This document shows, piece after piece, positions 1-64,000 of a stretch of 64,000 bases of DNA. Origin of the DNA: Euborellia annulipes. Taxonomy: Eukaryota; Arthropoda; Insecta; Dermaptera; Anisolabididae. Each line of letters starts with the position of its first letter. Within the stretch, counting starts at the first letter, position 1. The notes beneath the pieces were generated by a model, which saw nothing but the letters and a program-made list of their open reading frames with translations, was not told where the DNA came from and made no database searches. The position numbers and the translations under genes were made by a program. Location: NCBI GenBank assembly GCA_023213315.1, contig JAKCPI010007974.1:1-64000 (forward strand). The letters run 5' to 3'.

Positions 1-89
1 GCGGCACACATTTACTTTTTCGGGTATATTAATTAATAAATATTTAATTATATAAAAAATATTTATTATCGGAAAATTTTAATGAGGAC

Positions 90-405
90 TGACATTAGTT
101 CAGCATTCTTGCAAAAGATGGCAGGCTAGTCTAACAGCCGGCATTATTAGATCACTTATAAGTCTATATTTATATATTCGTATGCTTTATAAATGATTTT
201 TATATAATATTTATATTAATATTCATTATTATTAAAAGATCAACGAAAATTAAACATATACATGAGATTAAATATAACCCTACCATCCTGCCATCTGGTG
301 GGAAATTTTCATAATAGTCGGACTTTTTGGTTAAATTTTTAAGACCCCTAACGCCATCTTATCGGCAAAAACATGCGAACAGCTTTGCCTCCTATAGACT
401 TAAAT
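90..405 (+). repeat. R family repeat, copy 1
   Basis: An AT-rich interspersed repeat sharing blocks such as TTCAGCATTCTTGCAA, GATGGCAGGCTAGTCTAACAG and AACGCCATCTTATCGG with copies near 9.9, 20.9, 26.5 and 47.9 kb. This copy and the 47.9 kb copy form one subgroup, both reading GAACAGCTTTGCCTCCT near the end. No coding capacity or terminal repeats are visible. Its class is unknown, and its left end may lie outside the window. Confidence 0.6.
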
Positions 406-1016
406 TCAACTTCCTTTTTCTGGTTTCAAACATTCCTTCAATGCACATACCCACGTATGACGCCATTTAATTCAAAGAATTTTATTTTTACAAATCAAAA
501 ACGAAATATTTAACAGATCTAGATCTATTTTGAGTTGTTTTTTTTTAGCGTCATTCCCTCTTTTCGTTCTATTCACTATTCCTTGGAAATTATTCTTAAT
601 ATTCCTTTTTTATCCCGTGTTTTGTTTTTCCCAATATTTTTCTAAACTTTCTTCCACCTTATGAACTTGCTCTATTTGTTGTAAAAAAAAAAAAAAAAGA
701 AAGAAAGAATTAATCGCATAAAAAACGCTATAACTTTTAAACTAATGCGAAAAGAGTTGAGCAAACTTCATTTAGAAGCTATAAGTGTTTACTTTCTCTC
801 TCAAGTGTTGTAGAGTTGGAATCAATTTGATAGATTCTTTCAAGAGTTGTTTATTGGTTGAGAAATGGATGAAAAAAAAAGGCGCGAATTTACTTTATGT
901 TAAGTGATTTTTTTGTTACCTTTATTGAAAACTTTTTCAGGTTTAATATACAACTTTTTCAGACAATCCTCTTATTCCCTTCTCAACATTAATTAATTGT
1001 TAGCCATAGCAGACTT
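406..1016. other. AT-rich DNA, no feature recognised
   Basis: AT-rich sequence with homopolymer tracts (an A run near 683-698). I see no ORF, hairpin or repeat shared with the rest of the window. Confidence 0.5.
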
Positions 1017-2271
1017 CTAGGGCAGCGTTTTCCAAACTGGGGGGCGCGGACTTGTTTAGGGGAGGGAAATATTATAAAGAAATTTTTAATTATTCATTTT
1101 GCTCTATATTAATAAGATAATAACGACAACCTGTTGATTTTCTATGTAAACAAACGCTATTTTTTTACACTTTTTTCTAATTAATTTTACTAAAATTAAT
1201 AAATAAGAATAAATAAAAAAACATTTTTATATAAATTTATATATTTTAGCATTAAAAATTTGTTTTTTAAAGTGAAACTTTTATAACTTTTATTTGATCC
1301 TCTCAAATTTTTTCGCTCTTCTATCAGCATGTCGCGTTACAAGCCGTGACGGCCGTCAAAGGACGTGACGTTGCAAGCCATGACGTCAAAAGCCGTGATG
1401 ACAAAAATTGAATTTAATATATATGACGAAATATAAAAAAATAATTGTGAGATTTAATTATTCAATTTTTAAATTGATAAAATATAATTTTTAAAATAAT
1501 TTAAAATGATTCAAATCTTCAATTACTAAATAAATATTGTTCTCAGTTTTTAACATGCGTCTATTGATTTCCCATTTTCCAATTATTAAGTCAAGATTAA
1601 AAACGCGATTTTAATTTTCTGAAAATTTTCAGTTAAACGCCTACGATCCGAAAAAAAAGTTTCACTTGCATCGTGATTTCATAAAACCATACAATGTTTT
1701 TTTTTTTTTATTATTTTATAAAACGGGGTGGGGAGGGCGTCATACGTTTAAATATTTTTAAGGGAGTCGTTGTAATATAAAGTTTGGAAACGAGTATGAA
1801 GCCAAAGCTTTACCTCTAATGGTCAAGGCACTAATTCAATAAAGGAAGGAAACTCCAATTTCTCTAACAAGCAATTTAAGCTGAAATTCTTTTCTTGAGC
1901 TTTTAAATAAAATTACCGATATTTATGAATCTAATTAGAAATTAATCTTCACGATTTCCATATAAATTGTTAGATTTTGTTCGAATCGATTGGTTTCTAA
2001 GGAACATTATTAGAAAATGATGAGATCGAGAATGCATTCCCCTAGAGCAGTGGTTTCCAAACTTTATGTTACAACGCCTCCCTTAAAAATATTTAATCAT
2101 ATAACGCCCCCCCCCCCCACCCTCCACGATTTTGTAAAATAATACAAAAACAAAAATTTGTAATGCTAAAAAAATAATAATAAATTTACATTAAAGCGGA
2201 GTAAAAAATAATTCCATAATTCCAACATATATGCAGCCAAAATTATTTCTTTTATTGTGCCGTTCAAGACT

Positions 2272-2308
2272 TCCACGTTTCGGCCACTGGTCTAGGCCAT
2301 CTTCAGAG
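2272..2308 (-). ncRNA. Hammerhead-ribozyme-like motif (core intact, cleavage site altered)
   Basis: On the minus strand the core CUGAAGA (2300-2306) is followed by one extra U, a GGCC/GGCC stem II and GAAACGUGG. The catalytic CUGANGA and GAAA boxes are intact. The cleavage triplet reads GUG where GUH is required, so cleavage is unlikely. TTGGCTGC lies downstream (2233-2240), as in the other copies. Confidence 0.5.
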
Positions 2309-2319
2309 CCGGAGGCGAG

Positions 2320-2411
2320 AATAAATAAAATTTAAATTTTCATTCAAAATTAAAATTTCATTTTTCATTCAAAATAAAATTTCATTTTTACTCAAAATTA
2401 AAATTTCATTT
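2320..2411. repeat. Short AT tandem array, left part
   Basis: Degenerate tandem units built on AAAATTTCATTTTTCATTC. The array continues at 2701-2812 after interruption by a SINE. Confidence 0.6.
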
Positions 2412-2700
2412 GCCCTCGGCGCTTGGTGTAGAGGTTAAAGCATGTGCATCAACATCTCGCTATACTCATAACGTCAGCGAGTTCAGACCCTTTTCATGGC
2501 AGTCCGATGATTTTATTTACAGCCAATTTGGATACCAAATGACTTCAAATAAGAATGCCTGGACTCCTCAATAATATGTCATATTATCAATAACGGATAT
2601 CGTTAAAGTCTTATATGTCCTGAGTTGCCGAAGAGACAGTGTGAATATGTGCGTGAAGTGTGAGTGTGAATGAGAAAACATTAGTGTTCAACATGTTCAT
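2412..2700 (+). mobile_element. tRNA-derived SINE (SINE-t), diverged copy
   Basis: It starts GCCCTCGG and carries the degenerate box A region, then GCAGTCCGATGATTTTATTT, and the 3' block GAGTTGCCGAA...GTGTGAATGAGAAAA seen in full-length copies. It interrupts an AT tandem array, and the array sequence AAAATTAAAATTTCATTT flanks both sides. That is compatible with a target duplication but confounded by the array. Confidence 0.75.
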
Positions 2701-2812
2701 CAAAATTAAAATTTCATTTTTCATTCAAAATTAAATTTCATTTTTCATTCAAAATTATAAAATTAAAATTTCATTTTTCATTCAAAATTTGCACTCAAAA
2801 TTAAAATTTAAT
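2701..2812. repeat. Short AT tandem array, right part
   Basis: Continuation of the units described at 2320-2411. Confidence 0.6.
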
Positions 2813-2972
2813 TTATTTACTTCCAGCCACAAAGAAATGCCTAACAATAAATTTATATAAAAATATTTTATTTATTTATTCTTATTCTTATTTATAAAAC
2901 TAGCATTCATTTGGAAAATCGCTCGCTGAGGATAATATTTGCGCCTCCCTTATTTGGAAAACGCTGCCCTAG

Positions 2973-3618
2973 AGGCTATAATATTGAGAATTCAAATATT
3001 CGCACACTTGAATTTTTTTATTTAGAGTAAGAACTATGTATTTTTATTATTCGTCATAATTTTTTTGAAACTATAGGACGTCGAAGATATTTTGTGGCAA
3101 AAAAAGCATACAATTAGAGAAACTAACACTAACGCCTATATAGAATGAAAAAATTTTATTTTGAGTTTTTATTTTCTCAAAAATGGCTCTAACGATTTTG
3201 ATTGATATTCATAAATCAATTATTTTTTAGATGCTTTTTAATATGTATATTCTCATTTCGCTATTGACATTGTTTGAAGCACACTTACTCTTGTACTTCA
3301 TAGGAAAGGATAGGAGAAAATGGATGCCATGCAAAAAGCATATTTTCGAATTTAAAATTTAATTATGATATATACAGTGCGTTTTTTTTTTTTTTTATTT
3401 TAAAATATAAATTCCTAAAGAGAGAATCTCCATAAAGGCTTTATACACATATTCATAGTTATTTATTATATTTTATTAAAAAGCATGTTTTCTCTACTAG
3501 AATTTATTAAACCAACGGGACCATGTTTATTATAATAATAAAAAAAAAAAATAAAAGTAAAATAGAATAATTTTTACAATTATAATCATTGTAAAACAAA
3601 AATATGTTTAGAAATGGA
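2973..3618. other. No gene recognised
   Basis: AT-rich. A weak Hp-like stretch (AAAATGGCTCTAACGATTTTG near 3180, and CATAGGAAAGATAGGAGAAAATGG near 3300) suggests an old Hp-family remnant in minus orientation between about 3170 and 3330. Confidence 0.35.
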
Positions 3619-3880
3619 AAAATCTGGTGTGAGTGGTCGCACAGCACAACTTTCACTTACCGAAGGTAAGAGCAAGTTGTGTTCTGTGCTTGACATACCA
3701 GATTTTTTTTTTGTCTCGACATATAATTAAAGAAATAAAATTTATAAACATGGGAAAATATTTATTTTGTCATCATGGCAACCATTTCTCCTATCTTTCC
3801 TATGAAGTACAAGAGTAAAGTAGTCTTCAAACAATTTTGAGAGGAAAATGACAATATACATTTTAAAGAGCATCTAAATC
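3619..3880 (+). mobile_element. Hp family, 5' part
   Basis: It begins AAATCTGGTGTGA and folds into the family's 5' terminal hairpin (about 85 nt, closing at CATACCAGATTT). Then come the GGGAAAATATTTAT and CATGGCAACCATTTCTCC blocks, ending after AAAGAGCATCTAAA. The 3' half is missing. Confidence 0.8.
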
Positions 3881-4794
3881 TTAATTCCTATTTTTCCATT
3901 TTATATTTTAACTTGAGTGCAAATTTTATCACCCACACTTTTTTTTTTTTTTAATTTTATATTTTATTAAAGAAATTATAGAAAATCAATAAGCGATTTA
4001 TTTTACTTACGAGAAGAATTTCAATCCACTTAAAATAAAAGAATAAAAATTATTAAGGACATTCAACTCTGGAGTTTTGAACAAATAACATGAAATGCAT
4101 CAACAGCCTTGATAAAATATTTTTACATTTTTTAATCAACTTTATTTTGGACTTTTTTTTATTTTAATATAAGATAATTCCGGGAGGAGTGTCCTGCCTT
4201 TATATTAAAGATAAAATATTACATACCAAATTAAACTTGATTATATGCTTCAAGGTATTTACTGATTAAAAATTAACACCTTTTTACATAATCATCAGAA
4301 GTGAGTGAACAAAAATGTAAATAAAATATAGATAAAACTATTTGTGAAGATAGAGGGTTTATTAAAAATAACAAAATAAGACAAGAGGGGCATCTATCCC
4401 AATGAAGCTGGGGCATCTCTCCTAGTGTCAAGTACAATTCTGACTAACAAATAAAAGAATTTAATTGATTATTGATAATCAATCCAATTGAAATAAATTG
4501 ACGGGATGTAAACCCATGACCCCTAGTACAAAAGGCAGAAACTCTACCACTGAGCTATGGGCCAAGGGCCTAAGCAATATTAACAATTTATCATCCTGAA
4601 GATGGAAATGATGCGTTCCCTAAACATCGAAAAAACATATTTATTCTATTGGCTGTTGGCTACCTACATCTTCTTGTTCCTCTGAATGATCATTGGAACT
4701 ACTTGAGTATAAACAACGATTCCCAATAATTGAAGATCTTACTTTTATTCTACTTCTCACTTCATAGCCACAATTTTACTCTAAAGATAAACTA
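3881..4794. other. AT-rich spacer with a tRNA-like remnant
   Basis: No gene seen. At 4499-4566 the minus strand reads like a tRNA or SINE head, with an A box (TAGCTCAGTGGTAGAG) and a weak B box (GGGTTTACATCCC). The anticodon arm does not pair well, so I treat it as a tRNA-derived pseudogene or SINE head, not a working tRNA. Confidence 0.5.
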
Positions 4795-4841
4795 TCAATA
4801 TTGGAGTGGAGTCAGGAAAGAATAAAAAACAATTTGTTCTG

Positions 4842-4877
4842 TCGACGTTTCGAGCGCCAATCACGCTCTTCCCCGGG
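4842..4877 (-). ncRNA. Hammerhead-like motif, degraded core
   Basis: Stem II (GAGCGU/GCGCUC) and GAAACGUC are kept, but the CUGANGA box has decayed to CGGGGA. It is probably inactive. Confidence 0.4.
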
Positions 4878-5241
4878 ACCACAACAAAAATTTTATTAGA
4901 TATTATTATGAACAAATATAATACATTTTTTCATCATAATATTATTAATATATATGTACGAGGATGTTACTTACAAACTAATGACAATATTTACGGATAG
5001 TGGTAAAATGAGTATCATTTGACATCAATAAAATGAACTTAAATCAACACTAACAATGCAAAATTTGTTCATTTTTTGATTTAACCAATGATTTGATATT
5101 AAAACAGTCATGTGTATGAATGCAAGGTAACTTGAACAATAAATTTCTTCCTCGTTTTTAATTTTATTTTTAAAGGATTTTTTATATAAGCTGGACATTG
5201 AATTTTTATTTTGATATTCTTAATTTTTTTAATAATTGTAC

Positions 5242-5475
5242 TCTGTTACGCATTAGTGTGTCAAGAGATTTGAGAAAATTAACATTAAAGTTTTTTGTTT
5301 TGATTTGATTGTATATCATTTTTTTTTTTTGTCAATTGTGCAAGTAACATTAAATATAAATTTTTTTAGAACATATTTCATAAAAAATACTATTAATTAT
5401 AGCATTTGAAACAATATTCCGTGCTTAACTCAATTTTTAATTTTTTTGGCGCTTGACACACTAATGAGTAACAGT
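5242..5475 (-). mobile_element. MITE with GTTACGCATTAGTGTGTCAAG ends
   Basis: The inverted ends TCTGTTACGCATTAGTGTG and CACTAATGAGTAACAG enclose AT-rich DNA. The same element lies in the opposite orientation at 58221-58471, where the ends are better preserved. It inserted into the loop of the fold-back element. Confidence 0.75.
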
Positions 5476-5953
5476 TTCCGATTATACTAATCGAAATGTC
5501 TTTTACTTTCTCTTACCCTATATATGAAATATATAGAGAGAAAGTATTCAATTCATATTAAAAATTCGATTTCGAGATTTTTTTTTCCTATTTTTATTAT
5601 CAATATTTTTTTACTTTTTTTTTTTTTATAAAACACTTTAAATTTTTTTTCTCTTTTTAAATCCACCCCCGCCATCTTCTCCTTCACCGCCGTGCATTTA
5701 AAACAGGCGGAATGAATTTTTTTTTTAATTTTTGGTTAAATCAAAAAAATTAACAAATCTTGTTAATTTAAGTTCAGTTTATTGATGTCAAATGATAATC
5801 ATTTTACCACTATCCGTAAATATTGACATTAGTCTGTAAGTAAGATATTATACATACTGTATATATTAATAATATTATGATGAAAAAATGTATTATATGT
5901 AGAAAAAAAAATGTTTTGTTCATAATAATAAAATTTTTGTGGTGGCCGCAGGG

Positions 5954-5990
5954 CCCGAGGAAGAGCGTGATTGGCGCTCGAAACGTCGAC
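5954..5990 (+). ncRNA. Hammerhead-like motif, one core change
   Basis: It reads CCGAGGA (U4 changed to C), an extra A, stem II GAGCGU/GCGCUC and GAAACGUC|GAC. Stem I is weak. It is the partner of the motif at 4842-4877. Confidence 0.45.
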
Positions 5991-6032
5991 AGAAAAAATT
6001 GTTTTTTATTCCTTCCTCTCCAATATTGTTAG

Positions 6033-7074
6033 TTAACTCTCACAGCTAGTACAGAAAAAATTGTATAAAGTATTCATGTATCTAGTCTTCTGCTAGGAAA
6101 GAGAAAGACAAGGACAACATCTCATCCATCCCCCGTCGTATCACCCCTGACTGAAGAAAAGAATATTGGAAGCATCCACTACGATGATCAAAGCTATAAT
6201 AACTTTAATTTGAGAATTAACAAAAAAAAAAAAAAACGAATTCTAATACACCGACCGCCTTGAGAAAAGAAGCACTCAGGCAGGCAGGCTTCTTGTCTTT
6301 AAATAAAATCCAGAGCAGAGTCAGCCGCCCGAGCGCACTTTTGAAACACAACTTGAAAAGAAAAAAAAAGTTCAGCTTGGCTTTTTAAGTTGGATTGCAT
6401 TAAAAGGAATGCTTTTGTTATGACTTTAACTTTATGGAGACTCATATATTCCCTTACAATTAATTAAAGTGCTTGGCAGCTTCTTATCACGAGCAATTAC
6501 TTTGAGGGTCTCGAACCTCACATTTTTATTTTTATTTTTATTTATGCTTTTATTAAGCTTTGACGTCGGGTTATCTCTGGCTTTAGAGGAAAGAAGAAAA
6601 AAAAAAATAATGAGAACAATAGAAATATTGAGACCATGAAATAAATGAACAGCGTGTCTTTAATAAATTGTCTCCTTAGAAATAAAGATAAAGAAGATCA
6701 AAATTTAAGGCCAAATCAATAGAATCGAAAATGGGTTTAGATAAGCCTAAGCTGCTACTAAGGTAATGGGGATTTTCTAAAAGGGAAAAAGAAAAATATT
6801 TAATAACATGAAATTTTAATCAAAATTTGCATTTCATTATTATTATTATTATTATTATATCTTTATTGATCGATCCTTCGCTCGCTGTCTTCCCTTGTCG
6901 GTTTTATTAATCTTTTGAGAAAATGAAAATACATACATCTATCGGTTAAGAATTTAATAAGATTACTCGAATATTTATATAAAAAAAGGTGATTTTAGTC
7001 ATTTTCTCAATTTTTCATACAAAATTAAAAATAATTATTTTTAATTTTGTATAAAAAATTTTGATTCGGGAGAT
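6033..7074. other. Unique AT-rich DNA, no gene recognised
   Basis: It contains an (ATT)n microsatellite at 6837-6858 and purine-rich tracts. No shared repeat or ORF could be supported. Confidence 0.45.
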
Positions 7075-7190
7075 TTAGAGGGGTAAATTTTATAATTCAT
7101 ATGAAAGGAGACACTGACTATGAGATTGACAAATATTTATTTCTTGTTACCATGACAACCATCAAATTTCACCCCTCTATATCTCCCGAA
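7075..7190. repeat. Small inverted repeat
   Basis: TCGGGAGATTTAGAGGGG (from about 7076) pairs with CCCCTCTATATCTCCCGA (7172-7189) around an 80-bp loop. Confidence 0.6.
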
Positions 7191-7672
7191 CCGTTCACTT
7201 TAGTGTGATTATGTATTAAACCATTTTTGTTTGTATTTTAATTTCGATTATTTTTGTATTGATGAATTTTTGCGAAAAACCATCTTCTCGCAACTTTACC
7301 GGTTCATTTCCCGCTAAAGGCCCCGGTACTGGAAGTGCTGACTCTAGAGTATCTTTCCATCACTAAAATGCAACCTATTCTGAAAATATTAGCCTTCAGA
7401 AAACTCTTCCCCATTTTTGTCGCCAGCTCTCCGACTATATCATCAAAATGAAAATCGACAGACCCTATATTTTATTTATAATAAGATTTAATACTAAAGA
7501 GGATTTACAATAGAAAGAGGAGCAGGAGCAGCAAAAATAAAAAGCCTTCGATTTTCACAATCTAACGAGACGTTTCTGGAAAATAGGGTGGGTCGTTTTG
7601 CCACTTTTTTTGGAGCGAAATGTAATACCCGGCAAAAGTGGTCCACCCACAAGGACATTACAGATATAATTT

Positions 7673-8190
7673 TTACTTTCTCTTAGCCTATATATGAAAT
7701 ATATGGGAGAGAAAGTATTGCGATCATGTCAAAAATTCGATGTCGAGATTTTGATGGATATACATGTTTTGAGGTCCCCTGAGTCCAAAAAAAGTGGGTC
7801 CCGCAAATTGGTCTGTGTGTATGTATGTGTGTGTGTGTGTGTGTGTGTGCGTGTGTCTGTATGTGTGGACAGATTTTTAGCATGAAGGAATTGAGCTACC
7901 GGATTGAAATTTTATATTTAACTTAGGTACCTTCCCACACGCTCAAAATAAGCTTTTGAACAAATCGGCCAAAAAGTACTAGTACTTTACTGATGTACTT
8001 TTTCAGTTTTTTTCGATTTTCTCAAAATTCCCTCCAAGGATTTTTTTTAAAATTCAAAAATCAATTATTTTTTAGATGCTCTTTAAAATGTATATTCTCA
8101 TTTTGCCGTTGAAATCTTCTGAAGACCACTTTACTCTTGTTCTTCATAGGAAAGATAGAAATGGTTGCCATGGTAACGGAATTTAAATCT
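7673..8190 (-). mobile_element. Hp family copy
   Basis: Minus-oriented copy from the 3' terminal hairpin (TACTTTCTCTTAGCC...GGGAGAGAAAGTA) through the CTCAAGGGGACC-type block, the (TG)n tract (7817-7852), the GTACTAGTACTTTACTGATG palindrome and CATGGTAAC. The family's 5' hairpin is absent. Confidence 0.8.
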
Positions 8191-8321
8191 TTTTCTTTTT
8201 ATTAGATTAAAAATCAATTATTATTTAAATTCCCATTTATTTGTGTCTTTAATTGCTTAGGAGAAAACATATATATATCTCTCTCTCACTTGCAAACATT
8301 ATCGCCTGTCTCTCCGCCTTC

Positions 8322-8926
8322 TCTCATAGGCCTAATGTTAATTTCCTATAGGGATTTGTATGTTAATTTCGATTCAAAAGGGGTCCCCTTTGGAACTTTT
8401 TAGGCATTTAAAATTTTTTTTCCAATTCTTATGAAATTTTGTATTTATTTACGATTCTATATTGTGTATAAAATGTCCAAATGCCCAAGGGGCTTGGAGT
8501 AGTTGGTAGCGTGCCTACCTTCTATACCGTACGTCTCGGGTTCGGACCCCAGGCAGTCCGATAATTTTATTTAAGGCATTTGGATACCAAATGAATTAAA
8601 TAAAAATGCCTGGACCCCCCAATTGATATATTAAACATACTGATTATCGTAAAAAGTCTTAAATGGCCTCAGTTGCCGAAAAGACTGTGTGAATGTGAGT
8701 GTGAATGAGAAAATGTCCAAATATGAGATTAAAATTTTGAAAAATAACCATAGTTTATTTGAAGCAGTCAACATTTAAAATGCAAGTTTGAAACTAAGGT
8801 GCTATCGGAAACTAAATATATCTCGACACAAAAATCTGGTGTGACCAGCACAGTGCCCAACTTTCTCTTACCGAAGGGTAAGAGAAAGTTGTGTGCTGTG
8901 CGCCAGTCACACCAGATTTTTTTTTT
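8322..8926 (-). mobile_element. Hp-B subfamily copy, split by a SINE
   Basis: It shares TATGTTAATTTCGATTCAAA, GGGGTCCCCTTTGGAACTTT and CAGTCAACATTTAAAATGC with copies at 32.1, 35-37 and 60.3 kb. It ends in the common terminal hairpin (AATCTGGTGTGACC...GTCACACCAGATT, 8830-8926). Confidence 0.75.
8483..8709 (+). mobile_element. tRNA-derived SINE (SINE-t), full length
   Basis: The tRNA-related head has an A-box-like segment (CTTGGAGTAGTTGGTAGCG) and a B box (GGGTTCGGACCCC near 8538-8550). These are split pol III promoter elements, so it would be transcribed internally. The body has CAGTCCGATAATTTTATTT and GGATACCAAATG. The tail has GAGTTGCCGAAAAGACTGTG-type sequence, then GTGAGTGTGAATGAGAAAA. 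A perfect 13-bp duplication AAAATGTCCAAAT flanks it (8470-8482 and 8710-8722), which shows retroposition into the Hp-B copy. It encodes no protein and would depend on a LINE. Confidence 0.92.
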
Positions 8927-9474
8927 AATCGGGCAATATCTTCTGTGAGAATTTTTACCTCTCGAAATTTCGACCGAAAATCCCAAAATTTTTTTTAAGT
9001 TTTTTTTGTTTTTAAAAACACTTCTTTTTTTTTATAAAAAGATCTTTCTTGCTAAAAAAATATTACTTTCAAACTCCAAAATGGTAGTTTTTGGTTGGGG
9101 GGGCCAGAGATCCCTCCTCTGGGGCCGAAAACGGGTCAAATTCAGTACAAGGGCTTTTAGCCCAGAGGAGGCATCTCTGGCCCTTCCAGGGGCATATAAC
9201 TGGCATTTTGAGGCTAGAATGTCAGTTTTCATCGCAAGTGACATCTCGTTATCCAAAAATATGGTCGCTTTATAACCCAACTAAACTTAATGACAATATT
9301 GCGATTTTCAGCCGAAATTTCAAAACTTTGAGGTAAAAATTCTCACAGAAGATATTCTCCCATTTGAAAAAATGTATATCTATAATGTCCAGCTGGATGG
9401 GCCACTTTTGCCGGGTATTTACATTTCGCTCCGAAAAAAAGTGGCAAAACGACCCACCCTATTGGACACCCTCA

Positions 9475-9748
9475 GGGCTTTTGAGCCCTGCACGTCGGCA
9501 ACCATTTACGGCGGCCTGTATCTTTAGTTGCTTCAAAATTGACATTCCCCCTGCAACTCTATTAAAATTAGATAAATAATTATGCATGTATTGTACCCAA
9601 ATAATCATCTCCGGAAGGATTGATGATGGGATAATAAAATTTTCTCGAAACGTTTCGTTAATTAGTGAAAATCGGAGGAGACTTTGATATTTTTGCTTTT
9701 GCTCTTTTTTTCTGTTGTGAAAATAAACAGCCACTGACTTCAAAGAGG
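9475..9748. other. No feature recognised
   Basis: Unique sequence. Overlapping short ORFs on both strands carry no recognisable domain. Confidence 0.4.
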
Positions 9749-9749
9749 A

Positions 9750-9832
9750 TTTTTTTTTTAACACTCACACTTTTTTCCCAATCACACACACACACACACA
9801 CACATATACACAGTTTTCTCGGCAAGTCAAGC
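9750..9832 (-). mobile_element. SINE-t 3' fragment
   Basis: Minus-strand tail only (CACTCACACTTTTTTCCCA, a (CA)n tract, then TTCTCGGCAAGTCAAGCCATTT), corresponding to the SINE 3' end. Confidence 0.65.
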
Positions 9833-9891
9833 CATTTTTAGTCTTTTTTTTTATAATTTGGGTCGGGTTTTTTTTTGTTTGTGTAGGGGGG

Positions 9892-10405
9892 AATTCATAA
9901 GAGATTATTGGGACATCGAGCTATAATTTTTTTTTAATGACTTATTAAAAAATTATCGTAATTGATTTTATTGTTATCAAGCAAATACAAAAAAACAATC
10001 TGTCCCAATAATCTTTAATTTTTTTTTAAACTTAAAAATGAATTTATTGTTGTTATTAATCACATATTAATTAAGAAATTTTTAAAATAAGCTTAGATGA
10101 TTTATTTAAAATTCATCTATCAAATTAATTCAGCATTCTTGCAATAGAGGGCAGCCTAGTCTAACAGCCGATATAGTATTAACATATATCTGGCCTATAT
10201 TTATATATTTTTATGCTTTTATAAAAGATACATAATATATAATAACATTTATAAAGTATTTATTGTTAAAAGATCAATGAAAATCAACCAAATGCATTAA
10301 AATATTATTAGCTGACCATTCTGACATCTCTTGGCAAATTTTTGAATTACTCGATTTTTGGGAATGTTTTTTATGACACACAACGCCATCTTAGCGGGAA
10401 AAACA
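9892..10405 (+). repeat. R family repeat, copy 2
   Basis: A full-length-looking copy. Its left part is a 113-bp inverted-repeat segment with AGATTATTGGGACA at 9902 and TGTCCCAATAATCT at about 10012. Then come the shared blocks TTCAGCATTCTTGCAAT and AACGCCATCTTAGCGGGAAAAACATGCGT. The copy at 26.5 kb has the same left segment; the 20.9 kb copy lacks it. Confidence 0.7.
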
Positions 10406-11082
10406 TGCGTCCGTCTTAATGTAGGGCCAGCTACTTGTCCATGAACGGAGAAACCGTTTCTTTATATCTTATCCATATAAGTTATATAAAGAATAAATGA
10501 ACGCAAACAAATTTTCTGTAACACCTTATATCAATTAATTAATAATATTTTTTTCCCTTCTTTTTACCTTTGTCCTTTGTCGTTTATTTTATACAATTAA
10601 ATCCTTCTTTTTTTGTCGACCTACGTAGAGGTGATTATTTTTTGTTGAACGAAAAGAGAATTTCAAAGTAATGATGTTTATTGATCAAATATCATATATA
10701 GGACAACTCTTCAATAGTCATAATAAACTTTTGCTTCTATCCTGTCGTTTCTATTTCTTTTTGATGTTCTTTTTTAGTCCGGACGTGACTTATTCAATTT
10801 TTCAATTTCTTCTTTCATTATATACAGTGGTAAAAACTACATTCGAATATCAGAGGAGATTATTATTATTATTATTATTATAAAAAACGTCAAAAGCTTA
10901 GAAAAATATCTGAAATGTAAAATTTAAAAATACTCAATTTCAGTTCTTCAATTAGATTGGTAACCCGCTTCGGCGGCTCACACATAGATCGTCAGTTCAT
11001 GCCCCACATATTGTTTTTAAAAGTTCAAAATGAGTTCTTTCCCAGCAGCCAGAGGAGTAATTAATTTTAATTATTTAAAAAA
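10406..11082. other. No gene recognised
   Basis: AT-rich unique sequence with an (ATT)n tract at 10857-10880. The 70-codon ORF at 10671-10883 runs into the microsatellite and has no domain. Confidence 0.45.
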
Positions 11083-11154
11083 TAATTATATTTTAATATG
11101 AGGATGTGGCATAAGGGCAGCCAAGGCGAAAAATAAAATAAAATTTCATTTTTT

Positions 11155-11191
11155 GTCGACGTTTCGAGTGCCGATCGCACTCTTCATCAGG
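11155..11191 (-). ncRNA. Minimal hammerhead ribozyme motif, intact core
   Basis: The minus strand reads CUGAUGA (11184-11190), an extra A, stem II GAGUGC/GCACUC around a short loop, then GAAACGUC|GAC. Stem I forms between upstream CAUUUUUG-A-C and downstream GACAAAAAAUG with one A-A mismatch. Stem III would be ACGU, a 4-nt palindrome that can only pair between two molecules. Confidence 0.75.
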
Positions 11192-11393
11192 TCAAAAATG
11201 ATGTCAAGTTGTCAGGTTAGTTGACATGGCAGTCTAGCAACGTTTTTACCAATTTATATTCACTTGAAAATTCTCTTTACTGTACTTTTTACTGTACTCT
11301 TTGAGTAAAGAGAGTTTTCAAGAGAATATAAATTGGTAAAAACGTTCCTAGACTGCCATGTCAACTAACCTGACAACTTGACATCATTTTTGT

Positions 11394-11430
11394 CCTGATG
11401 AAGAGTGTGATCGGCATTCGAAACGTCGAC
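11394..11430 (+). ncRNA. Minimal hammerhead ribozyme motif, intact core and stems
   Basis: Core CUGAUGA (11395-11401), an extra A, stem II GAGUGU/GCAUUC (two wobble pairs replace the Watson-Crick pairs of its sister), then GAAACGUC with GUC as a legal cleavage triplet. Upstream UUUUUGUC pairs perfectly with downstream GACAAAAA as an 8-bp stem I. Palindromic ACGU gives stem III in a dimer. TTGGCTGC follows about 40 nt downstream. Minimal HHRs of this design are known from Penelope-like elements. The unpaired base between A9 and stem II is unusual and may lower activity. Confidence 0.82.
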
Positions 11431-11786
11431 AAAAAATAAAAAAAATTTTATTTTATTTTTCGCCTTGGCTGCCCTTATAGCCACATCCTCATATCATAAT
11501 ATCCAGCCATCAAGAAACAACTTGTAATTATATTTTATTTTTAAGAAAATTTAAAAACACTAGGTTATAAGTTAATTAAGTTAAAAATTAACATTTTTAA
11601 CAATTAATGCACATTTCGACATTCATATCTCATAAACAGAAATGAAAAATTTTTCAAAGCACATGATGATGATACGACATATTAAAAAATAAATCTTTGA
11701 AACTTATAACCTGATGTGTTTCAACTTTAATTTTTATATAGCTTATAGGCTACTTAATGTTTCAGAGCCTTGACTTTTATTTTGTA

Positions 11787-11979
11787 CAGTGAGCACTCCA
11801 ATTAAGTCCCTACCTGATAGCTAAAGCCTTAAGTATATGGTGAAATAATTTTAAACACCGAAAAGGTAAAACGTAAAATCTGGTATTTTATTTTACCTTT
11901 TAAAATTTAAAATTATTTCACCATATACTATACTTAAGGCTCTAGATATCAGGTGGGGACTTAATTGTGGCGCTCACTG
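11787..11979. mobile_element. Tc1/mariner-type MITE
   Basis: Ends CAGTGAGCACTCCAATTAAG and CTTAATTGTGGCGCTCACTG are inverted, with TA on both sides (11785-11786 and 11980-11981). That fits the TA target preference of the Tc1/mariner superfamily. The whole element is a fold-back with pairing through ACTTAAGGC blocks. A truncated relative lies at 22427. Confidence 0.8.
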
Positions 11980-11992
11980 TACATAGAACAAC

Positions 11993-12926
11993 AAAGCAAA
12001 ATAAATTGTTAAAATATTCTAAAATTAAAATCTCAAAAATGATCGCACACGGTGTCTGAAGTTTCAGAAGAGAAACGAAGTTGTTTGTTTACAAGCAATG
12101 GATTGGTGGCCCAGAGGAAGAAAACTCTTCGATGCCTGCATTTTTTCTATTTGTAAATAAATTAAAAATCTATAAAAGTCAAATTTCCAAAGCAGCTGAC
12201 TTTTGTTTGCATTTATTTGTTTTGTCCAGTTTTTTTGTTTTTTTGTTTCTCAATAGTTTAGTTTAATAGGAAAATGAATATGCCTTAACTCTTTGATGTC
12301 ACTCTAGAAACCATCGCTTTATAACGACAATGTTAACTTTACAAACTGTCAAAGTGGAAAATTAGCGGCGAAAGCGAACACACACACACACACACACACC
12401 TCTCTTGTAAAATAATATATTCGTTTTTCCATGTTGTAATCATATAATCCTACATTAATTAAACTTTACATATGACGATTAATTGTCAAATGTATGTATG
12501 TACAGTATGTATTAGGCCTAGAGGAGAGAAAATATTCTCTCATAATTTTTAGCTTTTATTGACATGTATAGGGATTATATTGAAGTGATTACGTCAAATT
12601 TTATTTTCTAAAACATCTGTGCATTTAAAACTAACTACATAGCTATAATTATTCGATTTTTACCCGATTTTTTTCTCTCAGACGAACGAGTATTTATTTA
12701 TTTTTAATTATGAACATTTTCTTTTTTAATATTTAATAGCATCATTTGCTTTTTGTATTATTAACATAAATAGAATTATTTCTCTGTCCTAAATATTTAA
12801 GATAAAAAAATGAATGATATGAGATAGCACTTGATACTAGCACGCAATATAAAAAAAAATATTTTCTCTTTTTATTCTATTTATAATTAACATAATTGGA
12901 CTTTAATTCAAAACATATTACATTAA
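11993..12926. other. No gene recognised
   Basis: AT-rich unique sequence with a (CA)n tract at 12379-12399. The ORF at 12081-12266 has no recognisable domain. Confidence 0.45.
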
Positions 12927-13022
12927 TTTTACTTTCTCTTACCTCTATATATATGTTAATATATAATATACACGTTTTGAAGTCCCCTAAATTCAAAAAA
13001 GTGGTTTTCGCGACATGGTCTG
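12927..13022 (-). mobile_element. Hp family 3'-end fragment
   Basis: TACTTTCTCTTACCTC, an AT hairpin, CACGTTTTGAAGTCCCC and GTGGTTTTCGCGACATGG match the Hp 3' end. It is joined directly to a SINE-t fragment. Confidence 0.7.
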
Positions 13023-13076
13023 CCCGAACCCGCGACCCTTGGTATATAAAGCCAGCACGCTAACCTACACCTTTAC
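13023..13076 (-). mobile_element. SINE-t head fragment
   Basis: CCGAACCCGCGACCCTTGG (B box complement) and CAGCACGCTAACCTACACC (A box complement). Only the tRNA-like part remains. Confidence 0.65.
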
Positions 13077-13258
13077 ATTAATTGAACTAATAATGATTCA
13101 AAATGATTTTTTTAACACCCTCAATTTGGCCAGAGTTGTTTAAAAATAAAAACATACGTCGAATATATTGTTCTATTTCTGTTGCCATTGTCAATTTGAG
13201 GTAAGATGATTGAGGAAAGCAAACAGATTTTTATTTGTGAAAATATTTCATTAGAAAC

Positions 13259-13656
13259 CAAGGGCGGATCCTGAGGTGTTTCTCGGGGGGGGGGTAATCT
13301 CAAAAAATTTTCTGCGAAAAAAAAATTTTTTTTTGAGGAACCAAAGTTTTCCCAACAAAAATTTTTGCCGCCCGCGGAACATTCCCTCTTTTTGCGGAAC
13401 CAAAAATTTTTTTCCCGTCTGTAAAAAGATTTTACCTTTTTTTTTAGAGACGCAAAATTTTTCCCACCGCGGAACCAAAATTTTTTTCATGTGCCGCCAG
13501 CGGAACATTCCCTCTTTCGCGGGACCGGAATTTTTTCCCGTCCGTTTTAATTTGATTTGTATTTAATACAAATCGAATTTTTAAATATTAGTTTTTAAAA
13601 CTCCGGGGGGGGATAATTACCCCCTTTACCCCCCCCCCCCATTGTATCCGCCCTTG
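13259..13656. mobile_element. hAT-type MITE
   Basis: TIR CAAGGGCGGATCC at the left and GTATCCGCCCTTG at the right. It is flanked by TTAGAAAC (13251-13258) and TTAGAAAT (13657-13664), an 8-bp duplication with one change. The interior has degenerate repeats of GCGGAACATTCCCTCTTT type. The ORFs on both strands (13251-13566) read this low-complexity interior and are not genes. It is related to the element at 45387. Confidence 0.82.
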
Positions 13657-13911
13657 TTAGAAATTAATTTATAGGAAAATCATAGATATTATTATAAAAT
13701 CGTATAGCACCATTTATACTGACCTATGATTTTCCTATATATTAGTTTCTAATGAATCACCTTATGTCATCACAATTTCAATTTTAAATTATGTATCTCT
13801 CAAAAGAAATCATGAATAATCTCATATGTTTATTTGATTGATTATAAGAAGAATAATATTTATGTAAGTTTATTTAAATTATAATAATTTTATATTCTAA
13901 ATTCCAGCTGG

Positions 13912-13941
13912 CCTGACGATGTCCACGTGACGAAATCAATC
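13912..13941 (+). ncRNA. Hammerhead-like motif
   Basis: Core CUGACGA (13913-13919), an extra U, a short stem II (GUC/GAC) and GAAAUCAAUC. Stem I is limited to GGC/GCC. It is probably degraded from a copy with a palindromic AUCGAU stem III (inference). Confidence 0.45.
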
Positions 13942-14054
13942 GCCTATATATTAAATAAATATTTTCACAAATAAAAATCTGCTTTCCTCAATCATCTTAC
14001 CTCAAACAAAAAAAAAAACATTTTAGAGATTTAATTTTACATATACATATTATT

Positions 14055-14215
14055 CAATTTATAATACCGATGCCTACCTGGGGACACACGTTCTACTCGA
14101 TGATTTCTGGGGTCACCAATCTCAAATTTCGCCGCGCTTGGCGTTGCTTAACTACAACGATTGTGGTGACTGTTGCTCTACTCCGTTGCTAGGCCCTCCG
14201 GCCGTCTAAAACCAC
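14055..14215 (-). mobile_element. 5S-rRNA-like SINE candidate, copy 1
   Basis: The minus strand contains GTTAAGCAACGCCAAGCGCGG and, after about 14 nt, TTGGTGACCCC. These match the order of A box, intermediate element and C box in the 5S rRNA internal promoter (GTTAAGCAACGTCGGGCGCGG...GGGTGACC). Copies lie at 15.9 and 60.6 kb. The flanks do not look like the 5' half of 5S rRNA, so this is a derived element and not a 5S gene. Confidence 0.55.
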
Positions 14216-14519
14216 CCAAAATAACCACAATTTTTTTTTTCATGATATTAAGAACGTTAAGGAATGAAGAAGAAGTATAATACGATATTAAAGAGTGTAA
14301 GTGAGGAATGAAAAATATAATTCAGAAAAAAAGAAACTGGCTGGGTCAGTACTGAGAAGGTTTGATGAATTGGATGGAATGATAGATCTACAGAGAAGAA
14401 GAAGAAGAAGAAGAAGGGGAAAGATGATTGATGATTAGGAAAAAAAAGACGATGAAGAGATGATGATAATTTTGAAAACGAAGCCTAATATTTGCAATTA
14501 TTATACTGGCTGTGAGTAA
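14216..14519. other. Purine-rich spacer
   Basis: It contains a (GAA)n tract at 14394-14417. No gene seen. Confidence 0.45.
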
Positions 14520-14565
14520 TATATTATAGATGTGTGGGATGCAGTCAGCCAAGGAAAAATTAAAA

Positions 14566-14601
14566 GAAACGTTTCGAGCGCTAGTCAATCTCTTCCTCGG
14601 G
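14566..14601 (-). ncRNA. Hammerhead-like motif, degraded
   Basis: The minus strand reads CCGAGGA (U4 to C), an imperfect stem II and GAAACGUU. The downstream block TTGGCTGACTGC (14541-14552 complement) is recognisable. It belongs to a half element truncated by the Hp copy at 14628. Confidence 0.45.
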
Positions 14602-14627
14602 ATTAGATTATCAATTGACATCTAAAA

Positions 14628-15106
14628 ATCTGGTGTGACTGGCGCACAGCACACAACTTTCTCTTACCTTCGGTATTCGAAAGTTGTGTTCTGTGCTTGT
14701 CACACCAGATTTTTTGTGTCGACATATATTTAGTTTCCGCCAATATATTAGAATTTAAGATGTCAAATTTATAAACATGGGAAAATATTTATATTTTGTT
14801 ACCATGGCAACCATTTCTCCTATCTTTCCTATGAACTACAAGAGTAAAGTGTGCTTCAAACAATTTTGAGGGCAAAACAAGAATATACATTTGAAAGAGC
14901 ATCTAAAAAATAATTGATTTTTGAATTTTAATCAAAATCGTTAGAGCAAATTTTGAGAAAATCTAAAAAAACTGGAAAAAGTACATCAGTAAAGTACTAG
15001 TACTCTTTGGCCGATTTTGATTAAAAGCTTATTTTGTCGGTCGCGGGGGTGTTTAACTTAAATATAAAATTTCAACCTCCTAGCTCAATTCCTTCATGCT
15101 TAAAAT

Positions 15107-15148
<42 letters not shown>

Positions 15149-15295
15149 GACCATGTCGCGAAAACCACTTTTTTGGATTCAGGGGACCTCAAAACGTGTA
15201 TATCCATCAAAATCTCGACATCGAATTTTTGACATGAATCCAATACTTTCTCTCTATATATTTTAACATATATAGAGGTAAGAGAAAGTAAAAAT
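14628..15295 (+). mobile_element. Hp family, complete copy
   Basis: 5' hairpin AATCTGGTGTGACTGG...GTCACACCAGATT (about 90 nt, with an inner arm ACTTTCTCTTACC), then CATGGCAACCATTTCTCC, the GTACTAGTAC palindrome, a (CA)n tract at 15112-15146, CCATGTCGCGAAAACCAC and the 3' terminal hairpin (TACTTTCTCTC...GAGGTAAGAGAAAGTA). No coding frame is conserved between copies. Class unknown. Confidence 0.85.
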
Positions 15296-15645
15296 AGAAT
15301 TTTAATATATTATTTGTTCGTTCTTGATTTAAATCATAGTTTCTCAACCTTATTTTGTTCACCGTCCCCTTTGATAATAAGCTTTCTTCTAGAGCCCCTT
15401 CCCCCATCTTAATTTTACTTACCACCTGTCGCGAAAACAGCTTTTGCCATGATTATATTTAAACGTGTAATATATATATGTATTATATTATAGTTGTAAG
15501 TTAACATATGACCCCTACCCTATTTCTGAGTTTAAAATAAAGAATGAAAGAAGGATATTTCAATGGAAGCAATTAAAACTCGTACTTAGTTAGTTATATT
15601 GAGGAATATTTTTATTAACATTCAAAAGTCATAACTAATGAGAAG
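15296..15645. other. No gene recognised
   Basis: Near 15335, CATAGTTTCTCAACCTTATTTT resembles one hAT end, but no partner end was found. Confidence 0.4.
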
Positions 15646-15837
15646 CAGCGGCGTAACTAGCCTTTGAGGGCGGAGGGAGCGAAGCTCAACTACCGTTTGT
15701 TCAAGTTTTAATAAAATTTAAAAGAAAACTATCAATTGAACCGAAACTCCTCAACCACGCTGATTTTTCGGCAAGGGTGTAGGAAGGGAAAAATAAAAAA
15801 CACAAAGTTTTATATTTTTCCAAATGAGTTTAATTCC

Positions 15838-15872
15838 TAATATTTCGATAGCACAGAGGCTCTTTTTTTAAA
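15838..15872 (-). ncRNA. Hammerhead-like motif, decayed
   Basis: The GAAAUAUU side is kept; the CUGANGA side has been lost in a run of T. Partner of 16219-16252. Confidence 0.35.
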
Positions 15873-15873
15873 G

Positions 15874-16056
15874 TCATTTCGGCTGCAGAGGCCATTTGAC
15901 TTTTATAAATTTATTGCTTATTTATCAAATACATGTATCGATGGCTTCCGGCGGGCGTTCAATGGTCTTGTTTTTCGGGGGCCACCTATCCCGATTTTCA
16001 GCACCACTTGGCGTTGCTTAACAATGATGATCTTGGTGGCACAGAGGCTCTTCTTC
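15874..16056 (-). mobile_element. 5S-rRNA-like SINE candidate, copy 2
   Basis: Same order of blocks as at 14055-14215 (GTTAAGCAACGCCAAGTGG, GGTG, CGATGGC), more diverged. Confidence 0.45.
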
Positions 16057-16218
16057 TTCAGAGGAAGCTCATTTTACACTCTGCTAACATTACAAATAAC
16101 AGCCAAAATTTTTTGCATAAACAAAGCCATTTGATCTCGGTAACTTCAGTGAACATTCTGAAATCTCTAAAATCTTGGCTGTTATTTGTAATGTTAGCAG
16201 AGTGTAAAATGAGCTTCC

Positions 16219-16252
16219 TCTGAAGAAGAGCCTTTGTGCCTTCGAAATATTA
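16219..16252 (+). ncRNA. Hammerhead-like motif, intact core, AUAU stem III
   Basis: Core CUGAAGA (16220-16226), an extra A, a partly paired stem II, then GAAAUAUU. Upstream UUCCU pairs with downstream AGGAA as stem I (5 bp). The palindrome AUAU replaces ACGU as the intermolecular stem III. Confidence 0.55.
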
Positions 16253-16293
16253 GGAATTAAACTCATTTGGAAAAATATAAAACATTGTGTTTT

Positions 16294-16999
16294 TACTTTC
16301 TCTTACCTATGTATATATGTAATATATATATAGAGAGAAAGTATTGGATTGATGTCAAAAATTCGATGTCGAGATTTTGATGGATCTTCACGTTTTTAGG
16401 TCCCCTGAATCCAAAAAAGTGGTTTTCGCGACATGGTCTGTCTGTGTGTGTGTGTGTGTGTGTGTGTCTGTCTGTCTGTGTGTCTGTCTGTGTGTGTGTC
16501 TGTGAACAAAATATCTCAAGAACGAAAAGAGCTAGGAAGTTGAAATTTTATATTTAAGTTCGGCACCCCCATGGGACGTGTCACGAAGCTTTTGAACAAA
16601 ATCGACCGAAGAGTACTAGTACTTTACTGATGCACTTTTTCAGTTTTTTTCGATTTTCTCAAAATTTGCTCCAACGATTTTTTTTAAATTCAAAAATCAA
16701 TTATTTTTTAGATTCTCAATAAAATGTATATTCTCATTTTGTGATTGAAATCTTCTGAAGACCACTTTACTCTTGTACTCCATAGAAAAGATAGGAGAAA
16801 TGGTTGCCATGGTAACAAAATATAAATATTTTCCCATACTTATAAATTTTACATCTTGAAAATCGAATGTACCGTACTGTCGGAAACTAAATACATGTCG
16901 ACACAAAAAATCTGGTGTGACAAGCACAGTACACAACTTTCGATTACCGAAGGTAAGAGAAAGTTGTGTGCTGTGCGCCAGTCACACCAGATTTTTTAT
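16294..16999 (-). mobile_element. Hp family, complete copy
   Basis: Both terminal hairpins are present, with a (TG)n tract near 16443. It is closely similar to the copies at 42832 and 51185, sharing CATGGGACGTGACACGAAGC-type sequence, and forms a subgroup with them. Confidence 0.85.
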
Positions 17000-17262
17000 T
17001 TTTCCCTTCCTACACCCTTGCCGAAAAATCAGCGTGGTTGAGGAGTTTCGGTTATATAATTCTCTCGGCATCACTCATTAAGCTTCAAAACTATCAATTC
17101 ATTCATCAATCTATGGAAAGGATATGATAAAATCACCGTTCCTGGGCAAGATCTTAGATGCCCTAGGGCGCCTCTGTCGGTATTGAGGGACGCCAAAGGC
17201 TTGATGCCCCTGGGGCGAAGGGGGGCGAGCTCCCCCTTCGTCCCCACCTAGTTACGCTACTA

Positions 17263-17666
17263 ATGAGAAGATTGAATTTGATCTATTTTAAGGAGTTAAT
17301 ATTAGGCTAGATTTTACTAAAAAAACAACGTAAAATCGCCGCGTTCAGTAACATGAAGCCGATTTCTCTTTTTTGTTACCAACATTGCCACAGTGCTAAA
17401 TCCCTGTGATATGAATATAACACCTACAATAACAAAAATTGAACGATATGAATTTTTACTTTACTTTAGTCGGTACGTGTATTTTGTTTTTATTTTTTCC
17501 TTTATTAGACAATATTTTTTAATCTGCCCACGCCCCTTCAGCGCCATCTCAATACCCCCTAATTTTCTCTGGATCTTCTGCTGCCCCCCCCCTGAAAGTC
17601 ATAAATGCCCACAGAAGGCGTTATCGTCCACGTTTGATCCCACTGTGAAAGGTTAACGAAACTTTT
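17263..17666. other. No gene recognised
   Basis: Unique sequence. The ORF at 17393-17656 has no recognisable domain. Confidence 0.4.
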
Positions 17667-18345
17667 TTTTACTTTCTCTTACCTATGTATATATGTAATA
17701 TATATATAGAGAGAAAGTATTGGATTCATGTCAAAAATTCGATGTCGAGATTTTGATGGATCTTCACGTTTTGAGGTCCCCTGAATCCAAAAAAGTGGTT
17801 TTCGCGACATGGTCTGTCTGTGGGTGGGCGGGTGGGTGTGTGTGTGTGTGTGTGTGTTCAATTTTAAGCAGGAAGGAATTGAGCTAGGAGGATGAAATTT
17901 TATATTTAAGTTAAATACCTCCCGGGACCGGAAAAATAAGCTTTTAATCAAAATTGGCCAAAGAGTACTAGTACTTTACTGATGTACTTTTTCAGTTTTT
18001 TTCGATTTTCTCAAAATCCGCTCTAACGATTTTGATTAAAATTCAAAAATCAATTATTTTTTAGATGCTCTTTCAAATGTATATTCTCGTTTTGCCCTCA
18101 AAATTGTTTGAAGCACACTTTACTCTTGTATTTCATAGGGAAGATAGGAGAAATGGTTGCCATGGTAACAAAATATAAATATTTTGCCATGTTTATGATT
18201 TTGACATCTTAAATTTCTAATATATTGGCGGAAACTAAATATATTTTCGATACAAAAAATCTGGTGTGACAAGCACAGAACACAACTTTCGATTACCGAA
18301 GGTAAGAGAAAGTTGTGTGCTGTGCGCCAGTCACACCAGATTTTC
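17667..18345 (-). mobile_element. Hp family, complete copy
   Basis: 3' hairpin at 17669-17720, an interrupted (TG)n/(GGGTG) tract near 17820-17858, the GTACTAGTAC palindrome and the 5' hairpin ending GTCACACCAGATTTT. Confidence 0.85.
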
Positions 18346-18575
18346 TTATTTAGGACAAGGATTATCTTTGTTCTTTCAGATCAATCTTGGATTTTCGTGA
18401 CATATATTTTTTTTTTTATTTAAACCCATTAAATCTCTTTTTTTTTATTTACTGACGATATTATCATAAATTACTTTTAAGTACCTTCCATCGCTTCAGT
18501 TGTCTGATTCTTCCTATAATCTATTATACAATAGTTATTCGTAATTTAATTTCCACCGGCCTCTTTGCCTATTAA

Positions 18576-18611
18576 CCTGATGAAGATGTTCCGGATGGAG
18601 GCAAAATATTT
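18576..18611 (+). ncRNA. Hammerhead-like remnant
   Basis: CUGAUGA (18577-18583) is intact, but the GAAA box reads CAAAA and stem II no longer pairs. Downstream CTTCTGGCCGC recalls the TTGGCTGC block of other copies. Confidence 0.35.
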
Positions 18612-18905
18612 AGCTTCTGGCCGCATATAATGATAATGTTCAAAAAGACAAAATTTTTATAGCCAAATATAAATTATACATAATGTTTAGGAAAATTTAT
18701 GACCTAATAAAAGATGAAACTAGTAGGGAAAAAGCTACGGGAGAGGGTGAGCATCCTCTTCTTCGACTAACATAATTAAATTCTGAACTAGTTTTTTTTT
18801 TTTTTTTTTTTAATCAAATTAAGTTTTGTTTAATGTTTCTTAAAATATTCCATTGGGTTAAGAGAGATAAAAAATATATAATTGAATTTTGTTTTATGAA
18901 ATCTT

Positions 18906-19283
18906 AAGGCGGACACTGAGGTAACTGCAAACTTGACAAGATGCATGTGCAATCTTTTTGTACAAGCGTCTGTAGGTGAATTTTGCGCAAGCATTTTAAT
19001 TGTGCAAGCCGCTTGATGCTCGATTGAATTTTATTCTTGCACAAGCAAAACTCTCTGCCATTTTATCAACGTCTTGACATTTGATATTTATTTAATATAT
19101 ATTAATATTTAATATCTTATCTTCAAATAAATAACCTTCCGAGTTTGACATTTCTAGGTTAATTTTCGGCATAAGCTATTTCTTGCACATCCATGGTTGT
19201 GCCGAAGGAAACTTGTGCCTGCTGGTACAAAAAGATTGCACATGCATGCTTGTCAAGTTTTCTGTTACCTCTGAAGCCGCCTT
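18906..19283. mobile_element. Fold-back MITE
   Basis: Arms of about 60 bp: AAGGCGGACACTGAGGTAAC at the left, GTTACCTCTGAAGCCGCCTT at the right. Between them are several TTGCACAAGC-type motifs. The ORF at 19183-19431 starts inside it and is not a gene. Confidence 0.75.
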
Positions 19284-19439
19284 TACCAGAATAAATGCAT
19301 TTCGGTTAGTAGGAATCTTTGAAGGGTGTCTTGTAGACAAACAAAAGACCAGAGATGGGAGAGAATCTGAAGTCTTTTTATTTTTTACCCGTCTAAATCT
19401 TATAATACAGTATAATTCTAATATTCTATAGTTAAAAAG

Positions 19440-20041
19440 AGAAAAATTTGCATTCGTGTAAAAAATTCACTGTCGAGATTAAGACGGAAACACACGTTTT
19501 AAGACCCATTATCTGTCTGTGGGAGCTATGAGATTGAAATTTTATATTGAAGTTATGTGCCCCACTGAGAAACGAAAAACAGCTTTTAAATAAAATCGAC
19601 CAAAGAGTACTAGTACTTTGCTAATGTACTTTTTGAATTTTTTCCGATTATCTCAAAATTCGCTTTAATGAATTTGATTAAAATTTATAAAGAAATTATT
19701 TGTTTAGATGCTCTTTAAAATGTATATTCTCATTTCGGCCTCAAAATTGTTTGAAGCATTCTGGCACTTCATAGGTAGGATAGGAGAAAGTGTTGCCAAA
19801 ATATAAATATTGTTTATAATGATGAATTTGATATCAACCAATTGAAATAAATAGGGTCGAAATGGCCTCAGATGCTGAAAAGACCTTAAACAAATTAAAA
19901 ATAAAAAAATTCTAATGTACTGCCGGAAACTAAATATAAGTCGATAGGAAATTCTGGTGGGAGAAGCAAAGAACAAAGTACTTCAATTACCAAAAATCAG
20001 AGAAAGTTGTCTGCTGTGCGCTCAGTCACACCTGATTTTTT
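19440..20041 (-). mobile_element. Hp family, old diverged copy
   Basis: It keeps AGAGTACTAGTACTTTG, CAAAATTGTTTGAAGC and a decayed 5' hairpin (AGTCACACCTGATTTT). Divergence is clearly higher than in the other copies. Confidence 0.65.
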
Positions 20042-20161
20042 TAAAACAATATTTTTTTATCTCCTAATTTATTATATAAAAATTCTTCATTAGAAGAAAC
20101 GAACGGGAACCTTTCCGGAAACAGCTGCCAGGGGAAATAAAAAAGCTTTAAATTCAGTTGC

Positions 20162-20196
20162 CGACGTTTCGAGTACTAGTCGGACTAATCTTCAGG
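20162..20196 (-). ncRNA. Hammerhead-like motif, intact core
   Basis: Core CUGAAGA (20189-20195) and GAAACGUC (20163-20170) are intact. Upstream UUGCC pairs with downstream GGCAA as stem I (5 bp). Stem II is out of register and looks degraded. A related downstream block CCTGGCAGCTG lies near 20121-20132. Confidence 0.55.
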
Positions 20197-20283
20197 GCAA
20201 GCAAAATAGTCAGAGGGTTGTGCGGTAATGAATAATTTCATGTTTAGGCCTATACATGTTCTTAATAGTTCTTAAAATCGATA

Positions 20284-20309
20284 ATATATATATATATATA
20301 TATATATAC
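20284..20309. repeat. (TA)n microsatellite
   Basis: Uninterrupted TA dinucleotides. Confidence 0.9.
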
Positions 20310-20332
20310 AATAATACAAGTTGCCCTCGGGC

Positions 20333-20378
20333 TTGGTGTAGGGGTTAGCGTGCTAACCTCGTATACCAAAAGTCTGTA
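20333..20378 (+). mobile_element. SINE-t 5' fragment
   Basis: GCCCTCGGGCTTGGTGTAGG and GTTAGCGTGCTAACC, then the homology stops before the B box. Confidence 0.75.
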
Positions 20379-20869
20379 AAAAAATGATAATTTTTTAAAT
20401 TAATAATTAAAAAACTGTCTAGAGGAGACGAAAAATCCCCACTGACGGGCCCAACACGTTTTGCCGGACGTCTAGGGGGGCGAAGTCCTCAGATCGTTAG
20501 AAAAAAGCAATACAAAACTACAGAAGTGATCCGTACTAAAGAATATTATCGGATATTAACAAATAAATCAAGTTCAAGAATTTAATAGAGGTCACTGTGC
20601 TAATGAACTCTACGCGACGCAAAGGAATGTTTTAATAACGCTCAGAAACCATAATACAATAAAATAAAAAAGATCATTTGATATCAAACAACTCGAATCG
20701 AATAAATTTTTTGTGTGTATGGCAAGCATACAAAAAAAAAAAAAAACTCATAGAAATGGAATTTATAATATCTACTTTTTGTTAATAAATTTACTAGCTG
20801 CATTACCCGTTATCAACGGCTTTGCCCCACTGGGCTCCTGAGGTCATTCCTTAATCATATCACTTTTCT
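20379..20869. other. No gene recognised
   Basis: AT-rich unique sequence with an A run near 20732-20745. Confidence 0.4.
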
Positions 20870-21290
20870 CAGTTATTTATTTATTATTGTTATTATTAAT
20901 CACATATTAATTAAGAAATTTTTAAAATAAGCTTAGATGATTTATTTAAAAACCAACTGTCAAATAGGTTCGGCATTCTTGCAATAGATGGCAGGCTAGT
21001 CCAACAGCCGATATAGTATTAGCCTATAACTGGCCTATATTTATATATTTTTATGCTTTTATAAAATATACATAATATATAATAACATTTATAAAGTATT
21101 TATTGTTAAAAGTTCAATAAAAATCAACCAAATGGATTAAATATTATTAGCTACCATTCTGACATCTCTTGGCAAATTTTGGAATTACTTGATTTTTTTT
21201 GGGCATACTTTTTATGACACACTACGCCATTTTATCGGGAAAAACATGCGTAACCACTTCGCTCCCGTTCCCTCTTAAAGCCTAATTTAT
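20870..21290 (+). repeat. R family repeat, copy 3
   Basis: It shares TTAATTAAGAAATTTTTAAA, GATGGCAGGCTAGTCCAACAG and GGGAAAAACATGCGTAACC with copies 2 and 4, but lacks their left inverted-repeat segment. Confidence 0.7.
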
Positions 21291-22227
21291 GTGACAAAAA
21301 TTGAAAATTATTTTTAATATTTTCAAACTTTGGCGCTTTACAGGGTGGAAATGTAAAAGATCAACATTTCAACCTCAATTTGTCCCAGGTATCTTCTTTC
21401 AAGTATGCTGATAGAGCATATTTTTACTGTTTTTCCCTTCATTGTGCATATTTGGTCATTTTATAGTGCATTAATGCATGCATATTTTAAGGTTTGATTG
21501 TCCATCAACATCCGGTCTCTATTTATGACAGACGTTCCGACTTTGACGAATTGTATATAGGCCTATAGAATGGTTTTTTAAATAGATATACGTGAAATTA
21601 GATTTTGTATCAACATTAACGTGCTCTTGGCATCTACTAATAATTAAAGTTTATTTATTTATATATTTTTTTTTTCGGGGTTGCGAATTAGCCAGCCAAC
21701 AACCCTCCGGTCTCAACTCTGCGGGGAGATTTTTATCTTAGAAAAAACAAATATTTTACTTTCATAATCAACTCACTCCCTCTCATTGGAGATTAGAAAA
21801 CCCTTCCTCTGGATCCCTCCGGGTGTTTTCACACCATAAATTCATCCGGGGGAAGTTTTTTTTGTTTTATTTATACATTCCAAACTTTTAATATAAATCC
21901 CTTTTTATTTCATTAATTAAACCAATTTCATTAATGCACGCGCATTTATTTATTATTCCCATTGGCCAAAAGATAGTTCCATATTTTTAATCATTAGATA
22001 TTTTTAAAAGACTCAATTAGATGATTGTAAAATAATATTTCCTTCCTGAATTTCTCTATTACGATTTGTTTCTTTCATTATGGAAATCAACCCCTCCACA
22101 ACCAATTCCTTGGATTGATGACTTTAGGAAGTTTATTTATAGGTGAACGAAATCAAATCTAAGAAAGAGATTAATGTAAAATAAAATGTATCCATTTCCG
22201 TACTTGATAAAAATATTTAAATTAAAA
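21291..22227. other. No gene recognised
   Basis: Unique AT-rich DNA. I see no repeat, hairpin or domain-bearing ORF. Confidence 0.4.
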
Positions 22228-22424
22228 AATCTGGTGGGATAGTCGCACAGCACACAACTTTCTCTTACCTTCGGTAATTGAAAGTTGTGTTCTGTGCTTG
22301 TCACACCAGATTTTTTGTGTCGAGATATATTTAGTTTCCGCCGAGATATTAAAATTTAAGATGTAAAATTTACAAACATGGGAAAATATTTATATTTTGT
22401 TAACGTGTCAACCATTTCTCCCAT
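22228..22424 (+). mobile_element. Hp family 5' fragment
   Basis: 5' hairpin (AATCTGGTGGGATAG...GTCACACCAGATT), then GGGAAAATATTTATATTTTG. It stops at CCATTTCTCCCATG, where a Tc1-type MITE end begins. Confidence 0.8.
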
Positions 22425-22480
22425 GTACAGTGAGCGCCACAATTAGCCTCCCCCGGGAGCAAGATAGAGCCTTGAGTATA
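22425..22480. mobile_element. Fragment of the Tc1/mariner-type MITE
   Basis: TACAGTGAGCGCCACAATTA matches the end of the element at 11787-11979. The other end is missing, replaced by a SINE-t copy. Confidence 0.65.
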
Positions 22481-22575
22481 TTCTAGCCATTTGGTATCCA
22501 TATGGCTTAAATAAATCATCGGACTACCTGGGGTTCGAACCGCGACTTTGGTATACACGCAACCCCTACACCAAG
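22481..22575 (-). mobile_element. SINE-t 5' part
   Basis: Complement of the head: CCTGGGGTTCGAACCGCG (B box) and ACCCCTACACCAAGCCCG (A box), with GCCATTTGGTATCCATATGG upstream. Confidence 0.8.
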
Positions 22576-23162
22576 CCCGAAGGCGAAAAGAAAATGATTA
22601 CTACGTATTCCAATCCAGTGCCTGCTTGGATTTTTTACATTCATAGAATATATGACTGCAAATAATACATAGATATTTCTCTATACATTTCCTATGGGAG
22701 AAGTCGTAATTTTAGGAATTAATAAATTAATTAAATTAAAAAAATAAATAAAAATTAAATAAATTAACTCAAAAAGTTATAGGAATTTCGGGACCCGAGT
22801 ATTTTTCTTGGACTCTCCATAATGTCCTTTATAAGACTGCAAAATTTCGTTTCAAAATTCCAACGGGAAGTTGGCCAAACAGAGCGTGACAGACGGACAC
22901 TCCGCTATTATATATATAAAAATTGTATTTATGGAGAAATCGAAAAAAGTCGTAAACTTTTCCTTTTTAAAAATGGTTTCCTAATTTGGGGATGTAAATT
23001 TTTAAAAAGTTTTTGTTTTTTTTTTTTAGTTTTACATACAAATATATTTAACACTTGTAGAATCAGCACAACACCTATCCCAGTCCTCTGAGAAAAGTCC
23101 TGTGCAATTCATGCCCTCCGCATCTTCATTATCATCGCTACCATCATTTTTAGTAAAATTTC
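22576..23162. other. No gene recognised
   Basis: The 89-codon ORF at 22822-23091 ends in a phenylalanine-rich T tract and shows no domain. Confidence 0.4.
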
Positions 23163-23301
23163 CATTTTCCCCTCTTGCGAAAATCATTTGACCTCTTTTT
23201 TATTAGTATACGAGTCTCATCCCATCTTTTCAAAGTCAGGTTTTGGCCAAGCCGAAGTTTCGGCTGGAATTGGCCGAAACCGAAACTTCGGTCGGTTCCT
23301 A
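23163..23301 (+). mobile_element. Partial hAT-type MITE, TAGG-ended family
   Basis: It shares GACCTCTTTTTTATT, GAGTCTCATCCCATCTTTTC and GAAACTTCGGTCGGTTCCTA with the complete element at 57579-57950. It retains one end only. Confidence 0.6.
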
Positions 23302-23337
23302 GAAATAGGTAGCTTAAGTGTTTATTAAAGCTTGAAT

Positions 23338-23661
23338 TATTATTCTTATGGGAGTTTTTAATTATATTACTACATTTTGTATTAATTATTTATTAAAAAT
23401 TATAAATACTGTAGAACGTTTCGACTGCTTATTCTTGCAGTCGTTTTCAAGTACTGTGCACGTACTCCGACTCAAGTGAACTAATCTCTAAGTGACCTCT
23501 ACGTGCATTTTATAACCAGCGACGCCAGCGCCAACTACAGTTATTCCTATGAAGTTAGACACAATCATCAAAGCAAGTGTTTACATAAAACGTCGAAACG
23601 TTATACAGTATTTATATTTTTAATACAAAATGTGTTCTATAATTAAAAACTCCTATAATAA
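23338..23661. mobile_element. HHR-related fold-back element
   Basis: Ends TTATTCTTATGGGAGTTTTT and AAAAACTCCTATAATAA are inverted. The arms contain GAACGTTTCGACTGC (left) and GTCGAAACGTTATAC (right). A half copy lies at 62.6 kb. Confidence 0.65.
23413..23450 (-). ncRNA. Hammerhead-like motif, core lost
   Basis: Stem II GACUGC/GCAGUC is perfect and GAAACGUU is present, but the CUGANGA box reads CUUGAAAAC. It is expected to be inactive. Confidence 0.35.
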
Positions 23662-24092
23662 GTGCCCTAAGATTGGCTGAAAATGAAAAAAAGACTTTGT
23701 CCAATGTTTGCTATGCTCATATTTATTTTTTTTAAATGACATGTCAAATTTTCAAGTCATCTATGAAAATGCCAATAAAGAACGCGCTTTTATTTAGGTC
23801 CTCTATAGTTATTTATCCAATTAATTAATTCGGCCCAAGTATTGAATATTATTCGAGATAACCTTTGAAGTATTTTTTAAAATGGCAATATTTAATTAAA
23901 AAAAAAAAGGTCATATCGACAGACAGATTCTCTTTTGGAACATTTCCGAGAGAGAATTTCTTCTTAGTCCGTTGAAATTGCGTTTAACTAGAAAAAAAAT
24001 AAAATAAAAATAAAAAATAAAACTCGATACGATCTGCTATGTTTACTTGTGATTGCAAATATCAAAAGCCTCTTCCTCTCTGTCTGCCTTTC

Positions 24093-24123
<31 letters not shown>

Positions 24124-25110
24124 AAAATTTTTTCATCTCTAAAAAATTGTAATATTCCAACGTTTTATCGCTTTTAATTTTTTTTTTTTTTTTTTTTTTT
24201 TGTTAAGCAATATATTGGATTTTTTTGTTTTAATCCGCCAATGAAATCTGTTTGATATAAAAAAAAAAAAAGCTTTAAAGCCCGAGACATTTACCGCATC
24301 TATAATTCTAAGAGAATAGAAGGAATTAAAAACTCAGCTATAAAAAGATTGAAGAACAAAATCTTTTAAGATTAATTAGGAAAAAAATTTAATTATAAAA
24401 AAAAAATCCAGTTAAAGAGGATTGTCTCTAACGCTAAAAAAGTAAAAAAAAAAATCTTAATTGAGACTTAAGTATCAAATCCTCGGACAATCTATCTTTG
24501 TAAATAAAATTCTTTATATTATCGTAAGTATTTGGAGGCTAAGCGAAGTTCCGGATTGTTTTTATTTGACCAAAAAAGACAAAAATTGCAGCCTCACTTG
24601 GCATGCTACGTCCACACTCAACTGGGCCTGAAAGTTTTTGATCTTTAAATTTGCTTTATTTAATCCGAAATAAACTCAAATACAAGTAGACATAGATTCA
24701 GATGAATCTATAATTGTCAATTCTCTGTCTGTACTAAAACTACTCAAAACTGAAGAAATTATTTATTAATTTGAAGAGCATCTTGAGGATTGGTTCTGAA
24801 AATCGCCTTTCAATGTACCTCCATGAAAACTTTTACAATCATTGTGCGTTTCAAAGTCTGGAAAGACACTAAAAACTTAAATGTAAACCTACAGCAAATG
24901 CATCTCCAATTTTAAAACAGCACAATATTATACATTTTCTCAAATTAATGTTTAATTTTTTTAATGGGAGAACGTAGAATTAAGATCTTGTCTTGTGTCC
25001 TGAGGACATTTGTCCAAGTTGTCCATAGGGTCCTAGTTTGGAAAAAAATCAATTTCTTTCAAAATGGAAGCAATATAAATTTTTCAAATGAAAATATTTT
25101 TTTTTTTTTT
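23662..25110. other. No gene recognised
   Basis: AT-rich, with long T runs (24089-24119 and 24178-24201). No repeat shared with the window, no domain-bearing ORF. Confidence 0.4.
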
Positions 25111-25590
25111 AATCTGGTGTGACTGGTCGCACACAACTTTCTCTTACCTTCAGTAAAAGAAAACTGTGGTAAAGTGAGCTTCAAATAATTTTGAGAGCAA
25201 AATGAGAATATACATTTGAAAGAGCATCTAAAAAATAATTGATTTTTGAATTTTAATCAAAATCGTTAGAGCGAATTTCGAGAAAATCGAAAAAAACTGA
25301 AAAAGTACATCAGTAAAGTAGTAGTAATTTTTGGCCGATTTTGTTCAAAAGCTTATTTATACGAGTGAGGAGGGTGCCTAACTTAAATATAAAATTTCAA
25401 CCTCCTAGCTCATTTCCTTGATGGTCTAAAGTGTCCACACACACACACAGACCAATTTGCGGGACCCACTTTTTTGGACTCAGGGGACCTCAAAACATGT
25501 ATATCCATCAAAATCTCGACATCGAAATTTTGACATGATCGCAATACTTTCTCTCTATATATATTTCATATATAGGATAAGAGAAAGTAA
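25111..25590 (+). mobile_element. Hp family, internally deleted copy
   Basis: The 5' hairpin is cut short after CTTACCTTCAGTAAAAG and joined to TGGTAAAGTGAGCTTC, skipping about 150 bp. The rest runs to the 3' hairpin GGATAAGAGAAAGTAAAA. Confidence 0.8.
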
Positions 25591-26275
25591 AATGTTTTCT
25601 CTTACAGAATAAAAAAATTCTATAATTTTTTTTTTTTTTTTTTTTTTTTTTGGGGGGGGGCGCAAATTATAATCTTGGCCCCGGGCACAAGTTTTCCTTG
25701 CTGCGGCCCTGCTATTAATTGTCCCCTTTCACTTTACAGACACACCCTGTAGGTCCTATATAAACATCAAAATCACATACAATATTGCAATAAAAAAAAA
25801 AAAAAAAAAGAAAAATGAAATATTAAATTAAACTCTAACTTGAATGAATTTTTAAATTCTTCTAAATTTCTTCATTAGTAGCCGGTTACGTTGACTTTTT
25901 GACATGACCAATGTTTTTTATTATGTATAATATTAACAATTAATCAGAAATGAATTAAAAGCTTTCTGTCATTTCAATCATCATTGAATATCAAAATATA
26001 TGCAAAAAATAAAAATAAAACAAAAAAAAACACGATAAAGTCATGTGATGGCAGTCCAGACACATTTCTACTTTTCGTTTATGGTGATTTATGCGCAAAT
26101 AATATTTCATTTAATTATACAGAATTATAAATAAATAAACATTAAAAATCAAATAGAGAAATGAAGAGAGGCAAAAAATATGAATATTTATTTTTCATCA
26201 ATTAATTATTATTATTATTAATTTTTTTTTTTTTAATACGAATATAAACAGGTTTTAGCGAGCGAATATTTATAA
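25591..26275. other. No gene recognised
   Basis: AT-rich, with a T run then G run near 25629-25660 (TTTTGGGGGGGGG). Confidence 0.4.
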
Positions 26276-26405
26276 AAAATCTGGTGTGACTGGCCTCACA
26301 GCACACAACTTTCTCTTATCTTCGGTAATCGAAAGTTGTATACTGTGCTCGTCACACCAGAGTTTTTGTGTCTAGATATGATTAGTTTGCGACAGTACAG
26401 CTTGT
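26276..26405 (+). mobile_element. Hp family 5' hairpin fragment
   Basis: Only the 5' hairpin and the following GTGTCTAGATATGATTAG block to GACAGTAC remain. Confidence 0.75.
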
Positions 26406-26507
26406 GTTATTTTGATACGGGGGTTCAGGAGAGACGTCTAAACGTACTTTAAAAAAAAACTAGACTATTATAAGGAATTTTTCAATGCGGTTTTTTTTTA
26501 AATGAAT

Positions 26508-27055
26508 TAAATTCATAAGAGATTATTGGGACATCGAGCTATAATTTTTTTAATGACTTATTAAAAAATTATCGTAATTAATTTTTTTGTTATCAAGCAA
26601 ATACAAAAAAACAATCTGTCCCAATAATCTTTAATTTTTTTTTAAATTTAAAAATGAATTTATTGTTATTATTAATCACATATTAATTAAGAAATTTTTA
26701 AAATAAGCTTAGATGATTTATTTAAAAATCAAATGTCAAATTAGTTCAGCATTCTTGCAATAGATGGCAGGCTTGTCTAACAGACGATATAGTATTAGCC
26801 TCTATCTGGCCTATATTTATATATTTTTATGCTTTTATAAAAGATACATAATATATAATAACATTTATAAAGTATTTATTGTTAAAAGATCAATGAAAAT
26901 ACCAACCAAATGCATTAAATATTATTAGCTACCATTCTGACATCTCTTGGCAAATTTTCGAATTACTTGATTTTTGGGCACACTTTTTATGACACACTAC
27001 GCCATCTTATCGGGAAAAACATGCGTAACCACTTCGCTCCCGTTCCCCCTTAAAG
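26508..27055 (+). repeat. R family repeat, copy 4
   Basis: The longest copy, closely matching copy 2 including the left inverted-repeat segment (AGATTATTGGGACA / TGTCCCAATAATCT, 26520-26635). It ends CACTTCGCTCCCGTTCCCCC. Confidence 0.7.
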
Positions 27056-28182
27056 CGTTTACGCGGCGCCCTCGCATATAAATATTTCCGTTATTATTTT
27101 AATCATAATAAGTTGTTTTTTTTTTTAATATATTTACAAAAAGAGTTAAGTTTGTTCTTCTTAATCTTTATTTATACAAAAGTTGTGGTGTTCTTTTGTA
27201 TGAATAGAATTATAAAATTGATTTTTTTTTTTTTTTTTAATCCCCAAGAATAATTTAAGCCTTTGCTTTTAATATTCAAACTCTCTACAGAACAAACATT
27301 TTAAGTACCCAGGAAAATTTGAGATTAATAATTGCTCTGCTTTTCTTGAGAAGGGAAAAACAGCCAGCCAGCCGGCGCTCATCTTTTTCCTTAAGAAGCA
27401 GAGAAAAATGGCAATCTCTGCACAATGGCCGGGGGAGGGCGGATGTTCATTTATTATTTACCTGCAGCCTTAATGGCCCGAGAGGGCTAATAGCTTCTAC
27501 ATTGGGGTAGACCATAAATTACCTCTAGTCTTGTCGCATTCGATACACCAGCTCCATTATTATTTCCACCATCTCTCTTTTTCTTTCTTTCTTTCTTTCT
27601 TTCTTTGGAGAGAGAGAGAGAGTCTTAATAATTTTTCCAAATCGAAAGTATTTTCACGGGGCGTTAAGCAAACACTTGAGGGATTCGTCGTCTCGTGGCT
27701 TGTTTGTAGATTGGGTTTTCGGAACTAAGTATACACAATTTGCCAACCCGGATTGTCACCTCGTGTCGTATCGTCGTGTTTATTCTCCGACGACACCTTG
27801 CATTGGGGCGCGTTAATGAAATGCATCACAGCAAAGTGAATCAACCAGTGGTGCTAGCCGGAGATGAGATACTTCAAATATACTGTATACACTCCCACTC
27901 TAGAGAGATAGAGTGAAAATTACATTTCCTCCACTAAAGGGTTATACAAATACACTGAGGTTGAGTTTCTAGATTTACTACCGAATAATATTTATTACAA
28001 TAATAATAATAAGTTAGAGTAATATTAACATTACCTTAAAATTAATTAAATAATAATTTTTAAAGCTTTTATGTCTTAATTCCGTTCCCTTTTGTTGGCG
28101 AGTCAAATAACTAATCGGTTTATTGGTGACTAGCTGCTTAGCCCGCCTTCCCCCACATTATTGTTTAATTTTTACTATAAAG
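27056..28182. other. Unique, less AT-rich segment without recognised genes
   Basis: 27300-27900 has a more balanced base composition than its surroundings, with (TTTC)n at 27581-27606 followed by (GA)n. ORFs at 27319-27510 and 27531-27728 are short, without domains, and the second runs through the microsatellite. It is the best place to look for a host exon or regulatory DNA, but nothing in it is diagnostic. Confidence 0.35.
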
Positions 28183-28633
28183 TTCGCTCCCACCAGAGAG
28201 CGCTGGCTTACATTTGACTAGTTCTTTTTTTGACATTAGCTCTTCGTTCATGATTCTTTCGTTCTTTTCTTTCACTCGCGCTATTTGTTTTATCATTAAA
28301 CGATTCAGTAGCTTTTTTATCTAAAGGAATATCTAACTGCACCGGACCGAAACAATTAGTTCGGGACCCTACAAGTTGTTTAAAAAAAGAAAATCCTTAC
28401 CTTAAGACTAACTCTCGGATCCCTACAAGTTCTTTAAAATATTCTTGATGAACATTTTTTAATCTAAAACAGAACAGACCTTAATTAACCGAAGGTCTAG
28501 ATACTAATATTTTAATTTATTTCAGGAGTAGCACTATTGAACCAGAAGTCATGACATTCGACGAATGTTCGCACAAACGCATTGTCAGGAGTTGCCAAGA
28601 GCCTCTATGTGCTCGAGGCAAACAGCACTTTGT

Positions 28634-28670
28634 CCTGATGAAGGCCAGAAAATAGGCCGAAACGCAGACA
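28634..28670 (+). ncRNA. Hammerhead motif, intact core, altered cleavage site
   Basis: CUGAUGA (28635-28641), an extra A, stem II GGCC/GGCC, then GAAAC. Stem I is kept (UUGUC/GACAA), but the cleavage triplet reads GCA where GUC is expected, so it is probably inactive. TTGGCTGCC follows at 28718-28726. Confidence 0.6.
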
Positions 28671-28764
28671 AGCGTGTGAAATAAAGCTAAAGATAAATTT
28701 ATTTTTCTTTATTGCTTTTGGCTGCCTTGAATATCCTCACTACTCACTGATATTTTAATAATTA

Positions 28765-28908
28765 TATATATTTGAGTCCAGGCATTCTTATTTAAGCCAT
28801 TTGGTATCCAAATGGCTTAAATAAAATCATCGGACTGCCTGGGATCCGAACCCGCGCCTCTCGGTATAGAAGGTTAGCACGCTAACCCCTAGACCAAGCA
28901 CGCGGGCT
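28765..28908 (-). mobile_element. SINE-t, 5' two thirds
   Basis: Complement of the body and head: GTCCAGGCATTCTTATTTAA, GGATCCGAACCCGCGCC (B box) and CTAACCCCTAGACCAAGC (A box). Confidence 0.85.
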
Positions 28909-29147
28909 CCTTCCCTTATTATAAACAATTTTTTTTTCCAAGGCATGTTATGTTAAATATTTTTATGTTTATTTTTTTTTGTTTTTCGTTTATTTTTGCC
29001 TCAGTCAGGTATATATTATATGTTGAATATTATCATGACGATTTTAAAATTAAATTCAAAGAACGAATCACAAAGTGAAGAACGAGAGAATCGTGAGCAA
29101 AGCACGCCAGCGCTCTCTGGTGGGAGCGAACTTAGATTAGCCAAATC

Positions 29148-29732
29148 ATTTTTCTTCGAAAAGTAAGCCTTAATAATTTTCAAAATATATTGACTTCAAA
29201 TCCAAAACTTTTGTATTTCTTTTCATATGTGGGTCCCCACCTTTTTTTTCGCCCTTTTGTACTCTCGTTTGTATTTTTTGTTCCACATGAGACGCTGTGC
29301 GACTTTACTATCTTTTTTTTTTTTTTTTAATTTCCAACCCTTAAGGCACCAATAAGTTTTCTGAAAAGACTCCGTTAATTCAACGTTTTCTTTAACAAAG
29401 GCCTTTGTTACTTTCTTCTCGTTGTTTTGTTGTTATTTTATGCTTTGCACGTGACTAAATGTTCCGATCTCATTCTCTAATCTGAAAATCTTTTATTTTC
29501 TTCTTTTTTTTATTTATATTAAAGGACTTTGTAATCTAGTTGATCTTTTTCTTCCTTTTTTTCCTTTCTTTGAATGATCTCTCTCTTTTTAAGTCCATTT
29601 GGATCTCTTAATCTTGTTGGAAGGAGTTATTTTCTTTTAATTCTATATCAGTTTATTATTCAACTCATGAAATTTGTTTAAAAAACAATTTATAATTGGG
29701 TTTAGTATTTTTATTATAAAGATAAAAGAAAA
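29148..29732. other. No gene recognised
   Basis: T-rich pyrimidine tracts, no shared repeat. Confidence 0.4.
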
Positions 29733-29734
29733 AG

Positions 29735-30240
29735 GGCTCGCTGATGTAGCGGGCTAGGGTGTCAGCTTCTGCAAAGAAGATCCCTGTTCAAATCCTTGGC
29801 GTGCGGGATTTTTCATTAAATAAAAATATTTATTTAATGTAAACAAATCCTCAAGCAGGCCCTGGATTGGAATATTGGATCTCACCACAATAGACCCCAG
29901 ACAGCATTGGAGGGAGTTGCTGTGACATCCCGTCCTGTGAAAGGGACCTAAAGAACTTTCAAAAATTCATTCTTCCAAAGGAGTCGGTGCTGAGGGAGTC
30001 CATCCTCCCTAGCATAGAAGAAGGAACCAGAAATAAGGATTAGTTCATTAGCTAGAATTGAACGCAGGAGGAGGAGTTAGAGATAGGAAATAAGGTAACT
30101 TCCCGGAGTGCCGGTAGATGGCTACGGCTATTCACCAACCAACTTGCAACCTGCTTGTGTGACAGCCCACAGACTGGTTGGGGAATATTTACTTCCATCC
30201 TTGCTTCTTAATTGTCTTGTCCTGGCACCGGTATATTTAT
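29735..30240 (+). mobile_element. Possible second tRNA-derived retroposon
   Basis: The head resembles a tRNA: A box-like TGTAGCGGGCTAGGG and B box GTTCAAATCC about 36 nt later. About 450 bp of more balanced composition follows (GGCCCTGGATTGGAATATTG, CCGGTAGATGGCTACGGC). No second copy lies in the window, so its extent and nature are uncertain. Confidence 0.35.
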
Positions 30241-30289
30241 TTTTTATTTGAATTTGAAGTCATTCGTTTGTTAAGGTCATTTTGACACA

Positions 30290-30405
30290 CACTGCACATT
30301 TGTATCCAAATGGCTTAAATAAAATCATCGGACTGCCTGGACCCGAAACCGCGATCCTCGGTATAGAAGGTTAGCCTCTAACCTCTACACCAAGCCCGAA
30401 GGCAA
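30290..30405 (-). mobile_element. SINE-t 5' part
   Basis: Complement of the head with B box GGACCCGAAACCGCG and A box AACCTCTACACCAAGCCCG. Confidence 0.8.
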
Positions 30406-30633
30406 AAAAAAAAATTAAATTTGAAGACTTTCCATAGAACGGAGAGGAAGAGAGAATAGGAAGGTGAGTTTTATTATAAGTAGTAACAATAATTGAAGAT
30501 TGATTCCTCACTTATAGGGTTTATTTAAATGCGGAATAACGTCATAAGAGGTAGTAAATTAGAAACAAATAACCAAAAATTCCAACTCGGCCGTTTATTT
30601 AACCTTTTCTTTGAATTGAGAATATTTTATTTT

Positions 30634-30815
30634 GCTCAGGGGCCCACATCTTGTGGGTACGTGGATGGCGACCACGAGCTACCCCAGCTGGGACAGGCAA
30701 TCCTTCATTTCTTTAAATGTCTGTCTCTTCCTTCCTCTTTTCGACAGACCGTGCGACGGGCCGGCCTGTCCTATTTCTTCCGCATAGCGGGATAAGGCGA
30801 GAAGAGAAGAAGAAA
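30634..30815 (+). mobile_element. SINE-G, copy 1
   Basis: A GC-rich retroposon starting CTCAGGGGCCCACATCTTG and ending in a GAAGAGAAGAAG tail. It shares GTGGATGGCGACCACGAGCT and GTGCGACGGGCCGGCCTGT with copies at 46.4 and 54.5 kb. It lacks the segment just before the tail. The overlapping ORF is the repeat itself. Confidence 0.8.
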
Positions 30816-32087
30816 ATATTAATCTCTTTTTTTAAAAATCTACTTTAAGAGTGATTCTAATAAATTCAAATAAATTTATAACATCAAATATAGAATAGAA
30901 TAGAAAATTTTTTAACATATATTATATTTGAAATAAAATTATTATATTTTTATCTTATGACAAAATATATTTTCTTATCATAATATAATTCCGATTTATG
31001 AGAGAATATTCCATATATATTGGATTAAATTCCTTGGTCTTTTCGTTGATAAATCATTTTTAAAGCTTAAAAAAAAAATAAAAAAGATCATCCCATTGAG
31101 GTTTTATTTATGTTGTATTAAAATAATTAATGATTTTATATTGATGGGCGGTGAATGCATTGCAAGTGCATAATAAGCGCTGTCGCAAGGGTTCCTTTAG
31201 AATTTTAACTCACTTGCTCAGGCAGGTGGATTGCTTTTTTTTACTTTTTTTTTTTCTCTGTCCCTTGAGAATTCCTTTGAAAATCGAGTTTAAGAGCTCT
31301 ACAGAGCTTCAATACAACTCTTAATAGCAACAAAAATAACAATTCCACTCACAAAGGGGAGACTTCACAGGCATTCCATTCTAAAAACAAAAAAATAAAA
31401 TATTATAAAAAATTACTTGCCCTCTCTCTCTCTCTCTCTCTTTCCTTTAAAGTGTTTTTAATTAAATTTATAAATAAGTCTAGAGGCAGGGATTATTAAA
31501 ATTAGTCTATTTTAGTTTTTTTTTTTTAGGGAGGGGGCAAGAATTTTTTTAAATTATTTTATAATTAACAAATCTATTCCTTTGAAAAAAATAAAAAAAA
31601 AATATTATAAAGTATGGCTGTAGTTAGAAAATCTTCTTCTGGGGGGAGTTTCGATGATCTGAGAGGTAATCCCCCAAACCTCCCAAATCCCTAAAAAATA
31701 GCCAACCAAGACTTTGATAACTATTTTGTTCATAATTTCGTTAATACTTAAAGAAGAAGATTTTTGGAAAGCTAAAGAAGCTACTGAAACTGAAAAAATT
31801 CGATTTTTCTAAACTTTTAGCCGTTTGTGGCACGTCTAAATTACCTCCGATTGGGCTGAAACATAAAGTTTATATGTAGTATAACTATCTGCAAATTTTT
31901 AAGGGGTGTCGCCTTAAAAAAATCCAGATAATTAAAAAAAAGCCCTTTATATTAAAATTTAATTTTCTCTCTAAAACTAGACGAGATGGGCCAAAACTGA
32001 TGGCACTTTTGGTATCAGCGCTTCCCAATTACCCAGGAAGCTCAAATACTCCGGCAACAAAAAAAAGATCTTTTTTGTTCCCCTGTG
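30816..32087. other. No gene recognised
   Basis: AT-rich, with a (CT)n tract at 31423-31442. No shared repeat or domain-bearing ORF. Confidence 0.4.
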
Positions 32088-32560
32088 TTTTAAATTGTAC
32101 TTTTTACAATTACAACTTACTCTTACCCTTCGGTAAGAGTAAGTTGTGTACTGTTCTTGTCACACCAGATTTTTTTGTGTCGAGATATAGTTAATTTCTT
32201 ATAGCATCTTGTATTTTAAATGTTGACTGCTTGAAAACTGGTTATTTTTCAAAATTTTATTTCATATTTGGATATTTTATACTCAATAGAGAATCCAAAA
32301 AAATACATAAATACATTATTATTATTAAATACAAAATTTCATAATTGGAAAAATTTTTTTTAAATGTGTAAAAAGTTCCAAAGGGGACCGACCCCCTTTT
32401 GAATCGAAATTAACATACAAATCCCCATAGGCATTTAACATTGGCTCTATAGAACTAAAAGCCAGAAAATGAATTTGAAAAATTACATCAGCAAAGTGTA
32501 CTTCAAACAATTTTACTCATATACTTTTTTAAGGGCATCTAAAAAATAGATTTTTTTTTT
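32088..32560 (+). mobile_element. Hp-B subfamily copy
   Basis: A truncated 5' hairpin (CTTACCCTTCGGTAAGAG...GTCACACCAGATT), AAATGTTGACTGCTTGAAAA, GGATTTTATACTCAATAGAG-type sequence, GAATCGAAATTAACATAC and ACTTCAAACAATTT. Confidence 0.7.
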
Positions 32561-32594
32561 TAATTAATTAATTTATTTATTTTTTTAAACACAC

Positions 32595-32692
32595 TTTTTT
32601 CACAATAAAACTCACATTCACAGTCTTTTCGGCAACTTAGGTATAGAAGTCCAGCAAGCTAACCCTTATACCAAGCCCGAGTGCTAAAAATA
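32595..32692 (-). mobile_element. SINE-t, internally deleted
   Basis: Tail complement (CACATTCACAGTCTTTTCGGCAACTTAGG) joined directly to the head complement (CTAACCCTTATACCAAGCCCG). The B box and body are missing. Confidence 0.7.
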
Positions 32693-32710
32693 GTGGATTT
32701 ATATGAATTT

Positions 32711-33153
32711 TAATTTATTCTGTTACCATGGCAATCATCTCTCCTATCTTTCCTATGAAATACAAGAGTAAAGCGTTCTTCAAAAGATTTCAATAGCAAA
32801 ATGAGAATATACCATACATTTTAGAGATCACTTAAAAAATGAATGAACAAAATCGTTGGAGCGATTTTTAAGAAACTCGAAAAAAACTGAAAAAGTAATC
32901 AATATAGTAGCTATTTTGAGTGTCCGGGATCGTACATAAGTTAAATATAACATTTCAATCCAGTAGCTCAATTTCTTCATGCTTAAAATCGTTAAACACA
33001 GACACACACACAGACCAATTTGCGGGACCCACTTTTTTGGACTCAGGGGACCTCAAAACATGTATATCCATCAAAAATCCCGACATTGAATTTTTGACAT
33101 GATCACAATACTTTCTCTCTCTATATATTCCATATATAGGGTAAGAGAAAGTA
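32711..33153 (+). mobile_element. Hp family, 3' two thirds
   Basis: From CCATGGCAATCATCTCTCC to the 3' terminal hairpin GGGTAAGAGAAAGTA at 33153. The next Hp copy starts at once, head to tail. Confidence 0.8.
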
Positions 33154-33650
33154 AAAAAAAATCTGGTGTGACTGGCGCACAGCACACAACTTTCTCTTAC
33201 CTTCGGTAATCGAAAGTTGTGTTCTGTGCTTGTCACACCAGATTTTTTGTGTCGACATATATTTAGTTCCCGACATGACAGTACGGAACATATGAATTCA
33301 GATGTAAAATTTATAAGTATGGGAAAATATTTATATTTTGTTACCATGGCAACCATTTCTCCTATCTTCCCTATGAAATACAAGAGTAAAGTGGTGTTCA
33401 GAAGATTTCAATTGCAAAATGAGAATATACATTTGAAAGAGCATCTAAAAAATAATTGATTTTTGAATTTTAAAAAAAATCGTTGGAGCAAATTTTGAGA
33501 AAATCGAAAAAAACTGAAAAAGTACATCAGTAAAGTACTAGTACTCTTTGGCCGATTTTGATTAAAAGCTTATTTTTCCGGTCCCGGGGGGTGTTTAACT
33601 AAAATATAAAATTTCAACCTCGTAGCTCAATTCCTTCATGCTTAAAATTG

Positions 33651-33709
<59 letters not shown>

Positions 33710-33882
33710 CACACACACACACACACACAGACAGACCATGTCGCGAAAACCACTTTTTTGGATTCAGGGGACCTCAAAACGTGAAGATCCATCAAAATCT
33801 CGACATCGAATTTTTGACATGAATCCAATACTTTCTCTCTCTATATATACTAACATATATATAGAGGTAAGAGAAAGTAATA
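33154..33882 (+). mobile_element. Hp family, complete copy with expanded microsatellite
   Basis: Both terminal hairpins are intact. The internal (CA)n has grown to about 76 bp (33653-33729), the longest in the window. It abuts the preceding copy. Confidence 0.88.
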
Positions 33883-34579
33883 GATTTGACTTTGAAACTA
33901 TAGCCTCTGGGAATCAATCGACCTGGAGATTAAATAATATTATCTTTATTTTTTCAAGTATTTTTTTATTTATTTTGTTTATTTATTGTTTATTGGTTTA
34001 TTTTTTCTGAAATATTATCAAATTGAGTCCACTTTATTATTTTTTTCCTTTTTATAAAGCCCCAGGGCGAGCAGGATTATTATATAAATATTTTTCTTTT
34101 ATTTTTACTCATATAATATAGAAACAAAACAAAAAAACAAAAAAAAAAACCTCACGACTTTTTTTCCTGAGCTTTCAAATATTTATTACTGACTATGTAG
34201 GCTACGCAGTGGTTGGGAGGGAGCTGGTCTCCTCCCTCAACAAAAATAATTCCAAGTTTTCTTTAATTAATTTTGAATTTACTTTGTTAAAAATACTACA
34301 AAGTTTTGGGAATGCACTTGTTCATTATTTAGCCTGTAGATTTTATTAAATATTCATTCTTTACATCTGGACGTGTGTGCTTTTCACCAAAATGGGATTT
34401 AAAAAATAAATTATTCTAATACGCCTGGGAATAAACTAAAAACGAAAAGGTTTTATTTCGTATAGTGAAAGAAAATTTTTTATTAATGGATATAGAAGAG
34501 AGTTTATGATTCAATCAAAACTTGAGCCGCTGAGAGCCTGACTGTCACCCCCCTCCCTGAATCCAAACATATATGACTA
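33883..34579. other. No gene recognised
   Basis: AT-rich unique DNA. Confidence 0.4.
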
Positions 34580-34745
34580 GATTGGCAGCCTGGAAAAAAA
34601 TCAGACAAAAATATAATCAATCTTTATCCAAATATTTATTGCCGACGTTTCGGACGCAAGTCGCGCCCATCCTCAGGACAATCGGTAGTCAATAAAATAC
34701 AGATGGCGTATTTTTTATATTAACAATATAAAAACACAATTCATG
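34580..34745 (-). mobile_element. HHR half element
   Basis: Related in opposite orientation to 61614-61800: both share the HHR, an AT spacer, GGCTGCCAA and, on the other side, ACAGATGGCGTATTTTTT-type sequence. Only one arm of a fold-back is present. Confidence 0.65.
34643..34677 (-). ncRNA. Minimal hammerhead ribozyme motif, intact
   Basis: CUGAGGA (34670-34676), an extra U, stem II GGGCGC/GCGUCC (6 pairs including one wobble) and GAAACGUC with a legal GUC cleavage site. Upstream AUUGUC pairs with downstream GGCAAU as a 6-bp stem I. Palindromic ACGU serves as the dimer stem III. Confidence 0.78.
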
Positions 34746-34827
34746 GGTGTGCGATGCATTGTTTTTGACTGTAGGCTATATATATTTGATAGCACTCATC
34801 GACGCCTTTCGCATTCTTTTTTTTACT

Positions 34828-34944
34828 CCCATTTGGTATCCAAATGGCTTAAATAAAATCATCGGACTGCCTGGGGTCCGAACCCGCGTTTTCGGTATAG
34901 AAGGTAGACACATTACGTATATATTTAAGCCTGAGGCGAGAAAA
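34828..34944 (-). mobile_element. SINE-t 5' part
   Basis: GGTATCCAAATGGCTTAAAT, CCTGGGGTCCGAACCCGCG (B box complement) and a degenerate A box region ending AAGCCTGAGGCG. Confidence 0.75.
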
Positions 34945-34945
34945 T

Positions 34946-35302
34946 AAGCTTTTGAACAAAATCGGCCCAATAGTACTACTACTTTACTGAAGTACTTTTT
35001 CAGTTTTTTTGATTTTCTTAAAATTCGCTCTAACGAAAATTCATAAATCAACTATTTTTTAGATGCTCTTTAAAATGAATTTCAGTAAAAATTTTCATGA
35101 AAATTGTTTGAAGAACACTTTACTGATGTATTTCAGATTTTTCAAATTCACTTTCCGGCTCTTCCTCCCATAGAGCCAATGTTAAATCCCCTTATGGGGA
35201 TTTGTATGTTAATTTCGATTCAAAAGGGGGTCCCCTTTGGAACTTTTTACACATTTAAAAAAAATATTTCCAATTCTTATGAAATTTTGTATTTATTTAG
35301 GA
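34946..35302 (-). mobile_element. Hp-B copy, left part (continues at 37188)
   Basis: AAGCTTTTGAACAAAATCGG, AGTACTACTACTTTACTG and GGGGTCCCCTTTGGAACTTT, up to TGTATTTATTTAGGA, where an HHR element inserted. Confidence 0.8.
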
Positions 35303-35359
35303 GGGTAAAAATGAGAAAAGCAGCTAAGGTTATTTGTTTATTCGATTAATTCACACAGC

Positions 35360-35394
35360 TGACGTTTCGGTTCCCTGTTTGAACCATTCTCAGA
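35360..35394 (-). ncRNA. Hammerhead-like motif, one core change
   Basis: CUGAGAA (G8 to A), an extra U, stem II GGUUC/GAACC and GAAACGUC. AGCU/AGCU gives a short stem I. It is likely inactive because G8 is catalytic. Confidence 0.55.
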
Positions 35395-35503
35395 GCTATA
35401 ATCATACATATACAAACGATATCAGAAATTATTCCAATTATTACAATCAATAGAAATTCAAATTATATTTTACCTAGCGAAAAGTCATTATGAAATCGTC
35501 ATA

Positions 35504-35729
35504 GTGGATTTTATACATTGTTGAAAAATTCTTATATAATAAATATCCTGGTCGTCTCACACTGGCTATATATTTATTGTATAAGAATTTTTCAACAATG
35601 TATAAAATCCTTTCATAATGAAAATATTCATCAGATAAAATATAATTTGAATTTCTATTGATTGTAATAATTGGAATAATTTCTGATATCGCTTGTATAT
35701 GTATGATTATAGCTCTGAGGATGGTTCAA
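35504..35729 (+). repeat. 226-bp direct duplication, left copy
   Basis: Matches 36835-37060 base for base apart from a few changes (GTGGATTT against GTGAATTT; CTGGCTATA against CTGGGTATA). It ends inside an HHR motif (CTCTGAGGATGGTTCAA), exactly at the edge of the LTR element. Confidence 0.85.
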
Positions 35730-35883
35730 CTATTCAAGAAAATTAGAAATGAGTTCAATTTACGATATGTTTTGTCAGAATGTTTTTATTGAATAATCTT
35801 TTAATTGACAAACAAAAATTCATATGACAACTGTCGTTATCAAAATCAAAACATAAAACACAAACATTAAGCGAGCCACTACA
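35730..35883 (-). repeat. 3' LTR of the mini LTR element
   Basis: On the minus strand it begins TGTAGTGGCTCGC and ends GAATAG, near-identical to the 5' LTR. Confidence 0.85.
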
Positions 35884-36639
35884 CTTAGCTAACTTTCCAA
35901 ACTTGCTGTGATACCAACAAATTTTTTTCCTGCCAGAACTTGAAGATCTGTTATATCTTCTTTCTTGCGAATTAAATCGGTAGGGGCTTCTTCCGCGACC
36001 AAGTTGAGCGACCCGCAATGTTAAATCCTCCATTTGGCTTTTAAGTTGATGCACCGTAGTCAAAAGACTATTATTAACTTCGACCGTTTCTTGTGGCTTG
36101 ATGGGAGTAATTTGAGAAATAGCCGTTTCTCCAACAGTTTCACAAATCTTATCCGCCATTACTACCAATCGGTCTAAAGTGTCACCACTTGCCGTTAAAA
36201 TAGTTCTTACTTGATTCGGCAAACGCTGCAACCATAACGATTTGAGCACCTCTTCACTGATCTTTCCAGCTGAAAGCTCCTTCATTTCTCGAAGAAGATG
36301 GGAAGGCTTTTTGTCTCCCAAATCAACTTCGGTTAACAACCGCTGCAGCTTTTTTTGTTCTGACTCAGAAAAGCATTCCTCCAATCTAGCTTTGAGAACA
36401 GAGTACATATTTTCAATAGGAGGAGTTAAAATAATGTCGCTCACCTGCTGCAGAATGTCACTTTCAATAGCGGCTACTATATAATGGAATTTAGTAACCT
36501 CTGAGGTGATGCCGGCTGTTACAAATTGCGACTCTACCTGACAGAACCACAATTTTGGATTCAACTTCCAAAAAGGAGGCAACTTCAAAGAAACTCTTGC
36601 TACTTCATTTCTATTACCGAGCTGTTGTTGTTCGGCCAT
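35755..36639 (-). CDS. Truncated Ty3/gypsy-type Gag polyprotein
   Basis: A 294-codon frame starting at ATG 36639, shortly downstream of the primer-binding site. Residues 20-32 (LPPFW...LWF) and the following alpha-helical region (about 30-170) match the capsid-like Gag of arthropod Ty3/gypsy retroelements, which assembles particles and packages RNA. Residues 241-253 (CWYH...FG..A..C) are the start of the family's C-terminal zinc-binding motif. The frame then crosses straight into the 3' LTR: residue 253 is encoded by the first codon of the LTR, and residues 254-294 are LTR read-through, not Gag. Protease, reverse transcriptase, RNase H and integrase are all absent. The frame is open up to the deletion, so loss was recent or the frame was kept. 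If expressed it could at most give a Gag without a complete zinc knuckle. No sign of domestication beyond the open frame. Confidence 0.85.
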   Translation of the reverse strand: MAEQQQLGNRNEVARVSLKLPPFWKLNPKLWFCQVESQFVTAGITSEVTKFHYIVAAIESDILQQVSDIILTPPIENMYSVLKARLEECFSESEQKKLQRLLTEVDLGDKKPSHLLREMKELSAGKISEEVLKSLWLQRLPNQVRTILTASGDTLDRLVVMADKICETVGETAISQITPIKPQETVEVNNSLLTTVHQLKSQMEDLTLRVAQLGRGRSPYRFNSQERRYNRSSSSGRKKICWYHSKFGKLAKCSGSLNVCVLCFDFDNDSCHMNFCLSIKRLFNKNILTKHIVN

Positions 36640-36659
36640 TTCAATAAAAGATCAACCTT

Positions 36660-36673
36660 CGTCGGGGTCACCA
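36660..36673 (-). other. Primer-binding site
   Basis: The minus strand reads TGGTGACCCCGACG just inside the 5' LTR. TGG complements a tRNA 3' CCA. The same site is common in arthropod Ty3/gypsy elements (from memory). I cannot name the tRNA with certainty. Confidence 0.75.
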
Positions 36674-36678
36674 ATTAT

Positions 36679-36834
36679 AACTATTCAAGAAAATTAGAAA
36701 TGAGTTCAATTTACGATATGTTTTGTCAGAATGTTTTTATTGAATAATCTTTTAATTGACAAACAAAAATTCATATGACAACTGTCGTTATCAAAATCAA
36801 AACATAAAACACAAACATTAAGCGAGCCACTACA
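36679..36834 (-). repeat. 5' LTR of the mini LTR element
   Basis: Direct repeat of 35730-35883. It contains AATAAAA-type sequence near its middle on the minus strand, a possible polyadenylation signal. Confidence 0.85.
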
Positions 36835-37060
36835 GTGAATTTTATACATTGTTGAAAAATTCTTATATAATAAATATCCTGGTCGTCTCACACTGGGTAT
36901 ATATTTATTGTATAAGAATTTTTCAACAATGTATAAAATCCTTTCATAATGAAAATATTCATCAGATAAAATATAATTTGAATTTCTATTGATTGTAATA
37001 ATTGGAATAATTTCTGATATCGCTTGTATATGTATGATTATAGCTCTGAGGATGGTTCAA
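36835..37060 (+). repeat. 226-bp direct duplication, right copy
   Basis: See 35504-35729. Here the HHR motif it enters is continuous with the rest of the fold-back arm. Confidence 0.85.
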
Positions 37061-37080
37061 ACACGGAACCGAAACCTCAG
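37045..37080 (+). ncRNA. Hammerhead-like motif, altered cleavage site
   Basis: CUGAGGA (37046-37052), an extra U, stem II GGUUC/GAACC, then GAAACCUC, where G16.2 and the palindrome are lost. Stem I AGCU/AGCU is kept. Confidence 0.6.
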
Positions 37081-37187
37081 CTGTGTGAATTAATCGAATA
37101 AAGAAATAACCTTAGCTGCTTTTCTCATTTTTACCCTCTTATTAATACAACATCTCATCTCTTAATTGTTTATGTATTTATTTAGGA

Positions 37188-37392
37188 TTCTCTATTGTGT
37201 ATAAAATCTCAAAATATGAAATTTTCAAGCAGTCAACATTTAAAATACACAGAGCCTGTGGAAATTTTGAATCAACTGACTTTTTTACTTTTTACTTATG
37301 AAATGCATGTGGTACTAAGGTGCTCTGGAAAACTAAATATATCTCGACACAAAAAAATCTGCTGTGCAACCATCACACCAGATTTTTATTTG
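37188..37392 (-). mobile_element. Hp-B copy, right part
   Basis: Continues the copy at 34946: TTCTCTATTGTGTATAAAAT, AAGCAGTCAACATTTAAAAT, AAGGTGCTCTGG and a shortened terminal hairpin (AAATCTGCTGTGC...CACACCAGATTT). Confidence 0.75.
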
Positions 37393-38468
37393 TATTTTCG
37401 AATGTCGCCAGCGTTTGTATTTAGGCTTACTTGTAAACAAATCCTTTAAGCCTTATTTATTCCATTAAAACGTGAGTAATTATTGAGCACTAATTCGTAC
37501 TCATGCTATATAATAGAGCACAGAACAATACAAACACCATGTAAGAGTTATAAAAGCAATCAAATAAGCTACGTTTCAATTCACTTTAAAATAGATCGAA
37601 ACGTGTTCAATAGTTTTATTTTCTTTCACTACAATAAAAATAATTTGAGAGATAGCGTCGTCGGATATTCAATTGGTTCTCATCTAATGAGATTTATATA
37701 CTCGGCGAGTGGCATGTCTAGGAGCCGTTAGCGAAAATCTACTCAATGAAAATTACTTAAATACAAGTTTGTTTTCCTATAGCGTTGGCCACGTTCCAAC
37801 TTAATAGCTTAACTTTCCCAAGGGGTGGGGAGGCATTTTTACCTGAGCAAGAGTTCCCCAGGGATCACTTGATAGTGCGTGACATAAATACGAGTTCGCC
37901 AATTGGCATTGGTGTCTCCCAAGACGACAACGAGGCCGTCATCATCATCAAATCGGATGATCGTCCTCTGCCCTCCAAGTCACGTTCTCTCCTGACCTCT
38001 TTCCATCTGCCTCTTCTGTCTCAATTAAATAAAAAACAAAAGGTTTTTTTAATATAGATATAGGGGTTTCAGACACGGAAGGGCACTTCTCAAGCACTCA
38101 ATAGGCTTAATTAATATATTTTGGGGGAACTGCACTCTGCACAGCATTCGCCCCCCCCCCAGGTTTGCTTAAGAGGAGGGGGCGAGAATTTTGGATTCAG
38201 GCGAGAGGGAGATGCAGTGGCGCATTCAAAGAGGGGAGAGTAATGCGGATAATAATGAACGGTAAATGATAAGTAGAGAGCGAAACAAAGCCTCTTATTT
38301 TCGGAAAAAAGTCGCTTTAAAAGTCTCTTCTTTTTTTTTACCCGAATAGTCGGTAAAATGTCTCTTTTTGGCAAAAAAAGTCGCTGTCAATTTTAACAAT
38401 TAATAATGGATGAGAAAATAATAGAAATTTGAAAGCATATCTCTCGATAACCGAAATATGGTAGAGTT
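37393..38468. other. Unique segment, no gene established
   Basis: It contains a 90-codon frame at 37785-38057 (plus strand, MATFQLNSLTFPRGG...). Its composition is protein-like (charged, few homopolymers), but I recognise no domain and see no splice context or second copy. It could be a stray exon or chance. CATCATCATC and poly-C tracts are also present. Confidence 0.3.
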
Positions 38469-38562
38469 CATAGGCGTAGCCACGGGGGTTTTGGGGGGTT
38501 CAAACCCCCCCCCCATTGGACCCAAGCCATGACTAGATATTTAAGCTCTATAATGCAAAATA

Positions 38563-38604
38563 CTTTTACTCTCTATATATTTCATATATAGTGTAAGAGA
38601 AAGT
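38563..38604 (+). mobile_element. Hp family 3' hairpin fragment
   Basis: ACTCTCTATATATTTC and GTGTAAGAGAAAGTAAAA form the family's 3' terminal hairpin. Confidence 0.65.
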
Positions 38605-38742
38605 AAAATATAATAATTTTCTCTAGCTTAAAAAAAAAAAAAAAAAAAAAAAAAATTAAATAAAACGCAAAAAATTCGAGAAAATTCAGAATTTTCCCAT
38701 TGAAAAGAATTGATTTTTGTTATGCTTTATAAAAAATTAAAG

Positions 38743-38852
38743 CGCCCTCGGGGCATGGCGTAGAGGTTAGCGTGCTAACCTCGTATACCAAACGTCGCGG
38801 GTTCGGACCCCAGGCAGTCCGATGATTTTATTTAAGCCAATTGGATACCAAA
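38743..38852 (+). mobile_element. SINE-t, left part (continues at 39121)
   Basis: Head with A box (CATGGCGTAGAGGTTAGCG) and B box (GGGTTCGGACCCC), body to TTGGATACCAAA, where a LINE fragment was inserted. Confidence 0.9.
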
Positions 38853-39087
38853 CAGAACAAAACAATTTCATTCTTCCTTTGTCCCCATGACCTCCCGTGA
38901 TTGGAACAAGCTCCCTGCGTCTATCTTCCCCAAAACCTACAATCTTCAGACTTTCAAGTCTAACCTCAACAGGCATCTTCTCAGTTCCCGCAGTTGAGTT
39001 TCCCTTTATGCTTCTTTTGTTTTATTTTCTTCCTGGCTGCATGTGACTATTGGTCATTATAGGTCTTCGGACCTTATGCACCCATTC

Positions 39088-39120
<33 letters not shown>
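38853..39120 (+). pseudogene. 5'-truncated LINE: reverse transcriptase C-terminus plus poly(A)
   Basis: The frame reads ...SRDWNKLPASIFPKTYNLQTFK...LNRHLLSSRS and stop (to about 38997). This WN.LP...FK..L..HL pattern is the usual end of the protein encoded by many LINE clades. A 3' UTR of about 85 bp and an A run of more than 30 follow. It inserted in the middle of a SINE-t copy. The 5' end, with the catalytic domain, is absent, so it is a dead retrocopy. The clade cannot be fixed from this piece. Confidence 0.85.
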
Positions 39121-39125
<5 letters not shown>

Positions 39126-39265
39126 TTAAATAAGAATGCCTGGACCACATATATGTATATTTATCAATAACGGATATCGTTTAAAGTCTTAAATGGCCTG
39201 AGTTGCCGAAAAGACTGTGTGAATGTGAGTGTGAGTGTGAATGAGAAAAAAGTGTGAATGTTTTT
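39121..39265 (+). mobile_element. SINE-t, right part
   Basis: ATGGCTTAAATAAGAATGCC, GAGTTGCCGAAAAGACTGTG and the GTGAGTGTGAATGAGAAAA tail. Confidence 0.9.
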
Positions 39266-39833
39266 AAGAAAAAAAAAAAAAAAAAAAAAAAAATTAAAGC
39301 CGCTTAAAATTGATTAAATCTCGCAATGAAAAATAATAAAAATTATTATATAAATAAATTTTTTATTTTTTTTTTTTTAAATAGGTCTGAGATAGGAGTC
39401 TGGTCAAGAGAAACACATAGAGGGACACCCCGGTATTTTAGGCCCATATACATAATATTAAGAGATTTGCATTATTTATTGCCTGATACGGGTTGATTGA
39501 AAAATTGCGGCACTTAATTAAGGGCGGGCCCGAGCCACCTCGAGGGGGGGTCCAGGGGGGGGGCTAGTCATAAATTTCATTAGACGCCTTATACTGCCTT
39601 ATATAGTCGGGGTGGGGTGGGGGGAGGGGGAGAAATAATTCTAAACCCCCCCCCCCCCCCCCCCCCCCCCATCAAAAATTTCTGGCTACGCCTATGGTAG
39701 AGTTATTTAAAAATTTAATTAAATAAATAAAAAAAATATAAAGTAGAAGTTAAAATTTTGCTGGAACAGATCGTTAAGGTTATGGATATGGAGAAAATAC
39801 ATACCAGCGGTTTCTTTCCACATTTATTTTGGC

Positions 39834-39869
39834 AAATATTTCGGAATGCCTACGCAATCCATCTTCAGT
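39834..39869 (-). ncRNA. Hammerhead-like motif, intact core, AUAU stem III
   Basis: CUGAAGA (39862-39868), an extra U, stem II GGAUUGC/GCAUUCC with one mismatch, then GAAAUAUU. Stem I is short (3 bp). Confidence 0.6.
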
Positions 39870-40105
39870 GCATCAAATTAAACATATGTGGAGCGTGTTT
39901 TAATGAAAAATTTTTTTGTCATATCCATAACCTTAACGATCTGTTCCAGCAAAATTTTAACTTCTACTACGAGCTCGTCCAAAATCCGAAGAAATGGACT
40001 ATATTTTGAGAAGATTCAAAGGACATATAAAAGGCAACGTGGGCAACTTGACAACACTTATTACAAAATCATTAACACACGCTCCACATATGTGTAATTT
40101 GATGC

Positions 40106-40142
40106 ACTGAAGATGGATTGCGTAGGCATTCCGAAATATTTG
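40106..40142 (+). ncRNA. Hammerhead-like motif, intact core, AUAU stem III
   Basis: CUGAAGA (40107-40113), same stem II as its partner, GAAAUAUU. Stem I UGCA/UGCA (4 bp). The cleavage triplet AUU is permissible (NUH). Confidence 0.62.
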
Positions 40143-40236
40143 CAAAATAAATTATTTTAATGTGGAAAGCAACTCGCTGTATATTTTCTCCATATCCATA
40201 ACCTTCAAAAAATTTAATTCTATTAGTACAAAAGTA

Positions 40237-40365
40237 AAAATCTGATGTGACTGGTCGCACAGCTTTCTCTTACCTTCGATAATTGAAAGTTGTGTTCTGT
40301 GCTTGTCTTTTGTGTCGACATATATTTAGTTTCCGCCAGTATATTAGAATTGATGATGTAAAGCA
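40237..40365 (+). mobile_element. Hp family 5' fragment
   Basis: AATCTGATGTGACTGGTCGC, a shortened hairpin and GTGTCGACATATATTTAG to GATGATGTAAA. Confidence 0.75.
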
Positions 40366-40456
40366 CCCACCTCGGGGCGCGGGTTTGGACCCCAGGCAGT
40401 CCGAAGCTTATTTATTTAGATCATTTGGATACCAAATGGTATAAATAAATCAAAAA
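40366..40456 (+). mobile_element. SINE-t fragment
   Basis: B box GGTTTGGACCCC, CAGGCAGTCCGA and TTGGATACCAAATGG. The 5' head is missing. Confidence 0.75.
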
Positions 40457-41555
40457 GCATATTATATTTAAAAATTTGAAAAAAGTCAGTCATAAAAGAA
40501 GCTTTTTTCAAAAAACAGTCTCTGAAAGACAAAAAAGCTCCATAAAAGTCGTTTTTGAAAATCACAAAAAAACGTTTCTTTTTGTGAGATCAGTGGAGAT
40601 ATCTAAGAATATCAGGAGAAGTCTCAAAATCGACAAAAGTCAAAAGGTCGGCTCTCTAATGATAAGGAGGGATTTTTAGGCCAAATTTATTCCACTGTGT
40701 AGTCTAAACGCCTCCCTTCAGGACTAATGTTGTTATCAATACATTAACTCTCCCTGGTTTCGTCATTTTGTCGAATTTGGACTTTCAATTTCATTTTCGT
40801 ATGATGAAACCAGCAGAGGCGGATTAATGCAATTTTGTCAGGGGGGTTTATTTTTTATTTTTTTTTATTTAAGGACTTTGAGGGCATCTATGGCCATTTA
40901 GACCCCTTTCCTATTTATTTAAATTGATTGGTAACAAATTCAATTGAAATTAAAGAGCGGAAATCATAATTTCTTTAGATTACTAGTTTTTATAATAATA
41001 ATTTATCATTCAATATATTTTTCCAAATTAGAATTAATAAAGAACTTTTGTATTTTTTAAATCATAATATTAATATTTTTTTCTGGTCAAAGGAAGGGGG
41101 GAGGGGGGGGGGAGTTCGGGTTCCTCGCTTGGTGTCAAAGAAAATAAAAAATAAATTTTTTCTTCGTTACCATAATGAGTTTCTAATTAAAAATGATTTC
41201 TTGTCATTCCCCACCACTCTCTTCTTTCAAAGACATTATTACATTAATGTAAACATTTTATACCTGTGGCTTGCGGGCCACAGAAACTTCCATTTGTTTG
41301 TCGTAAAAAAACTACTAAAAGAGTTTGAACAAAGGGCGCTGACGGTCACCAAATAAAACCACTTGTTACGAAATCAGAAAAATAAAATACTCCATTCTGG
41401 ACGTGTTATGGCATATTATTTTCCACTGAACAAGTTTTATTTTGCTATTGACACTTTTTCATAAAATTATTTGAGGCATGACATGGAGAATTTTGAATAG
41501 GAAAGCCGAGGCGGCTGCTCCTATCTTACAAGGGAGGTTAAGGGTTAGATAGTTT
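40457..41555. other. No gene recognised
   Basis: CAGAGGCGGATTAATGCAAT near 40813 matches, inverted, TTGCATTAATCCGTCCCTG near 54945, so one end of a hAT-like element is present. The other end was not found. ORFs (40476-40679, 41048-41356) have no domain. Confidence 0.4.
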
Positions 41556-41625
41556 TTTTTTTTTTAACACACACGTTTTTCTCACTCACACACACATACA
41601 CAGTCTTTTCGGTAGAGCCAAAAAA
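41556..41625 (-). mobile_element. SINE-t 3' fragment
   Basis: Tail complement: CACACACACATACACAGTC then TTTTCGG. Confidence 0.55.
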
Positions 41626-41896
41626 CATTTCATTGTCATTGTTAGAGCCACTGTTAAACACTTTTCGAACTGAAAAATTTGAATTACGCTCTTACCCAGT
41701 TCAGGGCATCAGGAGAATGATATTTTTCAACAGAAAATACAAAAAATGATTTTTGAAAGTGGTGCAAGTCCATTTGCAGCCCTTAAATATTGTTTAGTCA
41801 AATTCGCCTAAACAAATTTATATAACCAAATTACTTATTGATAAATCAATAGAAACCTTCACCGATTTCATAAAATTTGCCTAAATTTTTAAATTA
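41626..41896. other. No feature recognised
   Basis: Unique AT-rich DNA. Confidence 0.4.
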
Positions 41897-41904
41897 ACAG
41901 ATAT

Positions 41905-42166
41905 CAGGGGCGTATATAAGGGGGGGGGCCGAGGGGGCCCGGGCCGCCCCCGAAATTTTCCAAACACATATACATATATAGGGATATACAGACATCAGCG
42001 CAACAAAATTTTCCGCAGGATGGAAAACTTTGGTTCCGCAAAGTAAATAATGTTCCGCAAAAAATTTCGTGTGAAAAAAAATTTAGTTTCTTAAAAGAAA
42101 AATTTTCCGCAGAAAAATTTTCAGTTCGCCCCCCTCCCAAAAAAAAAATTTCTATATACGCCCCTG
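41905..42166. mobile_element. hAT-type MITE
   Basis: TIR CAGGGGCGTATATAAG and TATATACGCCCCTG, with a perfect 8-bp duplication ACAGATAT (41897-41904 and 42167-42174). The overlapping minus-strand ORF spans the whole MITE and is not a gene. Confidence 0.92.
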
Positions 42167-42174
42167 ACAGATAT

Positions 42175-42831
42175 GCTAACCTTTCATTTTCTCGAAACAA
42201 TAGAAAATAGACTTACGTCACTTTCAAAATAAACGATCCATTTATAGGTAGGAGAGCGTAAAATTATTCCTTTTTTTTTGTTTAATAGAATATTTTACTA
42301 TTTAATTACAAAAGGGTTGTTTATATTAGGTTCAAATTAATTTGTAAACATAGGTATAATTTAAAGTACTTCTAAAATTAGGTAGTAAAAAAATAATAAA
42401 AAATAATTGCCAAGCTTTCATAGGCATGGTCAAAAGTTAGTTTATTCATTCGAGCCTAATTGTACACAAAAGAGCGAAGTTATTTCGGTTGAAAAAAAAA
42501 AAAAAAAAATTGAAACGAAATTTAATTCTTAATCAGAGAGAACTTGGTCAAAAATTCACAACTATCGATTAACAAAAAAAAAAAAAAAAACAAAAGCTCC
42601 TGACACAATACTTGTTAATATTTTATTAGACACTTTGTTATTTTTATTCTGCTTTCGTAATTCCGGCTCTCGAGGAAGAGAATAATTTTGTCCCTGTGTT
42701 TAAGAATTATGGAAATCATAAATTTCAAACAAGAGAGCGTTTTTTTTTTTTTTTTTTGCTGCAAGTACATAAAAAAAAAAGATTAAAATATTTATTGAGA
42801 TAATTTTTTTATTTCTTCTTAAATGCTTTTT
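42175..42831. other. No gene recognised
   Basis: AT-rich with A and T homopolymers. Confidence 0.4.
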
Positions 42832-43520
42832 TTTACTTTCTCGTACCTCTATATATATGTTAATATATAGAGAGAGAAAGTATTGGATTCATGTCAAAAA
42901 TTCGATGTCGAGATTTTGATGGATCTTCACGTTTTGAGGTCCCCTGAATCCAAAAAAGTGGTTTTCGCGACATGGTCTGTCTGTCTGTGTGTCTGTCTGT
43001 GTGTATGTGTGTGTGTGTGTCTGTGAACAAAATATCTCAAGAACGAAAAGAGCTAGGAAGTTGAAATTTTATATTTAAGTTAGGCACCCCCATGGGACGT
43101 GACACGAAGCTTTTGAACAAAATCGACCAAAGAGTACTAGTACTTTACTGATTCACTTTTTCAGTTTTTTTCGATTTTCTCTAAATTTGCTCCAACGATT
43201 TTTTTTAAAATTCAAAAATCAATTATTTTTTAGATTCTCTATAAAATGTATATTCTCATTTTGTGATTGAAATCTTCTGAAGACCACTTTACTCTTGTAC
43301 TCCATAGAAAAGATAGGAGAAATGGTTGCCATGGTATCAAAATATAAATATTTTCCCATACTTATAAATTTTACATCTTGAATTCAATTGTACCCTACTG
43401 TCGGAAACTAAATATATGTCGACACAAAAAATCTGGTGTGACAAGCACAGTACACAACTTTCGATTACCGAAGGTAAGAGAAAGTTGTGTGCTGTGCGCC
43501 AGTCACACCAGATTTTTCTT
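42832..43520 (-). mobile_element. Hp family, complete copy
   Basis: Both terminal hairpins are present. Very close to the copies at 16294 and 51185 (shared GAACGAAAAGAGCTAGGAAG and CCCCCATGGGACGTG), so this subgroup amplified most recently of those seen. Confidence 0.88.
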
Positions 43521-43780
43521 TTTACTTCTTCAAATTTAAAAGTTAATTTTTTTTTTACTTATTATTCCCATTAGGAATAGGTTAATTCTTTCTGTAAAAT
43601 TACTTTTTTTTGTTTTTTGTTTTATTCCCTTTATTTTATTTTTTTGTTCACCTTGCGAAATCGAATTTTGAAATATAAGAAGTTGTTGGAATATATTATT
43701 TATAAAAAGGTAAAAAAACAAAATAATTTTTTTGTTTTTAAGAAATGCTTGTTATAAAAAATAAGGGATGGGGACTAAAT

Positions 43781-44037
43781 CAAGGGCGGTCCCAGAGGGG
43801 GGGTCAGGGGGTCGTGACCCCCCCCCAAAATCTTTTTTTTTTTTTTAACACACACTTTTTTCCCACTCACTCTTCCATTCACACAATCTTTTCGGCAACT
43901 TAGGCCATTTAAGACTTAAACGATACTCATATTTGATTAATATATATTTATTGGGGTCCAGGCCCATTTATTTATACTATAAAAAAAAAAAAAACAGTGA
44001 CCCCCCCCCCCAAAATGTAAGGCTAGGACCGCCCTTG
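43781..44037. mobile_element. hAT-type MITE with nested SINE
   Basis: TIR CAAGGGCGGTCCCAG and CTAGGACCGCCCTTG, perfect 8-bp duplication GACTAAAT (43773-43780 and 44038-44045). A SINE-t 3' part (43838-43978, minus) is inserted between the C-rich ends. Confidence 0.9.
43838..43978 (-). mobile_element. SINE-t 3' half
   Basis: Tail complement with TCTTTTCGGCAACTTAGGCC, ATTTAAGACTTAAACGATA and GGGGTCCAGGC. Confidence 0.75.
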
Positions 44038-44054
44038 GACTAAATAGCCTCAGG

Positions 44055-44430
44055 CAGGGGCGCCGGAACGAATTTGAATCAGGGGAGGGCAAAAAAATTT
44101 TTTAGAAAATTAAAATAATTTAATATGTTTAAATAGTATAAAACAAAAACAAATCTACTACAATACTTTAAAAATTTTAAATAAAATCGCAAATCTAATA
44201 AAATTAAAATTTTTAAAAATTTGGTAGTGATTTCATCAAAAATTTGGAAAAAATGAATTTTTTACTCTTTTAATTTTCTTTTAATTTAGAAGATTTTATT
44301 TTTCAAAAGTAAAAATATATCATTTTTAAAAATAAATGAAATAAAAAAGAAATTTTGCCCCCCTCTGCCCCCCCCCCTGTAGGATGCCAGGGGGGCAATG
44401 TACCCTGCCCCCCCAGTTCCGGCGCCTATG
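44055..44430. mobile_element. hAT-type MITE
   Basis: TIR CAGGGGCGCCGGAAC and GTTCCGGCGCCTATG, perfect 8-bp duplication GCCTCAGG (44047-44054 and 44431-44438). Its left duplication starts one base after the right duplication of the preceding MITE. Confidence 0.92.
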
Positions 44431-45378
44431 GCCTCAGGTGACGAAAAAGACTTCAGGAGTGCACATTGAATCTTTAGACTTTAAACTGTACAAAATTAAA
44501 AAATTAATTAAATTTGTAAAAAAAATTTTTAATTTTGTACAGTTTATATACCCGTAAATATATTTTGAAATATATTTAGAATAATATGAAATTTAAAAAG
44601 GATCAGAGCCCTTGGGGAGGGGGCAATGCACTCCCTGTCCCTCCTCCCTACGCCTCTTCTAGTAACTCTTGACGTAGGTCTTTTCCATTGCATTAGAAAA
44701 TAATGTCTGTTCAAAAAACTTTAAATATTCCCTTTGTTTTCGTCCCCAGGGGACTAAATTAATTTCTAATAAAACTAGAAATTTATTATTTAGAATCTTT
44801 TATTGCTTAAATAATACATAATTAGTAGAAATAATAAGAAAAGATAGATTTTTAATAACCCTATCTTTCCTCAATTTTAATTATGCTTTGGAATGAGACA
44901 TGTCAAAATGACCATTCATCAAACTCTCTTTAAATTTTTTCTCGCCCTTGTGCCATAGCACAGTGGTAGAGTATTCGCTTCTTGTGCTATTATTTATAGA
45001 CCATAAATAATATCCTATGGGCTAATTAGGATAGAATAAAGACAGAATTCTGATTTTAAAGAGAGATTGATTAAATTGTTTCATCTGTCAAAGTTCCTCA
45101 GCATAAATCTGTTCATATTTCTTTTTCATTCCATAATTATTTGTCAATCATAATTTTCAGTTTGATTATATAAATTATATTTAACAAATGTGTGAGTAGT
45201 TTAATATTTAGTCAAATCCAAAGAGATATTCATTCATTGAATATTAATATCTTATTCAAATGCTTTCTCTTTTCTTTTCTAACTAATGAACTAGCTTTTT
45301 ATATGATTCCTTTTATCCAACCTCTACTATGCCAAGGAGAATGACGTAGTATGACGAGGGACTCCGGTGTGTAGCCTA
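44431..45378. other. No gene recognised
   Basis: It contains a small inverted repeat (TTTAAACTGTACAAAATTAAAA near 44477 with its complement near 44530). At 44942-44990 there is a tRNA-like head (GCCATAGCACAGTGGTAGAG) without a B box, probably a SINE remnant. Confidence 0.4.
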
Positions 45379-45426
45379 CCCTGAGACAGTGGCGGATCCA
45401 GAGAAGTTTCTCGGGGTGGGGGGGGG

Positions 45427-45479
45427 TAGTCTGGTGTGGCTGGTCGCACAGCACAGAATTTTTTTCTTATTATCGGTAA
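45427..45479 (+). mobile_element. Hp family 5' hairpin fragment
   Basis: GTCTGGTGTGGCTGGTCGCACAGCACA and TATCGGTAAT match the 5' hairpin's first arm. Confidence 0.6.
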
Positions 45480-45487
45480 TTTAAAGG

Positions 45488-45868
45488 CAGGGCCGGCGCA
45501 AGCTATTCTGCCGCCCTAGGCAAGATATTTTTTTTGCGCCCCCCCCCCCAAAAAAAAAAACTTTAAAAATTTAATTTGCCGCCCCCGCCCGAAAAAATTT
45601 AATTTTTTACCTTTTTTTTTAGAGACACAAAATTTTTGCCGCCCGCGGAACATTTTCTCTAGCGCGGAACCAAAATTTTTTCCCGCCCCGATAAAATTTT
45701 TTACCTTTTTGTTTGAGACACAAAATTTTTGCCGCCCGCGGAACCAAAATTTGCGGCCCGCGGAACATTTTCTCTAGCGCCGAACCAAAATTTTTTTTTT
45801 CTTTTTGCAATTTTGCCGCTGCCCTGGTAGGCGGCCGCCTAGTTCGCCTAGTGGACGCGCCGCCCCTG
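45488..45868. mobile_element. hAT-type MITE
   Basis: TIR CAGGGCCGGCGCAAG and CGCGCCGCCCCTG, duplication TTTAAAGG/TTTAAAGA (45480-45487 and 45869-45876). It has tandem GCGGAACATTTTCTCTAGCGC units. ORFs on both strands read these units. Confidence 0.85.
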
Positions 45869-46055
45869 TTTAAAGAGGCATTCTGTAGTTGTTTACCAGA
45901 ATATATAAGTTATACAAATCAAATTTTTAAGTATTAATTTTTAATTTTTTTCTATTAAAAATACAATTTTTTTCTCAAAAAATATATTTTTCCTCAAATC
46001 TCGGGGGGTAATTATCCCCTTCACCCCCCTCCCTTGTATCCGCCCTTGCCCTGAG

Positions 46056-46366
46056 AGGAGAGACTTGTTCACTCTGCTCTCACTCACTCTCAATAGAATT
46101 TCAAGCCATCTTAACAAAGCTGACACTAGAGGCAGCACTTACCATGAGCGCCTTTTAGTTATGCAATATTTTTCCACAAATGAATAAATGCTTGCCTACT
46201 TAGAAGGCATTCTTTTCATATTATGATAGGATAGTCCAATAAATTTAGACCAAACTCCATGAAATTTATTGGTGGAGGCGTAAGTAACTTCCTTCCTTTT
46301 CTGTTAATTTCTAGTTGCCGCCTCCTGTCCTAATTTACATCTACTACTACTACTATATTAATTATG
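46056..46366. other. No feature recognised
   Basis: Unique spacer. Confidence 0.4.
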
Positions 46367-46592
46367 CTCAGGGGCCCACATCTTGTGGGTACGTGGATGG
46401 CGACCACGAGCTACCCGAGCTGGGACTGGCAGTTCTTCTGTTCTTTACATGTCTGTCCCTTCCTTTTATATTTTCAACAGGCGTCAGACCGTGCGACGGG
46501 CCGGCCTGTTATATTCTATTCCTTCCGGTCGCAAAAACCCCATTCCGCCGACCCGGCAATGCGGGAATAAGGCCAGGAAAGAAGAAGACTAT
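46367..46592 (+). mobile_element. SINE-G, copy 2
   Basis: CTCAGGGGCCCACATCTTG through CCGGTCGCAAAAACCCC and GCGGGAATAAGGCCAGG to a GAAAGAAGAAG tail. The three overlapping frames are all repeat. Confidence 0.85.
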
Positions 46593-46648
46593 TTCTTAAA
46601 TTAAAATTAAATAGTTTCAAAGGTTTTATTAATTAAAAAATTAACACT

Positions 46649-46683
46649 TGATACGTATTTCGACAATTTCTTGTCATCATCGA
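46649..46683 (-). ncRNA. Hammerhead-like motif with extended palindromic stem III
   Basis: The core reads UCGAUGA (C3 to U, U4 to C), then an extra U, perfect stem II GACAA/UUGUC with a GAAA loop, and GAAAUACGUAUC. Upstream CACUU pairs with downstream AAGUG as stem I. AUACGUAU is an 8-nt palindrome just before C17, a longer dimer stem III than in other copies. The core changes probably abolish cleavage. Confidence 0.5.
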
Positions 46684-46699
46684 AAGTGATTACATTCTA

Positions 46700-47899
46700 T
46701 TTCTAGAATTCTAGACTAGTGTTCAATTTGTATATTTAAATTTAATTTACAAAATGTTTCAACGAGCACCAACGGTCGAAAGTTTAAATCTTATTAAGAC
46801 TATTTCTATATTAATTATCTATTAATTTTTCTCAAGACTAGGTCTTTGATAATTTAAAATAATTTATAAATTATTCTTCATTTTTATTTTATCAATTTAT
46901 TTCATCTCTTTACAACAGGGGGGGGGGGGGCGAAATTAAGAAAAAATTGAAACAGGAACCGGGACTCGTAGTGAATAAAAAAAAACCACTGTTATTACTA
47001 TTACTATTGGAATTTTCCAAGTGTTAAGAGTTTGAATATTCTTTGCCAATTTAAACGTGTTAATTTTTGTCTTCGTTTTTAATGAGACATTTTTTCCTAA
47101 CAAAAGCAGAAAAAAAAATGTTAAAAAAAAGAGAGAGAAAAGAAGCAAGTGACGGAATTGTGGTCAACAAATGCCGAGTCCATCATTCACACACAATTGG
47201 GATTCATTTTGGAAATAAAATTATCCTCTCTATTCTTTCCCATTGATGCCTCTTCTTCTTTTTTTTTTTTTTTTTTTGCCTCCGGCAGAGATTTCTAAAA
47301 CTGCCAACTGGCAATAAGAAAAGGCGCCGCCGCCGTCATAAAACAATACTAATTGAGCTCATAAAAATTTTTGATCATATTTTTTTAGTTTTGTTTGTTG
47401 ATATCCTCTTTACTTCCGTTTCTTGTATATTATTTGGGAAATATTTTGTTATCTTTTAACCACACGAGAGATCCGTATATTCCATTTAAACATTCCATTA
47501 AAATTTATAATTGAAATTCCACCATTTTTTCTTATTTTTTTTTTTTTTTTTTGTCATATTGGTGGATAAAAAAGAAATTAGAGAATTTATATTATACATC
47601 AACAAAATCTCTTCTGTTACAAGGTCTGTGATTGAAATCCTTCTTTTTTTTGTCAAAAAAAAAGCTATAAAAAATACGCAATAAAGTTGCAAAACATTTT
47701 ACTTAATGTAAAGTTTTTTTTTTTTTTTTAATTATGATTATTAAAAAAAAAACAAAAATGAAGATTCAAAAAACGTTCTATTATGAAAATTGTAAGTTTA
47801 ATCAAAAAAATATAAAAAAAAAATTAATATCCAACTTATTATAATTAAATGATATGATGACAAAGTAAAAAATAAATTTACTTATTAAAAATAAAAAAA
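46700..47899. other. No gene recognised
   Basis: AT-rich, with G, T and A homopolymers. Minus-strand ORFs at 46936-47148 and 47498-47692 are low-complexity translations. Confidence 0.4.
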
Positions 47900-48165
47900 A
47901 AAACATCTAAATAGTTCAGAATCCTTGCAAAAGATGGCAGGCTAGTCTAACAGCCAGCATTATATGATCACGTATAAGCCTATATTTATGTTGTTATAAA
48001 AACAAATCAACGAAAAACAACCAAATACACGAGATTAAATATAACTCTAACATCCTAAATTATCGTGAGAGTTGTGTTTTTTTGGTACACTATTGAAGAC
48101 TCTTAACGCCATTTCTTGACAAAAACATGCGAACAGCTTTGCCTCCTGAAGCCACTTAAAGGCTT
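47900..48165 (+). repeat. R family repeat, copy 5
   Basis: TTGCAAAAGATGGCAGGCTAG, AACGCCATTTCTTGAC and GAACAGCTTTGCCTCCT. Shorter, and grouped with copy 1. Confidence 0.65.
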
Positions 48166-48209
48166 AACTCCTAAGTGGTGGTATATAAAATAATAACTCT
48201 GAATAAGAA

Positions 48210-48842
48210 GAGAGTTTTGCAACTGTGCTTGTCACACCAGATTTTTTGTGTCCACATATATTTAGTTCCCGACAGTATGGAACATTTGGATTCAGATGTA
48301 AAATTTATAAGTTTGGGAAAATATTTATATTTTGTTACCATGGCAACCATTTCTCCTATCTTTCCTATGGAGTACAAGAGTAAAGTAGTCTTCATAAGAT
48401 GTTAATGGCAAAATGAGAATATACATTTTAAAGAGCATCTAAAAAATAATTGATTTTTGAATTTAAAAAAAAAAAATCGTTGGAGCGAATTTTGAGAAAA
48501 TCAAAAAAAAAAAAAAAAACTGAAAAAGTACATCAGTAAAGTACTAGTACTCTTTGGCCGATTTTGATTAAAAGCTTATTTTCACGCTCCCGGGGGGTGT
48601 TTAACTTATATATAAAATTACAACCTCATAGCTCAATTTGTTCATGATTAAAATTGAACACACACCCACCCACCCACCTACTCACCCACAGACAGACCAT
48701 GTCTCTAAAACCACTTTTTTTGGATTCAGGAGACCTCAAAACGTGTATATCCATCAAAATCTCGACATCGAATTTTTGACATGAAAGCAATATTTTCTAT
48801 ATATATTAACATATACATATATAGAGGTAAGAGAAAGTAAAA
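48210..48842 (+). mobile_element. Hp family, 5' end slightly truncated
   Basis: It starts midway through the 5' hairpin (TGTGCTTGTCACACCAGATT) and runs to the 3' hairpin GAGGTAAGAGAAAGTA. The (CA)n tract has become CACCCACCCACC. Confidence 0.85.
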
Positions 48843-48873
48843 ATTAGGGGTCAAAAATAAACCTTCGCACATA

Positions 48874-49899
48874 GGAGTATTTGTTCAATAAACCCGGACA
48901 AAAGTCGAAAATACTAAGTTACTCAAAAATCGTAATAAAAGTATTGTTCCTCAAGCTATTCAACAGATAACCGGTCCCTCCTAAGGTAGCCATAAACAGG
49001 GAAGCTATTTTATGGGGGGTGACAATGGGGGGCGACCGCCCCCGCCCCAAGGTTTTGGAAGGAAATAGTAAATTCTGAGCTTAGCTACTACTACTACTTA
49101 GATACTGTATTTCAAAACATAAATTGATTCATTTTCAGTCAGAATTTTACGTTTACAAACTATATTACGAAGCCAAAATTTTTGGCATACATTTTTAGTT
49201 TAATTATCAGACAAAAGCATTTTTGTTTATGTGTTTGATCTTTTCTGGCTATTATTTATATATAGCCATAAAATATGGTTATTTGACTATTATATAGCAC
49301 ACTTACATCATCCCTTAAGTCCGACATTTTGTTTTACTTGAAATAATTCATTTTTTTTACTCATTAATTTGAAGTAACTGTAAAACAAAATGGGGGGATT
49401 TAGGGGAAGATGTAAGAGTGGTATATAATAGTCAATTGACTATATTTTAAGACTGTATATAAATTATAGCCCGACAAGATCAGGCACATAAACAAAAATG
49501 CTTTGTCTGAAAATTGAACTAAAAATGTATGGCAAAATTATGGCTTCGTAAAATAGTTTGTAAATGTGAAATTCTGACTGCAAATGAATCAATTTATGTT
49601 TTAAAATATAGTACGTACCTCCTTCTGCAATATTCAAAAGCTTTTCTTGTAAAACATTCACAGGGAAATACTAGAGCAATACAAACTATTAGCACAATCG
49701 AAGCAGCCTAGAACAAAAGAGAAGCGATCTAGATATTGACTGAGTTCAGACTGCTCGTATGTAAACAAGTGTAGAGCCATGGAATTTTTAAGCCTACCTT
49801 AGGACGCACCGGTTATCTAGCTTGAGAAACAATGAGTTTATTGCGACTTTTGAGTAACTTAGTGATTTCGACTTTGTCCGGGTTATTGAACAATACTCC
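48874..49899. mobile_element. 1.0 kb fold-back element
   Basis: Almost the whole kilobase is an imperfect palindrome with arms of about 500 bp. Matched blocks include TTCAATAAACCCGGACAAAG / CTTTGTCCGGGTTATTGAA, GATAACCGGT / ACCGGTTATC and AGACAAAAGCATTTTTGTTTATG with its complement near 49490. I found no HHR core, no transposase and no clear target duplication. ORFs at 49464-49711 are antiparallel arm readings. Confidence 0.75.
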
Positions 49900-51184
49900 A
49901 ATGCTTCGATAGGACTATTGTAAAAAAAAATTGTTAAATTTTCTTTAAATGTAATTATTATCAAACCAATTGTTTTGTTTATATTATTCAAATAAATCTC
50001 ACGTGTTTTATTTATATTACCTTCTTCGAAAAATGAAAGGAATTTTGTGTGTACTTTTATCAAGGAGAGAGAAGAGGAGAAAAGAATAAAATGAAGAGTA
50101 AACAGTGCAAAAGTGGATTAGTTGCCAAAAAGAGAAGAAAACGAATGGAATGAGTGAGTGAGTGAGTGGGCGAGTGGGGGGGGGGGGGTTGTGAATAAAA
50201 AGGGGAAGAAGACGTGGGTTTTGAATAGGGGGGGGGGGGTGGCTTTTTTCACACAGCTCCGAGTTGAATACCTCTACCCAAAAATGGATGCGTCCTGTCC
50301 AGCTGCAAGATAAGGCGTTTTATCGCCTCGTAAATTCAATCAGACTTCGCGCGCGAATTTCCCCACCACCTTTCTCTACTTTTTTTTTCCCGTCTACCCT
50401 TTCGCGAATTTCTTCTTTTTTTTTTGCCCCTCCCCTATTCTCTTTTCAAGCGCGGCGCGAATGGAAGACGCTAATTAAATTTACGCCGATTTAACGCGAA
50501 AAATATACAGAGAACATTGCTTTGGATTGATCAGTGTGTGAGTCAAATGGCTCGCGGAGATAAATGAAAATGATAAAAAAAAAAAAACTCAATAGAAACG
50601 GAAATTTTCATTAATTAAATCAGAGCTTAAGAAGAAGTGAGTTACTTAACGAATAAGGGATAAAAATCTTTGAATAAATGAAATGAAGAGTTTCCATTTC
50701 ATTTTTGACTTTTACTCAATGTGTTTTTTTTTTTTTTTTTACGAATTCCGAGAAATTAAAACCAACTTTATCCTTAGCATAGCGTTTTTTTTTTTTGTAA
50801 TGAACAAAAAAAGCCTTTGTATTTTTTTAAGCCCTCTTTGGTACCGATACATTAAGTTTGGGGATTTTGTATCATACCTCCGGATCTGCTTCTAAAAAAG
50901 GATCTCGATCCTCAAATCTTGTTCTGTACTCAATTTGCATAGACTTGGAATAAAATCTAATCTAGTCTAACCTTTCTTTCCTTTTTTAATAAGGAGGGGT
51001 TGCAGGTACTAATAAGAGCCCTTCTATAACCATGTCCATTTAACAGAGATTCTTTTTTTTGATCGGGAGGGGGGGGGATTTCAAAAATAAATTCTCAGAG
51101 AATTGTCTGATTCTAGATCTAAATTTTTCTCCCATCAGGTTTCAATTACAATTTACATGTTTTTTAATGACATCTGTATGATTT
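49900..51184. other. No gene recognised
   Basis: It contains a (GAGT)n tract near 50150-50172, G runs and a less AT-rich patch at 50250-50480. The 76-codon ORF at 50264-50494 shows no domain. Confidence 0.4.
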
Positions 51185-51858
51185 TTACTTTCTCTTAACT
51201 CTATATATCTGTTAATATATAGAGAGAGAAAGTATTGGATTCATGTCAAAAATTCGATGTCGAGATTTTGATGGATCTTCACGTTTTGAGGTCCCCTGAA
51301 TCCAAAAAAGTGGTTTTCGCGACATGGTCTGTCTGTGTGTGTGTCTGTCTGTGTGTGTGTCTGTGAACAAAATATCTCAAGAAAGGAAAGAGCTAGGATG
51401 TTGAAATTTTATATTCAAGTTAGGCACCCCCATGGGACGTGACACGAAGCTTTTGAACAAAATCGACCAAAGAGTACTAGTACTTTACTGATGCACTTTT
51501 TCAGTTTTTTTCGATTTTCTCAAAATTTACTCCAACGATTTTTTTTTTAATTCAAAAATCAATTATTTTTTAGATTCTCAATAAAATGTATATTCTCATT
51601 TTGTCATTGAAATCTTCTGAAGACCACTTTACTCTTGTACTCCATAGAAAAGATAGGAAAAATGGTTGCCATGGTAACAAAATATAAATATTTTCCCATA
51701 CTTATAAATTTTACATCTTGAAAATCGAATGTACCGTACTGTCGGAAACTAAATACATGTCGACACAAAAAATCTGGTGAGACAAGCACAGAACACAACT
51801 TTCGATTACCGAAGGTAAGAGAAAGTTGTGTGCTGTGCGCCAGTCACACCAGATTTTT
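51185..51858 (-). mobile_element. Hp family, complete copy
   Basis: Both hairpins are present. Same subgroup as 16294 and 42832. Confidence 0.88.
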
Positions 51859-51898
51859 TTTTAACACACACTTTTTTTTCCATTCACATTCACACATT

Positions 51899-52112
51899 AT
51901 GTACCTGGTCGTCTCATACTGTGTATATATTTATTATATAAGAATTTTTCAACAATGTATAAAATCCACTATGACACTTTCATAATTTTTCGCCAGCTCT
52001 GAGGATGGTTCAAACACCTAACCGAAACGTCAGCTGTGTGAATTAATCGAATAAAGAAATAACCTTAGCTGCATCACTCATTTTTACCCTCTTATTAATA
52101 TAACATCTCAGC
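51899..52112 (+). mobile_element. HHR half element
   Basis: Matches one arm of the 35303-37172 element (CCTGGTCGTCTCA, AATTTTTCAACAATGTATAA, CTTAGCTGC, TTTTTACCCTCTTATTAATA). It is preceded by a SINE-t tail remnant (TAACACACACTTTTTTTTCC). Confidence 0.75.
51998..52033 (+). ncRNA. Minimal hammerhead ribozyme motif, intact core
   Basis: CUGAGGA (51999-52005), an extra U, stem II GGUU/AACC, GAAACGUC with a legal GUC site. Upstream CAGCU pairs with downstream AGCUG (5-bp stem I). ACGU palindrome at stem III. It is the best-preserved member of the 35-37 kb family. Confidence 0.72.
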
Positions 52113-52119
52113 TATAAAT

Positions 52120-52218
52120 AGTTTATGTTAAATAAAATCTTCGGGCTGCCTGGGATCCGAACCCACGACCCTTGGTATGCGACGCAGGGGCTAACTACAC
52201 TAAGCCCGAGGGCCATTG
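52120..52218 (-). mobile_element. SINE-t 5' part
   Basis: GGGATCCGAACCCACGACCC (B box complement) and CTAAGCCCGAGGGC (5' end complement). Confidence 0.8.
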
Positions 52219-52671
52219 TTTTGATTTTTTTCAAAATTAACGAAATGTCTTTTTCTTTGTTGATCATTTCAAAAACTAATCATTTTCAAAAAAATTTCAA
52301 AGAATATATCATAATATGACAAAAGAATTGAAAATTTCAAAATTTCTGAAAAAACCTATTAGGTAAAGTACTACTTCCAAGTGACGTATTTACTCCAAAA
52401 GTTGATAGAAATCTATAATTTTCGTGTAAAGAGTATATACCGAATTTCATCGATCTGGCTGCTTGCTTTTTTAAGCAATCGTGTTCACACACACACACAC
52501 AAACACACAGACATAATTCTAAAAGAACTAACAAGTAAGATAAAGTTTTGGGAAAATCATTCCCGATTTATTTCGTTTTTGAGTAATTCCCTTAACCCAC
52601 ATTTTTTAATACTTGAGTTGAAATTTATTAAATTTATTGTGAAAAAATTCTAAATTCTAAGAAGATTCCTG
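52219..52671. other. No gene recognised
   Basis: AT-rich, with (CA)n at 52487-52509. ORFs on both strands read through the microsatellite. Confidence 0.45.
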
Positions 52672-53390
52672 TTAAAATTTCATAATATTTACCTTAATTT
52701 CTAAGAAAGAGATTTTATTGCTTTTAAATGCCTGTTTTAGTGCTTTTTGGTAAAACGTATCCACTAGCCTCCGCATAGTATCTTGCAGCCACTCTGCCTC
52801 CAGGCCGACTCTAATTATGAAATTGTTGATCCCAGGTGGTGGGTTAGCCAGATATCTGAGAGATTTGTTTTCTACCTTCTCTAGAATTAAAATATTACTT
52901 TTGGCGGCACGCCCCCACCACACAGGAGCTCCATATTATAACCGAGGGCCACCCAGAATCCATTTTTCATCTATTCGGCCGGTTTAAAGGCCACAGCAGT
53001 TTGGCAGCAACTTTTGCACTGGCAGCGGCTTTTCTAATATGCGTTCCAAACTTCAGTCTTTTATCCAGATGAACTCCCAAGTATTTAACCAAGGACGACC
53101 AATCTAGTTGGGAGGACCCAAATTTAATTTTCCTTCTCAGATGTCTTCTGCGTGAGCTTAACATGATAGTTTCTGATTTAACGAAAGCCGCCACTTATTA
53201 AAGTACTTATTTTCCTCAGTTATGTCTCCTTCCATTCTCTTTACTAAACTCTTGTAGTTTCGGTGAGAATAGTAAAGGGCTGTATCATCAGCAAACTGAG
53301 CTAACTCTGCTAATTTCGGCGTTTTAATATCTTTTGTACAGCAATGTGAAATTAGAGCACCTTGGGGCGTGTCCGCTTGTATTGTAATTA
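52672..53390 (-). pseudogene. Jockey-like non-LTR reverse transcriptase, degraded fragment
   Basis: Reading 53390 down to 52672, the minus strand encodes PQGALIS (53356-53367 for PQG.), AQFADDTALYYSHR (FADD catalytic aspartates at 53281-53295), then VKSETIML, KYLGVHLDKRLKFGTHI, LLWPLNR, VWWG-like and EKVENKSLRYLANPP. This order is the palm and thumb region of a LINE reverse transcriptase, closest by eye to the Jockey group. There is a frameshift near 53185 (the WRLSLN and KSE parts are in different frames) and a stop after NRPNR (about 52967). No endonuclease, upstream RT or 3' tail is seen. It is dead. Related active elements could supply the machinery for SINE copies, but no shared 3' sequence links it to SINE-t. 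Confidence 0.85.
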
Positions 53391-53397
53391 CAAGTGA

Positions 53398-53545
53398 AAT
53401 ATCAAAAAATGCGGGTCAATGAAATAACCCAAAAACGAGAAATTCCTCGGTACTCAAATTTTATACTTAAGCTAAGAACCCATTTAGTAGGCGCCTTGAC
53501 GATTTTGAATAAAATCGGCCAAAAAGTACTAGCACTTTACTTTAT
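53398..53545 (-). mobile_element. Old Hp family fragment
   Basis: ATTTTATACTTAAGCTAAGAAC, GATTTTGAATAAAATCGGCC and AAAGTACTAGCACTTTAC are diverged Hp blocks. Confidence 0.5.
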
Positions 53546-53613
53546 TTAATTAACTTTATTAACCTTCAAAACGTTTTTGTTTTTCATTTAAAAAATTTGC
53601 CTAAATAGCTGAT

Positions 53614-53858
53614 TGCCCTCGGGTTTGGCGTAGTAGGTAGCGTGCCTACCTCCTATACCAAACGTCGCGGGTTCGGACCCAGGCAGTCCGATGATTTTAT
53701 TTAAGCCATTTGGATACCAGATGGCTTAAATAGAAATGCCTGACCCCACAATAGATATATTCTCTACAACGGTTATCGTCAAAGTCTTAAATGGCCTGAG
53801 TTGCCGAAAAGACTGTATGAATGTGAGTGTGAATGAGAAAAAAGTGTGAATGTTAAAA
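53614..53858 (+). mobile_element. tRNA-derived SINE (SINE-t), full length with target duplication
   Basis: Complete head with A box (TTTGGCGTAGTAGGTAGCG) and B box (GGGTTCGGACCC), body and tail (GTGTGAATGTTAAAAA). Flanked by the 12-bp duplication AAATAGCTGATT (53602-53613 and 53859-53870). Together with 8483-8709 it defines the family at about 230-245 bp. Confidence 0.92.
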
Positions 53859-53870
53859 AAATAGCTGATT

Positions 53871-54432
53871 ATTGAGCATAAAACGAAAGTTCATGCTTAA
53901 TACCAAACGATAGTTCTTTAAACCCCCCTTTGTAATTCGCATCTCATTGGCGACAGCCTATAAATAATTCCTCTTACACTTATTGATTCAACACCAATTA
54001 TAATCAACTCCCTTGGTATTTTTTAGTTAATTCTATACTCTAGCTGTCTTTTTCTTTTTTTCACTTATTTGTGCTTATCAATCATTTCGGATAGGCATAT
54101 TTATTAAGAATATTAAGTGAAAAGCCGACTGTCTGTCCCTTTATCCCCCACTTGAAATCAATGACGAAATATTCCTGTCCTTGCACGAACCCCCACCATT
54201 GATATATCTTGCAAACTTTTAATATTAACAACAAAAGCAAAATAATATATATATATATATAATTCAGTCAAAGTGAAAGTCATTTTAGAAATAAATCAAA
54301 TTATTTATTTTTATGTTTATATATATTTCATGTACAGATGATAAATGATCTTTACAAGAGTGGGAGAGAAAGGGGATTGAATCAAATTATAAAAAAAAAT
54401 TCTATTAATATCATTTCATTAAAATTTATTTT
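53871..54432. other. No gene recognised
   Basis: AT-rich, with a short (TA)n tract near 54246. Confidence 0.45.
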
Positions 54433-54449
54433 AAATTTTGCTTTTTTCC

Positions 54450-54698
54450 TCGCTCAGGGGCCCACATCTTGTGGGTACGTGGATGGCGACCACGAGCTGC
54501 CCGAGCTGGGACAGACAGTCCTTCAGTTATTTGTATGTCTGTCTCTTCCTTCCTCTTTTCAACAGGCGTCAGACCGTACGACGGGCCGGCCTGTCCCATT
54601 TCTTCCGGTCGCAAAAACGCTTGGTAGGGTTGGAGGGAAATAGTGAGGTCCGCCGACCCCGCATCGCGGGAAAAAGGCGAGGACAGAAGAAGAAGAAG
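54450..54698 (+). mobile_element. SINE-G, copy 3, full length with 17-bp target duplication
   Basis: Perfect 17-bp duplication AAATTTTGCTTTTTTCC (54433-54449 and 54699-54715) flanks a 249-bp GC-rich unit ending in (GAA)n. This proves retroposition. I see no clear A or B box, so its promoter is unknown. It could be a SINE of unusual origin or a LINE-end derivative. The ORFs here on both strands are the repeat. Confidence 0.9.
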
Positions 54699-54715
54699 AA
54701 ATTTTGCTTTTTTCC

Positions 54716-55214
54716 CACTGGGTTCGCGTCCCGTTCCATGGGACAAAAATTTATTTAAATTGAATTGGCTTTTTGGACCAATCAAATTAAAAAACAGGTA
54801 TTGGATATGGAAAAAATACACCAGCGGTCAAAAAAAAAAATTATGAACCAGGGGGGTTAAATAAACAGGGACGGGGTCTAAATGGCCTCCCATGCCGAAA
54901 AAGACCTTAAATAAAAATAAAAAAATCCGCCCTCACTGACAAAATTGCATTAATCCGTCCCTGCATTGAGGTATGTTTTCTAATAACAACCTTAGAAATA
55001 TTTTCCATAGGTCTATTTATAAATATTGTATTAAAAAAAAAAAAATTTCCTAACCTCGCAACGTTTTTGAAGAGCTCAAAACAGGATGGGGACGCAATCA
55101 GGGAGAGTGAAAAAAAAAAAAAATATAAATTATAATTTATTAAAAAAATCATTTGAAATTTATTGAAAAATATTTAAAAAAATAAATAAATACAATAAAT
55201 AATGATGTCTCCTG
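54716..55214. other. No gene recognised
   Basis: A fragment GGATATGGAAAAAATACACCAGCGG near 54802 matches the end of the 39.8 kb HHR element. TTGCATTAATCCGTCCCTG near 54945 is a lone hAT-like end related to 40813. Confidence 0.45.
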
Positions 55215-55500
55215 GTGGATTGTGATGTTTCGGTCGCATCTGGCCGACCTTCGTCCGAAGTGAAGGAGGACGTTTCTCGACAATTCGGTTTCCAGTGGTG
55301 ACCATCTTCATCTACCGAGTGATATGAGAAGATATTGGTGGCTTCTCATCCCGACATCGAGAGAGTTAGCAGCTTCACAGCCCGCCGTCGAATGATATTG
55401 GATGCTGGCGGCTGCACATAGGGCCATCGAGTGGTGTCGAGGGCGGCTTCAAAGCCATCGAATGAAGATGAAGATCTGCGGGCTTTGCCACTAATGTTGT
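55215..55500. repeat. GC-rich degenerate repeat downstream of an HHR motif
   Basis: Irregular repeats of CATCGAG/CATCGAATG and GGCGGCT.C, about 40-60 bp apart (55340-55480). No second copy in the window. Confidence 0.4.
55223..55258 (-). ncRNA. Hammerhead-like motif, one core change
   Basis: CGGACGA (U4 to G), an extra A, perfect stem II GGUCG/CGACC, GAAACAUC. Stem I is weak. Confidence 0.45.
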
Positions 55501-55743
55501 TTTTCTGTCTGTTCATGACCAACTAATCTTCTCTCAAAAGGGGAAGGGGAAAAAAGGATTAGTTCTTTTCTAATACTTTCCAAGTTAAATCATTCCAAAA
55601 TATCTCTTTCTCTATAATTTTAAATTTAAAATTTATATATTAATTTATATATTAAAAATCAATTAAAATTAATAAAAAAAAAAAACGATCTCTCCCTGAC
55701 GTAAGTCCTTGGGATCGTTGCGACCTCTTTGTAATTTCAGTTC

Positions 55744-55772
55744 CTTTGAAGATGATGTCTTCGAAATATTAG
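55744..55772 (+). ncRNA. Hammerhead-like remnant, AUAU type
   Basis: UUGAAGA, a short stem II and GAAAUAUUAGG, as at 16.2 kb. C3 and U4 are altered. Confidence 0.35.
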
Positions 55773-55871
55773 GATTACAATGTTGTAATTCTTCTTTTCA
55801 AAAATAACACTTTGACCCTGGATAGGTCCGATTTAGAACACTGTAAGCCGACCTTCGAATAGACCTAACTT

Positions 55872-56128
55872 CAGCGGCGTAACTAGCTTTTGAGGGCGGA
55901 GGGGGCGAAGCTCAACTAAGGCACTGTTTTTAAAGTTATAATATAATTTAAAAGAAAACTCAATTTTTTGGACAATCTATGGAAAGAATATGATAAAATC
56001 ACCATCCCTGGGCCTATATCTTAGACGCCCTAGGGCGCCTATGTCGGTATTTAGGGGCGCCAAAGGCTTGATGCACCTGGGGCGGAGGGGGCAAGTGCCC
56101 CCTTCGCCCCCACCTATTTACGCTACTG
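55872..56128. mobile_element. hAT-type MITE, uninterrupted copy
   Basis: TIR CAGCGGCGTAACTAGC and TATTTACGCTACTG, perfect 8-bp duplication CCTAACTT (55864-55871 and 56129-56136). This is the empty form of the nested element at 15646-17262. Confidence 0.92.
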
Positions 56129-56136
56129 CCTAACTT

Positions 56137-57132
56137 TTATTCCCATTAGGTCCGACTTTGCTCCTCGAACTAGTACAAATGGAAATTTGTACCTTCTTGG
56201 GGTTCAAAGTCAGACCTAATACATGCAAGAAATCTACTTTGAATCCTCAATTACGGACTTAAATTTCGACTCTGGGAAACCTGGAAATAAAAAAATTTTA
56301 CAAAAGTTAATAAAATTTAAAAAGAGAAAGAAAATAAAAAATAGTTGATCTACATTTCAAAAAGTTAATGCAGGGAAGTTGATTTTTTTTTTTTTAATTT
56401 TCTTGATTAGGATAGTTAGAGAAACGCGAAAGGCTCATTTAATATTGAATCCTTGACTTGACGCTTTTATGATTTTTCCTTCCCCAAGTAAACTATCATT
56501 ATTTAAAAGATCCATCATCTTTCGAAGATAAATATTTCCTTCTGACGATCTAATGATGGCTCATTTATAACCAATTTCTTTTTTACGCCTTTGAAAAAGG
56601 AGAGCGAGGGTGTTTTCGCGAACCTAATCATGGATTTATTTAAGAACCTACTTCATTCTAGGAGGAATCGACGGAAGGGAGACAGTGAAGATATATGATC
56701 CTCAGGGCTTGTTAACATCTCTGTTTTAAAAAGGGCCTATCGTTTGATTGATTTTTCAAAAACTCTTCAGGTAGATTCTTCTTCTCGCTGCTTGGAGTTT
56801 ATTTTCCATCCATCAAATGAGAAATATGACATAACTTTATTTTGGTATAAAGTTAACAAGTTTAGTTGTTTTGCGAAATAAATCAACTTAATCCCTACAA
56901 GTCCACAATCCCTTTCGAAATTTTAAGGCATTAAAAAGTTTCAACTCTTGAAAGAAAGAAGAAAAAAAAAAATTTAATTCTCCGGGATCAATCAAACAGA
57001 AAAATATAAATTTGTCGAAAAAGAGAGAATTCACTTTCCCTTTCAGAGGCAGCCAGGGCTTATCTTTACACCCAATGACCAAAATAAAATATGTTTTTTT
57101 TCTTTTTTATCCCCCTGTGTTCTAAGTTCCGG
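56137..57132. other. No gene recognised
   Basis: Unique AT-rich DNA. The ORF at 56888-57082 has no domain. Confidence 0.4.
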
Positions 57133-57275
57133 CAACCTACATCAGTAAAGTACTAGTACTCTTTGGTCGGTTTCGTGTCACGTCGCCATGGGGGTGCCTA
57201 ACTTAAATATAAAATTTCAACCTCCTAGCTCTTTTCGTTTTTGAGATATTTTGTTCAGACCTGAGTCAAAACATC
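57133..57275 (+). mobile_element. Hp family internal fragment
   Basis: CATCAGTAAAGTACTAGTACTC, CCATGGGGGTGCCTAACTT and TTTTTGAGATATTTTGTTC match the 16.3/42.8/51.2 kb subgroup. Confidence 0.75.
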
Positions 57276-57461
57276 AATTCCTATTTAAACCTCAAAATCT
57301 TCAGTGAGGTTTTCGAGGATCAGTTTAACTTTTTGGAGATTGGATTTAACATAGAATGTAATCGCAGTTTGCACCTCAAAATTCTGCTTACGGACAGTTT
57401 TACAACTTTGACGTTTAAATCAGAACTGCAGAATCTACAATTGGCGCTCAAAAACTTCTTT

Positions 57462-57570
57462 TTTTTTAACACTCACACTTTTTTCTCATTCACACTCACA
57501 CTAACACACACATTCACACTGTCTTTTCGGCAACCCAGGCCATATAAGACATTTACGATATCCGTTATTG
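57462..57570 (-). mobile_element. SINE-t 3' part (continues at 57959)
   Basis: Tail complement, with GTCTTTTCGGCAACCCAGGCC and ATTTACGATATCCGTTATTG, interrupted by a hAT MITE. Confidence 0.85.
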
Positions 57571-57578
57571 ATTAATAT

Positions 57579-57950
57579 TATGAGGCAACCGAATATTCGG
57601 TTTTGGTTTCTGCCAGTTTCGGCCGTAGTTTCAGTTTCTGCCAAAACCTGAGTCTGAAAAGATGGGATGAGACTCGCATGCAAAAAAAAGGTCAAATGAA
57701 TTGCAAAAAGCGGAAAAGGTGCTGAAAAAAAAATTATTTTACCTAAAAAAAAAAGTTAAAATGATTTTCATGGGAGGGGAATAAAATTTTCAGGAAGGCG
57801 GAAAAAATTTCAAAAAAAAAAAAAAATAAAAAAGGTAAAATGATATGAATTTTTTATAGGGAATACAAGTTTCGGTTTCGGCCGAAACTAAGATTGAGGC
57901 CGAAATTCGGTTTCGGTTTCGGCTGAAAATCCTGTTTCGGTCGGACCCTA
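57579..57950. mobile_element. hAT-type MITE inserted in a SINE
   Basis: 8-bp duplication ATTAATAT (57571-57578 and 57951-57958). Ends TATGAGGCAACCGAA and TTCGGTCGGACCCTA are imperfect inverted repeats. Multiple TTTCGG/CCGAAA motifs occupy both ends. Partial relative at 23163. Confidence 0.82.
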
Positions 57951-57958
57951 ATTAATAT

Positions 57959-58108
57959 ACATATATCGGGGGTCCAGGCATTCTTATTTAAGCCATTTGG
58001 TATCCAAATGGCTTAAATAAACTCATGGACGCCTTGGGGTCCGAACCCGCTACTTTTGGTTTACGAGTTTAGCACGCTAACCCATACACCAAGCCCCGAG
58101 GGCCCTCA
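57959..58108 (-). mobile_element. SINE-t 5' part
   Basis: GGTCCAGGCATTCTTATTTAA, GGGGTCCGAACCCGC (B box) and CCATACACCAAGCCCCGAGG (A box and 5' end). Confidence 0.88.
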
Positions 58109-58220
58109 AAAACTCCAATCCATTTAGAAATTATTCTATACTGGTTTGAACCTCAAAAACCTCAAATGAGAGTTTCGAGGTTATAGTTAGGATTTGAAAT
58201 CAATCCGTAATTCATATATG

Positions 58221-58471
58221 GACCCTGTTATGCATTAGTGTGTCAAGCGCCAAAAAAAAATTAAAAATTGAGTTAAGCACGGAATATTGTTTCAAATGCT
58301 ATAATTAATAGTATTTTTTATGAAATATGTCCTAAAAAAATTTATATTTAATGTTACTTGCACAATTGACAAAAAAAATTATATATAGTCCAATGAAAAC
58401 AAAAAAACTTTAATGTTAATTTTCTCAAAACTCGGTAGATGGCGCTTGACACACTAATGCGTAACAGGGTC
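58221..58471. mobile_element. MITE with 30-bp terminal inverted repeats
   Basis: GACCCTGTTATGCATTAGTG...TCAAGCGCC is inverted at the other end (GGCGCTTGACACACTAATGC...CAGGGTC). Second copy at 5242-5475. Superfamily not determined: no clear duplication. Confidence 0.85.
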
Positions 58472-58597
58472 GATTTAATCCTCACATTCTTCAATGAGGG
58501 TTTTGAGTGTTAAAGTAGAATTACTTTCTGAGCGGCAAATAAAGCATCAAAGGAATTGAGGCTTCTGAGGTTAAAATTAGAATTTGTTTTTTGACTC

Positions 58598-58662
58598 GGG
58601 GAGATAGACAGACTCAGGGGGGACCTCAAAACATGTATTTCCATCAAAATCTCGTCTTAGAA
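58598..58662 (+). mobile_element. Hp family fragment
   Basis: AGACAGACTCAGGGGGGACC, CTCAAAACATGTATTTCCATC and AAAATCTCG only. Confidence 0.55.
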
Positions 58663-59351
58663 GCCCGGTACTCATATAAATGATCAAATTTTGTTTTATT
58701 TCCTTCTATAAATATTTAAAATGTTTAATACCAAACCGACTATTTTGTTCTTGCTTCATATAAAATGAAGAGTAAATACCAAATCAGAGACCAAAAGAAC
58801 GTTGTTCGTTCCTTTTTAAGAATTCTTTCCACCTGGTTTTGCTTTCCTAATAAACTGATTTAGTTGGTTCGTTTGAGTACTGCTGGCGACTTGTCTTCAT
58901 GCTAATGACTCGTAAAGTCTTTCTTTTTTTTGGACAGGGGAGTTGTTTAAGTAGGACAGAGAAGAGAAATAAAAAATGAATAATTAATTTCTTTCGCTGC
59001 TGAAGAAGAAGTCGGTAGATGATAGGTGGGGGGTGGGGAGGAGAGGGGGAAGGGGGCATTTGAATAAAGAGATTCATACTATAATAGATTCATGCTTCAT
59101 AAAAGGCGAACGCCGTTTGTCGAGGTTTTTTTTTTTTTTTTTTTTTGAAAAAAAAAAAAGAAAAAAAGGTACGCGAAAAATATTAAAGAAGAACATTTCG
59201 TGGAAAAAAAAATCAGGAATTTATTTAATCAAGTAAGGATTTTATTAAATAAAATTTTTGTAGAAAAAGACTTGCTATTTACGGAATCAATGACTTAGAG
59301 TTGATTGTCCATCACCGGACCGAAATGTAAGTAAGATTGTCTAATTTTTAT
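58663..59351. other. No gene recognised
   Basis: Unique, with poly-T/poly-A at 59127-59168. Confidence 0.4.
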
Positions 59352-59720
59352 TGAATTCATATTCGATGTCGTGATGGAAATACTCGTTTTGAGGTCCACT
59401 GACAAAAAAAAGTGGGTGCCTCAAAATTGCCTCTTTGTGAAAAAAAAATATCTCAAGAACGATAACAGCTGGGAGGTTGAAATTTTATATTTAAGTTAGG
59501 TACCACCCTGGGACGTAATAGGAAGTTTTTGAACAAATTTGGCCAAAAGGTACTAGTACTTTACTGAATTACTTTTTTAGTTTTTCTCGATTTGCTCAAA
59601 ATTCTTCTCAATGTTCTTGATTAAAATTCATAAATCAACTATTTGTTTAGGTGGTCTTTAAAAAGTACAGTATATAAGTGAAATTTTTCGTGAAAATTGT
59701 TTGAAGTATTTAATAGGAGA
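59352..59720 (-). mobile_element. Old Hp family copy
   Basis: AATTCATATTCGATGTCG, GTTTTGAGGTCC, AGGTTGAAATTTTATATTTAA, GTACTAGTACTTTACTGA and GAAAATTGTTTGAAG. Terminal hairpins lost. Confidence 0.65.
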
Positions 59721-59861
59721 ATTAAATTCAAGTAAGATAACACAAGATTTTTTGTTTCAATAGTTAACACTTTATATACGTTTATTTATTTAATACACGT
59801 ATTTCAACACATTCTCCTATTAAATCATAATATTTTTCAGGATTCTATGATGGAGAATATA

Positions 59862-60186
59862 ATACTACAATAATAGGCGAAGCCGCAGTGACAACCATCC
59901 AAAATACATGTGTTCGATAGGTGAAAATTAAAAATTATTCAAATAATTTTTAATATCTTATTAAAAGTTTTAGGCTAACTGTTTTTGCAAAGTTATACAG
60001 TTTCGATTTCATGAATCAGGCTCCGACGATGATTCATGAGATCGAAACTGTATAAGTTTGCAAAAACAGTCAGCCTAAAACTTTTAATAAGATATTAAAA
60101 ATTATTTGAATAATTTTTAATTTGCACCTATCGAACACATGTATTTTGGATGGTTGTCACTGCGGCTTCGCCTATTATTGTAGTAT
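59862..60186. mobile_element. Near-perfect fold-back element
   Basis: Arms of about 160 bp match almost without mismatch (ATACTACAATAATAGGCGAAG; AACCATCCAAAATACATGTG; TTTTAGGCTAACTGTTTTTG) around a short centre near 60020. The low divergence suggests recent origin. It lacks an HHR core: the ATCGAAACTG at the centre has no CUGANGA partner. Confidence 0.8.
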
Positions 60187-60229
60187 TAAATCATAACTTT
60201 CAACTAGAGCCAACGGTTAGCAGTTTAAA

Positions 60230-60880
60230 AATTAATGTTTGAAGTATACTTTACTGATGTTTTTCAGATTTTTCAAATTCACTTTCCGACTCTTCCTTCC
60301 ATAGGGCCAATGCTAAATCCCTAACTTCGATTCAAAAGTGGGTTTAAAAAAATTTTCCCTTTATGAAATTCCGTATTTATTTAGGATTCTCTATTGTGTA
60401 TAAAATATCAAAATATGAGATTAAAATTTTGAAAATTAACCTTAGATTATTTCAAACAGTCAACATTTAAAATACACAGAGCCTATGAAAATTTTGAGTC
60501 AATTGACTTTTTTTAAACCCTTTTCGGCCACGGAGGCCAATTAGGGGTTATTCCTTTATTTATATAATTTTTAAACACAAGTACCGATGGCTACAATGGA
60601 GCATTCCACACGCTGATTACTCGGGGTCACCAATCCCGATCGCCGCGCTTGGCATCACTTAACCGCAATGATTATGGTGACTGTTGCTCTTCTTCGTAGT
60701 CAGGCCTCCCCAATTGACCTTTTTTTTGTTACTTAAGTGGTGCAAGTGGTCAAGTTAACTAAGGTGCTATGAGAAAATAAATATATCTCGACACAAAAAA
60801 AATCTGCTGTGCTACAGCATAGTACCTTCGTTAAGAAAAAGTTATGTACTGTGCAGAAAGTCACACCAGATCAAGAATAC
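60230..60880 (-). mobile_element. Hp-B copy with nested 5S-like SINE
   Basis: TTCAAATTCACTTTCCGACTC, GGATTCTCTATTGTGTATAA, CAGTCAACATTTAAAATACAC and a decayed terminal hairpin (AAATCTGCTGTG...GTCACACCAGAT). The SINE at 60524-60725 splits it. Confidence 0.75.
60524..60725 (-). mobile_element. 5S-rRNA-like SINE candidate, copy 3
   Basis: The minus strand carries GGTTAAGTGATGCCAAGCGCGG and, 14 nt later, TTGGTGACCCCGAG, then TGTAGCCATCGGTACTTG and an AT tail (ATAAATAAAGGAAT). GACTTTTTT-type sequence flanks it, with TTGACTTTTTT at 60508 and TTGACCTTTTTTTT at 60714, a possible target duplication. Best-preserved copy of the three. Confidence 0.6.
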
Positions 60881-61613
60881 ACTCTACTTTATTTAATGAA
60901 ACTTCAGTATTGAGCTTAATGATAGATTCATGGAGTTGTAAAATTCTTTTTATTAAAATCGAAGAATATATTTGTGATTAATTTCAAAAACAAGTATTCG
61001 ATTTCAGTGCTTTTGACTATTATACTCCTTTTGCCTGTGGGATAATAACAATAAGAGGGGGAGGGGGAGGTTCCCTATTGTTCCTCTGTTTCAATCTAGG
61101 CACGTTGGTGGAGGCGCGTGTCTAATTTAAACTTAACAAATGAGATTAGACTTCACTCCCATTCCAACAGCGACGAGGAAATTTTAAAAGAGCCCCCCCC
61201 CCCCCCTTCCTCTACCCCCACACCCATAAGACTTGTATTATTACATCTCTTCTAATTTAACATCTTAACTAAAAATACGATAAATATTTTTTTTTTTATT
61301 TCCCCCCTAAATAAGAAAAATAAATAAAGTTTCTTGCTCTTTATAATGATTTTTATTTTTTACGGAAAAAAAACTTTATCTCGTTATTTAAGTTTAACGA
61401 ATGTTTTTTTTTTTAATTTTTTTTTTCGTATCATCAGGTCAAATTAATTTTCTTTATAATGCTGAGGTAGAGGCAGAATAATTGATCAGTAAGAGCAGGA
61501 TGGCAGCCAGGAATCTATTTAAACAAAAAAATTTTAATTTTAGATTTTATTTCAATCGCCATTTAATGCGAGAGGCGTCGATAAATGCCATTGCAGTTTC
61601 AAATAATACATTA
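60881..61613. other. No gene recognised
   Basis: Unique, with poly-C at 61193-61206 and T runs. Confidence 0.4.
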
Positions 61614-61800
61614 CACATTCTTAAAGTGTGATTTTATATTGTTAAAAAAAAAATACGCCCATCTGTATTATGCTAACTATCACTTGTCCTGAGGAAGAAC
61701 GCGATTTGCGTCCGAAACGTCGGCAATTGAGATAAAAAAATTAGATAAAGAAAGATTTAAAATTTTTTAACTAATTTGATTTCTGGCTGCCAACCTGGTC
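61614..61800 (+). mobile_element. HHR half element
   Basis: Same family as 34580-34745, opposite orientation: AAAAATACGCCCATCTGTATT, HHR, AT spacer, CTGGCTGCCAACCTGGTC. Confidence 0.7.
61688..61722 (+). ncRNA. Minimal hammerhead ribozyme motif, intact core
   Basis: CUGAGGA (61689-61695), an extra A, stem II GAACGC/GCGUCC (one mismatch), GAAACGUC. Upstream UUGUC pairs with downstream GGCAA (one wobble). The sister at 34643 has GGGCGC in the same stem position. Confidence 0.75.
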
Positions 61801-62589
61801 TTACTTATTAATTTTCTTTTTTTTCTCTTCATTTTTCTATATTATGACATCTTAAAATGTGGAGTGCTCATTGTAAATGCAGGGGCGCATGGGCGCCAAC
61901 TCCATGGGGAGCAAGGGGCTCGAGCCCCCCCCCCCTCCTCCCCGATGTTGAGGGAAGAGAACCCCCCCCCCTGAACCATTATTCGTATAAAAAATTCACT
62001 AAGACACCGTTGAAAAACATTTATTTTTCAATAAATAATTAGCCCCCGGGGGGGGGTAGTTAGCCATCACATTTTTTTTTAATTATGAGTTATTTACTTT
62101 AAGGAGAGATTTTAATAAGCCTTTTAAGGAGAAACAAACGTAAAACAGCGATAGAAGAAACGGGGAATTTTCTTTTCGTGCGTAAACGCACTGGCAACAC
62201 TGACGGTTAGAACCAGGGTTAGGGTACAATTTAACCTAAATCTTAGATTATTTTGAGGTTAATTTGTGTGTTCCTGTTTTGTTTATTGAATTACAACCAT
62301 TTTTTGTTGTATTTACAGTATGTGTATAAGCATATTCAACCGTAATGTCATTTGTGATATTAATTATTTCTATTTGAAATAATAAACTTAACAAAAAATA
62401 GAAATACAAAATGTAGACGTATGTAATTTTGGAATGATTGATTGTGACTAACTTCATGGGAATGAATGAAAATGGCGGGGAAATTTGAATCTTACTTCAC
62501 AGGAATGCCTGCAGATGGCTCTGATGTCGTTGTATATAAAAAGGCACGTAACGGAAATGACAGTTAGTTCACTTGAGTTGGAGCAAGTG
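61801..62589. other. No gene recognised
   Basis: Near 61879, CAGGGGCGCATGGGCGCCAAC resembles a hAT MITE end, but the partner end is not convincing. The 61-codon ORF at 61857-62042 lies over it. One TTAGGG-like AGGGTTAGGGT at 62215 is isolated and not telomeric. Confidence 0.4.
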
Positions 62590-62707
62590 CACAATACTTG
62601 AGAACTGTTGCAGAATAAGCAGCTGAAACGTAGTACAGTATTTATATTTTTTAATAAATAATTGATATCAAAAATGTGGTCTATTATTAAAAATTCCCCT
62701 AATAATA
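62590..62707 (+). mobile_element. HHR-related half element
   Basis: One arm of the 23338-23661 family: GCAGAATAAGCAGCTGAAACG, TACAGTATTTATATTTTT and AAAATTCCCCTAATAATAA. The hammerhead core is lost. Confidence 0.55.
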
Positions 62708-63465
62708 AAAATATAGACACTTCACTATCGTCAAAAGGTCAATCAGGACTAGAACCCAGCCATATTTATTTCAATTGATTGATAACTAGAGAAATATTGA
62801 ACATTCAAAAAAGAAGAATGTAAAATAAATATATATTCACTTTTTCATACAAGAGAAGTCTAGAGAAATAAAAATAAAGTATTAAAATAAAAATATTACG
62901 TGTACTTACCTATAGCCATAGAATAGAATAACACAAATACATGCGTAGGCTGATCCCTCATCTCTTTGCAACACAGATGAACAAACTTTTTTTATTGTGA
63001 CGATATTTTATTATTGAAATTTATGACATAGTTCTAAAATTTGTGAAGTAAAATCCAAATGTTAAATATAATTTTTTTTTTTTTTATTGTGACATAACAA
63101 TAATTCAATACAGTAAAAAATTTCTGAGATTCGACAAATAGATTATATAAAGATAAAGTTATTAAATTTTAGGCCAGGATCGGATTGGTTTGAATACCTG
63201 AGACATTTGATGAAATTGAAGATGTTCACTTATTTGCACTTAACCGTTGGTGTGACTAGAGGGAGTGGTCCGTAATATATTAATAAGTAAAGCCCCCCCC
63301 CCCCTCCCTCTTGGAATACAAACAAAGGCTGAATATTTTAGGTTAAGAGAAGTGTGAAATGTCCCCTGGACCGAAGTACAGCTTTTTTACTTCTTGTGCA
63401 AGGGTTCAGGAGTTCGCAATCGTCGAGGATCTGACGAAAATATATTTCAATTAAATTGGCTACCA
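62708..63465. other. No gene recognised
   Basis: AT-rich unique DNA with poly-C at 63293-63304. Confidence 0.4.
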
Positions 63466-63556
63466 ATGGGTATCATCGAACTGCCTGGGATCCGAACCCG
63501 TGACCCTCGGTATAGGAGGTTAGCACGCTAACCTCTACACCAAGCTAGAGGGCTTG
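63466..63556 (-). mobile_element. SINE-t 5' part
   Basis: GGGATCCGAACCCGTGACCC (B box complement) and GTTAGCACGCTAACCTCTAC (A box complement). Confidence 0.85.
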
Positions 63557-63624
63557 CTAAATAATTAATTTTTCAACTATTAACGAAAAATTAAAGGCGA
63601 ACACTATTTATTTACAATATTCAA

Positions 63625-63680
63625 AAAATCTTCACGGCGCCCCAAGAGAACAGTCGCGGCTCACAGTTTGGGAACCACTG
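63625..63680. mobile_element. Single hAT-like end
   Basis: CACAGTTTGGGAACCACTGG is the complement of a typical CAGTGGTTCCCAAAC hAT end. The partner end was not found. Confidence 0.45.
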
Positions 63681-63849
63681 GAATATGCCATAGGGAACAA
63701 ACAATTTCGTGTTCTCATTAATGAAATTCTCCTAGAAGGTAGGCAACCTAAATGCCTATGTGAATTCAAAAGGGATGCTTTATGGTTTGTAATAAAAGAC
63801 TCGGAGCCAAAAAGCAGGAAGGTTCACACAGAAGACACTGCTAGTGTAA

Positions 63850-64000
63850 GTAAAGTGGTCTTCTGAAGATTTCAATGGCAAAATGAGAATATACATTTTA
63901 AAGAGCATCTAAAAAATAATTGATTTTTGAATTAAAAAAAAAAAAAAATCGTTGGAGCAAATTTTGAGAAAATCCAAAAAAACTGAAAAACTACATCAGT
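63850..64000 (+). mobile_element. Hp family copy running off the window
   Basis: AGTAAAGTGGTCTTCTGAAG, GAGAATATACATTTTAAAGAG and CTGAAAAACTACATCAG match the Hp middle. The 5' hairpin is absent and the rest lies beyond the window. Confidence 0.8.

Follow-up and report, generated by a model that had tools for sequence, protein, structure and literature searches.

Minimal hammerhead ribozyme motifs of Penelope-like elements in Euborellia annulipes, with head-to-head insertions and a putative intron within stem I

Hammerhead motifs in the window and their fold

The window, a stretch of 64,000 nt of Euborellia annulipes DNA (contig JAKCPI010007974.1), carries hammerhead ribozyme (HHR) motifs on both strands (Table 1). 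The core pattern CTGANGA..GAAA, with 8–32 nt between the boxes, occurs 24 times, as compared to a mean of 4.15 and a maximum of 10 in 40 first-order Markov resamplings; requiring a UH site and a minimum of 4 bp in both stem I and stem II, with one extra nucleotide permitted 5' of stem II, gives six motifs (mean 0.025, maximum 1 in 40 resamplings). A core-pattern scan of IMG/VR and prokaryote genomes served as a null: it returned at least 239 loci, and both stems reached 4 bp in 1 of 239 among the matches listed. As judged by their CUGANGA and GAAA boxes, UH site and three stems, the window motifs appear to be type I hammerheads.

A sequence-only reading of the window had claimed more than 20 HHR motifs and suggested a covariance-model search. 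Our model R2, trained on 37 genomic copies lying outside the window, yielded 17 matches at 23 bits or more; a null of 50 prokaryotic loci preselected for the core pattern, 371,894 bases in all, scored 21.9 bits at most. The motifs are thus present far above chance, and their number is put at 17 by R2. None of the 54 matches that Rfam covariance models gave for the window, with E values allowed up to 10, was to a hammerhead family; they look like chance or repeats. The CUGANGA/GAAA/UH core is intact in 10 of the 17 R2 matches (including 37038, with CC in stem III), close to the dozen or so loci with both boxes that had been claimed. Five of the sites cited earlier (11394, 34643, 51998, 20162 and 16219) were recovered; the sixth, 46649, has the core UCGAUGA and is in neither the R1 nor the R2 match list.

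Table 1. Positions of hammerhead (HHR) matches and associated features in the window
Feature	Position	Strand	Evidence
Degenerate HHR (GAAACGUG), family of PLE copy L340	2264..2314	-	R1 27.8 bits; R2 26.2 over 2274-2306; L340 match 84.8% over 92 nt
Degenerate HHR match	4588..4636	+	R2 29.8 bits
HHR match, altered core CCGGGGA	4836..4884	-	R2 33.6 bits; sequence letters
HHR match, altered core CCGAGGA	5947..5995	+	R2 34.7 bits; sequence letters
HHR match, altered core UUGAUGA	9612..9662	+	R2 30.0 bits; sequence letters
Left target-site duplication TAATTATATTTTA of palindromic insertion	11083..11095		
Palindromic insertion of PLE leader, head-to-head, 429 bp; shorter end on left, tail 35 nt longer on right	11096..11524		
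HHR, intact core, left arm of 11096..11524 palindrome, one stem I mismatch	11150..11198	-	R2 51.3 bits
HHR, intact core, 8-bp stem I, right arm of 11096..11524 palindrome	11387..11435	+	R2 54.6 bits
Right target-site duplication TAATTATATTTTA of palindromic insertion	11525..11537		
HHR, intact core, stem III AUAU; inverted partial copy upstream	16212..16259	+	R2 23.0 bits
HHR, intact core	20155..20203	-	R2 39.4 bits
HHR, UH site lost (GAAACGCA)	28627..28674	+	R2 35.7 bits; sequence letters
HHR, intact core	34636..34684	-	R2 56.1 bits
HHR, G8 to A, TATAG just before; unspliced-type copy	35353..35401	-	R2 46.2 bits; sequence letters
HHR, intact core boxes, CC in stem III; ~80-nt intron-like insert ending TATAG upstream	37038..37086	+	R2 44.5 bits; alignment to L282
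HHR, intact core, stem III AUAU, left arm of palindrome	39827..39876	-	R2 27.0 bits
HHR, intact core, stem III AUAU, right arm of palindrome	40099..40148	+	R2 30.9 bits
HHR, intact core, spliced-type copy of 37038 family	51991..52039	+	R2 45.5 bits
HHR, intact core	61681..61729	+	R2 48.2 bits

Covariation was scored on 45 copies, chosen partly by stem II pairing and not by stem I: 82.4% of 675 cells were paired versus 59.4% in shuffles, with a covariation score of 0.613 versus 0.197 (neither value was reached in 500 shuffles). The claim that different complementary arms surround a constant core is therefore correct. On two stricter measures the signal was weaker: there were 13 pairs changed on both sides versus 12.1 in shuffles (reached by 120 of 500) and 46 further pair types versus 41.0 (reached by 14 of 500). 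Across 77 copies the stem III pair is CG (68), UA (7) or CC (2), and the extra nucleotide 5' of stem II, a departure from the hammerhead standard, is U (46), A (30) or C (1). A stem GCUG..CAGC lies downstream of the HHR, with both boxes in 30 of 93 copies; the outer pair of this GGCUG/CAGCC stem is GC in 15 of the 30, UA in 4, AU in 3, GU in 2 and unpaired in 6, and no significant pairing was detected at other flank positions around it in the 93 copies. Since the extra nucleotide is common to them, the downstream stem recurs in many and the head-to-head form described below is the same, the HHR families of the window look, by sequence, like diverged families of one kind, and not the several unrelated element families proposed earlier.

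Palindromic insertions and Penelope-like gene copies

The genome (903 Mb) contains approximately 43,000 strict HHR motifs, many of them within short palindromic insertions in which two HHRs stand head-to-head with tails outward. Among 100 strict matches of those listed, neighbours within 700 bp were head-to-head in 19 cases, tandem in one and tail-to-tail in none, and at a spacing of 160–190 the genome holds 1,946 head-to-head versus 172 + 180 tandem arrangements. No tandem partner was found at threshold among 88 rows; single tail-to-tail neighbours do exist (4588+/4836-, L261 and L318). The insertions have the inverted pseudo-LTRs, one-end tail and short target duplications of Penelope-like elements (PLEs): 19 of 38 matched flank pairs gave a duplication score of at least 12, as compared to 30 of 1,406 mismatched pairs, and the other 19 showed no target duplication at that score. 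The two ends typically differ in length by ~32 nt (22–39 nt in 18 of 20 pairs among those listed), the extra stretch being the known PLE ‘tail’. Two of the 20 listed pairs, L269 and L253, are low-complexity. In most pairs aligned, the arms are near identical as far as an abrupt central loop. A reading of the L275 arm difference (GGTTG..CAACC versus GGTCG..CGACC) as two templates was rejected, as both changes fit CpG decay. A tRNA scan found nothing; a composite element uniting tRNA-like repeats with HHRs was considered and given up after the head-to-head arrangement had been recognised.

PLE genes encoding a reverse transcriptase (RT) and a GIY-YIG endonuclease are associated with the motif in the same genome. 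In all 14 PLE copies fetched (drawn from 150 scored among 2,485 candidates, with open frames of up to 865 aa among the 150), an HHR-model match lies 3' of the endonuclease on the gene's strand. The L253 fragment, from a sequence that we otherwise take to be PLE, gave a sub-threshold GIY-YIG Pfam match (E 0.0099) and, on the opposite strand, part of RVT_1 (E 0.2). A protein search returned one relative (39% identical, E 4.2e-19), the seven PDB matches of the endonuclease fragment (E 0.4) were all unrelated, and the 10 window proteins scanned contained no RT or GIY-YIG domains. Short copies of several families match the PLE gene copies at the HHR and beyond, which upholds the earlier interpretation of minimal PLE-type HHRs in non-autonomous relatives. 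The core departs from CUGANGA in 7 of 15 PLE loci: CCGA in L328, L329 and L253, and AUGA in L335, L336, L338 and L341.

A putative intron within stem I

An acceptor-like TAG is located 2 nt 5' of the HHR core in all 15 PLE loci inspected by eye. By pattern, TAG plus 2 nt precedes the core in 12 of the 12 PLE-region copies caught (of 14 loci), in 4 of 73 other copies (one of these being PLE locus L253) and in 2 of 51 head-to-head copies; the triplet is CAG or AAG in another 18 of the 73 non-PLE copies, which fits exon ends without proving splicing. The alignments of L340/L271, L334/L276 and L331/L269 each break into two blocks separated by a clean GT..AG gap, and in the three families with both forms well aligned a GT-AG stretch is precisely what the palindromic copy is missing. 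The predicted junctions are at about 363/471 in L340, 449/626 in L334 (gene orientation) and 469/561 in L331. The splice point lies within stem I, whose distal 5' strand comes from the end of exon 1, and the computed stem I energy averages -11.8 kcal/mol in the spliced form versus -4.4 kcal/mol in the unspliced form (13 loci).

Summed over 10 families, some of them related, the fit between exon ends and their own 3' arms exceeded that in all 20,000 permutations, a test that is partly circular: the donors in 9 of 13 loci were picked by eye with complementarity already suspected. The family's own arm ranked first for the exon end in 7 of the 10 families and 2, 2 and 4 in the rest; intron ends fit their own 3' arms no better than permutations (p 0.94, 10 families). 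The distal part of stem I could also form across the unspliced intron. Given that the intron is missing in the palindromic copies, spliced sense RNA was probably their source, which argues against an antisense template for these copies. Assembly of the ribozyme may be gated by splicing. Its full form, a hammerhead incomplete in pre-mRNA and complete in spliced mRNA only, such that unspliced RNA could template full-length copies and spliced RNA would undergo cleavage or serve as template for a short leader only, is a tentative proposal that we lean slightly against.

Proposed explanation and comparison with known systems

We consider it likely that the motifs are minimal type I HHRs of a PLE leader or pseudo-LTR, that an intron splits stem I, and that the spliced leader is copied into head-to-head insertions, with dimer cleavage, gated by splicing, as a prediction. 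Splicing of the PLE mRNA would complete stem I; the PLE reverse transcriptase would start internally at one of two sites ~32 nt apart, flanking the GGCUG..CAGCC stem, and copy the spliced leader. Each side of a staggered target cut would gain a leader copy, leaving a head-to-head palindrome with target duplications and a tail at one end. Stem III has a zero-nucleotide loop and the palindromic sequence ACGU or AUAU, which fits the dimer idea: the ribozyme, which lacks space for a hairpin at stem III, would dimerise through this self-complementary sequence in order to cleave, and splicing would gate the cleavage.

Could these be fossil PLE pseudo-LTRs with minimal HHRs, offering nothing beyond what is known, and the intron an incidental neighbour? 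We find this unlikely: the exon-1 end complements the HHR 3' arm family by family and the intron end does not, and the TAG keeps its fixed distance of 2 nt from the core in 15 of 15 loci. Similarly improbable is the route proposed for Adineta vaga Penelope, in which head-to-head copies arise from an antisense template through self-priming. While near-identical arms up to an abrupt central loop are what snap-back would leave, and the head-to-head form is also the commonest in A. vaga Penelope according to the available part of PMC3846280, an antisense RNA would keep the intron, which head-to-head copies lack in three families, with TAG 2 nt before the core in 2 of 51. Snap-back of sense-derived cDNA may nevertheless occur.

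Conservation of the fold for binding of a protein or the RT, and not for ribozyme activity, is rather doubtful: it agrees with the normal insertion of HHR catalytic mutants in an Anolis assay (PMC11167929, in part) and with the core departures in 7 of 15 PLE loci, but the core residues are the invariant alignment columns, though these residues were also a criterion in choosing the copies. Foldback DNA transposons or MITEs containing the motif by accident would likewise show long inverted repeats and target duplications, and metazoan retrozymes, which are tandem elements with a type I HHR and circular RNAs, would share the type I HHR and the size of a few hundred bp. The former is most improbable, as the ends are unequal and the copies correspond to PLE regions minus the intron; so is the latter, since tandem neighbours make up 1 of 20 close pairs among the matches listed and 352 versus 1,946 genome-wide at the 160–190 spacing.

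Minimal HHRs of PLEs have reportedly been described by Cervera and de la Pena in 2014 and by Lunse et al. in 2017, and the class itself, minimal and supposedly dimeric, is already known. As portrayed in the available portions of that literature, these HHRs resemble ours in being type I, without helix III, located in PLE pseudo-LTRs, dispersed in high number and possibly active as dimers; they differ in that here stem I is apparently intron-split in gene copies and spliced in short copies, neither of which is stated in those portions. The palindromic insertions genome-wide, the HHR downstream of the endonuclease and the intron inside stem I go further than the known class.

In Poseidon PAc of Anolis carolinensis, as the available text of PMC11167929 describes it, the HHR lies at the start of the ORF; in vitro, RT starts internally, two start sites bound the tail, and both target strands are cleaved and extended, and HHR cleavage needed protein, with the HHR dispensable for insertion. 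These last two points weigh against the explanation proposed here. The ~32-nt end asymmetry would be the genomic footprint of these two start sites. In the main text of that source ‘intron’ occurs solely in the reference list and ‘splic’ is absent, whereas stem I is apparently split by an intron here. Adineta vaga Penelope, in the part of PMC3846280 at hand, has inverted head-to-head pLTRs, optionally with a 31-bp tail at one, and duplications of 8–10 bp in some copies, much as here; self-priming, possibly an antisense template and intron retention are inferred there, with ‘ribozyme’ absent from that part, as opposed to the apparently spliced copies found here. These copies bear directly on the choice between sense and antisense PLE templates, which that part leaves open. 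Metazoan retrozymes, in the available text of PMC7229834, are likewise non-autonomous with type I HHRs, but are tandem repeats, unlike the head-to-head palindromes of E. annulipes. The in vivo role of minimal hammerheads is called a mystery in an accessible passage of the review PMC7761336; an intron-split ribozyme strand would link splicing, self-cleavage and retrotransposition.

Hammerhead motifs in the window and their structure

The window holds 24 occurrences of the hammerhead ribozyme (HHR) core string, CTGANGA..GAAA, as compared to 4.15 expected, and six with both stems (0.025 expected). A covariance-model search, the kind of check proposed in the sequence-only reading, used 37 training copies, all from outside the window, and returned 17 window matches at a cut-off of at least 23 bits; the top control score, from 50 loci of prokaryotes chosen beforehand because they contain the core pattern, was 21.9 bits. 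That reading had counted more than 20 motifs, about a dozen of them intact: the recurrence holds, the figures being 17 matches by the model and 10 copies with an intact core, and its site at 46649 drops out of the intact class, the core there reading UCGAUGA. The palindromic AUACGUAU segment at this locus is possibly a longer dimer stem III. A 200-kb genome sample (20 evenly numbered contigs, 10 kb from the start of each), which contains eight of the training copies, gave 26 matches of at least 24.8 bits, and the HHR density of the window is thus about twice that of the sample. The whole assembly (903 Mb, 25,949 contigs) gave 21,592 + 21,400 matches to a strict pattern and 0 to the reversed control of that pattern.

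The arms had also been said to vary between families and yet pair, and 45 distinct copies bear this out: 82.4% of cells are paired over the three stems (copies were selected partly by stem II pairing, stem I not being used), as compared to 27.5–48.2% when the pairings are slid by 1–3 columns. The covariation score of the stems is three times that of shuffles, with pairs changed on both sides hardly above them (13 vs 12.1). Among 77 copies, stem I is paired at 75.5% over six positions, as compared to 45.4% in shuffles (maximum 51.9%). A single nucleotide separates CUGANGA from stem II, and all but one of the 77 copies (76) have U or A there; stem III is GAAA-CG-U in 68, GAAA-UA-U in seven and CC in two. 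Having no loop, stem III is unable to close within one molecule, and since ACGU and AUAU are self-complementary, it suits the published dimer model.

Features of the window, and tandem arrays elsewhere in the assembly (G000)
Position	Strand	Feature
11096-11524		One complete head-to-head insertion, flanked by two copies of TAATTATATTTTA
35755-36651	-	Open frame of 298 aa, DUF7041 domain (E 7.6e-27), gag-like; HHR copies of the unspliced type, from a single family, lie on either side
46640-46690	-	HHR-like hairpin, core UCGAUGA, with palindromic AUACGUAU segment; outside the lists of both models
52672-53415	-	Broken frames that look like a non-LTR reverse transcriptase, with a FADD motif recognised by eye; Pfam gave no match
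7690-8130, 16290-16980, 17660-18330, 42830-43500, 51180-51840, plus inverted copies		Dispersed repeat, abundant and several hundred bp long, that includes GT-rich microsatellites; so far as examined, no HHR element
39605-39675		Long poly-G/poly-C tract
G000:C1166:35388-35953, C1978:13674-14434, C2697:2373-2841		GAAACGTC motif in short tandem arrays

Penelope-like genes and head-to-head neighbours

At L253, a locus in the genome sample, an open frame with a GIY-YIG-like endonuclease at its C-terminal end (Pfam E 0.0099, below cut-off) is followed downstream by an HHR match. With this protein as query we obtained 2,485 genome candidates, 150 of which were scored (frames up to 865 aa). All 14 Penelope-like element (PLE) copies selected for diversity, before any look at their HHRs, have an HHR match downstream on the gene's strand; with L253 included, the core CUGANGA is intact in 8 of the 15 printed PLE loci and changed in 7. 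As in known PLEs, the same leader would also precede the ORF in these copies.

As a rule, neighbouring HHRs lie head-to-head, that is, inverted with tails outward in a short palindromic insertion. Neighbours at up to 700 bp among 100 listed strict matches were 19 head-to-head and 1 tandem, those in the 150-row PLE list, judged by eye, 14 head-to-head, 2 tandem and 0 tail-to-tail, and at a spacing of 160–190 the whole genome holds 1,946 head-to-head vs 172+180 tandem. An inverted head-side partner lies within 900 nt in 63 of the 88 rows scored, which include loci chosen as pairs (L268–L286); a tail-side or tandem partner reached threshold within that distance in 0/88. In sets not chosen as pairs, the head-side partner is present in 20/35 (with overlap between L244–L246) and 8/17. 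Lower-scoring matches include a few tail-to-tail neighbours (the window pair 4588+/4836-, L261, L318), and the GAAACGTC tandem arrays are an exception to the head-to-head rule.

A probable intron before the core and the proposed completion of stem I

Three palindromic copies align in two blocks to PLE regions of the family they belong to (L271 to L340, with 72 nt of exon identical; L276 to L334; and L269 to L331, L330 matching L269 likewise). The PLE sequence that falls in the gap between the blocks has GT at its start and AG at its end, the AG lying two nucleotides ahead of the core. TAG plus two nucleotides precedes the core in 15/15 printed PLE loci and in 4/73 other copies, L253 itself among those four; 18 more of the 73 have CAG or AAG at this position. 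In the window, the copy at 37038 carries an intron-like insert, its donor now CAG/AT, which its family members 51991 and L282 lack. The accessible portions of the open-access literature, including PMC11167929, PMC7229834, PMC6155905, PMC7761336, PMC3846280 and PMC11722881, yielded no description of an intron splitting a PLE hammerhead; one may be in the primary 2014 and 2017 papers.

Exon 1 ends in a stretch that can pair with the 3' arm of stem I. Stem I energy averages -11.8 kcal/mol spliced and -4.4 unspliced over 13 loci, with nine donors picked by eye and two loci left out (L341, a near-duplicate of L338, and L339, with no clear donor). Across 10 families, summed pairing of each exon with its own arm was reached by 0/20,000 permutations and the own 3' arm ranked first in seven; intron ends showed no preference for their own arm in the permutation test of these families. 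Given the left-out loci and the by-eye donors, it is for three families that the sequences firmly indicate that splicing would complete stem I, and for the remaining families we propose the same by analogy. We infer that the HHR would lack activity before splicing and, once spliced, would be active as a dimer.

Insertion form and proposed copying of the leader

Flank direct repeats scoring at least 12 were found in 19/38 pairs as compared to 30/1,406 mismatched flank pairs. In 18 of the 20 listed pairs with a flank-repeat score of at least 10 (L269 and L253 among them being low-complexity), the HHR-to-repeat distance differs between the ends by 22–39 nt, the outliers being L277 (3 nt) and the window pair at 39835 (47 nt); the repeats of the listed pairs are 11–18 bp long except for the simple AT repeat of L253. 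On either side of the short end stand the two boxes of a stem, GGCUG..CAGCC; 30/93 copies have both, and the outer pair is GC in 15, UA in 4, AU in 3, GU in 2 and unpaired in 6 (0/2,000 shuffles), counts that include related copies more than once; further flank positions gave nothing significant in the 93 copies.

The simplest reading is that the PLE reverse transcriptase, beginning at an internal start, would copy the spliced sense leader, and that a staggered cut would receive such a copy on either side. An antisense template for the intron-less palindromic copies is opposed by the very lack of the intron in them. Snap-back of a sense-derived cDNA would also fit the palindromes, since it too yields near-identical arms with a central loop, and both one and two templates are therefore compatible with them. 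Alongside the difference between the two ends of these insertions stand two known systems: Adineta vaga Penelope carries a 31-bp tail at one inverted repeat (PMC3846280), and for the Anolis enzyme two start sites bound the tail and both target strands are extended (PMC11167929).
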